From the NCBI GenBank assembly GCA_030407315.1, contig JALQPE010001902.1:124001-188000 (forward strand): a stretch of 64,000 nucleotides of DNA, in the 5' to 3' direction. Below the pieces are notes generated by a model, which worked only from the letters and a program-made list of their open reading frames with translations, searched no databases and was not told where the DNA came from. This DNA comes from Asparagopsis taxiformis. Lineage: Eukaryota > Rhodophyta > Florideophyceae > Bonnemaisoniales > Bonnemaisoniaceae. Shown here one piece after another: positions 1 to 64,000 of this stretch (the stretch's first letter is position 1; each line of letters starts with the position of its first letter). The position numbers and the translations under genes were made by a program.

Positions 1-660
1 GCTGTGTGGTGCTGCTTTTTTTTGTACTTACAGGTAGTGACAAGTCTATGTTCTGGCAGTAGAGTAATGCAGTGGAATATGATGACAGCAGACATGCTTC
101 GAGGCTGTGTATTCTACTGCCTGTGGAAGCGAGTGGGGACAGTAAATTATGATGTCTGACGAAATGTGTGAAAGCAATGAAATGAGGTGCTGATAGTCTC
201 TGGGAAAAGCTGCCTGATAGTACTGCTTTATGATACGAAAAGTGCTACCGTACCGTGCTACTTGCCGTGGTGGAAAGTGCTGCCGTGCTCTACTACTTGC
301 GTATGTGTAAATCACTGCCACGCTGTACTGCTCCAGGATATGTGAATTGCTGCCCCACAGCACTACAAAAAGTAGTAGATTTTGATGTATTATAGAGCTG
401 TCCAGATCAGCGTAAAGTACTGTCTGATAGTGTTGTACTCGACAGGGGCATAGGACAGTACCAGTTACTGCCTGTGGCAGTGCAGTGTACTACCTGGAAG
501 TGCTACCTGTGGCAGTACATTTCACTACCTGGAACTAGTGCTTGAGACAGTACAATTTACTGCCGGGAAGTCTATACTGAACCAGTAAATTGTAGTGCCT
601 GGCGGTACTGACTCGGACAGAACGGGAAAGTAGTAGAATATGATGCCTAGGGTAATACTT
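1..660. repeat. Subterminal-type repeats, GGCAGT/ACTGCC-rich
   Basis: Short degenerate units built on CTGCC and GGCAG (for example ctgtggcagt, tactacctgg, gcagtaca) recur in both orientations through this stretch. The same vocabulary occurs at 25,340-25,722 and 28,557-28,960, where it directly adjoins CACTAC ends, and at 58,318-59,060. I read it as the left subterminal region of the large element that ends at 25,722. I did not find a CACTA end here, so the true left end is probably upstream of the window. No gene is supported. Confidence 0.5.
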
Positions 661-2050
661 TCTAGTGCCTACAATTGATGTTCAGGACGATAGAATGAGG
701 TGGAAATGCCATTCCAGCCGCATGTTCAGGCATCTGGCTACGAAATGTCGGGCAGAATGGAGTATCTCTCTCGGTGGTCTTCATAGAAGTGTGTAGGGAT
801 AACCAAGTGTGATCTAAAAGGATGTCAGAATTTTTATGTAGCAAGGACAACGATGCCTGAAGGAATGTTTCAGTTCTATCATTAGACTAGACTACTCATT
901 AAATCGAACTATCGTATCTAAAATCTTACTATCTCTACAACCAGGACTATTGTGCAAGCAAATCGAGTTCCTCGCTGTTTCAAAACTACATGTGATGTTC
1001 AGACAGGAGGGAAATAAACACCATTACAGATGATTTGCAACAGGTTAGCAATCGGATATAGAAAAGTATTGTAAAGGATGAGAAGAACATGAGTATGAAT
1101 GGAATGAACAAACTTACCATCATTGAACTATTTTTGCGTGCAAAGGTATTGGTTGTAGGTTGGAATGACGAAAGCTTGCAAGCTTTCGTCATTCCAACCT
1201 ATAACCAATACCTATGCCAGAATCATTTGCAATCAATAGACTAGAATAGGATCAGCGAAGAACGATATTTATGGTTAGTGCACTATCTTTCATGGAAAGC
1301 ATGTGGAAAGAAATGAGAGAGGGGAAAGATACCTACTCGACAACGTACCAGCCTTACCTGTCATCTTCATGATAACCGGATGATGAAATGGTCCTATACG
1401 TCGCGCATCAACAGCCTTAAATAGACAGCTCATCCACTCATAATGACCTCGTCGTAACTGGAAGGCAGATGATTTGGCAGACGATGATGTGGCAGATGAT
1501 TTGGCAGCGGATGATCTGTCAAATTTTCTGGACGTGATAAATTAGCAGAAATAGAAATCATGCCCCTACGCAATGTCAAACCAACCTAAAAGTCTTGGTA
1601 TTGATGTTTAGCTGCATACTGAAGGAGAAACATCGAATAAATGCTGTAAATTAGAGTAGTAGACAATCCGAAAGAGAATTGCAACCGTGTTCTCATCTAT
1701 ATATAGTTTATTACCATAACAAGATTACTATTGAGGCCTATTATACCATGTACTGAAGCTAAATTGTAAATGATTCGTGTATTTCATTCAGAAAAGGAAG
1801 CAGGAATCGTTGGAGGCATTAAAGATCGCTGAAGAACCCAACATGGGAAATCAAGTCACCTGTTCCTTGAGTTAGGTAGGACACTATTCAGTGTGAAGTT
1901 TTCGATAAGATGTAACGGTAAGAAAATATAGGTACTATAAACTATTACAGTGGCCTGGTTAAAAAGAGACGGATACCATCTCATTAGTTGCCTACTAGTT
2001 GACATTAATCTACAATTTGTGCAAAGTTCTCTCGAATCCAAAGAGAAGAG
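661..2050. other. Non-coding leader upstream of the transposase
   Basis: No coding region is supported; open frames here are short and compositionally random. The only clear structure is the hairpin at 1144-1213. The stretch probably contains the promoter and 5' leader of the transposase gene that starts at 2051, but I cannot assign a TATA box with confidence. Confidence 0.4.
1144..1213. repeat. 70-bp near-perfect palindrome
   Basis: Two arms of about 35 bp meet at GCTTGCAAGC with one mismatch (ggttgtaggt against acctataacc). There is essentially no loop, so it would extrude as a cruciform or fold as a long RNA hairpin. It does not share sequence with the other palindromes of the window. It could be a foldback or MITE-like remnant. 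Confidence 0.8.
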
Positions 2051-5000
2051 ATGAAACGAACAGCTGTTCGGAAGAAAGGTACACCTCGAAGAACCCGGAG
2101 AAGGTTTGAATCATTGCCAATCCCATACGAAAGTGGGACAAGGCACGAAAATGGGGAAACCCCGCTAGTTTCGAACGAAACATTCGAGGTTCACGCCGAT
2201 ATACCGGACGAAAACGTCGGAAAAGCATCTGCTGAAGACGAGAATATTTCTAGTGGCAATGGAGAAGAGCACATTGCATTTTTTGAGGCTGGAAAAGTTA
2301 CGAGAGAAGAAGAAACTATAGGCTCTGAGGAAAGCTCGGCCGAGAGCTGTGATGACCACGACGGAGAAGAGGCAGCGGAAGATGACCGCAGACTTGTGGA
2401 TAAACTGCTGACCTGGCCAGTATTCTCTGCAATAATATTGCTTAGTGGAACGCTACGGATGAAACGCAAGGACTATGAAGGTATGCGTGAGATGTCTAAT
2501 TTCAAGCGGGACATTTCGGATCAAGCACCTAGCGACTCGTACATGAGGAAAGTCATTTTACCGTTCATTCTGAAAACATGTTTCCCACAAAGCATGGATA
2601 CAACGTGTGAAATAGATGTAACAAAAAGCGGCTCTAGGCTTGGAAAGATGTCTCCAGGACTGTCTAGTAGCCGTAGAGCTCATTGTACTACATCGGTACG
2701 AGTCGTGCTACCGAGCACATGGGCGGAAAGGGATATACAGACCGGACCCATTCTGGACTGCATAAAGTCTAGTAAAAGGGATAGTAGTGATGAAAGAGAA
2801 GATGAAGCATATCAAATTGCTTCAGAAAGTATTGAAAACTCTTTCATTGTCAAATGCCGTTCAGCTGTTCTGAATGACCCATTCCATCGCATTTCGGTAA
2901 GTGCATCAGATCATGACGGTCACAAGATGCACAGAAAGGTATACGCCCGACATGGAGACGAGTTGAGGATCATATGTATGCCGACGACAAATCAAGAGGC
3001 CCTGGTGGCTAAGCTGGGAGGAGCCAGAACGAAACAGGGAAAGAACATCGAAACTGGAAAGAATTCTAGGAGCAGAAGAAGTTTTACAGCAAGGAGTGAC
3101 TGGAGAATTGAAGCTATCATCATTGCAAGTTATCTTGCAACCGGAGAAGAACAACAAGAATCAAATATGGAAGATGTGATAGACCCGCAAATCGATGCAA
3201 TGGAAGAAACTGAGAAAAGAAATGCGAGGCGTGTCGTCTCCACCACAACGCTCGACGGAGAACATTGCAACAATGATATTCGGGCAGGTGACGCTATCAC
3301 TCTGTTTCGGCCAAAAAGTAAGTCTGATGGGAGCACATTTGAAGAGTTACTACTCGTGAACAGACATCTGAAAAAGGGACGCTCTGAACATGCGACTTTT
3401 CTCATTTGCTCCACAAGGGGAGCAACTGGGCAGCTACATCGCGAACAAATTCGGGTGAAAGACGTCCAGCTCATAGGAGCTCCAGACAAGAGGTCTAGAT
3501 GGCACCCCGGCTCTAAACGTATGGATGCCTGCAGTGAGGGGAATCTTTCAGATGGCAGGAAATATATCGTATACCGATTTCTGCTATATGCTGATGACTT
3601 CCAGCCGTTCACAAGCCGGAAAGGAAGTTTTGGTGGCTGCTATATGCTTCCATTAGGCATACAGCCAAGCAAGAGAGAAAGCTTCCACGCAGTCCGCGTT
3701 CTTGGATTCGTTCCCCCGGGAGTTTCAACAAATGTTGTAATTGAGAGAGTTGTACCCGACATTGTGAAGGGAAGTACAGACGGTTTTCCAGCGAAAGATG
3801 CAAATGGAGAAGATGTGGTCATATTCCTGGATCCTGTTGGATTTATCGGAGATTACCCAGCTGTTTCGCATACTCTGGATGTCCGTGGTCACACCAGTAA
3901 TACACCATGCCATAGCTGCATTTTCGAAAAGCAAGATATGAGCAGCAGTGGAGGTTCACGAAATGCATACACAGCATTGCTAAACAGTCAGATGAGTACG
4001 CATGCCCGAGGAATGCACCGAAACAAGCTTGTGAGGGAAGTCGCATCGCAAGATCAGCTCAAAGTTCTTGGACTAAGCCTAGATCCGATTGAGAATAAGG
4101 CACTCCATAATTTGAGTGAATCCCTTAATCGTGTGCGGAGAGGAGTTCCTACAAACGAAGAAGGAGTTCCAGTTGTTCCTTGTCAATTCGATCCATATCG
4201 CTCTGCTGTAGTTGCCCCAGACCATCTGCTCTCCGGACTGGCTCAAGATGTGATGAATGCCACAATCACCGCAGCAACACCTGTACTTCGAAATGTTGCG
4301 GAAACAGTTCTACTGAATACCCTCCGAATGTTCTGTTTGAGTAGTCAGAGTCAGGTATTCGGGCAGAACTACCTATTATCGATGAACATGAGCGATATAT
4401 TCGCTGTTCTCGTTGTAGCTCCCCAAGCATTTTATTCGGCATTTCGTATCGTCATCGGGAACTCTTGGGACGGGTATGAAAAACTTGAACGTATTCTTCG
4501 TTTGCTGAAAAAGTTTCAAATGGTTGTTGCCAGCATTCGATTCATCCCAACATGGTGGATAGATGGACTTGAGTCAACCAGGAGGTTCGAGGCCGAGAAT
4601 GGCGGACGTCATGACCACATTCTAGCTCTTGTTTCAGACTATATGAAAGAACTGCATGAGGTATGCAAGAAGGATCCTATTGCAATGAAACATCTGGACA
4701 AACCGAACATGCATCGGTTGATAGAATTTTGCGTACATACATTACCAGCTTTTGGAGCTGCGAAACATGTGGAAGAGCTTTTATTCGAGAGAATGCACCA
4801 GCCTCTTAAAAGAGGGGTTCGAAACTCGAACCATAAGAATGAACATCTGTCATCAATGGAGCTCATCATGGCCGATGACTGGCTCGCACGAATAGCCATC
4901 ACGCTGGGTGCGGTAGGTCACAATACAAAACAATGGACGTCTGCCGATTGCAGACGCGTGTATTTTGCACTAGGAAAAGGAATTTCGGAGAGTCCACATG

Positions 5001-5752
5001 CGACAGAAGAGGCAGCAAAAAGATGCTTCTTAAGTCCTGTATTCCATCTCATATCAGAGAGGAGCAGTACTATGGTGAGCACCCACTGTCCAATCACGCG
5101 GTGGCGAGGGGAATCTGTTGAAGACGCGAAAAATGTTCCGGCAGAAGAAACCGTCATGATGGCAAGGATACGTAAAGCTTCTGAAACTTTTCTCAGAACC
5201 AGACAGGTAAACGGGTCTCAACATGGTGAACGACTATGGTGGCTCACTGCTGCACAAAGAGTGCGCACTAGTCATGAGGGATCTGAGAGCGAATCGAGGT
5301 TAGGGCGTGCTGAACCTGGAAGCATCATTCAAGCAGTGTGCAAAGATGGATGGTATGATGCTGGTATAGTAGTACCCGCCCATAGCAGGACGAGCATGGA
5401 GGAATTCACATGTTCCAGACGTGTCCTTTTCGTCACATTGTCCTTTTTTATTGTGGTAGGGCAAGGAGAGGAGAAGAAGGCAAAGAAATGGAAGCAGAAA
5501 ACTCCATATGCTGTCTGCATTCCCTTGACATGCACTGGAGACGGTATGTACCGGAAAGGTGGGAATGATACTATAGTTCACGTTGAAATGAACGACGGGG
5601 TCCGAGAAGTTTTGCACGTACATAACTGCGAGTCAGGAGTTTGTTCATACGATAGACAAAGTGGCATTGTAGAGCACAATAGTGATATTCTTTCTGGTGG
5701 TGAAGTGAGCGTCTTAACTAGAGAAGATGGATACCCACCACGTTCAGCATAG
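2051..5752 (+). CDS. Tnp2-like (CACTA/Plavaka-type) transposase, putative
   Basis: Intact 1233-residue frame. It probably catalyses excision and integration of the surrounding element in the nucleus. The N-terminus is basic (KKGTPRRTRRR) and followed by an acidic disordered stretch (about 25-115). The recognisable core includes LLYADDFQPF (about 511), a GSFGGCYMLPLG strand, the DPVGFIGDYPAV block (about 592) and HTSNTPCHSC (about 613), a C-x-x-C after a GDYP motif as in large Tnp2-like transposases. The C-terminal third (FGAAKHVEELLFERMHQPLK) resembles the helical end of these enzymes. I recognise the family from these blocks only and cannot place the DDE triad. Kyakuja-Dileera-Zisupton type is the alternative. 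The start is the first ATG after an in-frame stop-rich leader. It is the only transposase in this element and lies next to its left subterminal repeats, as expected for an autonomous copy. Confidence 0.65.
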   Translation: MKRTAVRKKGTPRRTRRRFESLPIPYESGTRHENGETPLVSNETFEVHADIPDENVGKASAEDENISSGNGEEHIAFFEAGKVTREEETIGSEESSAESCDDHDGEEAAEDDRRLVDKLLTWPVFSAIILLSGTLRMKRKDYEGMREMSNFKRDISDQAPSDSYMRKVILPFILKTCFPQSMDTTCEIDVTKSGSRLGKMSPGLSSSRRAHCTTSVRVVLPSTWAERDIQTGPILDCIKSSKRDSSDEREDEAYQIASESIENSFIVKCRSAVLNDPFHRISVSASDHDGHKMHRKVYARHGDELRIICMPTTNQEALVAKLGGARTKQGKNIETGKNSRSRRSFTARSDWRIEAIIIASYLATGEEQQESNMEDVIDPQIDAMEETEKRNARRVVSTTTLDGEHCNNDIRAGDAITLFRPKSKSDGSTFEELLLVNRHLKKGRSEHATFLICSTRGATGQLHREQIRVKDVQLIGAPDKRSRWHPGSKRMDACSEGNLSDGRKYIVYRFLLYADDFQPFTSRKGSFGGCYMLPLGIQPSKRESFHAVRVLGFVPPGVSTNVVIERVVPDIVKGSTDGFPAKDANGEDVVIFLDPVGFIGDYPAVSHTLDVRGHTSNTPCHSCIFEKQDMSSSGGSRNAYTALLNSQMSTHARGMHRNKLVREVASQDQLKVLGLSLDPIENKALHNLSESLNRVRRGVPTNEEGVPVVPCQFDPYRSAVVAPDHLLSGLAQDVMNATITAATPVLRNVAETVLLNTLRMFCLSSQSQVFGQNYLLSMNMSDIFAVLVVAPQAFYSAFRIVIGNSWDGYEKLERILRLLKKFQMVVASIRFIPTWWIDGLESTRRFEAENGGRHDHILALVSDYMKELHEVCKKDPIAMKHLDKPNMHRLIEFCVHTLPAFGAAKHVEELLFERMHQPLKRGVRNSNHKNEHLSSMELIMADDWLARIAITLGAVGHNTKQWTSADCRRVYFALGKGISESPHATEEAAKRCFLSPVFHLISERSSTMVSTHCPITRWRGESVEDAKNVPAEETVMMARIRKASETFLRTRQVNGSQHGERLWWLTAAQRVRTSHEGSESESRLGRAEPGSIIQAVCKDGWYDAGIVVPAHSRTSMEEFTCSRRVLFVTLSFFIVVGQGEEKKAKKWKQKTPYAVCIPLTCTGDGMYRKGGNDTIVHVEMNDGVREVLHVHNCESGVCSYDRQSGIVEHNSDILSGGEVSVLTREDGYPPRSA

Positions 5753-6021
5753 AGTGTTCCAGCACAGTGTTTAATACATCAGTAAACTTTCGTAATTCAT
5801 TTAGCAGCAGTCCTGATCAAGTCTTCCAACAAATGCTATACAAAATTTGTACATGTCGTTTGAAGAATAGTGTGGGATTTTGTTCCATGCGCACAAATAA
5901 AGTGTGTTTTGCGAAGAGCGTACGCACTTACGTACGTATGATGCCATTGGTACTAGAGATGGAGCCGCGAGTTGCAGGACTCCTAGTTCCACAAAGTTGA
6001 GTTCGCATAATCCAATGGAGA
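5753..6021. other. Intergenic gap after the transposase
   Basis: Non-coding sequence between the transposase stop codon and the first tandem array. It contains AATAAA at about 5895, which could be a polyadenylation signal. Nothing else is visible. Confidence 0.3.
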
Positions 6022-6716
6022 GCTGGCACCTGGCCAATGAAGTGGAAAATAATACCCGGTATAATTTTCTGGCTCCAGTGACAAGTGGAGTATTGTGACT
6101 GATGGCTGTCTGCTGGCCAATGGGGAGCCGGCACCTGGCCAATGCAGTGGAAAATAATACCCGGTATAATTTTCTGGCTCCAGTGACAAGTGGAGTATTG
6201 TGACTGATGGCTGTCTGCTGGCCAATGGGGAGCCGGCACCTGGCCAATGCAGTGGAAAATAATACCCGGTATAGTTTTCTGGCTCCAGTGACAAGTGGAG
6301 TATTGTGACTGATTGCTGTCTGCTGCCAATGGGGAGCCGGCACCTGGCCAATGCAGTGGAAAATAATACCCGGTATAGTTTTCTGGCTCCAGTGACAAGT
6401 GGAGTATTGTGACTGATTGCTGTCTGCTGCCAATGGGGAGCCGGCACCTGGCCAATGCAGTGGAAAATAATACCCGGTATAGTTTTCTGGCTCCAGTGAC
6501 AAGTGGAGTATTGTGACTGATTGCTGTCTGCTGCCAATGGGGAGCCGGCACCTGGCCAATGCAGTGGAAAATAATACCCGGTATAGTTTTCTGGCTCCAG
6601 TGACAAGTGGAGTATTGTGACTGATTGCTGTCTGCTGCCAATGGGGAGCCGGCACCTGGCCAATGCAGTGGAAAATAATACCCGGTATAGTTTTCTGGCT
6701 CCAGTGACAAGTGGAG
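6022..6716. repeat. Tandem array 1: 104/105-bp unit with the CCCGGTAT palindrome, 7 copies
   Basis: The core aaaataatacccggtat starts at 6046, 6151, 6256, 6360, 6464, 6568 and 6672, giving periods of 105, 105 and then 104. Each unit carries CCAATG twice and GGCACCTGG just upstream of the core. The right half of the palindrome is degraded (TATAATTTT or TATAGTTTT instead of TATTATTTT). The array lies 265 bp upstream of the ATG of the first ParB-dioxygenase gene, a promoter-proximal place. Long open frames across it on the minus strand are translations of the repeat, not genes. Confidence 0.95.
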
Positions 6717-6980
6717 TACTATGATTCATGGCAATGGGATGGTTTTGGGAACGAAGGAATTGTGTGTGGGAAGTCCTTCGTCGAGGAATGACAGATGGCC
6801 GAATACAATTGGAGCGCGTGGAAGGTGAATCAATAACTGATATTTCACGTTTAAACGTGTAGGGAGATCGTTTCCCGCCAAATACCACCTTGAAAGAGGA
6901 ATATCTCTTGATCGTGTAGTCGGAGAGAAAAGGTGTCTTTGTCATCCTGAACGGCTTCTCTACGCGTCCAAATCTTTGCA

Positions 6981-9900
6981 ATGGCCGGAAGCGACACTGA
7001 GCGCGCTGCGGAACCAAAGGATACCGTCGAAAGCGTTGCAGAGAGACTTGCAACGACGGTAGGCGGTGATAAAACACCCTCCGGAGGTTCTGGTGATGGA
7101 GGGACTCCGTCTGCAGCGGGAAGGGAGACGGCAGATAGCCAGACACCCATTCAGGGAGCAGACGCTGCCATGATAGAGGCAGCAAAAACCCTTGGTGATA
7201 TATCACCATCTGGGAAAAACACTCTACGCTTTCCATCTACTCCTGGGACGGTGAAATCGAAAAACAGGGAGAGGTCTAACGTCCGTGAAGGCGAGGGGAG
7301 TCCTGCTGGCATGGAAGCATCAGAAGAGTCTGTGATGGGGATTGACATCAACATTGTCGAATGCAGGACTGAACCTAAAATGATCAATCCGCTAGATGTT
7401 GCCAAACCGGAATCAACTTCTCGTCTTGTGCAGGAGGCCAGAGTGCGCGATCTGGTCAGCAAAATATCTACCGAGGGGTTTCTGGAAACTGGCACCCGAA
7501 TGACCATCTGTGAAACAATGGGGTCAGACGGACGGAAGAAACTGCAGTGCATTGATGGAGGTCATCGTATCAGCGCTTTGCAGTCGATTGTGGAAAACAA
7601 ACCGACAGTTGCTGATCGATGGAGACTGAGGAGCATTAGCGTTGACTTCATCCGACCACCTGGAACCCGTGAAATGTTTCATCCTCTTGAAGTGATGCGA
7701 ATATCGCAGAAGCTGAACGAAAAGACTCATGACGTGATAGAAGTTTCTATTGCTGACCACGTCTGTACGGTCATGAAGTTCATGATGATGAAGGGCTTGA
7801 TGAAGGCGAAGGTAAATGTGTGCACAAAAGTTGTAGTCGAGAACAAGGTCATTCCAGGTTGTCAGGAAGGAATCATGATGAAGTACGTTTCGATTGCGCA
7901 GGGCTTCGGAGACGTAAATAACCCGGCGTTCGAACATTGGTCAGCTATCCCAAGTCGATTTGCAACTGAAACTAGTCCGCCAGACTCGAAGAATATGCAG
8001 GGATGCACTGTGGACGTCCTATTCGCTTCTGCGTTTCGAAAAGCTTCGGTGGACACCAAACTTGTCATTCTAGAGCTCACTGCAATGTGGACGATGTGGA
8101 AACGTAGGAAAGGAGATGGTGGTATAAGTCTAAAGACATGCGCGCAAAAGTGGTGCTACAGCATGTGTGAAATATATGACATACTTGAGAAAGCTGTACG
8201 GAAAGAAAACTCCTGGCATTCCTCACCTCATCCATGTTTCAGGAAGTTACATGAAGTACCGGAGCCAGGTGGACGAACACGAAAAACCATACGATATCGC
8301 ATTTTGACTGTCCTCAAAGATTTCTATCCTTCCGACGCACCAACTGGGAGAGGTATACGTGCAGCATTGACGCGGTCTATGATGAAAGAAATCCGTTATG
8401 TGGTTTTCAACGGCCCAATTCTATCGGATGACTCTCTCGACCATTCCGTCGCGCCTGAAATAGGTGTGCAGGAAAGGCGGACTAGGCGAAAATCCTTGGA
8501 AGGGAATACTGCACCTCAACCACGACAACAATCCGCATCGTATGGTGATACTTCAAATGCTGCCATTGATCGCTCGGACGTGGTACAGAGTCCAAATGTA
8601 CTTACCCAACAGCAGACACAGGGCAGTCTGGAAATATCGGATCGTGTTAACGCTGAGGTCGGTGCTGCAACACAGGTTGGTGAAGAGGCGACAGGGAAAG
8701 CGGCAGATTCCGAAAGCGCAAAGCAGGTTACAACGGACCGCGCAGTGCCTACTGCGCCTACCGAGAACAATTCTTCGAAACCTGGAGATTGTGAAGTTGG
8801 GGATGTGTTGCAGAAGAACGTAGGAACTCCAGAGCTTGAACCAGCTGGTGCAAATCGAGGAAGAAATGACCACGGTGATGAAAATGACCTGCAACAATCA
8901 CCTAGCCCAGTGGCAGCCGGAAGTGCCACGCTCAGACCAGAGCAGGGTGGAAAGTCGCCGGCGAATATGTCAGTTGGTCATCCAAGAACTGGTCGAGATG
9001 GTGAAGGAGGTCCTGAATCTAGGAAGAGCGATGGGTCTGGAACGAAAGATGTCCGCGAAGAATGTCCCGAACATTCTTCTGGAAGGACAACGGAGGACCC
9101 GATGAAAGGTGTACGAAATCAGGGTGATGGCACTGGAGACGCTATGTTATCTACAGCGGATGTCGGCCTACCTGTTTTACCTGAGCTGGAGGACACGGAA
9201 ACACCTGTTACCAGTTCTACGCCTAGGAAGTTGATGACAGCCAAGCACAGCAGTGGTTTCGTGCCCTTAAAGGCAAAGCCGAGGAATACGGAGACGCCGC
9301 CAATGATTCTACGATCCAAACGGAAATTGGTGGATGTCACCCCTCAAGAGGTTATTGACCTGGTGGGAGAGGATACCAGCAGGCCGCGGCAGAAGAAGAA
9401 GCAAAAGATGCGTGAAGACGCAAATTTGCAATCCGGCAAAGACGCTGCAGTCCACGCGGTTCAAGGAGGTCAGTATTCGGACAGGCAACAAAATGATGTC
9501 CCTGACAAAGATGTGGAGGAAGGTATAGAAGCGAAACTGCCTGTTATCATTCATCCCGACAGTCGAGTGAAATACTATGTGAATGGGAAACTGGTCGATA
9601 CGCTTCGAGCCGAGGTCGCTGAAGCAGCAGCGAGTGCCTATTCGGCACAAAATGTTTCCGCTGAGTTTCTCTCGAGGGCTTATTTCCGAGAGAAACGAAA
9701 TGAAATAGACTTGGTTGGGTTTACAATTCTGGACGGAATATTCAAGTCTTCTACTACTGCAGATGCGATCCACGAACTGCTCCTTCATTTTTCTGCGTTG
9801 TTTGAGGAACGTCTCGAGGATGCCAAGAAGAACTCTGAATCCGGTGACACCCGCAGAGATCCGGACTGGACACCGTGGTGCATGGCTATGATGGATGGGA

Positions 9901-10505
9901 AAAACTCTGATGAAGAAGGTGAGAAGGGCAGAGGAATCTTTATAACAAAGCGGAAGAGCTTATGTGATGACCTCGAGGATAACAATAATAATCTCTATCG
10001 GAAGAAGATGATTGTTGAGCTCGGTCTAGGTATTTGTGCGGAATGTTTGGAATTGAGGACTAGTGGGAAGGACCCGATGGCCTTCCCCAGCACTGGAACT
10101 ACTTTAGTGCTGACTGGAGAGCGGACTAAACCTCGTGCTGGACATACAGACTATGAAGTGGGAATCGATGAAGTTAACAGTCCCCCTTCTCCGCCATCCT
10201 ACTTCATGATGTCAAGCGGCGCAGATGGATTCGGCCTCGTGCTTGCACCCTACAGTCATGTCTGTTTATCCCATCCCAACAGAGAGTTATACAGAGTTCC
10301 AATGAAGAGGTGTGAAGTACCACCATATTCTGTTCTTGTCTGCCGAGGGGATGTTTATCACCACGAGGAAGGATTTGAGAGCAATAAGGGTCTTCAATAC
10401 AAGTTCCCGATCCGATCTCACATATTCCTCAAAACTGAGCAGCATCAAAGTGAAGAAGGAGAATATGTCGTTGGACATTGGGAGGGCAATTCGAAATTGA
10501 AGTGA
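6981..10505 (+). CDS. ParB-like / Fe(II)-2OG dioxygenase-like fusion protein, copy 1
   Basis: Intact 1174-residue frame. An acidic, disordered N-terminus is followed by a ParB/sulfiredoxin-like domain (about 145-260) with the signature IDGGHRISAL (I191-R196) and a helical region (to about 470). A long low-complexity linker (about 490-850) contains VIDLVGED (V791 on), a good SUMO-interaction motif, next to a basic KKKQK patch that could be a nuclear signal. The C-terminus looks like a double-stranded beta-helix dioxygenase: H1055-T-D1057 (HxD), distal H1127 in GDVYHH, and R1145 in FPIRSH as the 2-oxoglutarate contact. Inferred activity: oxidation of DNA bases (TET/JBP-like) or of protein. The substrate is not shown by sequence. 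It is about the same length as, and collinear with, the next gene (12583-15552), so the pair arose by duplication inside the element. Confidence 0.7.
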   Translation: MAGSDTERAAEPKDTVESVAERLATTVGGDKTPSGGSGDGGTPSAAGRETADSQTPIQGADAAMIEAAKTLGDISPSGKNTLRFPSTPGTVKSKNRERSNVREGEGSPAGMEASEESVMGIDINIVECRTEPKMINPLDVAKPESTSRLVQEARVRDLVSKISTEGFLETGTRMTICETMGSDGRKKLQCIDGGHRISALQSIVENKPTVADRWRLRSISVDFIRPPGTREMFHPLEVMRISQKLNEKTHDVIEVSIADHVCTVMKFMMMKGLMKAKVNVCTKVVVENKVIPGCQEGIMMKYVSIAQGFGDVNNPAFEHWSAIPSRFATETSPPDSKNMQGCTVDVLFASAFRKASVDTKLVILELTAMWTMWKRRKGDGGISLKTCAQKWCYSMCEIYDILEKAVRKENSWHSSPHPCFRKLHEVPEPGGRTRKTIRYRILTVLKDFYPSDAPTGRGIRAALTRSMMKEIRYVVFNGPILSDDSLDHSVAPEIGVQERRTRRKSLEGNTAPQPRQQSASYGDTSNAAIDRSDVVQSPNVLTQQQTQGSLEISDRVNAEVGAATQVGEEATGKAADSESAKQVTTDRAVPTAPTENNSSKPGDCEVGDVLQKNVGTPELEPAGANRGRNDHGDENDLQQSPSPVAAGSATLRPEQGGKSPANMSVGHPRTGRDGEGGPESRKSDGSGTKDVREECPEHSSGRTTEDPMKGVRNQGDGTGDAMLSTADVGLPVLPELEDTETPVTSSTPRKLMTAKHSSGFVPLKAKPRNTETPPMILRSKRKLVDVTPQEVIDLVGEDTSRPRQKKKQKMREDANLQSGKDAAVHAVQGGQYSDRQQNDVPDKDVEEGIEAKLPVIIHPDSRVKYYVNGKLVDTLRAEVAEAAASAYSAQNVSAEFLSRAYFREKRNEIDLVGFTILDGIFKSSTTADAIHELLLHFSALFEERLEDAKKNSESGDTRRDPDWTPWCMAMMDGKNSDEEGEKGRGIFITKRKSLCDDLEDNNNNLYRKKMIVELGLGICAECLELRTSGKDPMAFPSTGTTLVLTGERTKPRAGHTDYEVGIDEVNSPPSPPSYFMMSSGADGFGLVLAPYSHVCLSHPNRELYRVPMKRCEVPPYSVLVCRGDVYHHEEGFESNKGLQYKFPIRSHIFLKTEQHQSEEGEYVVGHWEGNSKLK

Positions 10506-10784
10506 TGAAGGGCATCTGTCCAGCCGTGTTGAAGCCTTAGTTGGGTATGAATCCGTAGAGTAATAAACACAATTCCAATAGAACATGATAAAAGAGATAC
10601 TGCATGGATTCTTTATATAGTCAGATCAACTTCACAAATGTAACAAACACCACATGCAGAAAGCTATTCTCCACAGAAAGCTCTAGCTACAAGAGCTGCA
10701 AATTCTAAACCTCTTCATTAGATGCGAGAAACGATAGCAGATAGTAAAACCTGGTATTATAATACATCGTTTACTATCCCCGGT
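10506..10784. other. 3' intergenic gap
   Basis: Non-coding sequence after the stop codon of copy 1, with AATAAA at 10,561 as a possible polyadenylation signal. It is AT-richer than the flanks. No other structure is visible. Confidence 0.3.
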
Positions 10785-12160
10785 AAAATTTTCAGTTCCT
10801 GAGAACAGGAGTCTGGCCGGGTATAAAGTTGGGTGGGTGTAGACCAAGTGCACCAACCCCATTGCCTGGGGGTACTCCGGATAACCTCAGCCAATGGCGT
10901 TGGTGCACCTGGCTTTTGGGAGGCCAAAATAATACCCGGTATTATTTTGGGTCGGTATAGACCAAGTGCACTAACCCCATTGGCCGGTGGTAGCCGGATA
11001 CCCTCGGCCAATGGCGTTGGTGCACCTGGCGTTTGGGAGGCCAAAATAATACCCGGTATTATTTTGGGTCGGTATAGACCAAGTGCACCAACCCCATTGG
11101 CCGAGGTTGTCCAAACTACCACCGGCCAATGGCGTTGGTGCACCTGGCTTTTGGGAGGCCAAAATAATACCCGGTATTATTTTGGGTCGATATAGACCAA
11201 GTGCACCAACCCCATTGGCCGGTGGTAGCCGGATACCCTCGGCCAATGGCGTTGGTGCACCTGGCGTTTGGGAGGCCAAAATAATACCCGGTATTATTTT
11301 GGGTCGGTATAGACCAAGTGCACCAACCCCATTGGCCGGTGGTAGCCGGATACCCTCGGCCAATGGCGTTGGTGCACCTGGCGTTTGGGAGGCCAAAATA
11401 ATACCCGGTATTATTTTGGGTCGGTATAGACCAAGTGCACCAACCCCATTGGCCGAGGTTGTCCAAACTACCACCGGCCAATGGCGTTGGTGCACCTGGC
11501 TTTTGGGAGGCCAAAATAATACCCGGTATTATTTTGGGTCGATATAGACCAAGTGCACCAACCCCATTGGCCGGTGGTAGCCGGATACCCTCGGCCAATG
11601 GCGTTGGTGCACCTGGCGTTTGGGAGGCCAAAATAATACCCGGTATTATTTTGGGTCGGTATAGACCAAGTGCACCAACCCCATTGGCCGGTGGTAGCCG
11701 GATACCCTCGGCCAATGGCGTTGGTGCACCTGGCGTTTGGGAGGCCAAAATAATACCCGGTATTATTTTGGGTCGGTATAGACCAAGTGCACCAACCCCA
11801 TTGGCCGAGCCAAACTACCACCGGCCAATGGCGTTGGTGCACCTGGCTTTTGGGAGGCCAAAATAATACCCGGTATTATTTTGGGTCGATATAGACCAAG
11901 TGCACCAACCCCATTGGCCGGTGGTAGCCGGATACCCTCGGCCAATGGCGTTGGTGCACCTGGCGTTTGGGAGGCCAAAATAATACCCGGTATTATTTTG
12001 GGTCGGTATAGACCAAGTGCACCAACCCCATTGGCCGAGGTTGTCCAAACTACCACCGGCCAATGGCGTTGGTGCACCTGGCGTTTGGGAGGCCAAAATA
12101 ATACCGGGTATTATTCCTAGTTTCTCAAGCCAGGTGCAGTGCACTCATTGGCCGAAGCCC
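10785..12160. repeat. Tandem array 2: 117-bp unit with the AATAATACCCGGTATTATT palindrome, 11 copies
   Basis: Palindrome copies start at about 10926, 11043, 11161, 11278, 11395, 11513, 11630, 11747, 11860, 11977 and 12095. The last has the opposite centre (ACCGGGT). Each unit is an extended imperfect dyad: CCAATGG, GTTGGTGCACCTGG, the palindrome, then the mirror of these (CCAAGTGCACCAAC and CCATTGG). Units alternate between ggttgtccaaactacc and ggtggtagccggatacc linkers, suggesting duplication in blocks of two or three units. The array fills the space between the two ParB-dioxygenase genes. Open frames running through it on both strands are repeat translations. Confidence 0.95.
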
Positions 12161-12582
12161 ACTTATTCGTGGTTCATGTTGAATACAGATGCATTTGGTA
12201 TGTACGCATCAGCTCCACGAGTTGGTGCAAAATGCTGGGAAGTATGTGACTTCAGCATTATGTAGTTATTACTTGAGTGGTTTTGGGGTAATCACCATGA
12301 CCAACTCGTACCTGTTTAGCCACTTTGAGTGTGAACTCGTCGTATAGCGATTGTATTTGGCCGCAGAAATTAACTGAATTTCGAGTATTACTCTTGATCT
12401 GAGTCAAGTGGTCTAGAAATAAACAAAAAATTGAAATCAGAGTTGAAACGGATTGTTCACGTTTGATCCTTTATCAGACTGCAGTAGCGAAATAAATCTA
12501 TCTTAATCGTCTCTGTATCGTCGTTATCGGGGTCGTACACTCAATCAAGCTTCTCTCCATTCCTGCTTTCCATCATCCTTCA
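12161..12582. promoter_or_regulatory. Presumed promoter and 5' leader of the second ParB-dioxygenase gene
   Basis: A 420-bp non-coding stretch between array 2 and the ATG at 12,583. The last 60 bp are pyrimidine-rich (cattcctgctttccatcatc), as in many TATA-less initiator regions. AATAAA-like words occur but no clear TATA box at a standard distance. The promoter role is inferred from position only. Confidence 0.35.
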
Positions 12583-15552
12583 ATGGCTCCTCGCACTCGC
12601 TCCAAACCCTCTGCCCCCGCCCCTGCTCGCGCTTCGACTCGCGGTCGGGCCTCCGCTCGCTCTCGCGCCCCTTCTCGCTCTCGCGCCCCTTCTCGCTCTC
12701 GCGCCCCTTCTCGCAGCCCTGGTCACGATAACTCTGTCACCGCCGAGGTTCAGTTGTCAGACTGTCCCAAAGCTGACCACAGGCTGTCTCCCTTGGATTT
12801 GCACAGACCCCCCCTATTCTCTCGTCATATTAGGGAAGGGAGAGTGCTTGAGCTGAAGGAGAAGTTCCTGAGGGAAGGATTCACCTCCTCAATCTCCCGA
12901 ATCCTTGCCTGCAAAATGCTCCTTCCCAGTGAAGGCAGCACAACCCCCACCCTTCAAACGTTCTACATCGATGGTGGCCATCGCGTTGCGGCTCTCCAGA
13001 AGTGCATTCGTGAAGACCCGGAAGGGCAACATCCGTATGCTGCGTCATTCAGGAACATCGATGTGGCTTTGATCAGGCGCCCAGGGACAGAAGAAGTTTC
13101 CGATGAGTACTTCACACCTTTTGAAGTACTCGGGCTGTCCATTCAAGCAAACACACTCACGCATGATGTTGCCCTTGTTTCTTTGGCAGACCGAGTGTGT
13201 TCTGTGGTCCAACTGCTCACGACCAAGGACATGTTGGGTGAACCGAATCGGAAGTGCATTCAGGTCATCATGGACAGCCAGTTGTCGATATCGAAACTGG
13301 GCTACCAAGCCATCAACAAGCACGTGACTGCTGCGAAAGGCTTCCGGACTGTGAACAACAAAGCGCTTGAGTTCTGGAGTTCCGTACCGAGCATGTTCAC
13401 CAAGGAAATTCTCGCTGCGGAACAGGAAAGGGCCGTTAAAGAAGGCCGTGACATCAACGACGATGTCTTCAAGCAGTCCGTAGACATGTATGGCTGCAAC
13501 ATGGATCTCGTTTTCATGGCAGACTTCCGTCGCGGCTCGGAGTATCAGCAAAGGTTCATCTTGCTCATAACAGCTCTCTGGACACGCATGCGAGATCTGC
13601 GTCAGTTGAGTAGGACGACAAGAGGATTTGGTAATCCTTTCGTTCGTGTTTTGATTGAAGTGTTCAAGATGTCCGAGCCGGTTGCTGCTCACAAAATGAT
13701 GGAGCCTCCGCTCGACCATTTCTACTCCGAGCTCAAGAACACTGGGTCAGGAAAGGAGACTGTTATTGCGAACAGTATCGCGGAGACCCTCCTGCACTTC
13801 AATACCGACGATAACAGCGGTACGAAGCATGCTCTCGTCTCCGACGAAATGTATGAGCAGCTTCGCTTTTCCACGGGCGTTGTGGACATGGAAGAAGACC
13901 AAAGGGTCATTGTTCACAATGAACAGCCATCTGAAGATGCGCCGAAGCCATCTACGCCCCAATCAGATGAGCCTTCTACCCCTTCTACCCGTTCTGGTCC
14001 TACTCCTCCTGCTCCTTCTACCCCTCCTGCTCCTTCTACCCCTCGTGCTCCTCGTGCTCATTCTACCCCTTCTACCCCTTCTACCCCTTCTACCCCTTCT
14101 ACCCCTTCTACCCCTTCTACTCCTGCTCCTACTACCCCTCCTCCTCCTGCCACTTCCGTTCCCGCCCCTTCCACCCCTCCTGCTACCCCTCCTCCTGCCG
14201 CTTCCGTTCCCGCCCCTTCCACCCCTCCTGCTACCCCTCCTGCTCCTGCCACTTCCGTTCCTGCAGTTGAGCAGGCTCAAGGAACCCCTGATGCCACTGT
14301 GGCAGGTTCTGAGAAGCAATTGGGATCTGTTCTCCTCCGTCTCCCTCTCAATGCACCACCGCTTGCGGTGAATGAGCCAGTCGAGACACTTCGCAGGTCG
14401 AAACGGCAGAGAACGGAGAGTCTACGGGTTGGCGGCGACAGTCAGGCAGAGTCGGAGGTAGAAGAAGAGTCCGAAGAGCCCCTTCCGAAGCGCGGAAGAC
14501 TGGAAGCTAACCGTACGGTGAAACGTTCAACCGAGGAGATTCCATTGTTCAGCGATGAGCAGGAAAATCCCCTCCCCGACAGGGTAGTCGATGAACGGAT
14601 TATGGATATTCTCCCGAACACCATACCGTCAGACTCTAGGGTCAAGTACTATATCGACAGCAAGCTGTACGAAACAATCCGACAGGAGATTTTGAGTGCA
14701 GCTGCTGCCGATATGAATTGTATAGCGTGCAGTGGTCCAGCTTGCTGTGCAGAGAAGTTCTTTGCAACAGCTAGGTCAACTCTCAATCTCTTGGGTGCCC
14801 ATGTACTCAGTGGTATCTTCCGTTCTTCGACTGTGGGCAACGCAGCACATGAACTGTTCACGTTCTACGCCCAGAAGTTCAAACCTGTTCATTCTTCTGC
14901 TGAAGACAGTTCCAATGATCCCTGGCATCAGATTCGAAACAAGGGTGAGGTAACAGCAGAGCAACAGGCCTCTCGTTTGGGAAGGTTCTCTATCTCAAGG
15001 AAGAAGATTTGCGACGATCTCGAGCAGATGGATGAACATCAATTCAAGAACAAGATGATTCTCGAGGTCGGCAAAGCAATCTGTGCCGAGCTAATGTACT
15101 TGGGCCTAGGAATCCATGAGCCTGTGGCCTTTCCTAAAACCGGTTTACGTCTTTTGCTGACCTCTGATGGTGCTCCAGATCAAGACTTGCACACAGACCT
15201 ACCGGTGGTCATCAATGATTCCGATTTCCCACCTGGAAGATCGTACTTTCTGATGGCAAGCGCGGCTGATGGGTTCTGGCTTCGTGGAGCGTATTTCAGC
15301 CACGTCTGTTTGACGCGTGCAGACGCTGAGAAGTACAAGACGCCTGTTATGGACATCTACGTGCCACCGTATTCTCTCTTCATCGGTCGTGGTGACTTCT
15401 ACCATGGAGGCAAGGGATTCAGTAGTTCAGCGGAAAATCGCCTAACATATGGTCTTCCGGTTCGTTCTCATCTCTACCTTTTAAGTGACGAAGAAGAATT
15501 GGCGGATGCTATCGAAACAGTCAACTACTGGGATGCACCTAGTGCGCGATAA
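12583..15552 (+). CDS. ParB-like / Fe(II)-2OG dioxygenase-like fusion protein, copy 2
   Basis: Intact 989-residue frame. The N-terminus (1-45) is an R/S/A/P-rich tail with three SRSRAP-type repeats. The ParB-like domain spans about 65-190 with IDGGHR at I129-R134, followed by a helical region to about 430. The linker (about 455-590) is a PSTPSTP microsatellite-coded stretch followed by a basic SKRQR patch. The C-terminal half is collinear with the gene at 6981: H870-T-D872 (HxD), a YFLMASAADGF strand, distal H941 in GDFYHGGKGF and R961 in GLPVRSH. This is the HxD...H...R pattern of Fe(II)/2-oxoglutarate oxygenases. Codon use is more C-rich than in copy 1. It probably acts in the nucleus on chromatin or on the element's own DNA; the substrate is unknown. 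Confidence 0.72.
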   Translation: MAPRTRSKPSAPAPARASTRGRASARSRAPSRSRAPSRSRAPSRSPGHDNSVTAEVQLSDCPKADHRLSPLDLHRPPLFSRHIREGRVLELKEKFLREGFTSSISRILACKMLLPSEGSTTPTLQTFYIDGGHRVAALQKCIREDPEGQHPYAASFRNIDVALIRRPGTEEVSDEYFTPFEVLGLSIQANTLTHDVALVSLADRVCSVVQLLTTKDMLGEPNRKCIQVIMDSQLSISKLGYQAINKHVTAAKGFRTVNNKALEFWSSVPSMFTKEILAAEQERAVKEGRDINDDVFKQSVDMYGCNMDLVFMADFRRGSEYQQRFILLITALWTRMRDLRQLSRTTRGFGNPFVRVLIEVFKMSEPVAAHKMMEPPLDHFYSELKNTGSGKETVIANSIAETLLHFNTDDNSGTKHALVSDEMYEQLRFSTGVVDMEEDQRVIVHNEQPSEDAPKPSTPQSDEPSTPSTRSGPTPPAPSTPPAPSTPRAPRAHSTPSTPSTPSTPSTPSTPSTPAPTTPPPPATSVPAPSTPPATPPPAASVPAPSTPPATPPAPATSVPAVEQAQGTPDATVAGSEKQLGSVLLRLPLNAPPLAVNEPVETLRRSKRQRTESLRVGGDSQAESEVEEESEEPLPKRGRLEANRTVKRSTEEIPLFSDEQENPLPDRVVDERIMDILPNTIPSDSRVKYYIDSKLYETIRQEILSAAAADMNCIACSGPACCAEKFFATARSTLNLLGAHVLSGIFRSSTVGNAAHELFTFYAQKFKPVHSSAEDSSNDPWHQIRNKGEVTAEQQASRLGRFSISRKKICDDLEQMDEHQFKNKMILEVGKAICAELMYLGLGIHEPVAFPKTGLRLLLTSDGAPDQDLHTDLPVVINDSDFPPGRSYFLMASAADGFWLRGAYFSHVCLTRADAEKYKTPVMDIYVPPYSLFIGRGDFYHGGKGFSSSAENRLTYGLPVRSHLYLLSDEEELADAIETVNYWDAPSAR

Positions 15553-15879
15553 TCTGCAAGAATACTGCTTTGCCTCTCCCTCTACAGGCAGCATCTGCCA
15601 ATCCTAAGCTAGCTTCGGTAGTATACTTCCTTTACCACAACTAAATCTACTCCTATTCACGACTTTGAAAATATTAGCACGGTCAGTCTACTGCACTATT
15701 AGAGTTCCTCTACCTCTCACCCCGCATAGCTTCTACACCTTACATCGTACAGACTGATCTCTTTTCCTTTCCTACATGCATGGCACAGTTTTGCAAGACT
15801 GCCACAATTCCACATCACTCGAGTAACCAAGGTCTTGAATTGTTCTTCTTAGTATACTAACTGTAGTTGAGATGCAAAC
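15553..15879. other. 3' region of the second ParB-dioxygenase gene
   Basis: A 330-bp pyrimidine-rich non-coding stretch between the stop codon and array 3. No gene or RNA structure is visible. Confidence 0.3.
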
Positions 15880-17125
15880 CTGGCAGCCAATGGCAGAGCT
15901 GCACTTGGGCTGGCCACACCCAAAATAATACCCGGTATTATTTTGGCATGGCAAAGCCCAGGTGCAGCAATTCCATTGGCTGCCGCTGCGTTCATGACAG
16001 CCAATAGCAGAGCTGCACTTGGGCTGGCCACACCCAAAATAATACCCGGTATTATTTTGGCATGGCAAAGCCCAGGTGCAGCAATTCCATTGGCTGCCGC
16101 TGCGTTCATGACAGCCAATAGCAGAGCTGCACTTGGGCTGGCCACACCCAAAATAATACCCGGTATTATTTTGGCATGGCAAAGCCCAGGTGCAGCAATT
16201 CCATTGGCTGCCGCTGCGTTCATGACAGCCAATAGCAGAGCTGCACTTGGGCTGGCCACACCCAAAATAATACCCGGTATTATTTTGGCATGGCAAAGCC
16301 CAGGTGCAGCAATTCCATTGGCTGCCGCTGCGTTCATGACAGCCAATAGCAGAGCTGCACTTGGGCTGGCCACACCCAAAATAATACCCGGTATTATTTT
16401 GGCATGGCAAAGCCCAGGTGCAGCAATTCCATTGGCTGCCGCTGCGTTCATGACAGCCAATAGCAGAGCTGCACTTGGGCTGGCCACACCCAAAATAATA
16501 CCCGGTATTATTTTGGCATGGCAAAGCCCAGGTGCAGCAATTCTATTGGCTGCCGCTGTGTTCATGACAGCCAATAGCAGAGCTGCACTTGGGCTGGCCA
16601 CACCCAAAATAATACCCGGTATTATTTTGGCATGGCAAAGCCCAGGTGCAGCAATTCCATTGGCTGCCGCTGCGTTCATGACAGCCAATGGCAGAGCTGC
16701 ACTTGGGCTGGCCACACCCAAAATAATACCCGGTATTATTTTGGCATGGCAAAGCCCAGGTGCAGCAATTCTATTGGCTGCCGCTGTGTTCATGACAGCC
16801 AATAGCAGAGCTGCACTTGGGCTGGCCACACCCGAAATAATACCCGGTATTATTTTGGCATGGCAAAGCCCAGGTGCAGCAATTCCATTGGCTGCCGCTG
16901 CGTTCATGACAGCCAATGGCAGAGCTGCACTTGGGCTGGCCACACCCAAAATACCCGGTATTATTTTGGCATGGCAAAGCCCAGGTGCAGCAATTCCATT
17001 GGCTGCCGCTGCGTTCATGACAGCCAATGGCAGAGCTGCACTTGGGCTGGCCACACCCGAAATAATACCCGGTATTATTTTGGTATGGCAAAGCCCAGGT
17101 GCAGCACTATCATTGGGCGTGGGCT
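15880..17125. repeat. Tandem array 3: 114-bp unit with the AATAATACCCGGTATTATT palindrome, 11 copies
   Basis: Palindrome copies begin at about 15922, 16036, 16150, 16264, 16378, 16492, 16606, 16720, 16834, 16948 and 17059, a strict 114-bp period apart from a 3-bp deletion inside the tenth palindrome. Unit sequence outside the dyad is unrelated to arrays 1 and 2, but the architecture is the same: CCAATAGC, CTGCACTTGGG, the palindrome, then the mirror (CCCAGGTGCAG and CCATTGG). It lies between the 3' ends of two convergent genes, so it is not a simple promoter array. Open frames across it (up to 431 codons) are repeat artefacts. Confidence 0.95.
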
Positions 17126-17265
17126 GACTGGCACCGCTCAGCAAATGAAAGTCTGTTATTATCGCTCAGGTAGATTGTAGTACTACAACGTTGTACGAGT
17201 TCAGATGCAAGACTTTTTATTGCTGATGGTACTCTTGATATCTGTAATTGGACGCGTATACTGTC

Positions 17266-20200
17266 CTACTTCTCTGCAGTCCAGTAGCGCGATCCATAGT
17301 CAACGAATATCTCTTCCCCAGCTCGAACATCTACTACAACCTGCGCTAGGATGAGATCAGGTTTTGCTACTGCATACTTGAAGTCGCAAGTAGGATTGAC
17401 GTCTTTGTGAACTCGGAACTCTGCATTTTTTCTGCGTTGCACATTTGCAACTCTCTCCATTCCGTCAATGGTCCTACTGTCGTTGAGGTAGCTGCAGACA
17501 TTGTATTCCGCTGGTACAAGATATATCTTGTCGACCGGTGCTTCTTCTCCGATGACACTGGTCTCCATCTCCATGTTGAAGTTTTGGAATCTTTCACCAG
17601 TACAACCGAACCCGTCCGGTCCGTACAAGCGACTGCGTTGCGGTTCATTCTCCCCAATCTTCCCGTATAAAATTGTCCCATTATACCATCCAACAACAGA
17701 GCCCCTCTCTAAATCTTCTGCGGCAAAAACCCCCAATCCTCCCTCTCGAACTGTCGATGCAGCAACAATAACGTTGTGAAAGGAGGCATCTACTGCAAGC
17801 ATCATCTCAGGGTCAACGGAGAAAACCTTGCCTAAATCTTCTACGCCCCATTCATTCATTGGGACTTCGGCAAGTCTTCGGAGCATGCTTTGATCCCGCG
17901 CAACAGAGGAGACAAATCGCAACATATGCAGTGGTAGTGAAGATACCGACGGGAATCCATCAGGCGCATCACTTCGATGTCGAAGTCTTTCACTTCCTAC
18001 ATTGCTCCTTATCGAGTAATTCCATTCTTTGTTAGCGAGAATACTCGATATGTCATTTTTGGTTGCCTCCCCAAAAACTCCATCTCGACCTTGCCTAACA
18101 AAGCAATCCAGCAACAACGGCTGAGCTGATCCATGGCATGTGGCGTCTTTTTCACATCCAATAAACTTGCGATACAGACCATCTCTCATTGTCATGCAAG
18201 CTATTGCAGTAGAATACGTTCCGGAGAATAGATCTACCACAATGTCTCCTGGCTTTGAAAACCTTGAAATAAGCTCTCGAAGTATGGACAGAGGCTTCTG
18301 CTCCGCACGTAGCCTTTTGTCTTCGAAGTTCAATGACTCACCAGGTCCGAGCTTTGGGCAGTTGTCGATTGCGTTCACGTACCCTGGATGTCGTGAAAGG
18401 TCACGGTTATGCAAAGAATAATCAACCATTTCAAACGCGGCAGCTCCCATCCCACGTTTGAAACTGTGCACAACAAACTCGTGAATGTTGTGTAATGAAC
18501 ACGATTTGTTCATTGGGTTTTGGATGAATACGTAGGGACGACGGCTTAGAATGAGAGGAACATCGTCTGTACGCATGGATTGTTCCCCGCTTTCTGCATT
18601 TTGAAGAGCTTCTCCCCACCCAACCAACTGTTTGATACTGGAAAATATCAGGGCATGTCCTCCAGGGCGCAGCATTCGAGAAATGTCCTTTCCAGTACGA
18701 AACATTTGTGCGCTATTGATGTCATCATAGTCTGAATTGGTCTTGCCTTTCTCCCTCCGCGTGTTGAAGGGTGGATCGGTGAGCACAAGTTGTGCTTGTC
18801 CATCAATAGTATTCCCTGAAAGCATGCCAATGGAATCAGTGTTAACCCGGTGCACTAACCTCGAGGCTGTACAGTTGTAAGCCACGCAAAATCTCTTCAT
18901 GACCTTTTTCAATTGCACAATATGATCCGGTACCCCCTCTTCCTCACCCACTGCCTCCGCTGACGGTGTATCCTCCGCAACATCTTGCATAACCGTGTCC
19001 ACTGCGGACGAAGCCCTCCCATCCATGCTGGATGTATACTGGGATCCAGAGTCATTGGTAGGTTTCCTTCCACCTGTACCTAAACGGCGAGTGCTGTGCT
19101 GCATTGATTCATTCGACTCAAGACGATCTCTTTCTCGAGAAAGAGATCTGGATGCTGCGTTGCGCTGTTCAGTCTCGTAGAGAATTTTCAAGTCGCAGAC
19201 ATCAACTGGCTTCACACGCATTTCACGGTTCCAGTTCTTCCATACCTTGAGTCTTTCGTGACCATCCAATGCGATGGATTGTTCTATTCTTGCTTCGATG
19301 AAGGCGTTCAATCCGAACCGGTCAGGCTGATGGAAAAATTTAGTGCGCAGCCCTTCCATCTGGTTCGTACTTGATCCGAATACATCAATGCCTATCATAC
19401 AGTCATACACAGACACTAGTACGGCTTCTGTCAAAGACCTCAACCTTGCATCAACAGAGATATCCAAAGTGCCTGGATAACCTGCATTCTCGCGGAGTTT
19501 CACTACCGGGGACGGAAGCAGAAGATCTGAGTAGTGGTCAGGATGTGCCCACCCGTCAGTACGATTAGCAAGACAGATGAATTGGAATTTCTCAGAGTCG
19601 AAAACCATGTATGGGCGACACATCATGTAGGCGCTTTCGAAGCCCAGAATCATCGCTGTTGTATCCCAGGCAGACATGACCCTTTCCAAAACGACACCCA
19701 CAGACTCTCCGTTTGCTCTTGTGCGCTGGAAAGGGGCGAATGTAGAAGTCTCTGTATCCCTCCCAGTTCTACGACGCTTCCTACCCCGGCGAATGGGTGC
19801 ATTTCTGCGTCTAGTGAGGGCAATGTGCACAAATGAAATCATAAACATCAGCCTTCCAAATACTTTGTCTTCTTCTGTTAATGTTCTACCCTGTGCACTT
19901 CTTCCAGAACGAAAATACTCACAGGTGAGGACTTCGCGACACAATGGAGAAGCAATTTCACCACTTGTAGACATCCCAAACAACTGCTCGCCGACTGATG
20001 CTCTTTTCTCGAGAGATGTGGGAAACTCCTTCATCGCAAAATTGTTCTGAACTTCAACCGGCCTTCCCCATACAATACAGAACAACTGCCACAGACAGCG
20101 AACCATTTTGGGATTGGGTTCTTCTATGCGACTGTAGGGGCGAAGCACACGAAGAATTGACAAGCAACTCTCGTACTGTGGCTGCCTCAGCACAGTTTCT

Positions 20201-20775
20201 GCCAAATCTTCGCGCTGAGATCCCACGGCGAGCCATCGCCTAATGGATGGCATATTCACGTCGCGAATTGTAACCATGCTTGAGCTCCCTTGTTTTTCAC
20301 CTGCGTTTCGCTCCCAGTACCCATCTCTAAGATCCAAAGTAAGATTCAGGTACTCAATGAAAGTCATCCTCTTCTGCCTGGATGCCATATCGTTCGCGTT
20401 TGATGCTTTCACACTATCTAGAAGGAAAGCAGCACTTGTAATCGGAGATATGTCGACTTCTTCTTCAATCATAGGAACAGTGAAATCACGCGGAAGCTCA
20501 CCGTTCTCTATGAGCTTGATTACAGCTTTCGAACGATGCGCACCATCCAGCACCTGTACATCACCGTCAATGATCCGACCGGTAATTGGGTTGTTGTCAT
20601 TGTAGCCGTAAACCTGAATGCTCTCGGCAATAACATCGACGTGCCTGTAGTCGATTTCTCGAATCTCGACATATCTTTTGATCTTGAATGGGTCGATGTG
20701 CAATAGCCCATTGCGCCGCTCACCATGAAGGGGACGCCCAGAGGTGCTCGCTGGATTTCTCTTCTCAGAGGCCAT
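17266..20775 (-). CDS. ParB-like / amino-DNA-methyltransferase / SET triple fusion
   Basis: Intact 1169-residue frame. A ParB/sulfiredoxin-like domain at the N-terminus (about 25-110) has VLDGAHRSKA (D77-R81). A helical region follows (110-590) with RRGRKRRRTG as a likely nuclear signal. The DNA methyltransferase has motif IV LTDPPFNTRR (about 665-674), LRPGGHALIFSS, and then motif I GDIVVDLFSGTYSTA (about 840-855). The catalytic-before-SAM order is the beta class of N6-adenine/N4-cytosine enzymes. The C-terminal SET domain (about 1000-1165) shows GGLGVFAAEDL, NVCSYLNDSR and GEEIFVDYGSRYW. ParB-methyltransferase fusions are common in phages; adding SET makes a eukaryotic chromatin protein. 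Expected roles are amino-methylation of DNA and lysine methylation of a protein. It is divergent from the 462-aa gene at 21507 and shares its promoter region. A damaged copy is at 33502-36705. Confidence 0.85.
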   Translation of the reverse strand: MASEKRNPASTSGRPLHGERRNGLLHIDPFKIKRYVEIREIDYRHVDVIAESIQVYGYNDNNPITGRIIDGDVQVLDGAHRSKAVIKLIENGELPRDFTVPMIEEEVDISPITSAAFLLDSVKASNANDMASRQKRMTFIEYLNLTLDLRDGYWERNAGEKQGSSSMVTIRDVNMPSIRRWLAVGSQREDLAETVLRQPQYESCLSILRVLRPYSRIEEPNPKMVRCLWQLFCIVWGRPVEVQNNFAMKEFPTSLEKRASVGEQLFGMSTSGEIASPLCREVLTCEYFRSGRSAQGRTLTEEDKVFGRLMFMISFVHIALTRRRNAPIRRGRKRRRTGRDTETSTFAPFQRTRANGESVGVVLERVMSAWDTTAMILGFESAYMMCRPYMVFDSEKFQFICLANRTDGWAHPDHYSDLLLPSPVVKLRENAGYPGTLDISVDARLRSLTEAVLVSVYDCMIGIDVFGSSTNQMEGLRTKFFHQPDRFGLNAFIEARIEQSIALDGHERLKVWKNWNREMRVKPVDVCDLKILYETEQRNAASRSLSRERDRLESNESMQHSTRRLGTGGRKPTNDSGSQYTSSMDGRASSAVDTVMQDVAEDTPSAEAVGEEEGVPDHIVQLKKVMKRFCVAYNCTASRLVHRVNTDSIGMLSGNTIDGQAQLVLTDPPFNTRREKGKTNSDYDDINSAQMFRTGKDISRMLRPGGHALIFSSIKQLVGWGEALQNAESGEQSMRTDDVPLILSRRPYVFIQNPMNKSCSLHNIHEFVVHSFKRGMGAAAFEMVDYSLHNRDLSRHPGYVNAIDNCPKLGPGESLNFEDKRLRAEQKPLSILRELISRFSKPGDIVVDLFSGTYSTAIACMTMRDGLYRKFIGCEKDATCHGSAQPLLLDCFVRQGRDGVFGEATKNDISSILANKEWNYSIRSNVGSERLRHRSDAPDGFPSVSSLPLHMLRFVSSVARDQSMLRRLAEVPMNEWGVEDLGKVFSVDPEMMLAVDASFHNVIVAASTVREGGLGVFAAEDLERGSVVGWYNGTILYGKIGENEPQRSRLYGPDGFGCTGERFQNFNMEMETSVIGEEAPVDKIYLVPAEYNVCSYLNDSRTIDGMERVANVQRRKNAEFRVHKDVNPTCDFKYAVAKPDLILAQVVVDVRAGEEIFVDYGSRYWTAEK

Positions 20776-21506
20776 CGAGAAATAGATTCTTCACCTCAAT
20801 CAGCCACCAGCAGAAAACAATCTTCTCTCCTACCTGGCGTTAAAAACCTTCGGCAACAATCTTGATAAACCTTAAATGCACAGTTAAAGAGTTAACCTGA
20901 ATATTTTCAGGTATACTTTGGCTAGGTAGGGTACGTAATGAGGAATAATTAGGTTCTTCGGCGGCCTTTCAATACAATTATTTCGCCAACGGACATTTCC
21001 ATTTTTGTTTTGAATTTGAAGTCCCCTCGAGAGATTGAGTTTGAAATCTGCCATCGGAGATTTCAAAACCAATCTCTTGAGAGGACTTCATCTTCTGTTC
21101 GAACTTGTAGACTCGTTCTTACAACCAGTATATAAATATACACATTGATTTCACTGCATCATTCTCGATCCCTGCGTCTCTTTATACATACACGTCTAGG
21201 TTCCGTTATATTGCCACAGCGAAAAATACACCCAATCTACTGGTAATGGCTTCGAGCAGCTCGGAATAAGATCTTTATTATATGGTGATGAATGTTCAAG
21301 AGAGATGATCATCACGATGTTGGTCTCCCATGTCGCTTGGGACAGGTGTTAGTAATTTATAACCGTTACGAGTTATGCAAGTATAAAAATAGTAACCTAC
21401 CAATTTTCTCTCTATCATTCCACACGGATACAAGCTGTACAGTTTCGTCATCTTTCCTGTTTCCTCAGTCGATACCTCTTCCATTCTTTTCCTGGGAATA
21501 CCCATT
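20776..21506. promoter_or_regulatory. Divergent promoter region between the methyltransferase-SET and 462-aa genes
   Basis: 731 bp between two divergent start codons. It holds TATAAATATA at 21,131-21,140 and a 72-bp inverted repeat at 21,018-21,089. It is the only intergenic space of the element without a copy of the AATAATACCCGGTATTATT palindrome. The same region is conserved in the inverted copy at about 32,771-33,501. Promoter function is inferred from gene orientation and the TATA-like word. Confidence 0.5.
21018..21089. repeat. Imperfect inverted repeat in the divergent promoter
   Basis: GAAGTCC...TCGAGAGATTGAGTTTGAAATC is followed by a short centre (TGCCATCG) and the mirror GAGATTTCAAAACCAATCTCTTGAGAGGACTTC. 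Arms are about 32 bp with a few mismatches. It is preserved at 33,189-33,260 in the inverted copy. It may be an operator read in both directions or a transcribed hairpin. Confidence 0.8.
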
Positions 21507-22895
21507 ATGCAAGACCCAACAGAGTTTGTCTCCGAAGGATCAGTCATTGAAGTAGAATGGAGTTTACGAACGAGAGGAAGGAAACAGAAAAAGGTTTGGT
21601 GGGGCGCCAAAGTTTTGAGTACTGCCAAGCCGGACGCGTCCGGAGAACATCGTTTGACTGGAAACTTGTTTGTTACGCTGCAATATCAATCTGAACACGG
21701 TTTCGACCAGTCAGTCTCTACAGCAAAATTATTCAAGAACAATTCGCTGCTGGACATTGACTCTGGAAACATGCTACGTTGGAGGTTTGGAGAGCAACTA
21801 GCACTAGAGCAGACGATCTCGTCGGCGGGTGAAGACAGTTTCCATAAAAAAGACTGCAAAGAAAACATGTTGAGTCGATCTAAGTCCGAGCCGCGCTTAG
21901 TTTGCGATGAGAGTCCTCCTGGTCCTAACATCAATGAGGACATATCCAAGCTGTTTCAAAAGGTATCCTACCTCGAAAGGCAGATTTTCAACTGTCGCGG
22001 TTCATCAAGCGCTACTGGACCCATCTTCGGAAACATTGTGTGCGACTACCTGTTCCAGAGAGTTGGCTTAAAACTGGACAAACCCCTGTCCTCCAAAATC
22101 ACGAAGTCTGAAACAGGCCGGGAAGTGAGCTCCTTGGTGCAAGACTATGTGACGGCAAGAGCAGATTGCTCGCTTGAACAGTTTTTACAACTTTCCAGGC
22201 TATGCGAAGAGAAGAACAACCCAAACACAATTTTCCTGCCGAGCGTCGAGGCGGTTCGAATTTCAACTGGGAGAGATAAAGAGCTATCGATCCACTTTGG
22301 AACATACTATGACCTCTGCAATACTTTAGCTCCTTCCATGTCTACATGCACGAACTCTACTATCCTCAAGTGGAAGAAAACACGACACGATTCTGGGTCT
22401 TCTGTCATTAGAGTTTTGGGAACTCTAGCAGACAGTGCTTCAGAAGATTCTATTCCATCTACAAAGGCTGTTCTTGTTGGTTCCTCTTTATACAGGAGAT
22501 CTGAAAACATGAGTAGTACTGTCGTTCTTACTCGAGAATCTGATGAGTACGACTATGTCAATTGCAGCTATTCGTATCCTTTGGAAGCTCGCTTCCTCTC
22601 AAGTCGAGAAATGCAAGAGAACTTTGAGCTGCCGGACAGCAAAAATTTCAAACTGGCCAACTCGTTCTCACTGACCTGGAAACCTGTTCAAGGCCCTCGT
22701 CCATATGGAACTTTCGAGCGCGTTCTCAAGAATGTTGTGTTGGGAACTGCATACTTGAACCTCCCAGCATGCATTTTCAGTGGACACACCATCTGCAGCG
22801 AGCTAGACACAATTGGACATGACGTTATCGTTGGACAGAATAGTTCCCCTGTCGATGCACCTCATCCTACCGTACACAATGTCGCCTCCGAGTAA
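21507..22895 (+). CDS. 462-aa cargo protein of unknown function, possible Tudor-like N-terminus
   Basis: Intact frame; I do not recognise the family as a whole. Residues 8-95 look like a small beta-barrel of the Tudor/SH3 kind. They have alternating hydrophobic strands with GSVIEVEWSL, a KKVWWGAKVLS strand (double W, then GAKV) and a NLFVTLQYQSEHGFDQ strand, ending in LRWRFGEQLA. That would suit a reader of methylated chromatin encoded next to a SET methyltransferase, but this is inference. Residues 150-330 are helical (FQKVSYLERQI, SSLVQDYVTARADC). The C-terminal third has strand-rich segments (VVLTRESDEYDYVNCSYSY). It is divergent from the triple-fusion gene and convergent with the coiled-coil gene. 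A broken copy is at 31383-32770. No counterpart was recognised in the second gene set. Confidence 0.6.
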   Translation: MQDPTEFVSEGSVIEVEWSLRTRGRKQKKVWWGAKVLSTAKPDASGEHRLTGNLFVTLQYQSEHGFDQSVSTAKLFKNNSLLDIDSGNMLRWRFGEQLALEQTISSAGEDSFHKKDCKENMLSRSKSEPRLVCDESPPGPNINEDISKLFQKVSYLERQIFNCRGSSSATGPIFGNIVCDYLFQRVGLKLDKPLSSKITKSETGREVSSLVQDYVTARADCSLEQFLQLSRLCEEKNNPNTIFLPSVEAVRISTGRDKELSIHFGTYYDLCNTLAPSMSTCTNSTILKWKKTRHDSGSSVIRVLGTLADSASEDSIPSTKAVLVGSSLYRRSENMSSTVVLTRESDEYDYVNCSYSYPLEARFLSSREMQENFELPDSKNFKLANSFSLTWKPVQGPRPYGTFERVLKNVVLGTAYLNLPACIFSGHTICSELDTIGHDVIVGQNSSPVDAPHPTVHNVASE

Positions 22896-23040
22896 AACGT
22901 TTTCTATCTTTTCTAGATGGGTCTACAAGACTGTTTAGAGTTAGTCAACCTCGATTAAGTCGATGGTATCCATCGATACATGCTCCGTATCTTTCTGGCC
23001 TGTTCCTTCGTCCAGGGACTGTCTGCATTCTGTAACAATG

Positions 23041-23215
23041 ATTGCTCTCCACTTGGCAAAATATCCCTGAAAATAATACCGGGTATTATTCTTAGGTTTC
23101 GTCCAGGGATCGCCTGTAGTCGGTACGAATGATTGCCCTCCACTTGGCAAAATATTCCTCAAAATAATACCCGGTATTATTTTCCGCACTACTCTGCCAG
23201 GTGGAGCTACGGCAT
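23041..23215. repeat. Pair of CCCGGTAT palindromes in a convergent intergenic space
   Basis: Two palindromes at 23,070-23,090 (centre ACCGGGT) and 23,161-23,183 (centre ACCCGGT) stand 91 bp apart, in opposite orientation of the unpaired central base. Flanks carry the same accessory words as the arrays: CCACTTGGC on one side and CCAGGTGGAG followed by CATTGG on the other. They lie between the 3' ends of the 462-aa and 507-aa genes. An equivalent pair is at 31,094-31,209. Confidence 0.9.
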
Positions 23216-23500
23216 TGGATGGGACTGCACAGGCCCCGAAGGTACTAGAGGCGTGCTCAATGACAGGGTAAAACTCTTAACCGTAGTAGACATGACGCTT
23301 TCTAGTCGCAGAGTGAGCTGAAAAAAAAGAACGATAGCTATTGTTTCCAGTACACCATGTAGTACGTAGCATGCTGCGGTGCACCTTTTCCACGCACATC
23401 CTAGACAGTTTCACATCTAAAGGTTTTTATTTCTCTTAAGTCTCTCGTAGTAGTCGGTTCCCTTCAAAGGCTATGAAACTTTACTTCTACGCCTCCATTA
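23216..23500. other. 3' intergenic gap
   Basis: Non-coding remainder of the convergent space up to the stop codon of the 507-aa gene. Nothing further is visible. Confidence 0.3.
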
Positions 23501-25024
23501 TCAATCTTCCTCATCAAGGAAAACTTCAACGTAGCTTTCACTCCCATCTTCTTCATTTCCATGTCCGCTATCCTCCTCAAACGCGGTACTACGCTGTTCC
23601 AAGTGTTGTTCATCGAATTTTTCGTTAGTAATTGTCAGTACATCTTCACAGAGATGCCTCTTACAGATTCGGTCACTCGGCAACATCGCCTTTCCTAATT
23701 GTTTGAGCTCGTCTTGTACACTTTCTTCGAAGGTCTGACCTGATTGTACCTTGAAAATTCCTAGAATCCCGGAAGCGATTGCATAGACAAATCTGAGTGA
23801 ATTGCAGGAACGTCGCAGGAAAACCATTCTACTCGTGCATTGAAGGAAAGCAATTGCAGTGTTCAGGGCTACCTCCAGGATATTGATTCTCCTTCGAATC
23901 ATCCTTTTGGCCACACATCCCGATATCTCGACTTCGTACTGAATGATGACAACCATCTCTTTCCGCTCAGCGATGAATTGTATCAAGATCTCGGAATTCT
24001 TGTCATCCACAACTTTCCGTTCCTCAGGCCTTAGATTTCCGTTGGTCACACGGGTATCGGGGATAACATCCATATCTCGAATGAGATCGTGAGTTGGAAA
24101 CTCGAAAGTGATAGAGGCGTCCGTTTCCAACACTAGAGCGAACCCCAGTTCGACAAGGAATCGATGGCGCACCTGCTCTCTAGACTTGTTCAGGAAACCG
24201 AGCACCTTTGTCAGCGCAACTTTCGTAACAGCCAAAGATATTTCACGCTTGCTCAACTGTCCACCATTTCCATCTGTTTTCCTCCGCTTCCTAGCCCCTC
24301 CGTCAATGCTTCCTGCAGGCTGGTTTCGGCCATCGCCAGTGGCACCATAAACAACTTCTTCGATTATTTTGTCCGGAATGTACTTGTTCTCCTTCCAGAC
24401 GTTGAACGCATTCGAATCGCGTCCAGAGCTCGAGCCTTCCACTGTACGGCCTGTACCCGACTTTTCCTTCTGAATGTTCCGCAGGAGAGACATCACCACT
24501 TGGAATCGAAGCTCGATGTTGTTCTTCCCGGTGTTTGATTGGAACACATCCCTCTTGTCATTGCTCTGCTTCGCAAACATCATTGCAGAGAGCAACCTGC
24601 AACCACGGAGGTCGTAGATTCCTTGGTTGGTGTAAATTGTCGCCCCAGCATCAATCTTGTCGACCAGCAAAGGTACAACAGTTCCAAATACTGCACACAG
24701 AAAATTGTAAGAAAACGATAGTTCTGCTGACTGCGAGATGCGCAAACGGTCCCTGTCCTTGTCAGTCATCCCCTTCTTCGAAGTGCCCTGACTCTGCTGT
24801 AATAAACCATCACAGATGTCTTTCACACCCTGTAGTTCCGTTACAATAAACTCGACGCGACTCATCAGCTTTTCGATTTGCTGGCGTTGGGACGTTCGAT
24901 CATCGTCGATTTCATCCATCCTCTCCCCAATACGACGAACTTCCCCAGTCACTGTCCTGAATCCCTCTCGAATAATCCCTGCTAGGCAGTCATTTGGATT
25001 TTCCTCACGACGCTGAGATTCCAT
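23501..25024 (-). CDS. 507-aa coiled-coil cargo protein, unrecognised
   Basis: Intact frame with no family recognised. The N-terminus (about 15-80) has a heptad pattern (FRTVTGEVRRIGERMDEIDDD, RQQIEKLMSRVEFIVTELQGV) typical of an oligomerising coiled coil. A basic patch GARKRRKTDGNG at about 245 could direct it to the nucleus. It is followed by helical segments and strand-rich segments such as MVVIIQYEVEIS, and ends in an acidic tail. It sits last in the element, directly inside the right subterminal repeats. A frameshifted copy is at 29253-30775. The gene at 51713-53963 occupies a similar place in the second set and also starts with a coiled coil. A DNA-end-binding accessory protein comparable in role to TnpA of CACTA elements is possible but unproven. 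Confidence 0.65.
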   Translation of the reverse strand: MESQRREENPNDCLAGIIREGFRTVTGEVRRIGERMDEIDDDRTSQRQQIEKLMSRVEFIVTELQGVKDICDGLLQQSQGTSKKGMTDKDRDRLRISQSAELSFSYNFLCAVFGTVVPLLVDKIDAGATIYTNQGIYDLRGCRLLSAMMFAKQSNDKRDVFQSNTGKNNIELRFQVVMSLLRNIQKEKSGTGRTVEGSSSGRDSNAFNVWKENKYIPDKIIEEVVYGATGDGRNQPAGSIDGGARKRRKTDGNGGQLSKREISLAVTKVALTKVLGFLNKSREQVRHRFLVELGFALVLETDASITFEFPTHDLIRDMDVIPDTRVTNGNLRPEERKVVDDKNSEILIQFIAERKEMVVIIQYEVEISGCVAKRMIRRRINILEVALNTAIAFLQCTSRMVFLRRSCNSLRFVYAIASGILGIFKVQSGQTFEESVQDELKQLGKAMLPSDRICKRHLCEDVLTITNEKFDEQHLEQRSTAFEEDSGHGNEEDGSESYVEVFLDEED

Positions 25025-25289
25025 CTTCCGTCAAAATTCGCCTTCGCCTCTCGTTCCAATCGCAGAGTGTCACTCCAAACGCTTTTCCTGGAACTAGAAT
25101 GCTAGCAATAGTAACAAATAATGCCAACTACTCTACTCATATCCTCGGAAAACGACCGATTTTCTCCTACCTTTTTTGTAACGGTCATTTCCATGTGACC
25201 ATGCATCCTCTACACTTCTCACTACTAGTAGCTTCAGAATAGTTTCCTCTCTTCTCTACTTGAACTCACATGCGAACACATTGTACAAC

Positions 25290-25722
25290 CCTATCCTGGA
25301 CAACTATTGCAACATTGAATCTCAGAAAATACCAATCACCAATTACTATCAAGGCAGTACTTGCAGGCAGTACAATTCACTGCCGGAGCCAGTATATTTT
25401 ACTGCCTGATTCTAATGCCAGGTCATTTGCCAGGGCAGTACTGTACGGCAGTACATTCCATTGCAGAAATCATCAAAAATCACTGCATTGCACTACTGCC
25501 CTGTGGTACCAGCAAAAATTACTAGAATTTGCTATCGTACAGTACTGAATTCTGCTACATACCGTACTGCCAGGAAATTTTGTATTTTACTGCCTGCGGC
25601 ACTAGAACTGAAAAAATTAAAATAGTAATTTTACTGCCTCAGGCACTACATTGCTCAGGCAGTGATTTTTACTGCCTCAGGCAGTAAATTTACTACATTT
25701 TTTAATCTCAAACTCGGTAGTG
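25290..25722. repeat. Right subterminal repeats and CACTA-type end of the large element
   Basis: Repeated CTGCC/GGCAG words, including the palindromic ACTGCCTCAGGCAGT type, end at GTAGTG (25,717-25,722). Read on the minus strand the end is CACTACCGAGTTTGAG, matching CACTACTGAGTTTTAG at 28,557 with two differences in 16. Subterminal repeats in CACTA elements bind accessory transposition protein. The first bases outside the element are TTG; the partner target duplication cannot be seen. Confidence 0.75.
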
Positions 25723-26957
25723 TTGTCGTTCCGGAGCAGGAAGTGAATATCCGAACGTCGTTGACGACAACGAAATGAGAGCTGTGGCCCAGTTCGGGAG
25801 GCGTGTTCTTCTCCCTGGAGGCTCTGTTTTCATATTCACTTCAGTACAATATGCAAATGGGTGGATGAAAGCACTGGAGCAAGAATCATATAAGGTTATG
25901 AAGTATTTGTTCATTGTGGTGAAAGACACCAAAAGACTTCAGTTCACACGCGCAGAGTTTTTTCCACAGAATTCCTGTGAGTACGGGGTCCTCGGTTATG
26001 CTCCAGGTGTCCATCCCACAGGGTTCAAACCAAATCTGACAAGCCCATACTCCTTTGTGAAATGTACTGAGAAAAGGAAATTCTCGACTATAACAGGAGT
26101 AGGAATTCCTCAACACAAGTTGATGAAGCCAGGAAGTAAGTCTCCAATCCTGACAGAGGAGAAAAACCCCGATCTACTTGCTGAGATCATGACAACTTTT
26201 TGCCCCTCCGATGGTTCAGTGATAGATATATATGCTGGGACGTTTACAACAGCCATTGCTGCAATGATGACAAGCAGGAAGTGCACTGCAGTAGAGATGG
26301 ATGCCTCGAGGTTCCGAATAGCGTACAAAAGACTTCGACGAATGGTCTCCCAATACCATACCCCTCTTGAACGGCACAGGAAGAAAGAACGAAAGTCCTT
26401 ATTTGTCCGAGAGCCAGAAGAAATCCGATCAGAGGCCCCGGCTGGAGTGAAACCCAAGTCTATACACGTTTGCGAAGGAAGTTCCGAAATGGATTCAGTT
26501 CGTGAGGTTCAAACCCAGGATGTACCTGTGATGAATTTATCAAATACCTCTGCTGCTGAGACACCTCCTTCAGGAAAAACCAAAGATTTATTCAATAACC
26601 CTATATTCTCCAAGTTTCGGACTGGACAACAGGTCACCCTTTTCTATGAAAGCCGGGTTATTGGTACTGCTCGACTGGCTCTTCCAAAACCATCGAAAAA
26701 GTTGTTCAGCTGCACACTCCATGGGCATCGACTCCATGGATACTGAAAAAATATGCGAAAGCAGCCCTCCTTTCCTGGTCGTAATCACCAATTTTGTCAT
26801 GTCGGAGATTGAAAAAAGTAGCAAGTACCCCTACGTGTGTCCTGGTCCAGAAGGCTCACCTGAGACATTTGGAGATATGTTCAAGGCTGGTCTATATGTT
26901 TGGGATGTTCGGTGCATGGAACCAATGAGGGGCTCCTCCCAGACTGTGATGATGTAG
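25723..26957 (+). pseudogene. C-terminal half of a methyltransferase of the same family, truncated by the CACTA end
   Basis: The open frame starts abruptly at the element boundary. It contains LLPGGSVFIFTSVQYANGW (after motif IV) and motif I GSVIDIYAGTFTTAIAAM, but the DPPF/Y motif that should lie about a dozen codons upstream is missing. It is therefore a fragment of a beta-class methyltransferase cut by insertion. The main frame ends at 26,746. A second frame (to 26,957) carries on with PYVCPGPEGSPETFGDMF and YVWDVR, indicating a frameshift near 26,700. This tail resembles the N-terminal domain of the protein at 40533-44465 (FPYMFDGAEGPPETMGGAY, YPWDTR). No SET domain is present. Probably dead. 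Confidence 0.75.
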
Positions 26958-28556
26958 ATGGAAGTAGAACGTTTCAACTGGAAGATTGCGTAAATTCAAT
27001 TTTCGACCGTTTAGTTTCGTGAGTTTAATGGTACTAGCTAGTAGGTACAAGAAGAGGCAGCATTTCTGTTTGGAACCCCGATCTCCGCAATGTTCATGAC
27101 CATGCAGCAGCGTAAGCAAAAATTCCGCTGTAGTTTCTGGAAATATCTATCGTGGTGGAAACCTCTACATCAAATGTGGCTTTGCTTTTCTACAGTGCTT
27201 TACTCCATCGGTTTAGTACTACTAAGGCGTCTTATTCATGAACAAATACACGGTTGAGCTCATTTGTGCCATAAGCCAGTGTGGCAGTGTAGGCGTGGTA
27301 TAGACTCGAATCGCTTGTCTAAGACTCTTTCTAGGTCGCTCATTGTCTCATGTAACGTATTAAAATTGACGCTCATTGCCCTGTGCGTCAGACGTATGTG
27401 CAAAGCAAGTATACTCTGATTGAAATGATTGGTAAAACTTGTACAAGCACAATTCATGTACGTACATATCGTAGACGTGTTCAATAGATTAAACCATAGC
27501 CTATGGATGCATTTTCTCTCTCCATTGCCATGGCGTGTTCACAATTGTGCTCTCAAGCGATTGATCGCTTACGTGAGATTATCGCCACCTACGCCGCACG
27601 TATCTCATGCAGTTGTCTAGCCCTATTCCTCACGCTCCGTCACCCAGCATCTTTTACCAGCGTTAAACAACAGAAACCGTATCCACACAACCCTTCATCC
27701 TCCATGGTGTGTACCATCACCATCCCTTCCGGGTTAGTAATCATCAACATCATCATACCCGTGTCATGCGCAGCCATGCCGAGTCGTGGCGCCAATTTCA
27801 AACACATGCGACCAGCCATCTGCGATGTGCAGGCCATTCAAATCGCCATATACATATCCTTCGTAGGTTCCAATCAGCCGCGATTCAAACAGCAGATCGT
27901 CAGATTTTCCAGGGCTTCTGTGGAGAATTGCTTGTCCGACACTACCTGTACCGGTACATACGTCTGTATCAGTTTTGATGACGGCATAGGACCGTACTCA
28001 TTGGCCCCTCGCAGTACATGCGCCTGCCTTCCTACCAACCCGGACGATTTGCAATCAGCAACATTAATGTTCCTGTGCAAATCCTATCTGTCTACCTGGC
28101 GACTTATGCTTCGACTTTAGCGACGTCACCGCATCGCTTGGCCTCCCATCGGCCCAATGAGTTTCTGATTCATCGGTGAACACGAACAGAAATGGTCTCA
28201 CAGGCGCGCAGTGTAGAACTAATGATGATTGTCCGGGTGCGCATGCATGTCTCGCGAATGAGGATGTTGAATCAGCCAATGTTACGCGATGTTCGGATGC
28301 GCATGTTTGTTGTCTGTGTGTCCCCACTGTGAGCTAGGTTTCTTGCGATTGCGACAATGACAAAAGTACAGATGGATAGGTCTGTGCCGCATGGCGCGGA
28401 ATCTCCCTTTGTGTCCCGCCTGGAACTGACGCTTTTTTCTACACGAGTATGTTTCGCTGGTACCAACGCCGTCTGAAATTTATTAATTTATTTTCATCCA
28501 TCACTATTTTCCGAAATGTAGTTCACCGACATGCATACAACGGTACATGTTGACAT
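26958..28556. other. Spacer between inverted copies, no convincing gene
   Basis: About 1.6 kb without a supported gene. A plus-strand open frame at 27503-28120 has random-looking composition. Minus-strand fragments in different frames between 28,327 and 27,640 (for example DESETHWADGRPSD and LIGTYEGYVYGDLNGLHI) look somewhat protein-like and could be an old, frameshifted gene, but I cannot name a family. It contains one TGTACCGGTACA palindrome at about 27,947. Confidence 0.4.
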
Positions 28557-28985
28557 CACTACTGAGTTTTAGATTAAAAAATGTAGTAAATTTACTGCCT
28601 GAGGCAGTAAAAAACACTGCCTGACCAATTTGGTGCCTGAGGCAGTAAAATTACTATTTTAATTTTTTCAGTTCTAGTGCCGCAGGCAGTAAAATACAAA
28701 ATTTCCTGGCAGTACGGTATGTAGCAGAATGCAGTACTGTACGATAGCAAATGCTAGTAAGTTTTGCTGGTACCACAGGGCAGTAGTGCAATGCAGTGAT
28801 TTTTGATGATTTTTGCAATGGAATGTACTGCCGTACAGTACTGCCTTGGCAAATGACGTGGTATTAGAATCAGGCAGTAAAATATACTGGCTCCGGCAGT
28901 GAATTGTACTGCCTGCAAGTACTGCCTTGATAGTAATTGGTGATTGGTATTTTCTGAGATTCAATATTGCAATAGTTGTCCAGGA
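28557..28985. repeat. CACTA-type end and subterminal repeats of the inverted copy
   Basis: CACTAC at 28,557-28,562 is followed by the same GGCAGT/ACTGCC subterminal repeats as at 25,290-25,722, in mirror orientation. CAT precedes the end. There is no visible target duplication shared with the other element, so the two were probably inserted separately. Confidence 0.75.
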
Positions 28986-29252
28986 TAGGGTCGTTGTACA
29001 ATGTGTTCGCATGTGAGTTCAAGTAGAGAAGAGAGGAAACTATTCTGAAGCTACTAGTAGTGAGAAGTGTAGAGGATACATGGTCACATGGAAATGACCG
29101 TTACAAAAAAGGTAGGAGAAAATCGGTCGTTTTCCGAGGATATGAGTAGAGTAGTTGGCATTATTTGTTACTATTGCTAGCATTCTCGTTGCAGGAAAAT
29201 CGTCTGGAGTGACACTTTTGCGATTGGAACGAGAGGCGAAGTTTGACGGAAG

Positions 29253-30775
29253 ATGGAATCTCAGCGTCGTGAGGAAAATCCAAATGACTGCCTAGCAGGG
29301 ATTATTCGAGAGGGATTCAGGACAGTGACTGGGGAAGTTCGTCGTATTGGGGAGAGGATGGATGAAATCGACGATGATCGAACGTCCCAACGCCAGCAAA
29401 TCGAAAAGCTGATGAGTCGCGTCGAGTTTATAGTAACGGAATTACAGGGTGTGAAAGACATCTGTGATGGTTTATTACAGCAGAGTCAGGGCAATTCGAA
29501 GAAGGGGATGACTGACAAGGACAGGGACCGTTTGCGCATCTCGCAGTCAGCAGAACTATCGTTTTCTTACAATTTTCTGTGTGCAGTATTTGGAACTGTT
29601 GTACCTTTGCTGGTCGACAAGATTGATGCTGGGGCGACAATTTACACCAACCAAGGAATCTATGACCTCCGTGGGTGCAGGTTGCTCTCTGCAATGATGT
29701 TTGCGAAGCAGAGCAATGACAAGAGAGATGTGTTCCAATCCAACACCGGGAAGAACAACATCGAGCTTCGATTCCAAGTGGTGAAGTCTCTCCTGCGGAA
29801 GATTCAGAAGGAAAAGTCGGGTACAGGCCGTACAGTGGAAGGCTCGAGCTCTGGACGCGATTCGAATGCGTTCAACGTCTGGAAGGAGAACAAGTACATT
29901 CCGGACAAAATAATCGAAGAAGTTGTTTATGGTGCCACTGGCGATGGCCGAAACCAGCCTGCAGGAAGCATTGACGGAGGGGCTAGGAAGCGGAGGAAAA
30001 CAGATGGAAATGGTGGACAGTTGAGCAAGCGTGAAATATCTTTGGCTGTTACGAAAGTTGCGCTGACAAAGGTGCTCGGTTTCCTGAACAAGTCTAGAGA
30101 GCAGGTGCGCCATCGATTCCTTGTCGAACTGGGGTTCGCTCTAGTGTTGGAAACGGACACATCTATCACTTTCGAGTTTCCAACTCACGATTTCATTCGA
30201 GATATGGATGTTATCCCCGATACCCGTGTGACCAACGGAAATCTAAGGCCTGAGGATGGAAAGTTGTGGATAACAAGAATTCCGAGATCTTGATACAATT
30301 CATCGCTGAGCGGAAAGAGATGGTTGTCATCATTCAGTACGAAGTCGAGATATCGGGATGTATGGCCAAAAGGATGATCCGAAGAAGAATCAATATCCTG
30401 GAGGTAGCCCTGAACACTGCAATTGCTTTCCTTCAATGCACGAGTAGAATGGTTTTCCTGCGACGTTCCTGCAATTCACTCAGATTTGTCTATGCAATCG
30501 CTTCCGGGATTCTAGGAATTTTCAAGGTACAATCAGGTCAGACCTTCGAAGAAAGTGTACAAGACGAGCTCAAACAATTAGGAAAGGCGATGTTGCCGAG
30601 TGATCGAATCTGTAAGAGGCATCTCTGCGAAGATGTACTGACAATTACTAACGAAAAATTCGATGAACAACACTTGGAACAGCGTAGTACCGCGTTTGAG
30701 GAGGATAGCGGACATGGAAATGAAGAAAATGGGAGTGAAAGCTACGTTGAAGTTTTCCTTGATGAGGAAGATTGA
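29253..30775 (+). pseudogene. Frameshifted copy of the 507-aa coiled-coil gene
   Basis: Collinear with the gene at 23501-25024. A one-base loss at about 30,257 (gaggaacgg in the intact copy, gaggatgg here) changes frame after LRPED. The rest continues in a second frame to the stop at 30,773. Otherwise it is almost identical, including the coiled coil and basic patch, so the break is recent. Confidence 0.9.
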
Positions 30776-31084
30776 TAATGGAAGCGGATAAGTAAAGTTT
30801 CATAACCTTTGAAGTAAAATAATTACGACGGGGCAGACTGAGGAGAAATAGAAACCTTTAGATATTAAACTGTCTAGGATATGAGTGGAAAAGGTGCACC
30901 CTAGCATGCTACGTACTACATGGTGTACTGGAAACAATAGCTATCGTTCTTATTTTTCAGCTCACTCTGCGACTAGAAAGCGTCATGTCTACTACGGTTA
31001 AGAGTTTTACCCTGTCATTGAGCACGCCTCTAGTAGCTTCGGGGCCTGTGCAGTCCCATCCAATGCCGTAGCTCCACCTGGCAG

Positions 31085-31230
31085 AGTAGTGCGGAAAATA
31101 ATACCGGGTATTATTTTGAGGAATATTTTGCCAAGTGGAGGGCAATCATTCGTACCGACTACAGGCGATCCCTGGACGAAACCTAAGAATAATACCCGGT
31201 ATTATTTTCAGGGATATTTTGCCAGGTGGA
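31085..31230. repeat. Palindrome pair in the inverted copy
   Basis: Two AATAATACCSGGTATTATT palindromes at 31,094-31,116 and about 31,187-31,209, mirror images of the pair at 23,070-23,183. The one near the coiled-coil gene has a perfect AAAA/TTTT flank; the other has a damaged left flank. The central base matches the inverted orientation. Confidence 0.9.
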
Positions 31231-31382
31231 GGGCAATCATTGTTACAGAATGCAGACAGTCCCTGGACGAAGGAACAGGCCAGAAAGATACGGAGCATGT
31301 ATCGATGGATACCATCGACTTAATCGAGGTTGGCTAATTCTGAACAGTCTTGTAGACCCATCTAGAAAAGATAGAAAACGTT

Positions 31383-32770
31383 TTACTCGGAGGCAACATC
31401 GTGTACGGTAGGATGAGGTGCATCGACAGGGGAACTATTCTGTCCAACAATAACGTCATGTCCAATTGTGTCTAGCTCGCTGCAGATGGTGTGTCCACTG
31501 AAAATGCATGTTGGGAGGTTCAAGTATGCAGTTCCCAACACAACATTCTTGAGAACGCGCTCGAAAGTTCCATATGGACGAGGGCCTTGAACAGGTTTCC
31601 GGGTCAGTGAGAACGAGTTGGCCAGTTTGAAATTTTTGCTGTCCGGCAGCTCAAAGTTGTCCTGCATTTCTCGACTTGAGAGGAAGCGAGCTTCCAAAGG
31701 ATACGAATAGCTGCAATTGACATAGTCGTATTCATCAGATTCTCGAGTAAGAACGACAGTACTACTCATGTTTTCAGATCTCCTGTATAAAGAGGAACCA
31801 ACAAGAACAGCCTTTGTAGATGGAATAGAATCTTCTGAAGCACTGTCTGCTAGAGTTCCCAAAACTCTAATGACAGAAGACCCAGAATCGTGTCGTGTTT
31901 TCTTCCACTTGAGGATAGTAGAGTTCGTGCATGTAGACATGGAAGGGGCTAAAGTATTGCAGAGGTCATAGTATGTTCCAAAGTGGATCGATAGCTCTTT
32001 ATCTCTCCCAGTTGAAATTCGAACCGCCTCGACGCTCGGCAGGAAAATTGTGTTTGGGTCGTTCTTCTCTTCGCATAGCCTGGAAGTTGTAAAAACTGTT
32101 CAAGCGAGCAATCTGCTCTTGCCGTCACATAGTCTTGCACCAGGGAGCTCACTTCCCGGCATGTTTCAGACTTCGTGATTTTGGAGGACAGGGGTTTGTC
32201 CAGTTTTAAGCCAACTCTCTGGAACAGCTAGTCGCACACAATGTTTCCGAAGATGGGTCCAGTAGCGCTTGATGAACCGCGACAGTTGAGAATCTGCCTT
32301 TCGAGGTAGGATACCTTTTGAAACAGCTTGGATATGTCCTCATTGATTTTAGGACCAGGAGGACTCTCATCGCAAACTAAGCGCGGCTCGGACTTGGATC
32401 GACTCAACATGTTTTGTTTGCAGTCTTTTTTATGGAAACTGTCTTCACCCGCAGACGAGATCGTCTGCTCTAGTGCTAGTTGCTCTCCAAACCTCCAACG
32501 AAGCATGTTTCCAGAGTCAATGTCCAGCAGCGAATTGTTCTTGAATAATTTTGCTGTAGAGACTGACTGGTCGAAACCGTGTTCAGATTGATATTCCAGC
32601 GTAACAAACAAGTTTCCAGTCAAACGATGTTCTCCGGACGCGTCCGGCTTGGCAGTACTCAAAAATTTGGCGCCCCACCAAACCTTTTTCTGTTTCCTTC
32701 CTCTCGTTTGTAAACTCCATTCTACTTCAATGACTGATCCTTCGGAGACAAAGTCTGTTGGGTCTTGCAT
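31383..32770 (-). pseudogene. Broken copy of the 462-aa gene
   Basis: Collinear with 21507-22895 in inverse orientation. It carries a nonsense change (TAC to TAG) after IFGNIVCD at about 32,229 and a one-base T deletion in LQLSRL (ctttcc to cttcc) at about 32,083. The remaining sequence is nearly identical to the intact copy. It cannot make a full protein without suppression. Confidence 0.9.
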
Positions 32771-33188
32771 AATGGGTATTCCCAGGAAAAGAATGGAAGA
32801 GGTATCGACTGAGGAAACAGGAAAGATGACGAAACTGTACAGCTTGTATCCGTGTGGAATGATAGAGAGAAAATTGGTAGGTTACTATTTTTATACTTGC
32901 ATAACTCGTAACGGTTATAAATTACTAACAACTGTCCCAAGCGACATGGGAGACCAACATCGTGATGATCATCTCTCTTGAACATTCATCACCATATAAT
33001 AAAGATCTTATTCCGAGCTGCTCGAAGCCATTACCAGTAGATTGGGTGTATTTTTCGCTCTGGCAATATAACGGAACCTAGACGTGTATGTATAAACAGA
33101 CGCAGGGATCGAGAATGATGCAGTGAAATCAATATGTATATTTATATACTGGTTGTAAGAACGAGTCTACAAGTTCGAACAGAAGATG

Positions 33189-33260
33189 AAGTCCTCTCAA
33201 GAGATTGGTTTTGAAATCTCCGATGGCAGATTTCAAACTCAATCTCTCGAGGGGACTTCA
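33189..33260. repeat. Inverted repeat in the promoter of the inverted copy
   Basis: Mirror copy of the 72-bp imperfect inverted repeat at 21,018-21,089, still well conserved although the genes on both sides are broken. It lies between the starts of the broken 462-aa and methyltransferase-SET genes. Confidence 0.75.
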
Positions 33261-33501
33261 AATTCAAAACAAAAATGGAAATGTCCGTTGGCGAAATAAT
33301 TGTATTGAAAGGCCGCCGAAGAACCTAATTATTCCTCATTACGTACCCTACCTAGCCAAAGTATACCTGAAAATATTCAGGTTAACTCTTTAACTGTGCA
33401 TTTAAGGTTTATCAAGATTGTTGCCGAAGGTTTTTAACGGCAGGTAGGAGAGAAGATTGTTTTCTGCTGGTGGTTGATTGAGGTGAAGAATCTATTTCTC
33501 G

Positions 33502-36500
33502 ATGGCCTCTGAGAAGAAAAATCCAGCGAGCACCTCTCGGCGTCCCCTTCATGGTGAGCGGCGCAATGGGCTATTGCACATCGACCCATTCAAGATCAAA
33601 AGATATGTCGAGATTCGAGAAATCGACTACAGGCACGTCGATGTTATTGCCGAGAGCATTCAGGTTTACGGCTACAATGACAACAACCCAATTACCGGTC
33701 GGATCATTGACGGTGATGTACAGGTGCTGGATGGTGCGCATCGTTCGAAAGCTGTAATCAAGCTCATAGAGAACGGTGAGCTTCCGCGTGATTTCACTGT
33801 TCCTATGATTGAAGAAGAAGTCGACATATCTCCGATTACAAGTGCTGCTTTCCTTCTAGATAGTGTGAAAGCATCAAACGCGAACGATATGGCATCCAGG
33901 CAGAAGAGGATGACTTTCATTGAGTACCTGAATCTTACTTTGGATCTTATAGATGGGTACTGGGAGCGAAACGCAGGTGAAAAACAAGGAAGCTCAAGCA
34001 TGGTTACAATTCGCGACGTGAATATGCCATCCATTAGGCGATGGCTCGCCGTGGGATCTCAGCGCGAAGATTTGGCAGAAACTGTGCTGAGGCAGCCACA
34101 GTACGAGAGTTGCTTGTCAATTCTTCGTGTGCTTCGCCCCTACAGTCGCATAGAAGAACCCAATCCCAAAATGGTTCGCTGTCTGTGGCAGTTGTTCTGT
34201 ATTGTATGGGGAAGGCCGGTGGAAGTTCAGAACAATTTTGCGATGAAGGAGTTTCCCACATCTCTCGAGAAAAGAGCATCAGTCGGCGAGCAGTTGTTTG
34301 GGATGTCTACAAGTGGTGAAATTGCTTCTCCATTGTGTCGCGAAGTCCTCACGTGTGAGTATTTTCGTTCTGGAAGAAGTGCACAGGGTAGAACATCAAC
34401 AGAAGAAGACAAAGTATTTGGAAGGCTGATGTTTATGATTTCATTTGTGCACATTGCCCTCACTAGACGCAGAAATGCACCCATTCGCCGGTGTAGGAAG
34501 CGTCTTAGAACTGGGAGGGATACAGAGACTTCTACATTCGCCCCTTTCCAGCGCACAAGAGCAAACGGAGAGTCTGTGGGTGTCGTTTTGGAAAGGGTCA
34601 TGTCTGCCTGGGATACAACAGCGATGATTCTGGGCTTCGAAAGCGCCTACATGATGTGTCGCCCATACATGGTTTTCGACTCTGAGAAATTCCAATTCAT
34701 CTGTCTTGCTAATCGTACTGACGGGTGGGCACATCCTGACCACTACTCAGATCTTCTGCTTCCGTCCCCGGTAGTGAAAGTCCGCGAGAATGCAGGTTCT
34801 CCAGGCACTTTGGATATCTCTGTTGATGCTAGGTTGAGGTCTTTGACAGAAGCCGTACTAGGGTCTGTGCATGACTGTATGATAGGCATTGATGTATTCG
34901 GATCAAGTACGAACCAGATGGAAGGGCTGCGCACTAAATTTTCCATCAGCCTGACCGGTTCGGATTGAACGCCTTCATCGAAGCAAGAATTGAACAATCC
35001 ATCGCATTGGATGGTCACGAAAGACTCAAGGTATGGAAGAACTGGAACCGTGAAATGCGTGTGAAGCCAGTTGATGTCTCCGACTTGAAAATTCTCTACG
35101 AGACTGAACAGCGCAACGCAGCATCCAGATCTCTTTCTCGAGAAAGAGATCGTCTTGAGTCGAATGAATCAATGCAGCACAGCACTCGCCGTTTAGGTAC
35201 AGGTGGAAGGAAACCTACCAATGACTCTGGATCCCAGTATACATCCAGCATGGATGGGAGGGCTTCGTCCGCAATGGACACGGTTATGCAAGATGTTGCG
35301 GAGGATACACCGTCAGCGGAGGTAGTGGGTGAGGAAGAGGGGGTACCGGATCATATTGTGCAATTGAAAAAGGTCATGAAGAGATTTTGCGTGGCTTACA
35401 ACTGTACAGCCTCGAGGTTAGTGCACCAGGTTAACACTGATTCCATTGGCATGCTTTCAGGGAATACTATTGATGGACAAGCACAACTTGTGCTCACCGA
35501 TCCACCCTTCAACACGCGGAGGGAGAAAGGCAAGACCAATTCAGAGTATGATGACATCAATAGCGCACAAATGTTTCGTACCGGAAAGGACATTTCTCGA
35601 ATGCTGCGCCCTGGAGGACATGCCCTGATATTTTCCAGTATCAAACAGTTGGTTGGGTGGGGAGAAGCTCTTCCAAATGCAGAAAGCGGGGAACAATCCA
35701 TGCGTACAGACGATGTTCCTCTCATTCTAAGCCGTCGTCCCTACGTATTCATCCAAAACCCAATGAACAAATCGTGTTCATTACACAACATTCACGAGTT
35801 TGTTGTGCACAGTTTCAAACGTGGGATGGGAGCTGCCGCGTTTGAAATGGTTGATTATTCTTTGCATAACCGTGACCTTTCACGACATCCAGGGTACGTG
35901 AACGCAATCGACAACTGCCCAAAGCTCGGACCTGGTGCGTCATTGAACTTCGAAGACAAAAGGCTACGTGCGGAGCAGAAGCCTCTGTCCATACTTCGAG
36001 AGCTTATTTCAAGGTTTTCAAAGCCATGAGACATTGTGGTAGATCTATATTCTCCGGAACGTATTCTACTGCAATAGCTTGCATGACAATGAGAGATGGT
36101 CTGTATCGCAAGTTTATTGGATGTGAAAAAGACGCCACATGCCATGGATCAGCTCAGCCGTTGTTGCTGGATTGCTTTGTTAGGCAAGGTCGAGATGGAG
36201 TTTTTAGGGAGGCAACCAAAAATGACATATCGAGTATTCTCGCTAACAAAGAATGGAATTACTCGACAAGGAGCAATGTAGGAAGTGAAAGACTTCGACA
36301 TCGAAGTGATGCGCCTGATGGATTCCCGTCGGTATCTTCACTACCACTGCATATGTTGCGATTTGTCTCCTCTGTTGCGCGGGATCAAAGCATGCTCCGA
36401 AGACTTGCCGAAGTCCCAATGAATGAATGGGGCGTAGAAGATTTAGGCAAGGTTTTCTCCGTTGACCCTGAGATGATGCTTGCAGTAGATGCCTCCTTTC

Positions 36501-36705
36501 ACAACGTTATTGTTGCTGCATCGACAGTTCGAGAGGGAGGATTGGGGGTTTTTGCCGCAGAAGATTTAGAGAGGGGCTCTGTTGTTGGATGGTATAATGG
36601 GACAATTTTATACGGGAAGATTGGGGAGAAAGAACCGCAACGCAGTCGCTTGTACGGACCGGACGGGTTCGGTTGTACTGGTGAAAGATTCCGAAACTTC
36701 AGCAT
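33502..36705 (+). pseudogene. Broken and truncated copy of the ParB-methyltransferase-SET gene
   Basis: Collinear with 17266-20775. Breaks are one T lost from a run of five at about 34,940 (after GLRTKF), a nonsense change at 36,027 (GGA to TGA in the PGD of motif I) and an AT insertion at about 36,045 that destroys DLFSG. Similarity ends in the first third of the SET domain at about 36,705, so the N-x-x-x-x-L-N-D and DYG parts are absent. ParB motif DGAHR and DPPFNTRR remain. No active methyltransferase can be made from it. Confidence 0.92.
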
Positions 36706-36727
36706 CGTCTGTGTTCTCGGAAATGGA

Positions 36728-36905
36728 CGCGGACGTCCACAACCTCTAGTACACCTAGTATTACTAGGCGGACGTCCATGTTCTCCAGTATTTTTGGATG
36801 TCCGCCTAGAACCGGACGTCCATGCGGTCTAGTACGTCTAGTATTACTAGGGCGACATTCATTGTTTCTAGTACCACGGATGTCCCCCTCGGGATGGACT
36901 TCCGC
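36728..36905. repeat. GGACGTCC repeat, about 1.5-2 degenerate units
   Basis: GGACGTCCA and related forms occur at about 36,732, 36,771 and 36,815, linked by CTAGTATTACTAGG-type palindromic spacers; a second, weaker unit follows. The same GGACGTCC octamer is part of the repeat family of the downstream set (38,290-51,490). The block starts about where the truncated element copy ends, so it may mark the edge of the next element. Confidence 0.6.
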
Positions 36906-37029
36906 CATGTCTATGTCCACCTAGGACGGGCGCCGGTTCAGAAATTCAAAAATTTCGACCCCAGAAATTTCTGCCGCCGTGCTCGACATGGATGTCCGCA
37001 TCCATCACGGCGACCACTCTATTTTTCCT

Positions 37030-38000
37030 TGTCGGTCGACTCCAATTTCGTCTTTAATTTTTTCATCCTCTCGCTCACACCCCCTTCTAGTTGGTGCTCA
37101 CCTCCCCCGTACTGTACCTCAAACACCCTCAATACCACTCTAGCACGCATTTTTAGCTACCTATCCCCGCTTCCACGGTGCACACCTCCATTCCATACCT
37201 ACTTTTCTGCTCTACCGTACAGATTTCGTATAACCAGTCCTCATACTACCTCAGAATAGGGCAAAAACACCCCCTATATCCTCGACCATGCTCTTCCCCA
37301 TCACCTTTGCAACGTATTGTTCTTCAATACCCTCTCTCCTCTACCTTCAGCCCCTCTCCTTCGCCCTCTCCACAAACTTCCCCTGCAGCTTACTCTTCCA
37401 AAACCTCTCACTCCTCATGCCGTACCCGACCTGCTCCACCCCTCCCTCCCTCAGCTGCTCCATGCCCCCCACGCCATCCGCATCTTCGATACCGTATACA
37501 CCACCACAACTGGCCCACGCTCCCGCTCCCCCGCCGTCTCCCCAGAAACCTCCCCGCTCTGAAACACATATCAACCCCCCACTTCGTACCCATCCTCCCA
37601 CTCCCCTCCCTCCCCAAATACAATAACCCCCTTCTTCTCCATCACATCCCCACTCACCAAAGCCAGAACAGACGCCACCCCCTTCCCGCCTCTTTCTCCT
37701 CACTTTCCTAAAAAACCCCTCCTCTCGGCGCCTTCAACCGCACCCTCCTACGGTCCCACCTAAACACCTCCTCCGCCCTCACTACCCCAACACCCCGCAG
37801 CGTCTCCCCAATCCCCATAATATGCTTGTCGGCACTCCTCTCCGAATCACACTCCATTCTAAACCCGCACTCCGTACATTTCCACCTCCCCCTGTACCAT
37901 CCCAAGATTGCATCCCTCCAGAGAACACATCCTCATACCACAGAAGAATTTTCTTCCTCTCATACCTCATCCTTGAAACCTCCATCAGCTCCATGTAAAT
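37030..38000. other. Polypyrimidine-rich low-complexity tract
   Basis: Nearly 1 kb with very strong C+T bias on the plus strand and few G residues. Open frames on the plus strand are P/S/L-rich and on the minus strand G/R-rich, both direct products of the composition. I do not support a gene. The asymmetric tract could form triplex or R-loop structures. Its rear part (to about 38,290) is ordinary non-coding sequence. Confidence 0.6.
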
Positions 38001-38289
38001 TTCGATGTAAATATTTTCTCCACTATGCAATCTCAAACATGTATGAGCCTATGACTTTCCGCTTTGTCAACCTTGAATATTGGTACTCATGTATTCATAA
38101 AATAGGGCCACCCACATCCCTATCCCGTTCTGCAAGCTTTACAAACCACTAGGCGCATACTCCACAACTATACAACAAACACTACTCGCTATTTCAGACG
38201 ACGCGGTACACAAGTAGCGTAGTCTCAACCTTCCGTGACGCCTTCCCTGATGCGTACAAGTGGGAAACACGTCTAGACGTATATCAGAA

Positions 38290-40265
38290 CTGAGTGCGGG
38301 AATTTTCGGCACAGGAGATGCTGGGCCACCAAATTGATTTTTCGGAAATTTTAGAATTTCTGGGCTGGCCAGCAATGCAATCGAGCTGGACATCCACCGG
38401 ACGTCCATTTCAGGTTGGTTGCGAGAGGGTGGGGCGGGACCATGATGAAACAAGGACCAAGACCTTTCCCTGACGTGTTGAGCCTGAAATCGACCCTTCG
38501 TGAGACGCGATTTTGGCTTACAGTTGGTGCTAATAGAAGCCAGTGATAGCCCCGATCGGGGCGGCAGCCGGCTCCGGCTTACAGTTGGTGCTTACAGACG
38601 CCAGTGATAGCCCCCGATCGGGGCCGGCGGTCGGTTCCTGGGGCCGTTGTGGCCAAATTAGACACCCTGATTTGAATTAAAATTTGGGCTATTCTCAAAA
38701 ACATGCACATGTGAACATGTTTTTGAGATGGGGGTGTGCCGTACGGCACAATCGACCGCCCAAATCGTTGATTTTTGCAAGATTTTTTGTGCCCGAAATT
38801 GTAGAATTTCTGGGCTGGCCAGCAGTGCATCTGAGCTGGACATCCACCGGACGTCCATTTCAGGTTGGTCGTGTGCTGCCTACATCCACGCATTGCAGAA
38901 ACTAAGCCAGCGGGTTCACTACTAATACAAAGTACACGGAATATGAGTAACGTGATAGGTGAGTAGTGTTTGTGTTGAGGGAGTAAGGCGGGACCATTAT
39001 GAAACACGGAAGAAGATGCGTACCTAGCATAACTTAGGCTTGAAGCCTGGAATCGACCCATCTTTCGGCGCCATTTAGCCTCACAGTTAGTGCTTACAGA
39101 AGCCAGTGATGACCCCGCTCGGGGCGGCGGTCGGTTCCTGGGGCCGTTGTGGCCAAATTAGACACCCTGATTTGAATTAAAATTTGGGCTATTCTCAAAA
39201 ACATGCACATGTGAACATGTTTTTGAGATGGGGGTGTGCCGTACGGCACAATCGACCGCCCAAATCGATGTTTTTTGCAATATTTTTCTGTGCCCGAAAT
39301 TTTAGAATTTCTGGGCTGGCCAGCAATGCAATCGAGCTGGACATCCACCGGACGTCCATTTCAGGTTGGTCGTGAGAGAGCGGGGCGGGACCATGATGGA
39401 ACAAGGACCAAGACCTGTCCCTGGCGTATTGAGCCTGAAATTGACCCTTCGTCAGACGCCATTTAGCCTTACAGTTGGTGCTTACAGAAGCCAGTGATAG
39501 CCCCGATCGGGGCCGGTGGCCGGTGCCTGGGGCCGTTGTGGCCAAATTAGACACCCTGATTTGAATTAAAATTTGGGCTATTCTCAAAAACATGCACATG
39601 TGAACATGTTTTTGAGATGGGGGTGTGCCGTACGGCACAATCGACCCGCCCAAATCGTTGATTTTTGCAAGATTTTTTGTGCCCGAAATTGTAGAATTTC
39701 TGGGCTGGCCAGCAGTGCATCTGAGATGGACATCCACCGGACGTCCATTTCAGGTTGGTCGTGTGCTGCCTACATCCACGCATTGCAGCAACTAAGCAGG
39801 CGAGTTCACTACTCATACAAAGTGCACGGAATACGAGTAACGTGATGGGTGAGTAGTGTTTGTCGTGGAGGAGTAAGGCAGGACCATGATGGAACAGGGG
39901 AAACGATGTCACCCTAGCATAACTTAGGCTTGAAGCCTGGAATCGACCCATCGTTAGGCGCCATTTAGCCTTACAGTTAGTGCTTACAGAAGCCAGTGAT
40001 GACCCCGCTCGGGGCGGCGGTTCCGGTGCCTGGGGCCGTTGTGGCCAAATTAGACACCCTGATTTGAATTAAAATTTGGGCTATTCTCAAAAACATGCAC
40101 ATGTGAACATGTTTTTGAGATGGGGGTGTGCCGTACGGCACAATCGACCGCCCAAATCGATGTTTTTTGCAATATTTTTTTGTGCCCGAAATTGTAGAAT
40201 TTCTGGGCCGGCCAGGAATGCATCTGAGTTGGACATCCACCGGACGTCCATTTCAGGTGATCGTG
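38290..40265. repeat. Second-set repeat array I: TGTGCCGTACGGCACA palindromes, four copies plus one partial
   Basis: Palindrome copies at 38,735, 39,235, 39,624 and 40,127 give spacings of 500, 389 and 503, so long and short units alternate. Each unit also has an AAAACATG...CATGTTTT inverted repeat, GCTGGCCAGC and GGACGTCC in fixed order. A partial unit lacking the main palindrome is at about 38,300-38,420. It lies downstream of the 3' end of the 1310-aa gene. Open frames here are repeat translations. Confidence 0.92.
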
Positions 40266-40532
40266 TATCGTGCACGTCCAGCCATTACCAGAAGCAAGTT
40301 GGCGATGAAGCACGTATAAACCCAATTGTTCTGCTATTTCTAGCATAGACCATCGAGTCTAGAGATGTGAGGGAATCGTCCTGGAATCATGCTCCAACCC
40401 ACTAGGGAATGGACAATCTAGTTTGAAAGCATGGAACGGAAGTGCATTATAGTAGGTTCATAGATTGAAAGTGATAAAGGAGATGATTATATTCTCGATA
40501 ATTGTTTGCTAAAGTAGTTGTTGTTAAGATAT

Positions 40533-43500
40533 CTAGCCGTCGGAAAACTGTTCTTCCTCTTCGTCCTCACTATGATAGTGAACTAGATATCCAGGTTGTC
40601 CCGGCAGAAGAGGCACTACCGGGGCCACACTCGGTGTGTGCATTACATCCTTGCGAGGTTCTGTCGTCTTCATCCGCATCATTCGGAGCTGCCCTGTCTT
40701 CGGCCTACCATCTTTCTTGACCGGGATGGGAACAACTGTCTTGTGGCGAACATTGACAGGTGCCGGTTGACTTTGCCTTGCAGACCGGCGCGGAGCATTG
40801 GCGATGACTTCTTCTTCGAATCCCAACCGCCTGATGAAACCAAACGAAACATTGTCGGGAATCGGATACGACGCATTCCTGAAATACGTGTGATACCTCG
40901 TTGTCGTGTGTGACACAACTCTGTCGACATGCCCTGCCCCGGCATGTTGTACATGGCCGTGACCGATGAAGACTGAACGTGGCGGAACGATTACCTTCTT
41001 CAGCTTCATCGTCTTGGCGTACATATCTAATTCCAGCGCTTTGGAAAAGACGTACTTGTGGGACCCTGGACACACCCAGATAGGGAATGGGTCATCTCCG
41101 TTGGCAATAACAAAGTAACCCGGAAGTTGATCTTTGCGGTCGCGAGGAGGAACAGGGAAATCATTGTGTGGGACCTGCCGAGGACACCCCTTTCCCGTTA
41201 TCAAAAACCGTCCCCCAGATGCCGGCATGACAAGTTTTTCTCCCGGTAAACCGCACTCCTCCAGCCCTGTCAGCCGGACAAGGATTCCCAACCACACATC
41301 CAGCAGGGCTCGCCGCGTCACAAACTTGAACCGGTCGATATGCGTCTCATCGTTCTCGGCATAGTCAACCAGGCAGTGGCGCGTAGACGTGAAGCGAGCC
41401 CTCCCCTCATTCCGGTTCTTCTCGTCTGTTTCATCGTCCCCCGTATTGACAATGGGACTCCACAGCTGCCGGTTCCCAGGGTCCTTGTGCACCTGCTCCC
41501 CCTCCCACGTTCCCAAAAAGTACCGAAACAATTCCTGGTTAGGAATTTCTTCCATGAGACCCAAGTCAAATGGGAACTTGTCCGACGCATCTAGGTAGCT
41601 TACATCCGCGAAATTGTGCATCACCGTATACCCTCGCTCGTTGATTTCCGTTCGGCAATTGTGGAAGTACGCCATACCAGTGCCGGCCTCATACGAATCC
41701 TTCCAGCTTGTAGACATTCGCGCAACCTGAGCGAAGTCCAGCCTCGAGGGTAGAAACGTCGATGTAGGCTCACACATCGCCTTGGCAGCCATCTTCCACG
41801 CTGCGAAGAACATCGGATAGACGTGATCGATTTCGAATAGCACACGAGCCCGATGTTCTTCCGGAATATGCAGCCCCTCAAACACAGGGTCCATCGCCAC
41901 TTGCTTCAAATACCTCACCTCTCTGCCCTCCTCATCGATTTCCACACTCTCCAATAACAACCTGAGCTCAATCGGGGGCAGACAGCCAACCCTCACCGAT
42001 GCGATGACATCCGCGGGACGCTGCGCCAGATGATGCCCTTCGGCTCGGTCTTCGAAATCGTCAGGAAGAGACGGCATACGGTCGTCGAAGAGGAGGTCGT
42101 CTTCAGAAGGAGAGTCACGAACGATGTAACCGTCTTCATCGACTTCCACTCCTTCCGGAACAGTGAATGTAATTGTCACTTCGCGGACCCCCTTGCTTTC
42201 GACTTGGCCCTCGTCTGCACCCTGTTTGTCTTCCTCGTCCGAAGCGGTATGGACAGATTCTTGGTTGGAGGGAGTCGCACCAGCACGTTGGTTATCTTGG
42301 GGGACAATCTCAACGGCAGAATCGGGGGAACGGGCGGAGTCTTCGTCAACCTCATCACCGGAAGCAGTGGCTTGTTGTTGATCGGTGGGTTTATCAACAA
42401 CGGCCTGCTCTTCTTCCCCGGCGGATTGTTGTACCACAACCGGCTCTTCTTCCTCGAGGCGTGTGCTCCCCGTCGAGCGAAGTCGCTGTGAACGGCGGCG
42501 GATGCCATGCGAAGCAGGCTCATGTTCGACATTCCGCTGCTTCTTGTGAGTGAGTCTCACATTGGCAGCAGAAGGGCGGCGTTTGCGTCGAGCCTTAGTC
42601 TTCTTCTTCAATGTCGGATTGAAAAACTCTTTCAAGTTCGTTTCCAAATCCTGTAAACGCGTGGTTCTCCGTCGCATTCGAACCTCACTGCTCCGGTCGT
42701 CCCCTCTATACATTGCAATGGCATTGGTGAGATGCCATTGCAACTCCTTCGGCTGCTTAACCGACCCAATTGCCATCTCTGTGCTCAGAAATGACTTGCG
42801 CATAATACTCTTTGGGCGCCCAAACGCAGCGTACAGAGAATTTGCTATTGCAGTCACGCGACGGACGTATGTATAAAAGTCGTTCACGTCAAAGCGTCCA
42901 TCCGGACGTCCGCCATGAGCAGGGTTCAAGTACTCCGAAAGACCACGCAAGACGAAGACAAAGTTTTCTTCCAGCAACTCGCGCACTATCTTGTGGTCCA
43001 GGTGCGTTATCCCAATCTCGTTGCGGCGCTCGGAATTGTTCAGCTCACGCAACACGTCGTCGAGAACAGGATGCTTCAGCGTTGCTATAGCCAAACGCGT
43101 CCACCGCCGAGCCGTGTTCGTCGAATTCATCATCCCCATGAACTGCGCCTCGAACAATGTTCGGATGACATCAGACTCACGCAAGTCGCCAGCGTTTTCC
43201 ACGTTGTTTGCAACAGCAATCGTACGGATGAACTGCTGGATGGACGACAAGATTCGAACCAGGGAGCGCTCCGTCAGTTGCGTCCCAGTCGTATGGTTCG
43301 ACTCTGCACTCTTGTGGATGATCTCATGAGGCTGGAGATCACTGTCGTCCTTGCGGCGAAGGTAGTACACATCCAGAGGCTGAGTAACCCAGCGCAAGCG
43401 GTTTGCCTCCTGTGGCAGCTTGGTTCTGTGCATACGGGTGAGGCGCGTGAAGTCATCCGCAATGCTATGCATAGCATTGAGACGATGCAGTCCGTCGATC

Positions 43501-44465
43501 ACGGTCACGTTCGCATTGGCATGGAATTTGCCATTCTGGAACAGACGCGTGTCGGCGGACAAATGCGTGTTCTGCGACCTCAGCACCGTCACAGTGATAC
43601 GCGAAGAGCTCACATACCCCACCGCCAACATATTGTTGCGCAGGTCCTCCACGTGGTCTTCTTTGACATCGCGAAGGGTCACGGCCGGTTCCACTAGCTG
43701 CCTCACCAACACAGTCGCTCCTTCTCCGACGTAATCCGACGTCACAAACTTGGGCACCATAATTTGCGTCCCCTGCTGCTCACGAATGCTTTCCGCCACC
43801 TCCGGTTCGTCGTCCACCTCGGTTACGTCCTGCGTAGTAGCTTCGGTGACGTTGGAGCGAGCAGGGTGCTTCGTGCCTCCACTGGAGGCTCTGGCAGAGC
43901 GAGCAGGGCGCTTCGTGCCTCCCGAAACCGGGACGGAGCGTGCTGGATGCTTCGTACCCCCCGAACCAGTGATTTCGCCTGCTGGACCGGTACTGGGCAT
44001 CCGTCCCGAGCTGGCCTGGTTCGTCGCTGCGTTGAAGTTTGACGCTGCAGCAGGGGTACGAATGTCGCTAGAGCCATCCTCCGCAGCGGGGCGCATCATC
44101 CGAGTATCCCAAGGGTAAAACGCCGCGGCGTATGCTCCACCCATCGTCTCCGGCGGTCCCTCGGCGCCATCAAACATGTACGGGAACGGGAGGTCCTTGA
44201 ACTTGTCCTTAGTCGCAATGTTGCGCACGACGATATAGTCGGCCTCGTCGGTTTCCGGCAGCTTGTGGTTGTGCAGCGTGCGCGGAAGGCCAACATCGCC
44301 ACCAGCAGTGCTCACCGAAGCCGTCCCAATATGCACAGCCGCACCGTCCACGTCCGCAAACAAGTCGACATCGACGCCGCGCTTGAGTCCGCGCGACTCC
44401 GCTGACGCGCTCACTTGATCGCCGCAAACCGTTGAAAACAAACTGCTGAAATGCGTATCCGCCAT
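40533..44465 (-). CDS. ParB-like / Fe(II)-2OG dioxygenase-like fusion protein of the second set
   Basis: Intact frame. I place the start at the ATG at 44,465 (MADTHFSSLF, context aaccATGG), giving 1310 residues; the open frame extends 61 codons upstream. Residues 1-130 form a domain with LPFPYMFDGAEGPPETMGG and YPWDTRMMRP, resembling the tail of the fragment at 25723-26957. GGTKHPARS repeats follow (about 165-205), then a ParB-like domain (about 230-370) with VIDGLHRLNAMH. After a helical region and an acidic/basic linker (about 610-850) comes the oxygenase domain: VPHNDFPVPP (HxD about 1100), WVCPGSHKYVF, HGHVQHAGAGH (distal His about 1170) and TTRYHTYF (Arg about 1196). The PGSHK and HAG blocks are closest to the phytanoyl-dioxygenase fold. 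Its substrate is not evident. It is flanked on both sides by repeat arrays. Confidence 0.75.
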   Translation of the reverse strand: MADTHFSSLFSTVCGDQVSASAESRGLKRGVDVDLFADVDGAAVHIGTASVSTAGGDVGLPRTLHNHKLPETDEADYIVVRNIATKDKFKDLPFPYMFDGAEGPPETMGGAYAAAFYPWDTRMMRPAAEDGSSDIRTPAAASNFNAATNQASSGRMPSTGPAGEITGSGGTKHPARSVPVSGGTKRPARSARASSGGTKHPARSNVTEATTQDVTEVDDEPEVAESIREQQGTQIMVPKFVTSDYVGEGATVLVRQLVEPAVTLRDVKEDHVEDLRNNMLAVGYVSSSRITVTVLRSQNTHLSADTRLFQNGKFHANANVTVIDGLHRLNAMHSIADDFTRLTRMHRTKLPQEANRLRWVTQPLDVYYLRRKDDSDLQPHEIIHKSAESNHTTGTQLTERSLVRILSSIQQFIRTIAVANNVENAGDLRESDVIRTLFEAQFMGMMNSTNTARRWTRLAIATLKHPVLDDVLRELNNSERRNEIGITHLDHKIVRELLEENFVFVLRGLSEYLNPAHGGRPDGRFDVNDFYTYVRRVTAIANSLYAAFGRPKSIMRKSFLSTEMAIGSVKQPKELQWHLTNAIAMYRGDDRSSEVRMRRRTTRLQDLETNLKEFFNPTLKKKTKARRKRRPSAANVRLTHKKQRNVEHEPASHGIRRRSQRLRSTGSTRLEEEEPVVVQQSAGEEEQAVVDKPTDQQQATASGDEVDEDSARSPDSAVEIVPQDNQRAGATPSNQESVHTASDEEDKQGADEGQVESKGVREVTITFTVPEGVEVDEDGYIVRDSPSEDDLLFDDRMPSLPDDFEDRAEGHHLAQRPADVIASVRVGCLPPIELRLLLESVEIDEEGREVRYLKQVAMDPVFEGLHIPEEHRARVLFEIDHVYPMFFAAWKMAAKAMCEPTSTFLPSRLDFAQVARMSTSWKDSYEAGTGMAYFHNCRTEINERGYTVMHNFADVSYLDASDKFPFDLGLMEEIPNQELFRYFLGTWEGEQVHKDPGNRQLWSPIVNTGDDETDEKNRNEGRARFTSTRHCLVDYAENDETHIDRFKFVTRRALLDVWLGILVRLTGLEECGLPGEKLVMPASGGRFLITGKGCPRQVPHNDFPVPPRDRKDQLPGYFVIANGDDPFPIWVCPGSHKYVFSKALELDMYAKTMKLKKVIVPPRSVFIGHGHVQHAGAGHVDRVVSHTTTRYHTYFRNASYPIPDNVSFGFIRRLGFEEEVIANAPRRSARQSQPAPVNVRHKTVVPIPVKKDGRPKTGQLRMMRMKTTEPRKDVMHTPSVAPVVPLLPGQPGYLVHYHSEDEEEEQFSDG

Positions 44466-44809
44466 GGTTGTTGAGTTGGAAAGGAAAAGAGATGGTTGAC
44501 GTTGACGTATTCGAGTGATGTGGATGGTATGTTTCACGTTAAGTTGAAGAATGGTCGTGAACGCCAATCGCTGGAAATAATAACACAATACAACCGAAAT
44601 TTTGTTAGGTACACACCTATCGTGACCGCTGGAATGCAAGACAGGCAATCGAGATGTGAGTGTCCGTTCAGAACGGGCCCGAGTCGGGCTCTCGAAACCT
44701 GACGAGGTGGCGTGAAGCAGGCAGTGTCCTTGATGTGTAATGTGTTAAAATTACAGCTGTCAAGCTAGGCGGCTTTTGGGGCGGCTGCGAGCACCCCTTT
44801 ATCCGGGGA
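44466..44809. promoter_or_regulatory. Presumed promoter and leader of the 1310-aa gene
   Basis: About 340 bp between the start codon and repeat array II. No other gene is visible. Promoter role is inferred from position; no clear TATA box was identified. Confidence 0.3.
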
Positions 44810-45905
44810 ACACCCTGATTTGAGTTAAAATTTGGGCTATTCTCAAAAACATGCACATGTGAACATGTTTTTGAGATGGGGGTGTGCCGTACGGCACAAT
44901 CGACCCGCCCAAATCGTTGATTTTTGCAAGATTTTTTGTGCCCGAAATTTTAGAATTTCTGGGCTGGCCAGCAGTGCATCTGAGATGGACATCCACCGGA
45001 CGTCCATTTCAGGTTGGTCGTGTGCTGCCTACATCCACGCATTGCAGCAACTAAGCAGGCGGGTTCACTACTAATATAAAGTGCACGGAATATGAGTAAC
45101 GTGATGGGTGAGTAGTGTTTCTGTTGAGGGAGTAAGGCGGGACCATGATGAAACACGGAAGAAGATTTCTCCCTAGCATAACTTAGGCTTGAAGCCTGCA
45201 ATCGGCCCATCTTCCGGCGCCATTTAGCCTCACAGTTAGTGCTTACAGAAGCCAGTGATGACCCCGCTCGGGGCGGCGGCCGGTTCCTGGGGCCGTTGTG
45301 GCCAAATTAGACACCCTGATTTGAATTAAAATTTGGGCTATTCTCAAAAACATGCACATGTGAACATGTTTTTGAAATGGGGGTGTGCCGTACGGCACAA
45401 ACGACCCGCTGAAATCGTTGATTTTTTACAATTTTTTTGTGCCCGAAATTTTAGAATTTCCGGGCTGGCCAGCAGTGCAATCGAGCTGGACATCCACCGG
45501 ACGTGCATTTCAGGTTGGTCGTGAGAGAGTGGGGTGGGACCATGATGGAACAAGGACCAAGACCTGTCCCTGGCGTATTGAGCCTGAAATTGACCCTTTG
45601 TCAGACGCCATTTAGCCTTACAGTTAGTGCTTACAGAAGCCAGTGACAACCCCACTCGGGGCGGCGGTCGGTTCCTGGGGCCGTTGTGGCCAAATTAGAC
45701 ACCCTGATTTGAATTAAAATTTGGGCTATTCTCAAAAACATGCACATGTGAACATGTTTTTGAGATGGGGGTGTGCCGTACGGCACAATCGACCCGCTGA
45801 AATCGATGTTTTTTGCAATATTTTTTCTGCCCTGAATTGTAGAATTTCTGGGCTGGACAGCAATGCAACTGAGCTGGACATCCACCGGGCGTCCATTTCA
45901 ACTTG
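44810..45905. repeat. Second-set repeat array II: three TGTGCCGTACGGCACA copies
   Basis: Copies at 44,883, 45,384 and 45,772, spaced 501 and 388 bp, the same long-short pattern as array I. It fills the space between the 5' end of the ParB-dioxygenase gene and the 3' end of the methyltransferase-SET gene. The AAAACATG inverted repeat and GGACGTCC (one copy changed to GGACGTGC) are retained. Confidence 0.92.
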
Positions 45906-46128
45906 GTCTTGTATTTTGCATCTGCACGCATAACAGCAACCAAGCAGTCAGGTTCACTGCTCGGACGAAGTGCACCTAGAGTGTGAACGATTGGTTTTTG
46001 ACAGGCGAGTACTGCCGAATAGGTTTCACCCTGGACTAATGGTGGCTGGACATTCTGCATTATATGATATACTTCAACTCTGGAACGTAGCTTTATTTGT
46101 AGTCGAAATGAAAACATCTTTCGTGACC

Positions 46129-49100
46129 CTAATTCCATGCTCTAAACGCTGTCCCATAATGAACGTAGAGCTCCTGCCCCGGACGGATATCGCGGATTGC
46201 ACGTACTACAATGATCTTCGGATTTTCTAGGTCCTTCGCCTTGAGCTTCTTCCCCGTCGAACCGCTGCTGTAGTTCTCGACAAACTCGACGTTGGCCATC
46301 CGCCTGGTGTCTTCCGCCGGAGTGTCCTCACCTCGCAAATACCGCGGGTCGTTGATGAACTGCGCCGAACAGAACGGAGCCGGAACAATCCAAATTGGAT
46401 GCTCGATGTTTTCGTCGTCCTCCGCTGTTGCATACAGCTTGATAGCATACATCAAGAATGTTTCCTTCGTTATCGCCATGTGACCCTCTCCGTACGCGAA
46501 CCTCATCGACTCCTTGCTCATATCAGAGTACACAACAGTTCCGTAGTATGCACATACTTCGTCACCAACATTAAATGTCTGTTCAGCGAAGAGCCCTCTT
46601 CCTGCATTTGGATGCTTAATCAGCGATGGTCGAACGCTCAATTTTTTCGCAACACAATCGTGTGCCCGCATCACGCGAGGGTTTTCAGTTTGCAACCAGC
46701 GGCGCAGGGAAGGTGGCCAATAATGTACCGGTTTCTCCATGTGCTCGCGCGACGCAATCGACTCTGGGCACAGCTGCCAGAGGTACTGCCGAATATATTT
46801 CGGGAACCTCTGGTACAGGGGAAGGCCAGGTGGGGGTTCGATGATCCTGCGTTCCCTCTGCGTACGCATCGTGACAGAGGGGGACGCCAAGAACTTCTCA
46901 GCACTCTGTTTCGCTTCTGTCGTGACCCTCATGTCAGTGTTGTTTGAAAGAATTACACGTGACATGACTGCACACAGCTTTGGAAGCGATCGTACCACAC
47001 ACAATTTGTCCATGTCACTGCCGACGAAAACACGGTGCTCAGGCAAGCTCATAGCTGCTTTTCCCGTTGCGAAAGTGCCAGAGAATGGATCGACAACAAT
47101 ATCACCAGGCTGTGAATGCTGGCTGATCAACTCCATCATGAGAGCGACGCTCTTCTGCTCTGCACGAACTCTGACCGTAGCACCGGTTGTGCTCCTTGTT
47201 CGCCACACCATCTCATTCGAATCGATGGCGGGCATATTGATGGTGACGTTGCACCACGCCGGGTACGTGCCGTCCATGTATCCGTGGTTCCTATAGGCCA
47301 CCATCTCGCTTCCGGTCTTGAACGGAACACCTCGCTTCCAGAAGTGGATAGCGACCTCTGCCATGTTCATGCGTTGGTACCTCTTCCGCCCCGGCATTTG
47401 ATAGAGGTGCCCAGGTAGTCGGACAAACAACAGAGGTACCTCGTCAACGAAGAAAACTGAATTCCGAACGACGTCCTCCTCCTCCTCGTCCTCCTCCTCA
47501 TCCGCACTTTCTTCGCCACTGTGCTGCGATGCTTCGGAGTCCGAATTCATGGACGTAACCTCTTCTTCATCCGACCCGTCATCACTGGCAGCAGTATCGG
47601 TTGGGCCTTCTGACTGCGGTCCTTTGTACGTTTCCAAGTAATGGAACCATTCGTAGAACTGCAAAACGAGCAGAACACGATGCCGTGGCCACCGGGGCGC
47701 AACAGCTCGTCAAACACTTCGATGCTAGCCTGCATATCTTCTGCAGTTAGCCTGTCGTACGAAGAGTTGGAATCGTTCCTCTTACGACGAACATTGTAGG
47801 GCGGATCAGTCAGAATGAGCTGAACGTTGCCCGTGATGGGCACGTGTTCTCGGCTCTCGTCGGCACTGACCAAATCTTCGAAAGGGACGTCGTACACCCG
47901 GCAATACTGACTCATTTTCGAAAGAAAGTCCTTTGCGAGAGCCTGCCCTTCACTTTCCTGCTCTTCTGTCGCATGGGGTGACGGTGACGGGGGAGACGGC
48001 CCTTGGGCAGTAAGACTGGTCCTCCCAGGTCCAAGTTGAAGCCTGGTTGTGTGTCTTGTCGACGGAACCAAACCTCTCCCTCCTGTGTTGCGACGAGTGG
48101 GAGTGTCATCAACCGGCTTGGGGACCTTTTCTGCGTCCGCGGCTTGTGGTGCCGGGCGGAGGACAGCCATAACGTCTTCGTCGAGGGTGTCAAAATACGC
48201 TGGCAGCTTGTCCGGATTTCCGCTTGAGAAGTATATTTCCAGTGCCCCCCAGCGGTCGGACTCCGGCCAGGTGTACAGGTCCGGGTTGACGATAAGAAAC
48301 TGCAACCGGTCGAAGAACTTCCTCACAAGGTCCCTAAATGCACTGTGCTGCGCACTGGTTCTTGTCTCTACTTTTCCACCATATCCATCAGGATGAGATA
48401 GGGGAGCTTTGTTGTGGTAGAGATCTAGCTTCTGCTCCATCGGTGCGAATAGACCTTCATCGAGCACGTCAAACCAATGCTCACTGCTGTCGAAAATGAT
48501 GTACGGCGCCATCAACTCTTCGAAGCTGGAAAACTTTGCGGCGTAGGCCACATCGGTCCAAGCATGGTATAAAACTTGAACCACGTAACAAGCTCGATTA
48601 GTGCTTTTCCGATGGGCTGGGACGCGTGCGGCTTCGTTCCCCTCTTCGGCCGCATCTCCTATTCGGCGACGCGGCAGGTTCTTGTTGTGATTTCGGATGA
48701 TAGACAACGCTTGGAAATACATCAATACCTCGAACGTTTCCGTGGAGCAAGAACGAAGGCGCTTGGTTCCCCGCGCTGCGGCGCCTGTAGTGGCGAAGGA
48801 AGCATGTTACATCCAATAAGGAAGGTCTGCGGCACGATCCCAGAAAGGATGCAGTGCTCAACCCATTGCCCGATACGCTCATCCTGTCTTGAAAACTCGG
48901 CAATGGGTAATGCCAGACGAACAATCTGCTTGGCTCGCTCAACGTTCATCTCTGCCATGACGATTTCGGCAACATCCGCCTCGACTCCAGCATTCTTCGA
49001 ACGACCGCTGAAGGACATGCTGAGTCGACCTTGCAGCGCCACAAATTGTTCTTCCGTGCCCTGCGCAACCCAAGCGCCAAGGTCCGCGTATGTGAAACCT

Positions 49101-49323
49101 CCCGGCTTGTCCGTCAAGTCTGCGAAACTTGAGTGGGCGAATAAATCCAGCAAGAGGCGGAGGAAGTCTTTGCCAGCGAGAGTAGTTTCGCGGGCGGCGC
49201 GACCTACGTTTCGACGTGTACCCATGTCACTAGAATCCTCCCAAGGGCTAGCGGGTTCGCGCAGAATTGGCACGGTTGCGTCGTCAACGATCGGATTGCT
49301 GTTGCGCCTGCGCTTATTCGTCA
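46129..49323 (-). CDS. Amino-DNA-methyltransferase / SET protein of the second set, frame broken twice
   Basis: Collinear with residues about 130-1169 of the intact gene at 17266-20775; the ParB domain is absent. Segment 1 starts at MTNKRRRNSN (49,323) and ends at 48,722. Segment 2 (to about 47,665) has motif IV LTDPPYNVRRKR and LLRPGGHGIVFCS. Segment 3 (to 46,129) has LQFYEWFHYLE, motif I GDIVVDPFSGTFATG and the SET domain (AGRGLFAEQTF, SAQFINDPR, GQELYVHYG). The second break is one T too few in a T run at about 47,665: with one more T the product aligns residue for residue with the paralog. The first break could be a one-base change or removal of a 26-nt GT-AG segment (48,785-48,810). Catalytic motifs are intact, so it is either newly broken, misassembled or spliced. 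Confidence 0.72.
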
Positions 49324-49644
49324 TAATGGAATGAGTGGAAAATTCGGTACAGGATGGCGACCGCTCGGCGAGACAGTCAAATTTGACGACGTATCTCGTG
49401 ACGTTTGCACTCTTTCGTGAGGAACACTGGTTGATATCGAACGGAACAGAGTATACGGGTACACAGCACTGGAAAGGTCTTGAAACCCGTAACCGGTGTA
49501 GGTAATAAGTTGTGACGGATACGTGGTAGAGAAAAAATTTTAAAAAGATTGTGATTCCCTGCCTTTGAGTGTTGTACTGCAAGGCCGCCAGTCACATAGG
49601 TTGACACAGGTGCCTCACGCTTACCAGGTGAGCGACATCCGGAC
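49324..49644. promoter_or_regulatory. 5' flank of the methyltransferase-SET gene
   Basis: An open frame continues upstream of the chosen ATG but has non-coding composition and no similarity to the paralog. It is likely leader and promoter. Nothing more specific can be said. Confidence 0.3.
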
Positions 49645-49845
49645 GGCCACTGGACGTGGGGATGTCCGACTCAGATGCATTGCTGGCCAGCCCAGAAATT
49701 CTACAATTTCGGGCAGAAAAAATATTGCAAAAAACATCGATTTCGGCGGTCGATTGTGCCGTACGGCACACCCCCATCTCAAAAACATGTTCACATGTGC
49801 ATGTTTTTGAGAATAGCCCAAATTTTAATTCAAAGCAGGATGCAG
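49645..49845. repeat. Isolated second-set repeat unit
   Basis: One unit in reverse orientation with TGTGCCGTACGGCACA at 49,755 and the AAAACATG inverted repeat, degraded at its left end (GGACGTGG instead of GGACGTCC). It is upstream of the methyltransferase-SET gene. Confidence 0.88.
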
Positions 49846-50084
49846 ATATTCGTCTTCTACCATTGTCAGAACACATTCGTATAACCACATTTGGAGAACC
49901 TGAGCCCAGAGCTATCGGTTTTGGCGGGAGCTAAGCCATATCTCATATAATCAGTAACTACTTCCCGCCAGCTGAGTGGTGGAACCCCTGCTATTTCTAC
50001 CAACGAGACATACGGGGTGTCAACTCGGCAATCGTATATGATTTGGGTGCTAAATTTATTCAAGAGACGAATGGGCTTCGAAAA
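49846..50084. other. Non-coding gap
   Basis: About 240 bp between repeat blocks. A 75-codon minus-strand frame (with PPLSWREVVTDYM) is present but unsupported by anything else. Confidence 0.25.
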
Positions 50085-50480
50085 GGAGCCCAACTACGTC
50101 TACTTGTGATCCATGGGTATAGGACTATTCTATTCTTCTCCAGGCTTCCACCGTAGCCGCCTCCTCCGCCTCCGTTAATGGAAAGAATATCCGAACCGCA
50201 CCTCAACATGTTCTTCATGTGATCCATGGGTACTGACATCTCACATGCTCTCCAGGCTTCCACCGTAGCCGCCTCCTCCGCCTCCGTTAATGGCAACAAT
50301 ATCCAAACTGGACCTCTACATGTTTTTCTTGTGATCCATGGGTACTGACATCTCACATGTTCTCCAGGCTTCCTCCAAAGCCGCCACCTCCACCTCCGTT
50401 AATGGAAAGAATACCCGAACCGCAGGCTTCCTCCATAGCCGCCTCCACCTCCGTTAATGGCAAAAACATCTCACCGGGCT
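50085..50480. repeat. About 112-bp tandem repeat, three to four units
   Basis: Units carry GATCCATGGG at about 50,109, 50,221 and 50,332, and a CCGTAGCCGCCTCCTCCGCC stretch followed by TCCGTTAATGG. On the minus strand the second part reads as INGGGGGGYGGSLE, a glycine-rich peptide repeat in one frame. No start or flanking coding support exists, so I treat it as a minisatellite. Confidence 0.75.
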
Positions 50481-50929
50481 GAAAACGGACGGACGACATT
50501 GGGTTCGTTCCGCTGCGTAGACGTTTAGAATCTTGTTAGAAAAAAGTAAACGAAAGAGAATGACATCTCATCTCTGTCGCAATATGTTCCATTTTCAAGT
50601 TCTCGGGTTCCACACCCATCAAGGCCTGGATCGAACCCTCTTCGATGGATAGGACAAATAGTGGAAGGCTTTTAAGCCTGTGACCAAGCGGCTATTGATT
50701 GGTTGGAGGAAGGAAATTACAGAGGAAATTTAGCTGAGTACGGTGCTCGCGATAGCTGTTAGGTTAAAGTCAAATATGTGTTTCGATTATTTTTCGTACG
50801 AAAATGTCTTGCAAAAGACGATGCTTTGTCGTTCTCCTGGAGGGAGTCCGTTGCATTGCACTCAATTCGAGAGCATCGTCATGAAGGAGAGGATTCTTTC
50901 TGCTTGTTAGAATCGGTTTAGAGCACATA
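50481..50929. other. Non-coding gap
   Basis: About 450 bp without a supported gene or clear repeat. Confidence 0.3.
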
Positions 50930-51490
50930 GCTAATGCATTACTGGCCAGCCCAGAAATTGTAGAATTTCGGGCAGCAAAAATATTGTAAAAAACCTTGAT
51001 TTGGGCGGCCGATTGTGCCGTACGGCACACCCCCATTTCAAAAACATGTTCACATGTGCATGTTTTTGAGAATAGCCCAAATTTTAATTCAAATCAGGGT
51101 GTCTAATTTGGCCACAACGGCCCCAGGACCGCACCGCCGCCCCGAGCGGGGTCATCACTGGCTTCTGTAAGCACCAACTGTAAGGCTAAATGGCGTCTGA
51201 CGAAGGGTCAATTTCAGGCTCAATACGCCAGGGACAGGTCTTGGTCCTTGTTCCATCATGGTCCCGCCCCGCTCTCTCACGACCAACCTGAAATGGACGT
51301 CCGGTGGATGTCCAGCTCGATTGCATTGCTGGCCAGCCCAGAAATTCTAAAATTTCGGGCACAAAAAAATATTGCAAAAAACATCGATTTGGGCGGTCGA
51401 TTGTGCCGTACGGCACACCCCCATCTCAAAAACATGTTCACATGTGCATGTTTTGAGAATAGCCCAAATTTTAATTCAAATCAGGACGTC
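50930..51490. repeat. Second-set repeat array III: two TGTGCCGTACGGCACA copies, inverted
   Basis: Copies at 51,014 and 51,402 (388 bp apart, the short spacing), both in the opposite orientation to arrays I and II. It stands upstream of the coiled-coil gene and, across the gap, of the methyltransferase-SET gene, so the orientation flip falls in the divergent intergenic space. Confidence 0.92.
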
Positions 51491-51712
51491 TTCCGGACAT
51501 AGGGGTGCTCGCGGCCTAGCTCGACAGCTGTAATTGTACCTCATTAAATACTGTTGATGACTGCCTACCGTATACAATCTGGGCTGTTGGCGTATTATCC
51601 GGTACTTGACCTGACGTTCATCGCAGACCGTTGTGGTTACCGACACTATACAGCAATCTTTTTTGTATCTCGTGCAACTCAATCGTTCCATCGCTTCCGG
51701 GAAAGCTTCATT

Positions 51713-53963
51713 ATGCCGCCGCGTATTGCGAAGAAAGCTCCAAAGCCTCCGGGCCTCCAGAAAACCCGGTCAGCAGCTGCTGTATCGAGTGCCCGACAAT
51801 CCCGTGCGAAGAAGCGGTCTGGGCCTACCGGCAGCATTGAACCGCGGTCCGGTAGTCGCAAGACGGACCGGCGCAGAACTGGGGATCCGCAGCGAGAAAG
51901 TGAGGAAGGAGGAACGGCGCGGAGAGAGATGGGGCTTGACCGAGGCAAGCGTGCTCGCAGGGACAGTGAACATCATGATGATGACATGATAGTGGCTCAA
52001 AACATGTTGGAATTGCGGCAGAGTGCTATGGCAAAGGTAGTTCCTCCCGGGTTGGCAGATGCGGAGGTGCTGCAGACGGAGTCCCAGCCGGGGGTTCCGA
52101 GACACTGGAGGCTGTGACCCCCACTGCGCCAACTATGCCGAGTACATCAGCCCCAGCAGGTAATGCAGTCAGGGACCCGAGGATAGCGGCAAGGGATGTT
52201 GTTTCTGAGCAACGTTCACAGGATGCCAACTATCATCGGCGGTCAGGTGGTACTGAGGGGAGAGAGCAGCCGGAGTGCGGGCCTCGTCACAACAGACTGT
52301 CATTGGTGCCAAATATGCGCGTAACGCCCCCGCGACGTCAGGCTATTGGCGATGGAGGACATCATATTCCCGATAGCGTGGGAGATGGGGGGACGGTGAG
52401 GGCAGAGAGGTTGCATCCGCCGGAATCCATCGATTTAATGGCGAGTCGCATCAATGCGCAGAAGAAGAAGATCGCGGAGCTGGAAAAAAAAGTGTTTAGC
52501 CAGGACATAGCAAACAAGGCGCTCACACGGAGATTGTTGCGTTGGAGGCTAAGGTGAAGACTCTGCAGGCGGAAAATGCCAGCCTTACTGCAATTGCGAG
52601 AACAGGTAGAATCAGTGATCACGGTGGCGGTAAGTCGAAAATACAGAAAGCCATTCCTGTGAAATACCTTGGAGTTCTTAGGGCGGTTGAGGAAAACCTG
52701 ACAAAGTGGTGCAAGAACGAGACTATGGAGCTGGACCCTATAGCGGAACAAACGCAGAGACGTTGGACTGGACGTACCATCGAGGTAGAGCCGGTAGAAG
52801 GGGCACTTTGGAGCGAAAACGGTGTAGGATATATTGCTACCCCTCCGGGCTATATCATCAAGAATCTGCAGTGGTATACACCTTCGTACAGGGACGAGAG
52901 TGATCTGCTGAATGACTTGGTGCGACACGTACTGCGTCAAAGTCCGTGGTGTGATGTGTTTTCCGATGAGGAGCAGCGTGTGTGCTGTCAAGAGGCTGTG
53001 GCGGGGAGCAAGGAATTGAAAGTGAAGGTGACGCAGAAACTGTCCGACGTGATGAGTGCACGGAAGCGTAATGCGAGGGACAGATTGTTCGGTTCGCTGG
53101 GGTACACGAAATTAATGTCTAGATGCACGATGCTGACGACGCGAGCTGAGATGGACGAGCGAGAGGAACAAAAGCGCGAAGCGTCTGAGAAGCTTTTGAA
53201 ACGGGAAAGTAACGGTGATTTGGATATGGGGAGGTGGCGAACGGCACCGTTCTCAGAGCTGCGATACAGCAAAGGCTTGGTTCCTGACAGCTTCGAAATG
53301 GAAGTGAATGGTGATGCATGGTTTAACAACCGAGTAGCTGTGAATGTGCTGGACATCTTCAGGGGTTATTCGATACGACCAGAACAAGTAATGGACATAG
53401 AGACGAGCATACTAACGCTGGCGCGCCTGGATGCTTGGCTAGTGACTACTGTGGAGTGTTTGGATGAACCGAAGGGGAAAGGAGGTGCACGGCAGAAGGA
53501 GTTTACAAGGCGGTACAGTCAATATGTGGGGGTAGCTTTTCAGCAATTAGTTGGTATGGTGGTGTACTGCATGTCTTGTCTCCAAGGCTCGCAAGCAAGG
53601 GAAGAAACGGACGTTGTCGAGAGCGAACAGCGGACTAGTGCACAGTCACGGCATGTGTTTGCAAGCCGTACTGTGACGAGAGAGGCTGTTGAAGTGTGGC
53701 AAAGCGGAGAGGGGTCTGGAATTGTTCATGTCGTTGATGATGTAAACCGCTGCTCATCACTTGTTCTAGTGTCCGAGGATTGGATTCAATCGCATATTAC
53801 GTCAAACCTCGGTGCTGTAATGGATTGTGTGATTGCGCAAGGACTAATTGGCGCAGAACTTTTCGTCGTTGACCCATATGCTGGACACCTGACAAAACCT
53901 GAATGTCGAAATCAATGCCCCACAGTATGGGGGCATGGAGCGGCGCCATGCAGCCACTGCTGA
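51713..53963 (+). CDS. Coiled-coil protein of the second set, frame broken
   Basis: Three overlapping frames make one product. MPPRIAKKAPKPPG (ATG 51,713) starts a basic, disordered N-terminus. A second frame has PESIDLMASRINAQKKKIAE, and the third starts within EIVALEAKVKTLQAENAS, continuing the same heptads, so a frame change lies near 52,530. Another change lies near 52,050-52,110. The long C-terminal part (52,557-53,963, 460 residues) is helical with VAVNVLDIFRGYSIRPEQ and QYVGVAFQQLVGMVVY, and ends in short strands. I recognise no family. Position and layout (basic region, coiled coil, helical body) parallel the 507-aa protein at 23501-25024, with only weak visible similarity. Small introns or decay could explain the breaks. 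It is convergent with the transposase, only about 110 bp away. Confidence 0.55.
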
Positions 53964-54071
53964 TAACGGTTTTGGCGTAATGGAGGATGGTTGAAATTAG
54001 TGCAGTAAATGTGACGTTGACTAGAAGGTTTATCATGTAGTACATTATCAATAGAGTGCTGCGATTTAGAT

Positions 54072-57000
54072 TTATTCTTCTTCATTATCATCTGTGAATT
54101 GGTAATCAGTGTTGGTGTAGAAGCGGTTGAGATAGAAACGGTGGTCCGACCAGTGCATTTGTTTCGTAAATGGCTTGACTGGAAAGTTACTTCGTACGAT
54201 GTGCACGGTGCCAGATATAGTAGATGCAGGAATGAGGTCAAACCAAGGACCACCTGCACTGTGGGATGCAGTGTCATTGCTGTCAACGGATCCGTTGTCC
54301 GGGTCCCATGTGGACCACTTTAAACAAATGCACCCAAGTGATTTTTCCACAGCGGTTTTTGGGGCAAAGCAGGTCATATACTGAACGAAAGCGAGTTCTA
54401 CAGGTTGAAACAGGTTTGGAGACTGCAGGCGTACCAGTGCCAGGACGCGCCCTACCCATATGGTTCTGTAGTCATCGGCAGTTCCGGAGATGACGACAAA
54501 GGAGTACTGCGATCTCTTTGCGGGGCCGAACGATGAAGTTGCAAAGACGCGCTGCTGCTTGTGCCTCGACACGTTTGTGGGGCGAAGCATGCCACTGTGC
54601 GGGTCAAAGTCGTCGGCATCTGGGACGTACCCTCCCATGACGTAGGCGGACTTTACCACGGTGACGGAAATGTCCATGTCATGTATTGGAGGGCCTTCTG
54701 CCGTGGCGCGCAGTCTAGCGAGGGTGAGGAACGCTTGTGCAGCTGTGTCACCGAGTTGCTGGAATAGCGTTATGGTGCCAGACGGGAACGAGGAGTTGTG
54801 CAGCGGCAAAAGAGTGGCAGGATCGGGCTGTCCGTCGATATCTGCAACGAGGAGGGTTGCATCGGGCAGCAGGGAGGCAAAGTCGTGCAGTGCAACGGTG
54901 AATCCGTCGCGAACGAGTACTGCACCGTCTGTGGGCGATATCATGCGTGCGTTTCCCAATGTGTTCGATGGGGTATGACCAGTTGGAGTGGCCAAGGAGA
55001 ATTCCATGTGGCGAATAGTCTCTTCCATGGCTGTGGAGCGCCTTCGAGAGGTTTTCCTATAACTCTGTTTGAACAGAAGATGCGAGTGTTCGTAGGGGCC
55101 TGCATCAATGTGTTCCAGGGCGCCATATCTCTGCAAGTCACCGGGAAGATGGTCTAGAAGATGGAACTTGAAAGTTTTGAGACCTGTGGTGTGGAATGGG
55201 CCGAGGGTGGAGAGCATTGATTGTTTGAAATAGGAAATGGAGTTCTGGAGGCTTTCTAGTTCGGCGGCAGTCCAGTGCTTGATGCGACCGCGTTTCATGA
55301 CCCATGCGACGAGGTCAGAGTATTGCGTGCAGATGGAAGTGAGGGGGGCTGTATCTACTTCGTCACAGCATGTGTCAATGAATGCTGCGATGAAAGGGAA
55401 CACCATGTCGACATGGTGATAGTCTTTGGCTGCGAGCATGCCGCGTATGCCGTCCTCCGTGAAGAGGCCGTTCAAATTGGTGCCCTTCTCACCCTTGGAG
55501 AAGTCGACATGAAGACCGGTGATGTAGTAGTCGCGTTCGATAGCGGACAGAATGCTGTTTGAGCCGGCGAGGATGGATTTTTTCACCTTCTTGAAGGTGC
55601 GAGGTGTCCCGGAATGGGAGGCAGTGGTGGTGAGGTCTGGGGAGCTGAGGCGGTGGACAATGCACTGTTTGATGAGCTTTGAGATGCCGAGGTGGAGATT
55701 GTGCAGAGGCTCGAAGGAGAAAATGTTGTAGGGGTCTAGGGGACTGTTGGTGGGTAAAAGAGCGGTCGATTCGAGGACAGAGTGTTGTTCGAGGAGGGAG
55801 AGAGCTTCGAGCGGAGCAGTTGTATGCTCCTGAGCGCTCTCTTGGCGTGCAGAGCGTGTATCATCGAGGGAGCGGGGCTGGTGTGGCGCGCTGGATTCAA
55901 GTTGAGTGGCGGGGATGTAGCAGCGGTGGCAGGGATGTGTGGTGGTAGTGCTGTTGCGAGTGCATGAGAGCTCTTTGGCCTCTGGAAAGTCGCAGCAATA
56001 ATTGGCTAGGATGGGAAAGCATTGGCGGGCAGTTGCAGTGGAGTCTGTGCAGGGGAACCCGGAAGAGAACGCGGTGGATAGGGACGAAAACACTTTTTCG
56101 AGTGCTTTATGAAGAATATCAATTTTGCGAGCGCGACTAGCAGAACTAGAGGTTGTCGGCATTTCATCACCGAACAAGGCGTTGGACGAAGGGTTAACAA
56201 TGTACGGAAGATACCCGACGATGGTGAGGCCGGTACGGATGCAGTGGCGACGGAGGGGGGCGGAGAAGTTGAGCAGTGTGACGTGTATGGGGTATGCGAC
56301 GATTGCGGAGCTCTTGAGGCTTGTGCTGCTCTTGTCGGAGTACACTTGGAGGAGGCCGGCAAAGGAGGAAGGGTGGGATCATTTTCCTCTGCCCATACGA
56401 CCTGTGGATCTTCCGAGAGCTGCACGCGCTGTCTAGTAACCTGGTGCAGCGTTTTCGCGAATTCTGTGTGTAGGGGATGAGAAAAATTGCGGTGCCGTCT
56501 GGGGCGGTCTGTGGGGAGGGGTGGAAGAGAGTATTTTGGTCGTTAGCCAGTGCTAACTGCCTGCGGAGCATGTCGACTGGGTCGCGGAGGTACAGCTGTG
56601 CCGAGTACTTACCAGTTTTGTCTGGAATGATGTGGCTCTTGTAACCTTCGGTGCGGAAATGTGTTTCGACCATGGAAGCGGTAACGTGGCGACATTCTTC
56701 TACGGTGCGAACGGCGCTGTTGAACTTTTCTAGGGAGAATGCGGGGTCTTGTAGGATGGTGATGACTTCGCTCACGCGGCCAGCGCCGGCCTTGTACTCG
56801 AGGGTTGTGAGACTGGCGGCGAGGGATTGCACGAGGAGGTCTGCGCGGGAGGGGGTTGAGGTTGGTGGCAGTGAAGCGTCACAGGGTGAGTCGCTGGAGG
56901 AAGCACGACCAGATTCTGGGTCTGGGGAGCTGGGTTGCGGGGAATCATGGTCGCCGTTTCGAGCAGGCTCATGGGTGACGGCAGGGACACGAGCGTTGTT

Positions 57001-57107
57001 GAAATGTTGGGGAGGGGGTTGAAACGGTAGCGACACGTTCGCTCATGCAGCGCGAGCGCATAAGCATCTACGCAGTAGTAGAAGCACCCTTCATACTTGC
57101 ATTCCAT
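54072..57107 (-). CDS. Tnp2/Plavaka-like transposase of the second set, 5' part in several frames
   Basis: The main frame (54,072-56,345, 757 residues) has AYPIHVTLLN and TIVGYLPYIV, the strand pair seen before the catalytic core in Plavaka/Tnp2 proteins. HPCHRCY (about 136) follows, then IFSFEPLHNLHLGISKL (about 204-220) and a C-terminal WVGRVLALVRL domain. Upstream, in other frames, the product continues through VDMLRRQLALANDQNT to an N-terminal C2HC finger (CKYEGC...ALHERTC) at 57,030-57,107, the usual zinc-finger start of this family. At least two frame changes separate these parts, so it is interrupted by short introns or decaying. It mediates cut-and-paste transposition if functional. 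It is only distantly similar to the transposase at 2051. Confidence 0.7.
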
Positions 57108-58317
57108 GTCGAGTTTTGACGCAAAAGGGAGGATTGCGAGCTGAACAGGGGAGACTGTGCCGTCCAGATGCGACCAATTTTATTTTTGTGGTGCTTTCGA
57201 GACTTGGAATGTAACGTGTTCGTAGTTTTTTGGTAGTAGTTTTGTGCTCACTCCAGCTGACATCCCAACGGTGGAATTTAACCGAGAGTTCAATCATTTC
57301 CAACTGTTACATCACATTGCGTGCTGGCAACGTGTGCATGGAAGGACGAACGACTGCCCTGGGAGATGAATTTTCAATTAATTCATTTGTAATAATAAAC
57401 TTTTTTATTTCCAAACTTCGTGGAATCTGAATGTGCTTTACAGCGGATATGCCACAGATCATGTAAGGAAAGCAAATGGATTCTCATATATATGATTATA
57501 TGTTTATATTCGTTGTTCTCGATCCGGATCTCTTTGTTCGGGGAATCAGAGACCATGGCTTGGGCCATACTCAATCTCACTGCCGGCGATGATTTCGAGT
57601 ATGCACAGCAAGACTTAAGCGGACGCAGAAAGCTGTCCGGTCGACGCCGCAGGCTCCACTCCGCCCTCATCACCGACTGATTTCTTTGACCGACTTTGCT
57701 TTGTACGTGCGCGAATCTTGATCAAGATTCGCGCACGTACCTTCGTTCCATCCTCTACCCTCGAGGGTATGCGTTGAGGGAAGCGTGGGTTTTGAGTCTG
57801 ACTATTTCCGTTGATGCGATATTTTTCATGGGAAGCCTGTTGACTGATGGTGTGTATTGAGCGGAGGATGGAAGAGAGGTACGTGAAGTTTTGAAAGTAT
57901 GCTGTGAGGGAAGGTTGATTTTGAGTCTGACTGTTGTGGTTGATTCCGATGTTGTGTAGATGATGCAGGAATGTTGATGACGGAAGGTAAGTTTCATTGA
58001 GTGCCAAGATGTGCTTTGCGAAGATATGGACTGCTGACTATGATTATTGTTAATTGCAAGGTTTTTGGATCATGGTTTGTATTGTGTGTAGGATGGATGA
58101 GAGGTACATTTGCGAGTTCTCAGGGTATGTAGCGGGAAACGTTGGTTTTCAATCTGACTGTTGCGATTGAATCCGATGTTGCGTAGGTGATGGAGAATAG
58201 TGATGACGGAAGGTAAGTCACATTGGGCGCCCAGACCGGTTGTGCGAAGATGCGGAATGCTGACTACTTTTCTTGGCTACACGATTACGTGATTTATGGT
58301 TTTTATTGTGTGCAGGA
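57108..58317. other. Non-coding region between the second set and the third element
   Basis: No gene is supported. It includes a 38-bp perfect palindrome at 57,703-57,740 and a degenerate duplication: similar blocks (tgatgcagg or gatggag..., ttgttgattgca/tccgatgttg, gacggaaggtaagt) recur at about 57,780, 57,890, 58,020 and 58,140 with a period of 110-130 bp. No subterminal repeat or terminus of the second set was found here. Confidence 0.45.
57703..57740. repeat. 38-bp perfect palindrome
   Basis: Arms GTACGTGCGCGAATCTTGA and mirror meet without a loop at TTGATCAA. It stands directly after an open stretch at 57,420-57,680 that has no recognised product. It could be a transcription-stop hairpin or an independent protein-binding site; it is unrelated in sequence to the other palindromes. 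Confidence 0.88.
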
Positions 58318-59060
58318 CACTACGGTGTTGAAGGGGCCTTTGAAAGTACTGCGAGACAGTGATTTTTACTGTCTGAGACAGTAAAAATCCTATGCGGCAA
58401 TTAAAATTAATGCCACACTTGAGACAGTGATTTTGCACTGTCTGGCAGACAGTACGGAACACTGTCTGCAGACAGTAAAAACACTGTCTCACAGTACTGT
58501 CTGAGGCAGTGAATGGAGACAGTAAAAATTAATGATTTATTCAATAGTTGGATATGATGTAATTTACTGTACTGGCAGTGTTGGCGGATAGTGTTTTGTA
58601 TTGGCCAAGGCAACATGGCCGGATAGTGAAATACGCTGCCTGGGACAATAGATGGAACCAACACGGTGCACTGTCCTGGGCAGTACCTGGAGACAGTGAT
58701 TTTCACTGTCCTGGGCAGTACCTGGAGACAGTGATTTTCACTGTCCTGGGCAGTACCTGTAGACAGTACTTTGTGCTGCCCTGGGCAGTACCTGTAGACA
58801 GTACTTTGTGCTGCCCTGGGCAGTACCTGTAGACAGTACTTTGTGCTGCCCTGGGCAGTACCTGTAGACAGTACTTTGTGCTGCCCTGGGCAGCACCTGT
58901 AGACAGTACTTTGTGCTGCCCTGGGCAGCACCTGTAGACAGTATTTCGTGCTGCCCTGGGCAGCACCTGGAGACAGTACTTTGTGCTGCCCTGGGCAGCA
59001 CCTGGAGACAGTATTTCGTGCTGCCCTGGGCAGCACCTGGAGACAGTAAAAGTAGTGTCC
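58318..59060. repeat. CACTA-type end with subterminal repeats and a 35-bp tandem array
   Basis: The first 250 bp are palindromic ctgtctgagacagt words. From about 58,671 to 59,060 a 35-bp unit (CCTGGGCAGTACCTGTAGAC plus agtactttgtgctg) repeats about eleven times with single-base drift (AGTACC to AGCACC, CTGTAG to CTGGAG). These are expanded versions of the GGCAGT/ACTGCC subterminal words of the other elements. Confidence 0.85.
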
Positions 59061-60928
59061 TGATATAGTAAAATTCGGTGTCTGGGAGTGGTGGATGAGA
59101 TGGAGCGTCACGCTGTCGTGGGCATCTTTCTGGGGTAGAGGAAGGCAGTTCTAGCGCTATGAGGATGGGGCATGGACGGTATTCATATGGGAATGGACAG
59201 AATAGTACGGCTAGGAATTTTTATTTCGTAGTGACTATGAGCTAGCGAGAGGTATACGCGGTAGGATAGGTAGCAATCTAAGAGGGTGCGATATGGGAAG
59301 CTTCACTCTGGATTTGTTTATTTGCGCAGGCTACATTGAGAATAAACAATCCCTATGTTAAAAATGCTACTACAACTAACACTATTCCGACGAGTAAAAC
59401 TAAAACTACTAGAAAAGTCTAGAAATCTATCAACTGATTGAGCTGCATGAATAAGCTAGGAAATGAAGAGAAGAAGAAAAAATGATGTAGAGAAAGGAAA
59501 CAAGTTAGTGACGTTGAATTGGAGAGGGAAATTGATGGTGATTAGGAGACTAACGTACCTTAACAAATACCATTGCATCCCAAATTGAGATATGTACTCA
59601 CAGGCAGAAAAGAAAAGTAGTGGAGAAGTGGTAAGAGAGAAAGATAAATGAAAGTAGAAGTGGAACACTCACCGACTGGAAACCTGAGAAAGAGAAAACG
59701 AATAGAAAACTGGGTTAGTGGCGTGAGTTGTGGAAACGTACCATCATGGTTCATATCCGTCGGAGACAAAGCAACAACTTTGGCCTTGGAAGCCGTATTG
59801 ATGATCTAAAACTTACGCTTTGGAAGCAGTTTAGATGATCTATACGGCTTCCACGGCCAGGGTTGTTGCTTTGTTTCCGACGGATATGAAGATGGAAACA
59901 GGGATTTTCAGAATCTTTGTTTAAGTAGCACTCTGCGGGCGGAAATGACGTGTAGGAGAACAATAGAGGGATGAATTTGAAACAGAGCGGTGCGATGGGA
60001 GGCCCAGAAAAACGATACCTAGGCTGCGAATTACGCTTGGAAGCACATGATCTGGCAGAGGAGGCGCACATTATCGTATCTTCTACCGCCTTTTATTGTC
60101 TAGAATGACGTCATCACTACAGAAATATAGGAAAAACACTAGCATATGGGGCCTACAGGACAGGCGGAGGTGAAGAGTAAGAAAAATGGCGCACTTTCCT
60201 GGACGAGGAGTCCGCCCTTCCAGTGATGATGTGGATGGTATATATCGATAACGTCATTGTATGCTCCGAGTACACTTGGCAGGCAGTCAAAGCGGGCCAC
60301 GTGGATGGTGGCGGTTAGGAAACAGCAGTGTCGAAGAATTTTTATAATTTTCATGTTTCAAGCGAGCAGTGAGTCTGCATTGCAATATATAAATGTATCC
60401 TAATTTAAGATATCACACCGAGTACGATTCAACGAGACATCGTGTTTTCACCTTGTGAATAGGGCCGAGAATATGGTAGAGTATACGAGTAGGAACTACG
60501 TGCATGAGAAAATCAGATTCAGTATTAGTGCTTAGAGCATCACTGCGTAACAAACGGAAGTGGATACGTCTTGGCCAGGCTGGTGTTTAGGGAATGCGAT
60601 ACAAGATAGCAAAACGATATTGAGTAGGTCGAGCCCGGATGAAATAGCAATCATTGTGCATAAAGTAATGAGCATAGGACAAATCATTGTGGTGAAACAG
60701 TTCATTGGATCGAATGAAAGCCAGGAAAGGTTTCTTAATGGTTGAATTTAGTGGCGGAGAAATATAATTCTGCACTATAGCGGAGAAGTAGCGGAAAAGA
60801 GTAAATCTCCTTCAGCAAGCGAGACATGCATCAATATTGCCCAGTATAGTTCGTCTGAAGTGCAAGTTGAACCTCGCAAAGTGAATATCAGAGGTCGTTG
60901 GCTAGTGGTTGAAGAAGTCTGCAACGAT
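59061..60928. other. Non-coding interior of the third element
   Basis: About 1.9 kb without a supported gene, AT-rich with short random open frames. The one clear structure is the hairpin at 59,749-59,890. Confidence 0.35.
59749..59890. repeat. Long hairpin with about 60-bp arms
   Basis: TTCATATCCGTCGGAGACAA...GCCGTATTGATGATCTAAA and its mirror GATGATCTATACGGC...TTGTTTCCGACGGATATGAA enclose a loop of about 18 bp. Arms match with roughly eight mismatches. The form fits a foldback element or a precursor of small RNA; there is no coding. Confidence 0.85.
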
Positions 60929-63093
60929 GGAGCAATTCTTGAAAACGGATTTGGCTGCAGAAAACTATTCCGAACAGGCCAGAGTTCGTGCAGTTCTCTT
61001 CGACGGAGAATCTGGCTGGGTGTACGGTGAAATTGTTGTTCAACGGATCGTTTAGGGGTGCTCCGGACGTCCAAAATTGTGTCAACCTCGAGATGACGGC
61101 GTACTACACTTGTAGCCGTTGGTGGGCCGGGCTGAAACCGAACTCGGTTGGTACCATTGGGCAGGAATGGATTGCTGGTTTGTTGGAAATCTTCGGGTAC
61201 GTGAAGGAGGTGGCCGAGTATTGGAACGTTTCGGATGTGTTGAGGATGCTGGATGGCTCCATTCCCAGCGTGGGTGACCCGAGCAAGAGCTTCGACATTC
61301 ACTCACGCGTTGTCGAAGTTTTTGCGCTGATGGTGCCCAAGAAGGGGTTCTGAGCGGACTTACATCCCAAGGAAGGCCCTCCCAATGGCTCCAAGTTTGA
61401 GAAGATCTTTCCCAATCGGAAGTCTGTGTTTTGAAAGGACGCCAGGAAAATGCTCCTGCGCGTAACTGGCTACCGCGACATGTAAATGCGGAAACAATTT
61501 TACGTGGTGGACCCACACATCCCACATGCTGCGCTCCCAGTCACATGTGGTCATGATTCCGCCAACCCTTCCCCTTCCATTTCCATTTCCCTGACCATCC
61601 CTTCATCCTCCATTCCTTTGCCTTTGAAGAATCCAATTGAGGTAGTACCACCTCAATTAGATTCTTCCAGCTATTCCGAGGCTGCCTCTGTTTCTGCCAC
61701 TGCCCCTGTCGTGTCTGCATCGTCCGGAGTGGAAACTTCTGGGAAAGTGATGCCCAAAAGGAGTACCTGCCTGAAAGAGAGTCGTTCCGGTCGTGGTGGA
61801 ACAGCGACGGCGGGTGGTGCGAGCCCTATTCAGGTCGTCGAGCTGGAGAGCGCACCCAAGGATGCGGGTAAAAGCTCCATCCTCGGGAAGCGCAACTGGG
61901 AAACCGCTTCTGCGACGCCCGAGCCCTCTACCAAAAAGAGGAAGCTCAGTGAGACTTCATCAAAGTCGTCGTCAAAGAAATCCAAGTCGGCTTCCAGAGG
62001 ACGTTCTCGGGAGCCGATTCTCCAGTTCGACGACGCCCATGAAAATCCTATTCCCGACAGTATCGTCGATGAGAATGTGGCCGCCGTTCTCCCTAACGCA
62101 ATTGCGTCTGGTAGCCCGATGAAGTACTACATGGAAATTACGACGGTAGAGACGGTGCGGGCGGAAATAAAGGCGGCAGCATTCCTGGCAGCTGCATCGC
62201 CAGGTGCTGAGGACTCGGTGGTGGAATAGTACTTTGCGGTGAAGCGGCGTTGCTGGACAACATGGGGGTGGTTGTTGTGGAAGGCCTCTTGCAGTCGTCC
62301 ACGGCTGGTAGTGCGACGCATGACCTCTTCAGTCACTTTTCTCGGCAGTTCCAGCTGGTTGAGGAGGTTGAAAAGCCACAGAAACCCTCCCAGCAGTCTG
62401 ATTCTGATTATGAAGACAGGAAACCACAGGACGAGCCCCCAGATTTCGCCAAGCCCGGTTTTGATCCTTCGCCGTGGCATTTCATCCACAACGTGGGTGC
62501 TGCGAAGGACCGCATAGATGGTGGTCGTGGGCGACTCCCCCTGCCGCGGTGTGAATTGTGCGACAAGCTGGAGGAGGGGAATTTGGATATGTACAGGAAC
62601 AAGTTGGTGGCAGAGCTTGCTCTTGGTGTTTGTGCGGATTTCTTGAAGTTGGGAATGGAGGGTGAGGATCCTGTCTTTTTCCCGAAGACAGGATTACGGC
62701 TGCTTCTTAAAACAGATGGGGCTGCGGACCAGGATGGGCACACGGACTTCTGAGAATCCCAATTTTGAGGAGTCGGACCTACCCAATCCCCATCCTATTT
62801 CATGATGTCGAGCGGATCCGATGGGTTCTTTATAGTAGCTGCACCTTATAGTCATGTATGCCTGGTCCATACGGACGCCGACATGTGGAAGGTTCCCGTT
62901 AACCACTTTTATGTGCCACCCTATTCCGTCTTAGTTGATCGCGGTGACCTTTACCATTACGGGGTCGGCTTCAGGTGAGGAGATCTTCCTGTGGGAGCAG
63001 AATTTAGTCTATGGTCTGCCCACGCGCGGCCACATCTACTTGAAGACGGAGAAGGACGTCCTCACGGACCACATCCACACCGTCGAATATTAA
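60929..63093 (+). pseudogene. Decayed ParB-dioxygenase relative, N-terminus lost
   Basis: Pieces in several frames align in order with 12583-15552. They are a helical part (LEIFGYVKEVAEYW, about 61,180-61,230), the linker and NENPIPDSIVDENVAAVLPN-like block (61,486-62,229), LLDNMGVVVVEGLLQSS and FPKTGLRLLLKTDGAADQDG followed by HTDF (HxD, about 62,740), YFMMSSGSDGFFIVAAPYSH (62,798 on), GDLYHYGVGF (about 62,943) and YGLPTRGHIYLKTE ending at TAA 63,091. At least four frame breaks and a stop just after HTDF separate them, and no ParB IDGGHR motif was found. The start at 60,929 is only the first aligned-looking ATG. Not functional as it stands. Confidence 0.85.
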
Positions 63094-63518
63094 AAGTATG
63101 ACAGGAGCAATAGATAGCATACGAGAAGTATTAAAACCTATGCTATTGTTCCCTGCTATGAAGTTCTGTCTTTCTCATCTCAACATTATTCGCTTAGCCC
63201 ACCTTTCTATTTTCATCTATACATCTGACCTTCATGTCATAGTTTAGTGCTACTAAGCCTATTGATTGCTACATTTTTGTATTAGTCTACAACTTTACAT
63301 GATTTCACTAGCTAGACCGTAGGGGGGAACTAGTTTTAGACCTTGACAACCCGTGAGGTTCGACTATAAGAGACGTTGCTGAGATAACACATGACACAGA
63401 ATGCTCCTGGAAGCCACTCACAGCCGTACAAACGTTCTGCTGAGCCATGTTCCTGACTTCCCAATTCCTTGCTCACCCTTCCCTAGGTGGGAGGGGGACG
63501 GAACTCTCAGCCCCTTAC
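63094..63518. other. 3' flank, no feature
   Basis: About 425 bp between the pseudogene end and the palindrome array. Nothing recognisable. Confidence 0.3.
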
Positions 63519-63990
63519 AGCGGAAGCCGTTTACCGGGGATTCTTACAGCAAAGTCATCGTTACGATGACTTTGCTGTAAGAAAGCGTTTCCATTACAGT
63601 GGCCAAGAATTTTTTCACCGGGTAAAAAAATCATGGCAGCTGTAATGATTTATTTTCTTACAGCAAAGTCATCGTAACGATGACTTTGCTGTAAGGAAAC
63701 GTTTCCATTGCAGTGGCCAAAGAAATTTTACCGGGTAAAAAATCAGCAAGAATTTTTACCGGGTGAAAAATCGTGGCTGCTGTAATGATTTATTTTCTTA
63801 CAGCAAAGTCATCGTTACGATGACTTTGCTGTAAGAAAGCGTTTCAATTACAGTGGCCAAGAATTTTTTACCGGGTAAAAAATCATGGCTGCTGTAATGA
63901 TTTATTTTCTTACAGCAAAGTCATCGTAACGATGACTTTGCTGTAAGCATCCCTGGTAAATTGCTTCCGCTGTAAGCGGCAGGTACTTCC
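63519..63990. repeat. Palindrome array III: four 39-bp palindromes with interleaved TACCGGGTA motifs
   Basis: Perfect odd palindromes (half CTTACAGCAAAGTCATCG plus its complement) lie at 63,543-63,581, 63,657-63,695, 63,797-63,835 and 63,909-63,947, spaced 114, 140 and 112 bp. Their centres alternate GTTAC, GTAAC, GTTAC, GTAAC. Between them stand TTTTACCGGGTAAAA-type odd palindromes at about 63,618, 63,728, 63,753 and 63,866, and CATTACAGTGGCC words. The outer flanks (cagcggaagccgtttacc and ggtaaattgcttccgctgt) mirror each other, so the whole array is symmetric. It sits 3' of the decayed ParB-dioxygenase gene, like the arrays of the first element. Confidence 0.92.
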
Positions 63991-64000
63991 GTCCTTTTCC

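Follow-up and report, generated by a model that had tools for sequence, protein, structure and literature searches.

Six open reading frames and a pair of matching ends form one giant DNA transposon in the red alga Asparagopsis taxiformis. It lies in a 64,000-nucleotide stretch of contig JALQPE010001902.1 (hereafter the window), where copy 1, C1778:123442-149722, occupies 26,281 bp (about 26.3 kb) and has all six frames confirmed open; the window holds all of this copy except the first 559 bp (1..25722, + strand). The initial annotation, made from the window alone, had reported a CACTAC-type end with subterminal repeats and proposed extending the sequence leftward to reach its counterpart. This left terminus, CACTACTGTG, was found at C1778:123442, which puts it 559 bp outside the window, and is matched in 40/40 left ends (the best 40 of the listed candidates). 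The right end lies at 25722, and the 39 other right ends scored stop matching at query position 657-661. The termini read CACTAC...GTAGTG within an imperfect 18-bp terminal inverted repeat (CACTACyGwGTyTGArAT), in agreement with the 5'-CAC...GTG-3' ends of the EnSpm/CACTA superfamily. When copy 1 is divided into bins of 500 bases and both strands are counted, GGCAGTA has 10, 2 and 3 sites in bins one to three, 4 and 7 in the final pair, and a single site in all the remainder. There is a left subterminal region rich in GGCAGTA/TACTGCC (in part, 1..941) and a right one with subterminal repeats (24942..25722), closing with GTAGTG at 25717-25722.

The unity of the element, claimed from the start, would conflict with a CACTA end between 5,752 and 17,570 or with copies carrying only the right-hand genes. 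No CACTAC is present in that interval on either strand, and the one right-only copy examined (copy 3, 28557..36705, - strand, 98% identical) breaks off inside its P0004 methylase-SET gene, where a different repeat adjoins it and no CACTA end is present. Among the best 40 right and best 40 left ends (of 323 and 354 candidates), 13 pairs each have both members on a common contig, 24.6-37 kb apart. Nested insertion or misassembly uniting a separate transposase and cargo might be suspected from the 27 right ends without a partner in these two sets of 40, and from the chimeric assembly, in which copies 1 and 2 on C1778 have flanks that do not come from one insertion site. Yet on four contigs the two flanks belong to a single site (C718, 29.0 kb; C582, 25.9 kb; C2275, 25.5 kb; C75, 24.7 kb), all 12 contigs common to the listed transposase and methylase-SET matches keep these genes on opposite strands 9.0-14.3 kb apart, and the order persists in a family, termed C44, with 42-44% identity in the two proteins, all of which makes such a fortuitous union scarcely credible. 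The gene set travels together. Copy number is high, and the genes, described initially as all intact, are so in copy 1 but not throughout, as the methylase-SET gene is interrupted in copy 2 and in pieces in copy 3.

In family C44, which is 33-44% identical to the window element (family 1), five genes keep order and strand, the counterpart of the second gene being seen in its ParB end only. Between the two families dN is 0.54-0.79; dS reaches 2.7 for P0006 and saturation for the other four genes, so that synonymous sites are saturated or nearly so while the proteins are conserved. Five genes have thus been inherited together in a distant family. A further family, family 2, is represented in the window by a ParB-like/2OG-oxygenase-like protein (40536..44744, - strand), a gene for a DNA methylase-SET protein, broken into three pieces of frame (46132..49591, - strand; L072 has an open 1080-aa frame of this family) and 10 copies of the palindrome TGTGCCGTACGGCACA in intergenic repeats (38735..51417), with no relative of P0001, P0005 or P0006 within the window. 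In addition, a ParB-like/oxygenase-like remnant in pieces (60752..62975, + strand) is followed by a family C44 palindrome array (63541-63947).

P0001 (2051..5752, + strand, 1233 aa) is by its motifs (DDF 515-517, GDYP 600-603, C620-x2-C623, CVH 894-896, FER 912-914) a CMC/Tnp2-like transposase; its homologous loci are open in 38/38 cases (the best 38 of 2105 candidates). By analogy, D601 is presumably the second catalytic D and E913 the last E. The C(2)C of the CMCT clade is present between them as C620-x2-C623 and is kept in the homologue L077. Ends of the form CA...TG with a duplication of 2-5 bp, here 2 bp, likewise agree with this clade, which unites EnSpm, Mirage, Chapaev, Transib and Plavaka (PMC12730594). 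The 2-bp length replaces the 3 bp anticipated by the initial annotation: it was read at 8/8 sites having both flanks and an empty site (TT, TC, GC, GT, GT, AT, AA, GC), in a comparison where 4/13 mapped left flanks had no partner. For copy 1 the duplication is TT (25723..25724, + strand; empty sites L068 and L069, left partner L014). On C75, the contig's own reading gives 1 bp, its left flank ending one A short. As to the H(3-4)H sought between the second D and the last E, no pair is conserved in the two aligned transposases, although a single histidine, H896, is. No Pfam family matches P0001 up to E 10 or its homologue up to E 1, and this includes both Transposase_21 (PF02992) and Plavaka (PF18759). 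Comparison with a Plavaka transposase gave 24.7% over 73 aa at E 4e-4, a value valid for a small ORF set only, and an hhalign probability of 3.7%; the structure model of P0001 is of low confidence (pLDDT 29.5). The CACTA assignment stands for the ends, whereas strict EnSpm/CACTA membership is not supported, given the 2-bp duplication, the absent HMM match and the absent conserved H(3-4)H. We put at about even the chance that the full model is right, in which a giant DNA transposon that moves by cut and paste and has its relatives in the EnSpm/CACTA-Plavaka group is equipped with its own address-and-mark system.

The cargo protein P0004 (17266..20775, - strand, 1169 aa) joins ParB-like, N6_N4 DNA methylase (DPPF) and SET domains, as judged from Pfam, PHROG and PDB profile matches. 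Pfam assigns the methylase to PF01555 N6_N4_Mtase (1.2e-13) and the SET domain to PF00856 (2.2e-5; 25.3 bits against a cut-off of 22.4), and one named phage ParB family, phrog_1033, is matched at 1.3e-5. Homologous loci are open in 40/40 cases (the best 40 of 3786 candidates), the SET match recurs in the family C44 and family 2 homologues, and the beta-class N6/N4 methylase motif reads DPPF or DPPY in the three families. When the methylase-SET profile was compared with PDB, the best matches were adenine methylases (DpnA 9.6e-11, MboIIA, CcrM), with N4-cytosine methylases at 0.009 or worse, and the histone lysine methyltransferases EZH2 (3.9e-4) and KMT5A were also matched. The canonical SET motif is NHxC, usually with N-H. 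In all three families N-D stands at this position while the tyrosine is kept; SET activity is therefore uncertain. The accessory proteins are P0005 (21507..22895, + strand, 462 aa), which has a 33% identical homologue in family C44, and P0006 (23501..25024, - strand, 507 aa), to which the C-terminal 220 aa of a family C44 homologue are 40% identical. Pfam searches up to E 10 returned nothing for P0003 or P0005 and a chance match only (E 1.5) for P0002, and all matches of P0006 are below the curated cut-off (best 0.0032).

P0002 (6981..10505, + strand, 1174 aa) and P0003 (12583..15552, + strand, 989 aa) each appear, from sequence comparison, to carry an N-terminal ParB-like domain in the former and a ParB-like domain in the latter, combined with a 2OG-oxygenase-like domain, C-terminal in P0002 and marked in P0003 by H870xD872 and a distal H941. 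No ParB family is matched by either on its own; their N-termini show a similarity to the N-termini of other methylase proteins that centres on a common DGxHR motif, with an hhalign probability of 78.7% (E 1.7e-5) in a single comparison. The oxygenase-like domain, for which Pfam, PHROG and PDB gave no significant sequence match and the element proteins no Pfam Tet/JBP match, keeps HxD in 4/4 sequences and the distal H in three. Its structure model is unusable (pLDDT 35.9); when a low-confidence model was compared by Foldseek, 2OG oxygenases made up 10 of the top 11 rows, none with an E better than 0.047. The ParB-methylase-SET gene and two ParB-dioxygenase-like genes named initially are recovered, the methylase and SET through Pfam, the oxygenase-like domains through motifs, and the ParB-like parts of P0002 and P0003 through motif and hhalign.

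As ParB genes do in bacterial chromosomes and plasmids, the ParB-like domain genes here adjoin clusters of 16-19-bp palindromes, which by co-occurrence may be likened to parS, whereas the ParB-like domains are fused to enzymes and no ParA was noticed among the element genes. Copy 1 has four arrays, with units of 104 bp (6012..6718, 7 sites), 117 bp (10829..12115, 11 sites), 114 bp (15884..17106, 11 sites) and 91 bp (23007..23181, 2 sites). Palindromes with an arm of 8 or more number 30 in this copy, against a mean of 0.75 and a maximum of 2 in 20 local base shuffles. Each of the three families has its own palindrome in intergenic arrays; that of family 1 lies inside element copies at 68/68 sites in 108 kb scanned, and genome-wide it has 982 exact 27-bp copies versus 0 for the reversed control. 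A rather unlikely alternative is that the palindromes are transcription terminators or insulators, not ParB sites, and that the marking genes protect the element otherwise or keep its copies few; the methylase might then mark freshly replicated or excised DNA and so time transposition, with SET repressing host or rival genes. It draws on the placement of the family 1 arrays, which lie 3' of every one of the six genes (downstream of P0001 and of P0002, and between the 3' ends of P0003/P0004 and of P0005/P0006) and are absent from the divergent P0004/P0005 gap, as well as on the family C44 arrays, which come after the transposase gene and the methylase-SET gene on their 3' sides. Plain terminators, however, need neither the 19-27-bp core conserved across units of four different lengths nor a core specific to each family; moreover, the C44 P0005-P0006 gap (L078) has no palindrome of arm 8, and some family 2 sites (49755-51417) lie 5' of the methylase-SET gene. 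These last two observations also weigh against the address-and-mark model, as does the lack in family 2, within the window, of relatives of P0001, P0005 and P0006.

That relatives keep much of the gene set suggests, at the level of sequence, that the element manages its own chromatin. In the mechanism we propose, P0001 would cut at CACTAC/GTAGTG, aided by a protein, for which P0006 is a candidate, that sits on the GGCAGTA repeats near the ends, and the three ParB-like proteins would recognize the palindrome arrays in the way that ParB recognizes parS. The ParB-methylase-SET protein may then methylate adenine (or N4-cytosine) in the element and place a mark on histone lysine along it, the ParB-oxygenases may remove or alter methyl marks there, and the element would stay transcribed or insulated despite host silencing. 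CpG transitions in copy 3 are in no clear excess (10/750 CpG versus 31/2986 other C/G positions), and so give no sign of 5-methylcytosine to erase. We tentatively propose, with the balance somewhat against us, that each family has a private parS-like array with ParB-guided writers (methylase-SET) and editors (oxygenase) confined to its own family; such a family-restricted system would be a eukaryotic, sequence-addressed, self-epigenetic one derived from a bacterial partition module. The cargo could instead be a weapon between elements, family marks telling own from foreign so that unmarked rivals are silenced or landed in. This idea, which we find improbable, gains from the insertion sites: the window copy is inserted in the DNA-methylase gene of another repeated family, the C718 copy landed inside a family 2 palindrome, and half of the 36 flanks next to listed family 1 ends, not counting the right flank of the window copy, have a match at another place in the window (18 flanks, of which 13 end in family 2 sequence). 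These matches are not independent, because several repeat one site, and in a genome rich in such repeats landing there may be chance.

Parts of the self-marking system proposed here have known parallels. Transposons of green, red and brown algae have been reported to carry ParB-methyltransferase genes, and giant EnSpm elements that bear several accessory genes have been reported from red algae, in Bostrychia (PMC12477816, citing Petroll et al. 2025, Curr Biol); the latter resemble our element in phylum, size, EnSpm-like type, accessory genes and ParB-methyltransferase, a likeness known through the citing paper's description only. Sola1-1_Ec32 of Ectocarpus, a 21.5 kb giant DNA transposon, also has a ParB and N4/N6 DNA methyltransferase gene (1104 aa) on the strand opposite the transposase, but belongs to the Sola-1 superfamily, and its description there mentions neither SET nor oxygenase (PMC12477816). 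Fungal EnSpm, ESTA, Plavaka and KDZ transposons carry TET/JBP genes (Kojima 2025, PMC12730594) and resemble ours in being of CMCT type; their 2OG dioxygenase gene, proposed to counteract silencing, has putative counterparts in our element, whereas here a red alga has two ParB fusions, a methylase and SET with no TET/JBP match. The HarbingerS and MuDR transposons of Phytophthora, as cited in PMC12730594, bear a SET histone methyltransferase but are of other superfamilies; in our element SET forms one protein with a ParB-like and a DNA methylase domain. In Symbiodinium and charophytes, retrotransposons carry a DNMT that may methylate the element's own DNA; this is a C5 cytosine methylase, described in the abstract of PMC5890265 with no mention of ParB, SET or oxygenase. 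The initial view that such a package is not described therefore no longer holds for ParB-methyltransferases or giant red-algal EnSpm elements, although the exact enzyme set with repeated palindromes may be new. If the proposal is true, transposon-encoded proteins direct the methylation of DNA and histones, and the removal of marks, to defined palindromes in a eukaryote; with family-specific sites and their readers within one genome, a transposon's control over its chromatin would be open to direct test, and nature would provide a set of writers and erasers addressed by sequence.

The giant CACTA-like DNA transposon carrying genes P0001 to P0006 (copy 1 of family 1) extends from C1778:123442 to 149722, a total of 26,281 bp with the first 559 bp outside the window. 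Its ends are imperfect inverted repeats of 18 bp that begin CACTAC, and GGCAGTA repeats are dense at both ends. The genome searched consists of 141.5 Mb on 3156 contigs; it holds light-harvesting genes (PF00504), and 11 of its 13 phycobilisome matches (PF00502) lie on one contig, both of which indicate a red-algal host. The best 40 of 323 right-end candidates and the best 40 of 354 left-end candidates were scored, and these are 99-100% identical to the ends of copy 1. Thirteen left/right pairs among the scored ends share one contig and one orientation at a spacing of 24.6-37.0 kb, and 27 of the 40 scored right ends have no partner among the best 40 of 354 left ends. Copy 2 occupies C1778:83504-111941 in the opposite orientation, and outside of an insert its right third differs from that of copy 1 at 2 of 8148 aligned bases. 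The methylase-SET gene of copy 2 (L010) is split by a 1.58-kb insert at C1778:90851-92432. A truncated copy 3 occupies window positions 28557-36705 and stops at 36705/36706, at the start of another repeat. The first 47 bases of this repeat also stand beside a different sequence in locus L031 (87% identical), and because of this recurrence the repeat beginning at 36706 could mark one terminus of an unnamed element.

The initial annotation had predicted a left end and a 3-bp target duplication; the left CACTAC end was located at C1778:123442, whereas the duplication is 2 bp at all eight sites for which both flanks and an empty site were available. The right flank of copy 1 is inside a DNA-methylase gene. 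Where this gene is uninterrupted (L068 and L069), it reads ...CCGGATTGTCG..., and a left flank matching this site, ...CCGGATT, was found on contig C2931, thus giving TT as the duplication of copy 1. The target gene (window 25723-26746) encodes a DNA methylase of yet another repeated family. Seven further sites, obtained through left flanks mapped to the right half of the window, all have 2-bp duplications (TC, GC, GT, GT, AT, AA, and GC) with 0-2 mismatches per 18 bases. Of the 13 mapped left flanks, nine could be paired within a set of 18 right flanks (one just 2 bases in length) and four remained partnerless. Contig C75, read with its own left flank, gives a 1-bp duplication. An apparent 3-bp duplication, GCT at C2588, arose by chance on a chimeric contig, where the right flank pairs with the left flank of C2257. 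Several contigs, C1778 among them, combine flanks from different sites, and the assembly is therefore chimeric across near-identical copies. Both flanks of one site are present on C718 (29.0 kb), C582 (25.9 kb), C2275 (25.5 kb), and C75 (24.7 kb). On C718 (L035, L059), the family-1 copy is inserted within a family-2 palindrome, TGTGCCGTACGGCACA.

The 1233-aa transposase-like protein P0001 matches no Pfam family, and its motif order DDF / GDYP / CxxC / CVHTLP / FER, which we take to be that of Tnp2-type transposases, is kept in a 42%-identical homologue. Its similarity to the Plavaka proteins of the same genome is weak, a protein-database search returned near-identical copies in ENA and nothing else, and the AlphaFold model has a pLDDT of 29.5. 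P0001 is open in all 38 scored loci (best 38 of 2105 candidates) and P0004 in all 40 (best 40 of 3786), counts that rest on the best-scoring loci, with broken copies also existing (copies 2 and 3). P0004 joins a ParB-like N-terminus (phrog_1033, 1.3e-5; also phrog_4272, function unassigned, 2.1e-7) to an N6_N4 methylase and a SET domain. Searched against PDB, a methylase-SET profile from three families matched adenine methylases and histone lysine methyltransferases, and N4-cytosine methylases much more weakly; the protein-database search with P0004 gave near-identical ENA copies only. The N-termini of P0002 and P0003 resemble those of the genome's other methylase proteins around a DGxHR motif, from which we presumed them to be ParB-like. 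Their oxygenase-like C-terminal domain has an invariant HxD plus a distal H. P0003 had no match in the protein database and three chance matches in PDB, where the oxygenase profile matched nothing and the ParB-like profile gave two chance matches (E 0.66 or worse); the AlphaFold model of the oxygenase domain has a pLDDT of 35.9. The accessory proteins P0005 and P0006 are conserved.

A second family on contig C44 keeps five of the genes in the order and on the strands of copy 1. Over 12.1 kb in three pieces, which exclude the second gene's oxygenase half, any second oxygenase gene, and the element ends, identity to family 1 is 42% for the transposase, 34% for the ParB end of the second gene, 44% for methylase-SET, 33% for the P0005 homologue, and 40% for the C-terminal part of the P0006 homologue. 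Synonymous divergence is saturated in four genes (dS 2.7 for P0006) with dN of 0.54-0.79, and the genes have therefore been kept by selection. Family 2 (window, 38-51 kb) has an oxygenase-like gene and a methylase-SET gene, the latter in frame pieces in the window and open in L072. No relatives of P0001, P0005, or P0006 were detectable in family 2 within the window, and a search for its element ends found none. A family-2 ORF at 52542-53960 was ruled out as a P0005 relative. The Plavaka transposase at 54075-56378 (PF18759, 7.8e-23; frame about 1036 aa) was likewise rejected as a family-2 gene; it is a member of a distinct and very abundant family, with all 123 scored loci above cut-off (best 123 of 1208 candidates), and its position relative to the methylase genes, judged by eye, varies on contigs common to both lists. 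PF01555 is above cut-off in all 150 scored loci (best 150 of 2605 candidates), and a SET match is absent from other methylase families (L071, L073, L074, and the flanking family's P0007 piece).

The family-1 palindrome AATAATACC(C/G)GGTATTATT forms four arrays of differing unit length, 3′ of all six genes. All 68 sites in 108 kb fall inside element copies, and the 27-bp form occurs 982 times genome-wide (reversed control, 0). Copy 1 contains 30 palindromes with an arm of at least 8, against a mean of 0.75 and a maximum of 2 in local base shuffles (n = 20); another 48 kb of extracted sequence contains 11, two of them family-2 motifs. The number of sites in array 1 varies among copies that have near-identical transposase genes (L044-L053, extending 1.5 kb past the gene), with 7 in L050 and at least 12 in L052, a variation either genuine or assembly-derived. 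A 46-bp perfect palindrome, TAGGTTGGAATGACGAAAGCTTGCAAGCTTTCGTCATTCCAACCTA, lies upstream of the transposase gene at window 1156-1201. In C44 a different palindrome, CTTACAGCAAAGTCATCGT(T/A)ACGATGACTTTGCTGTAAG, follows the transposase and methylase-SET genes, with nothing comparable in the P0005-P0006 gap. Family 2 has ten intergenic copies of its own palindrome, and some of these lie 5′ of its methylase-SET gene.

SET and TET/JBP genes have already been described in transposons (PMC12730594). The open-access literature searched, which excluded Petroll et al. (2025), yielded no ParB-methylase-SET fusion, no ParB-oxygenase fusions, no such conserved gene set within one element, and no family-specific palindrome arrays. 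Copy 3 has no clear CpG decay, on small numbers, and so 5mC is unsupported as the main mark or as an obvious target; an adenine-type methylase fits this lack of decay better. Because the palindromes adjoin ParB-like genes and are family-specific, the marking enzymes may use them as parS-like addresses.
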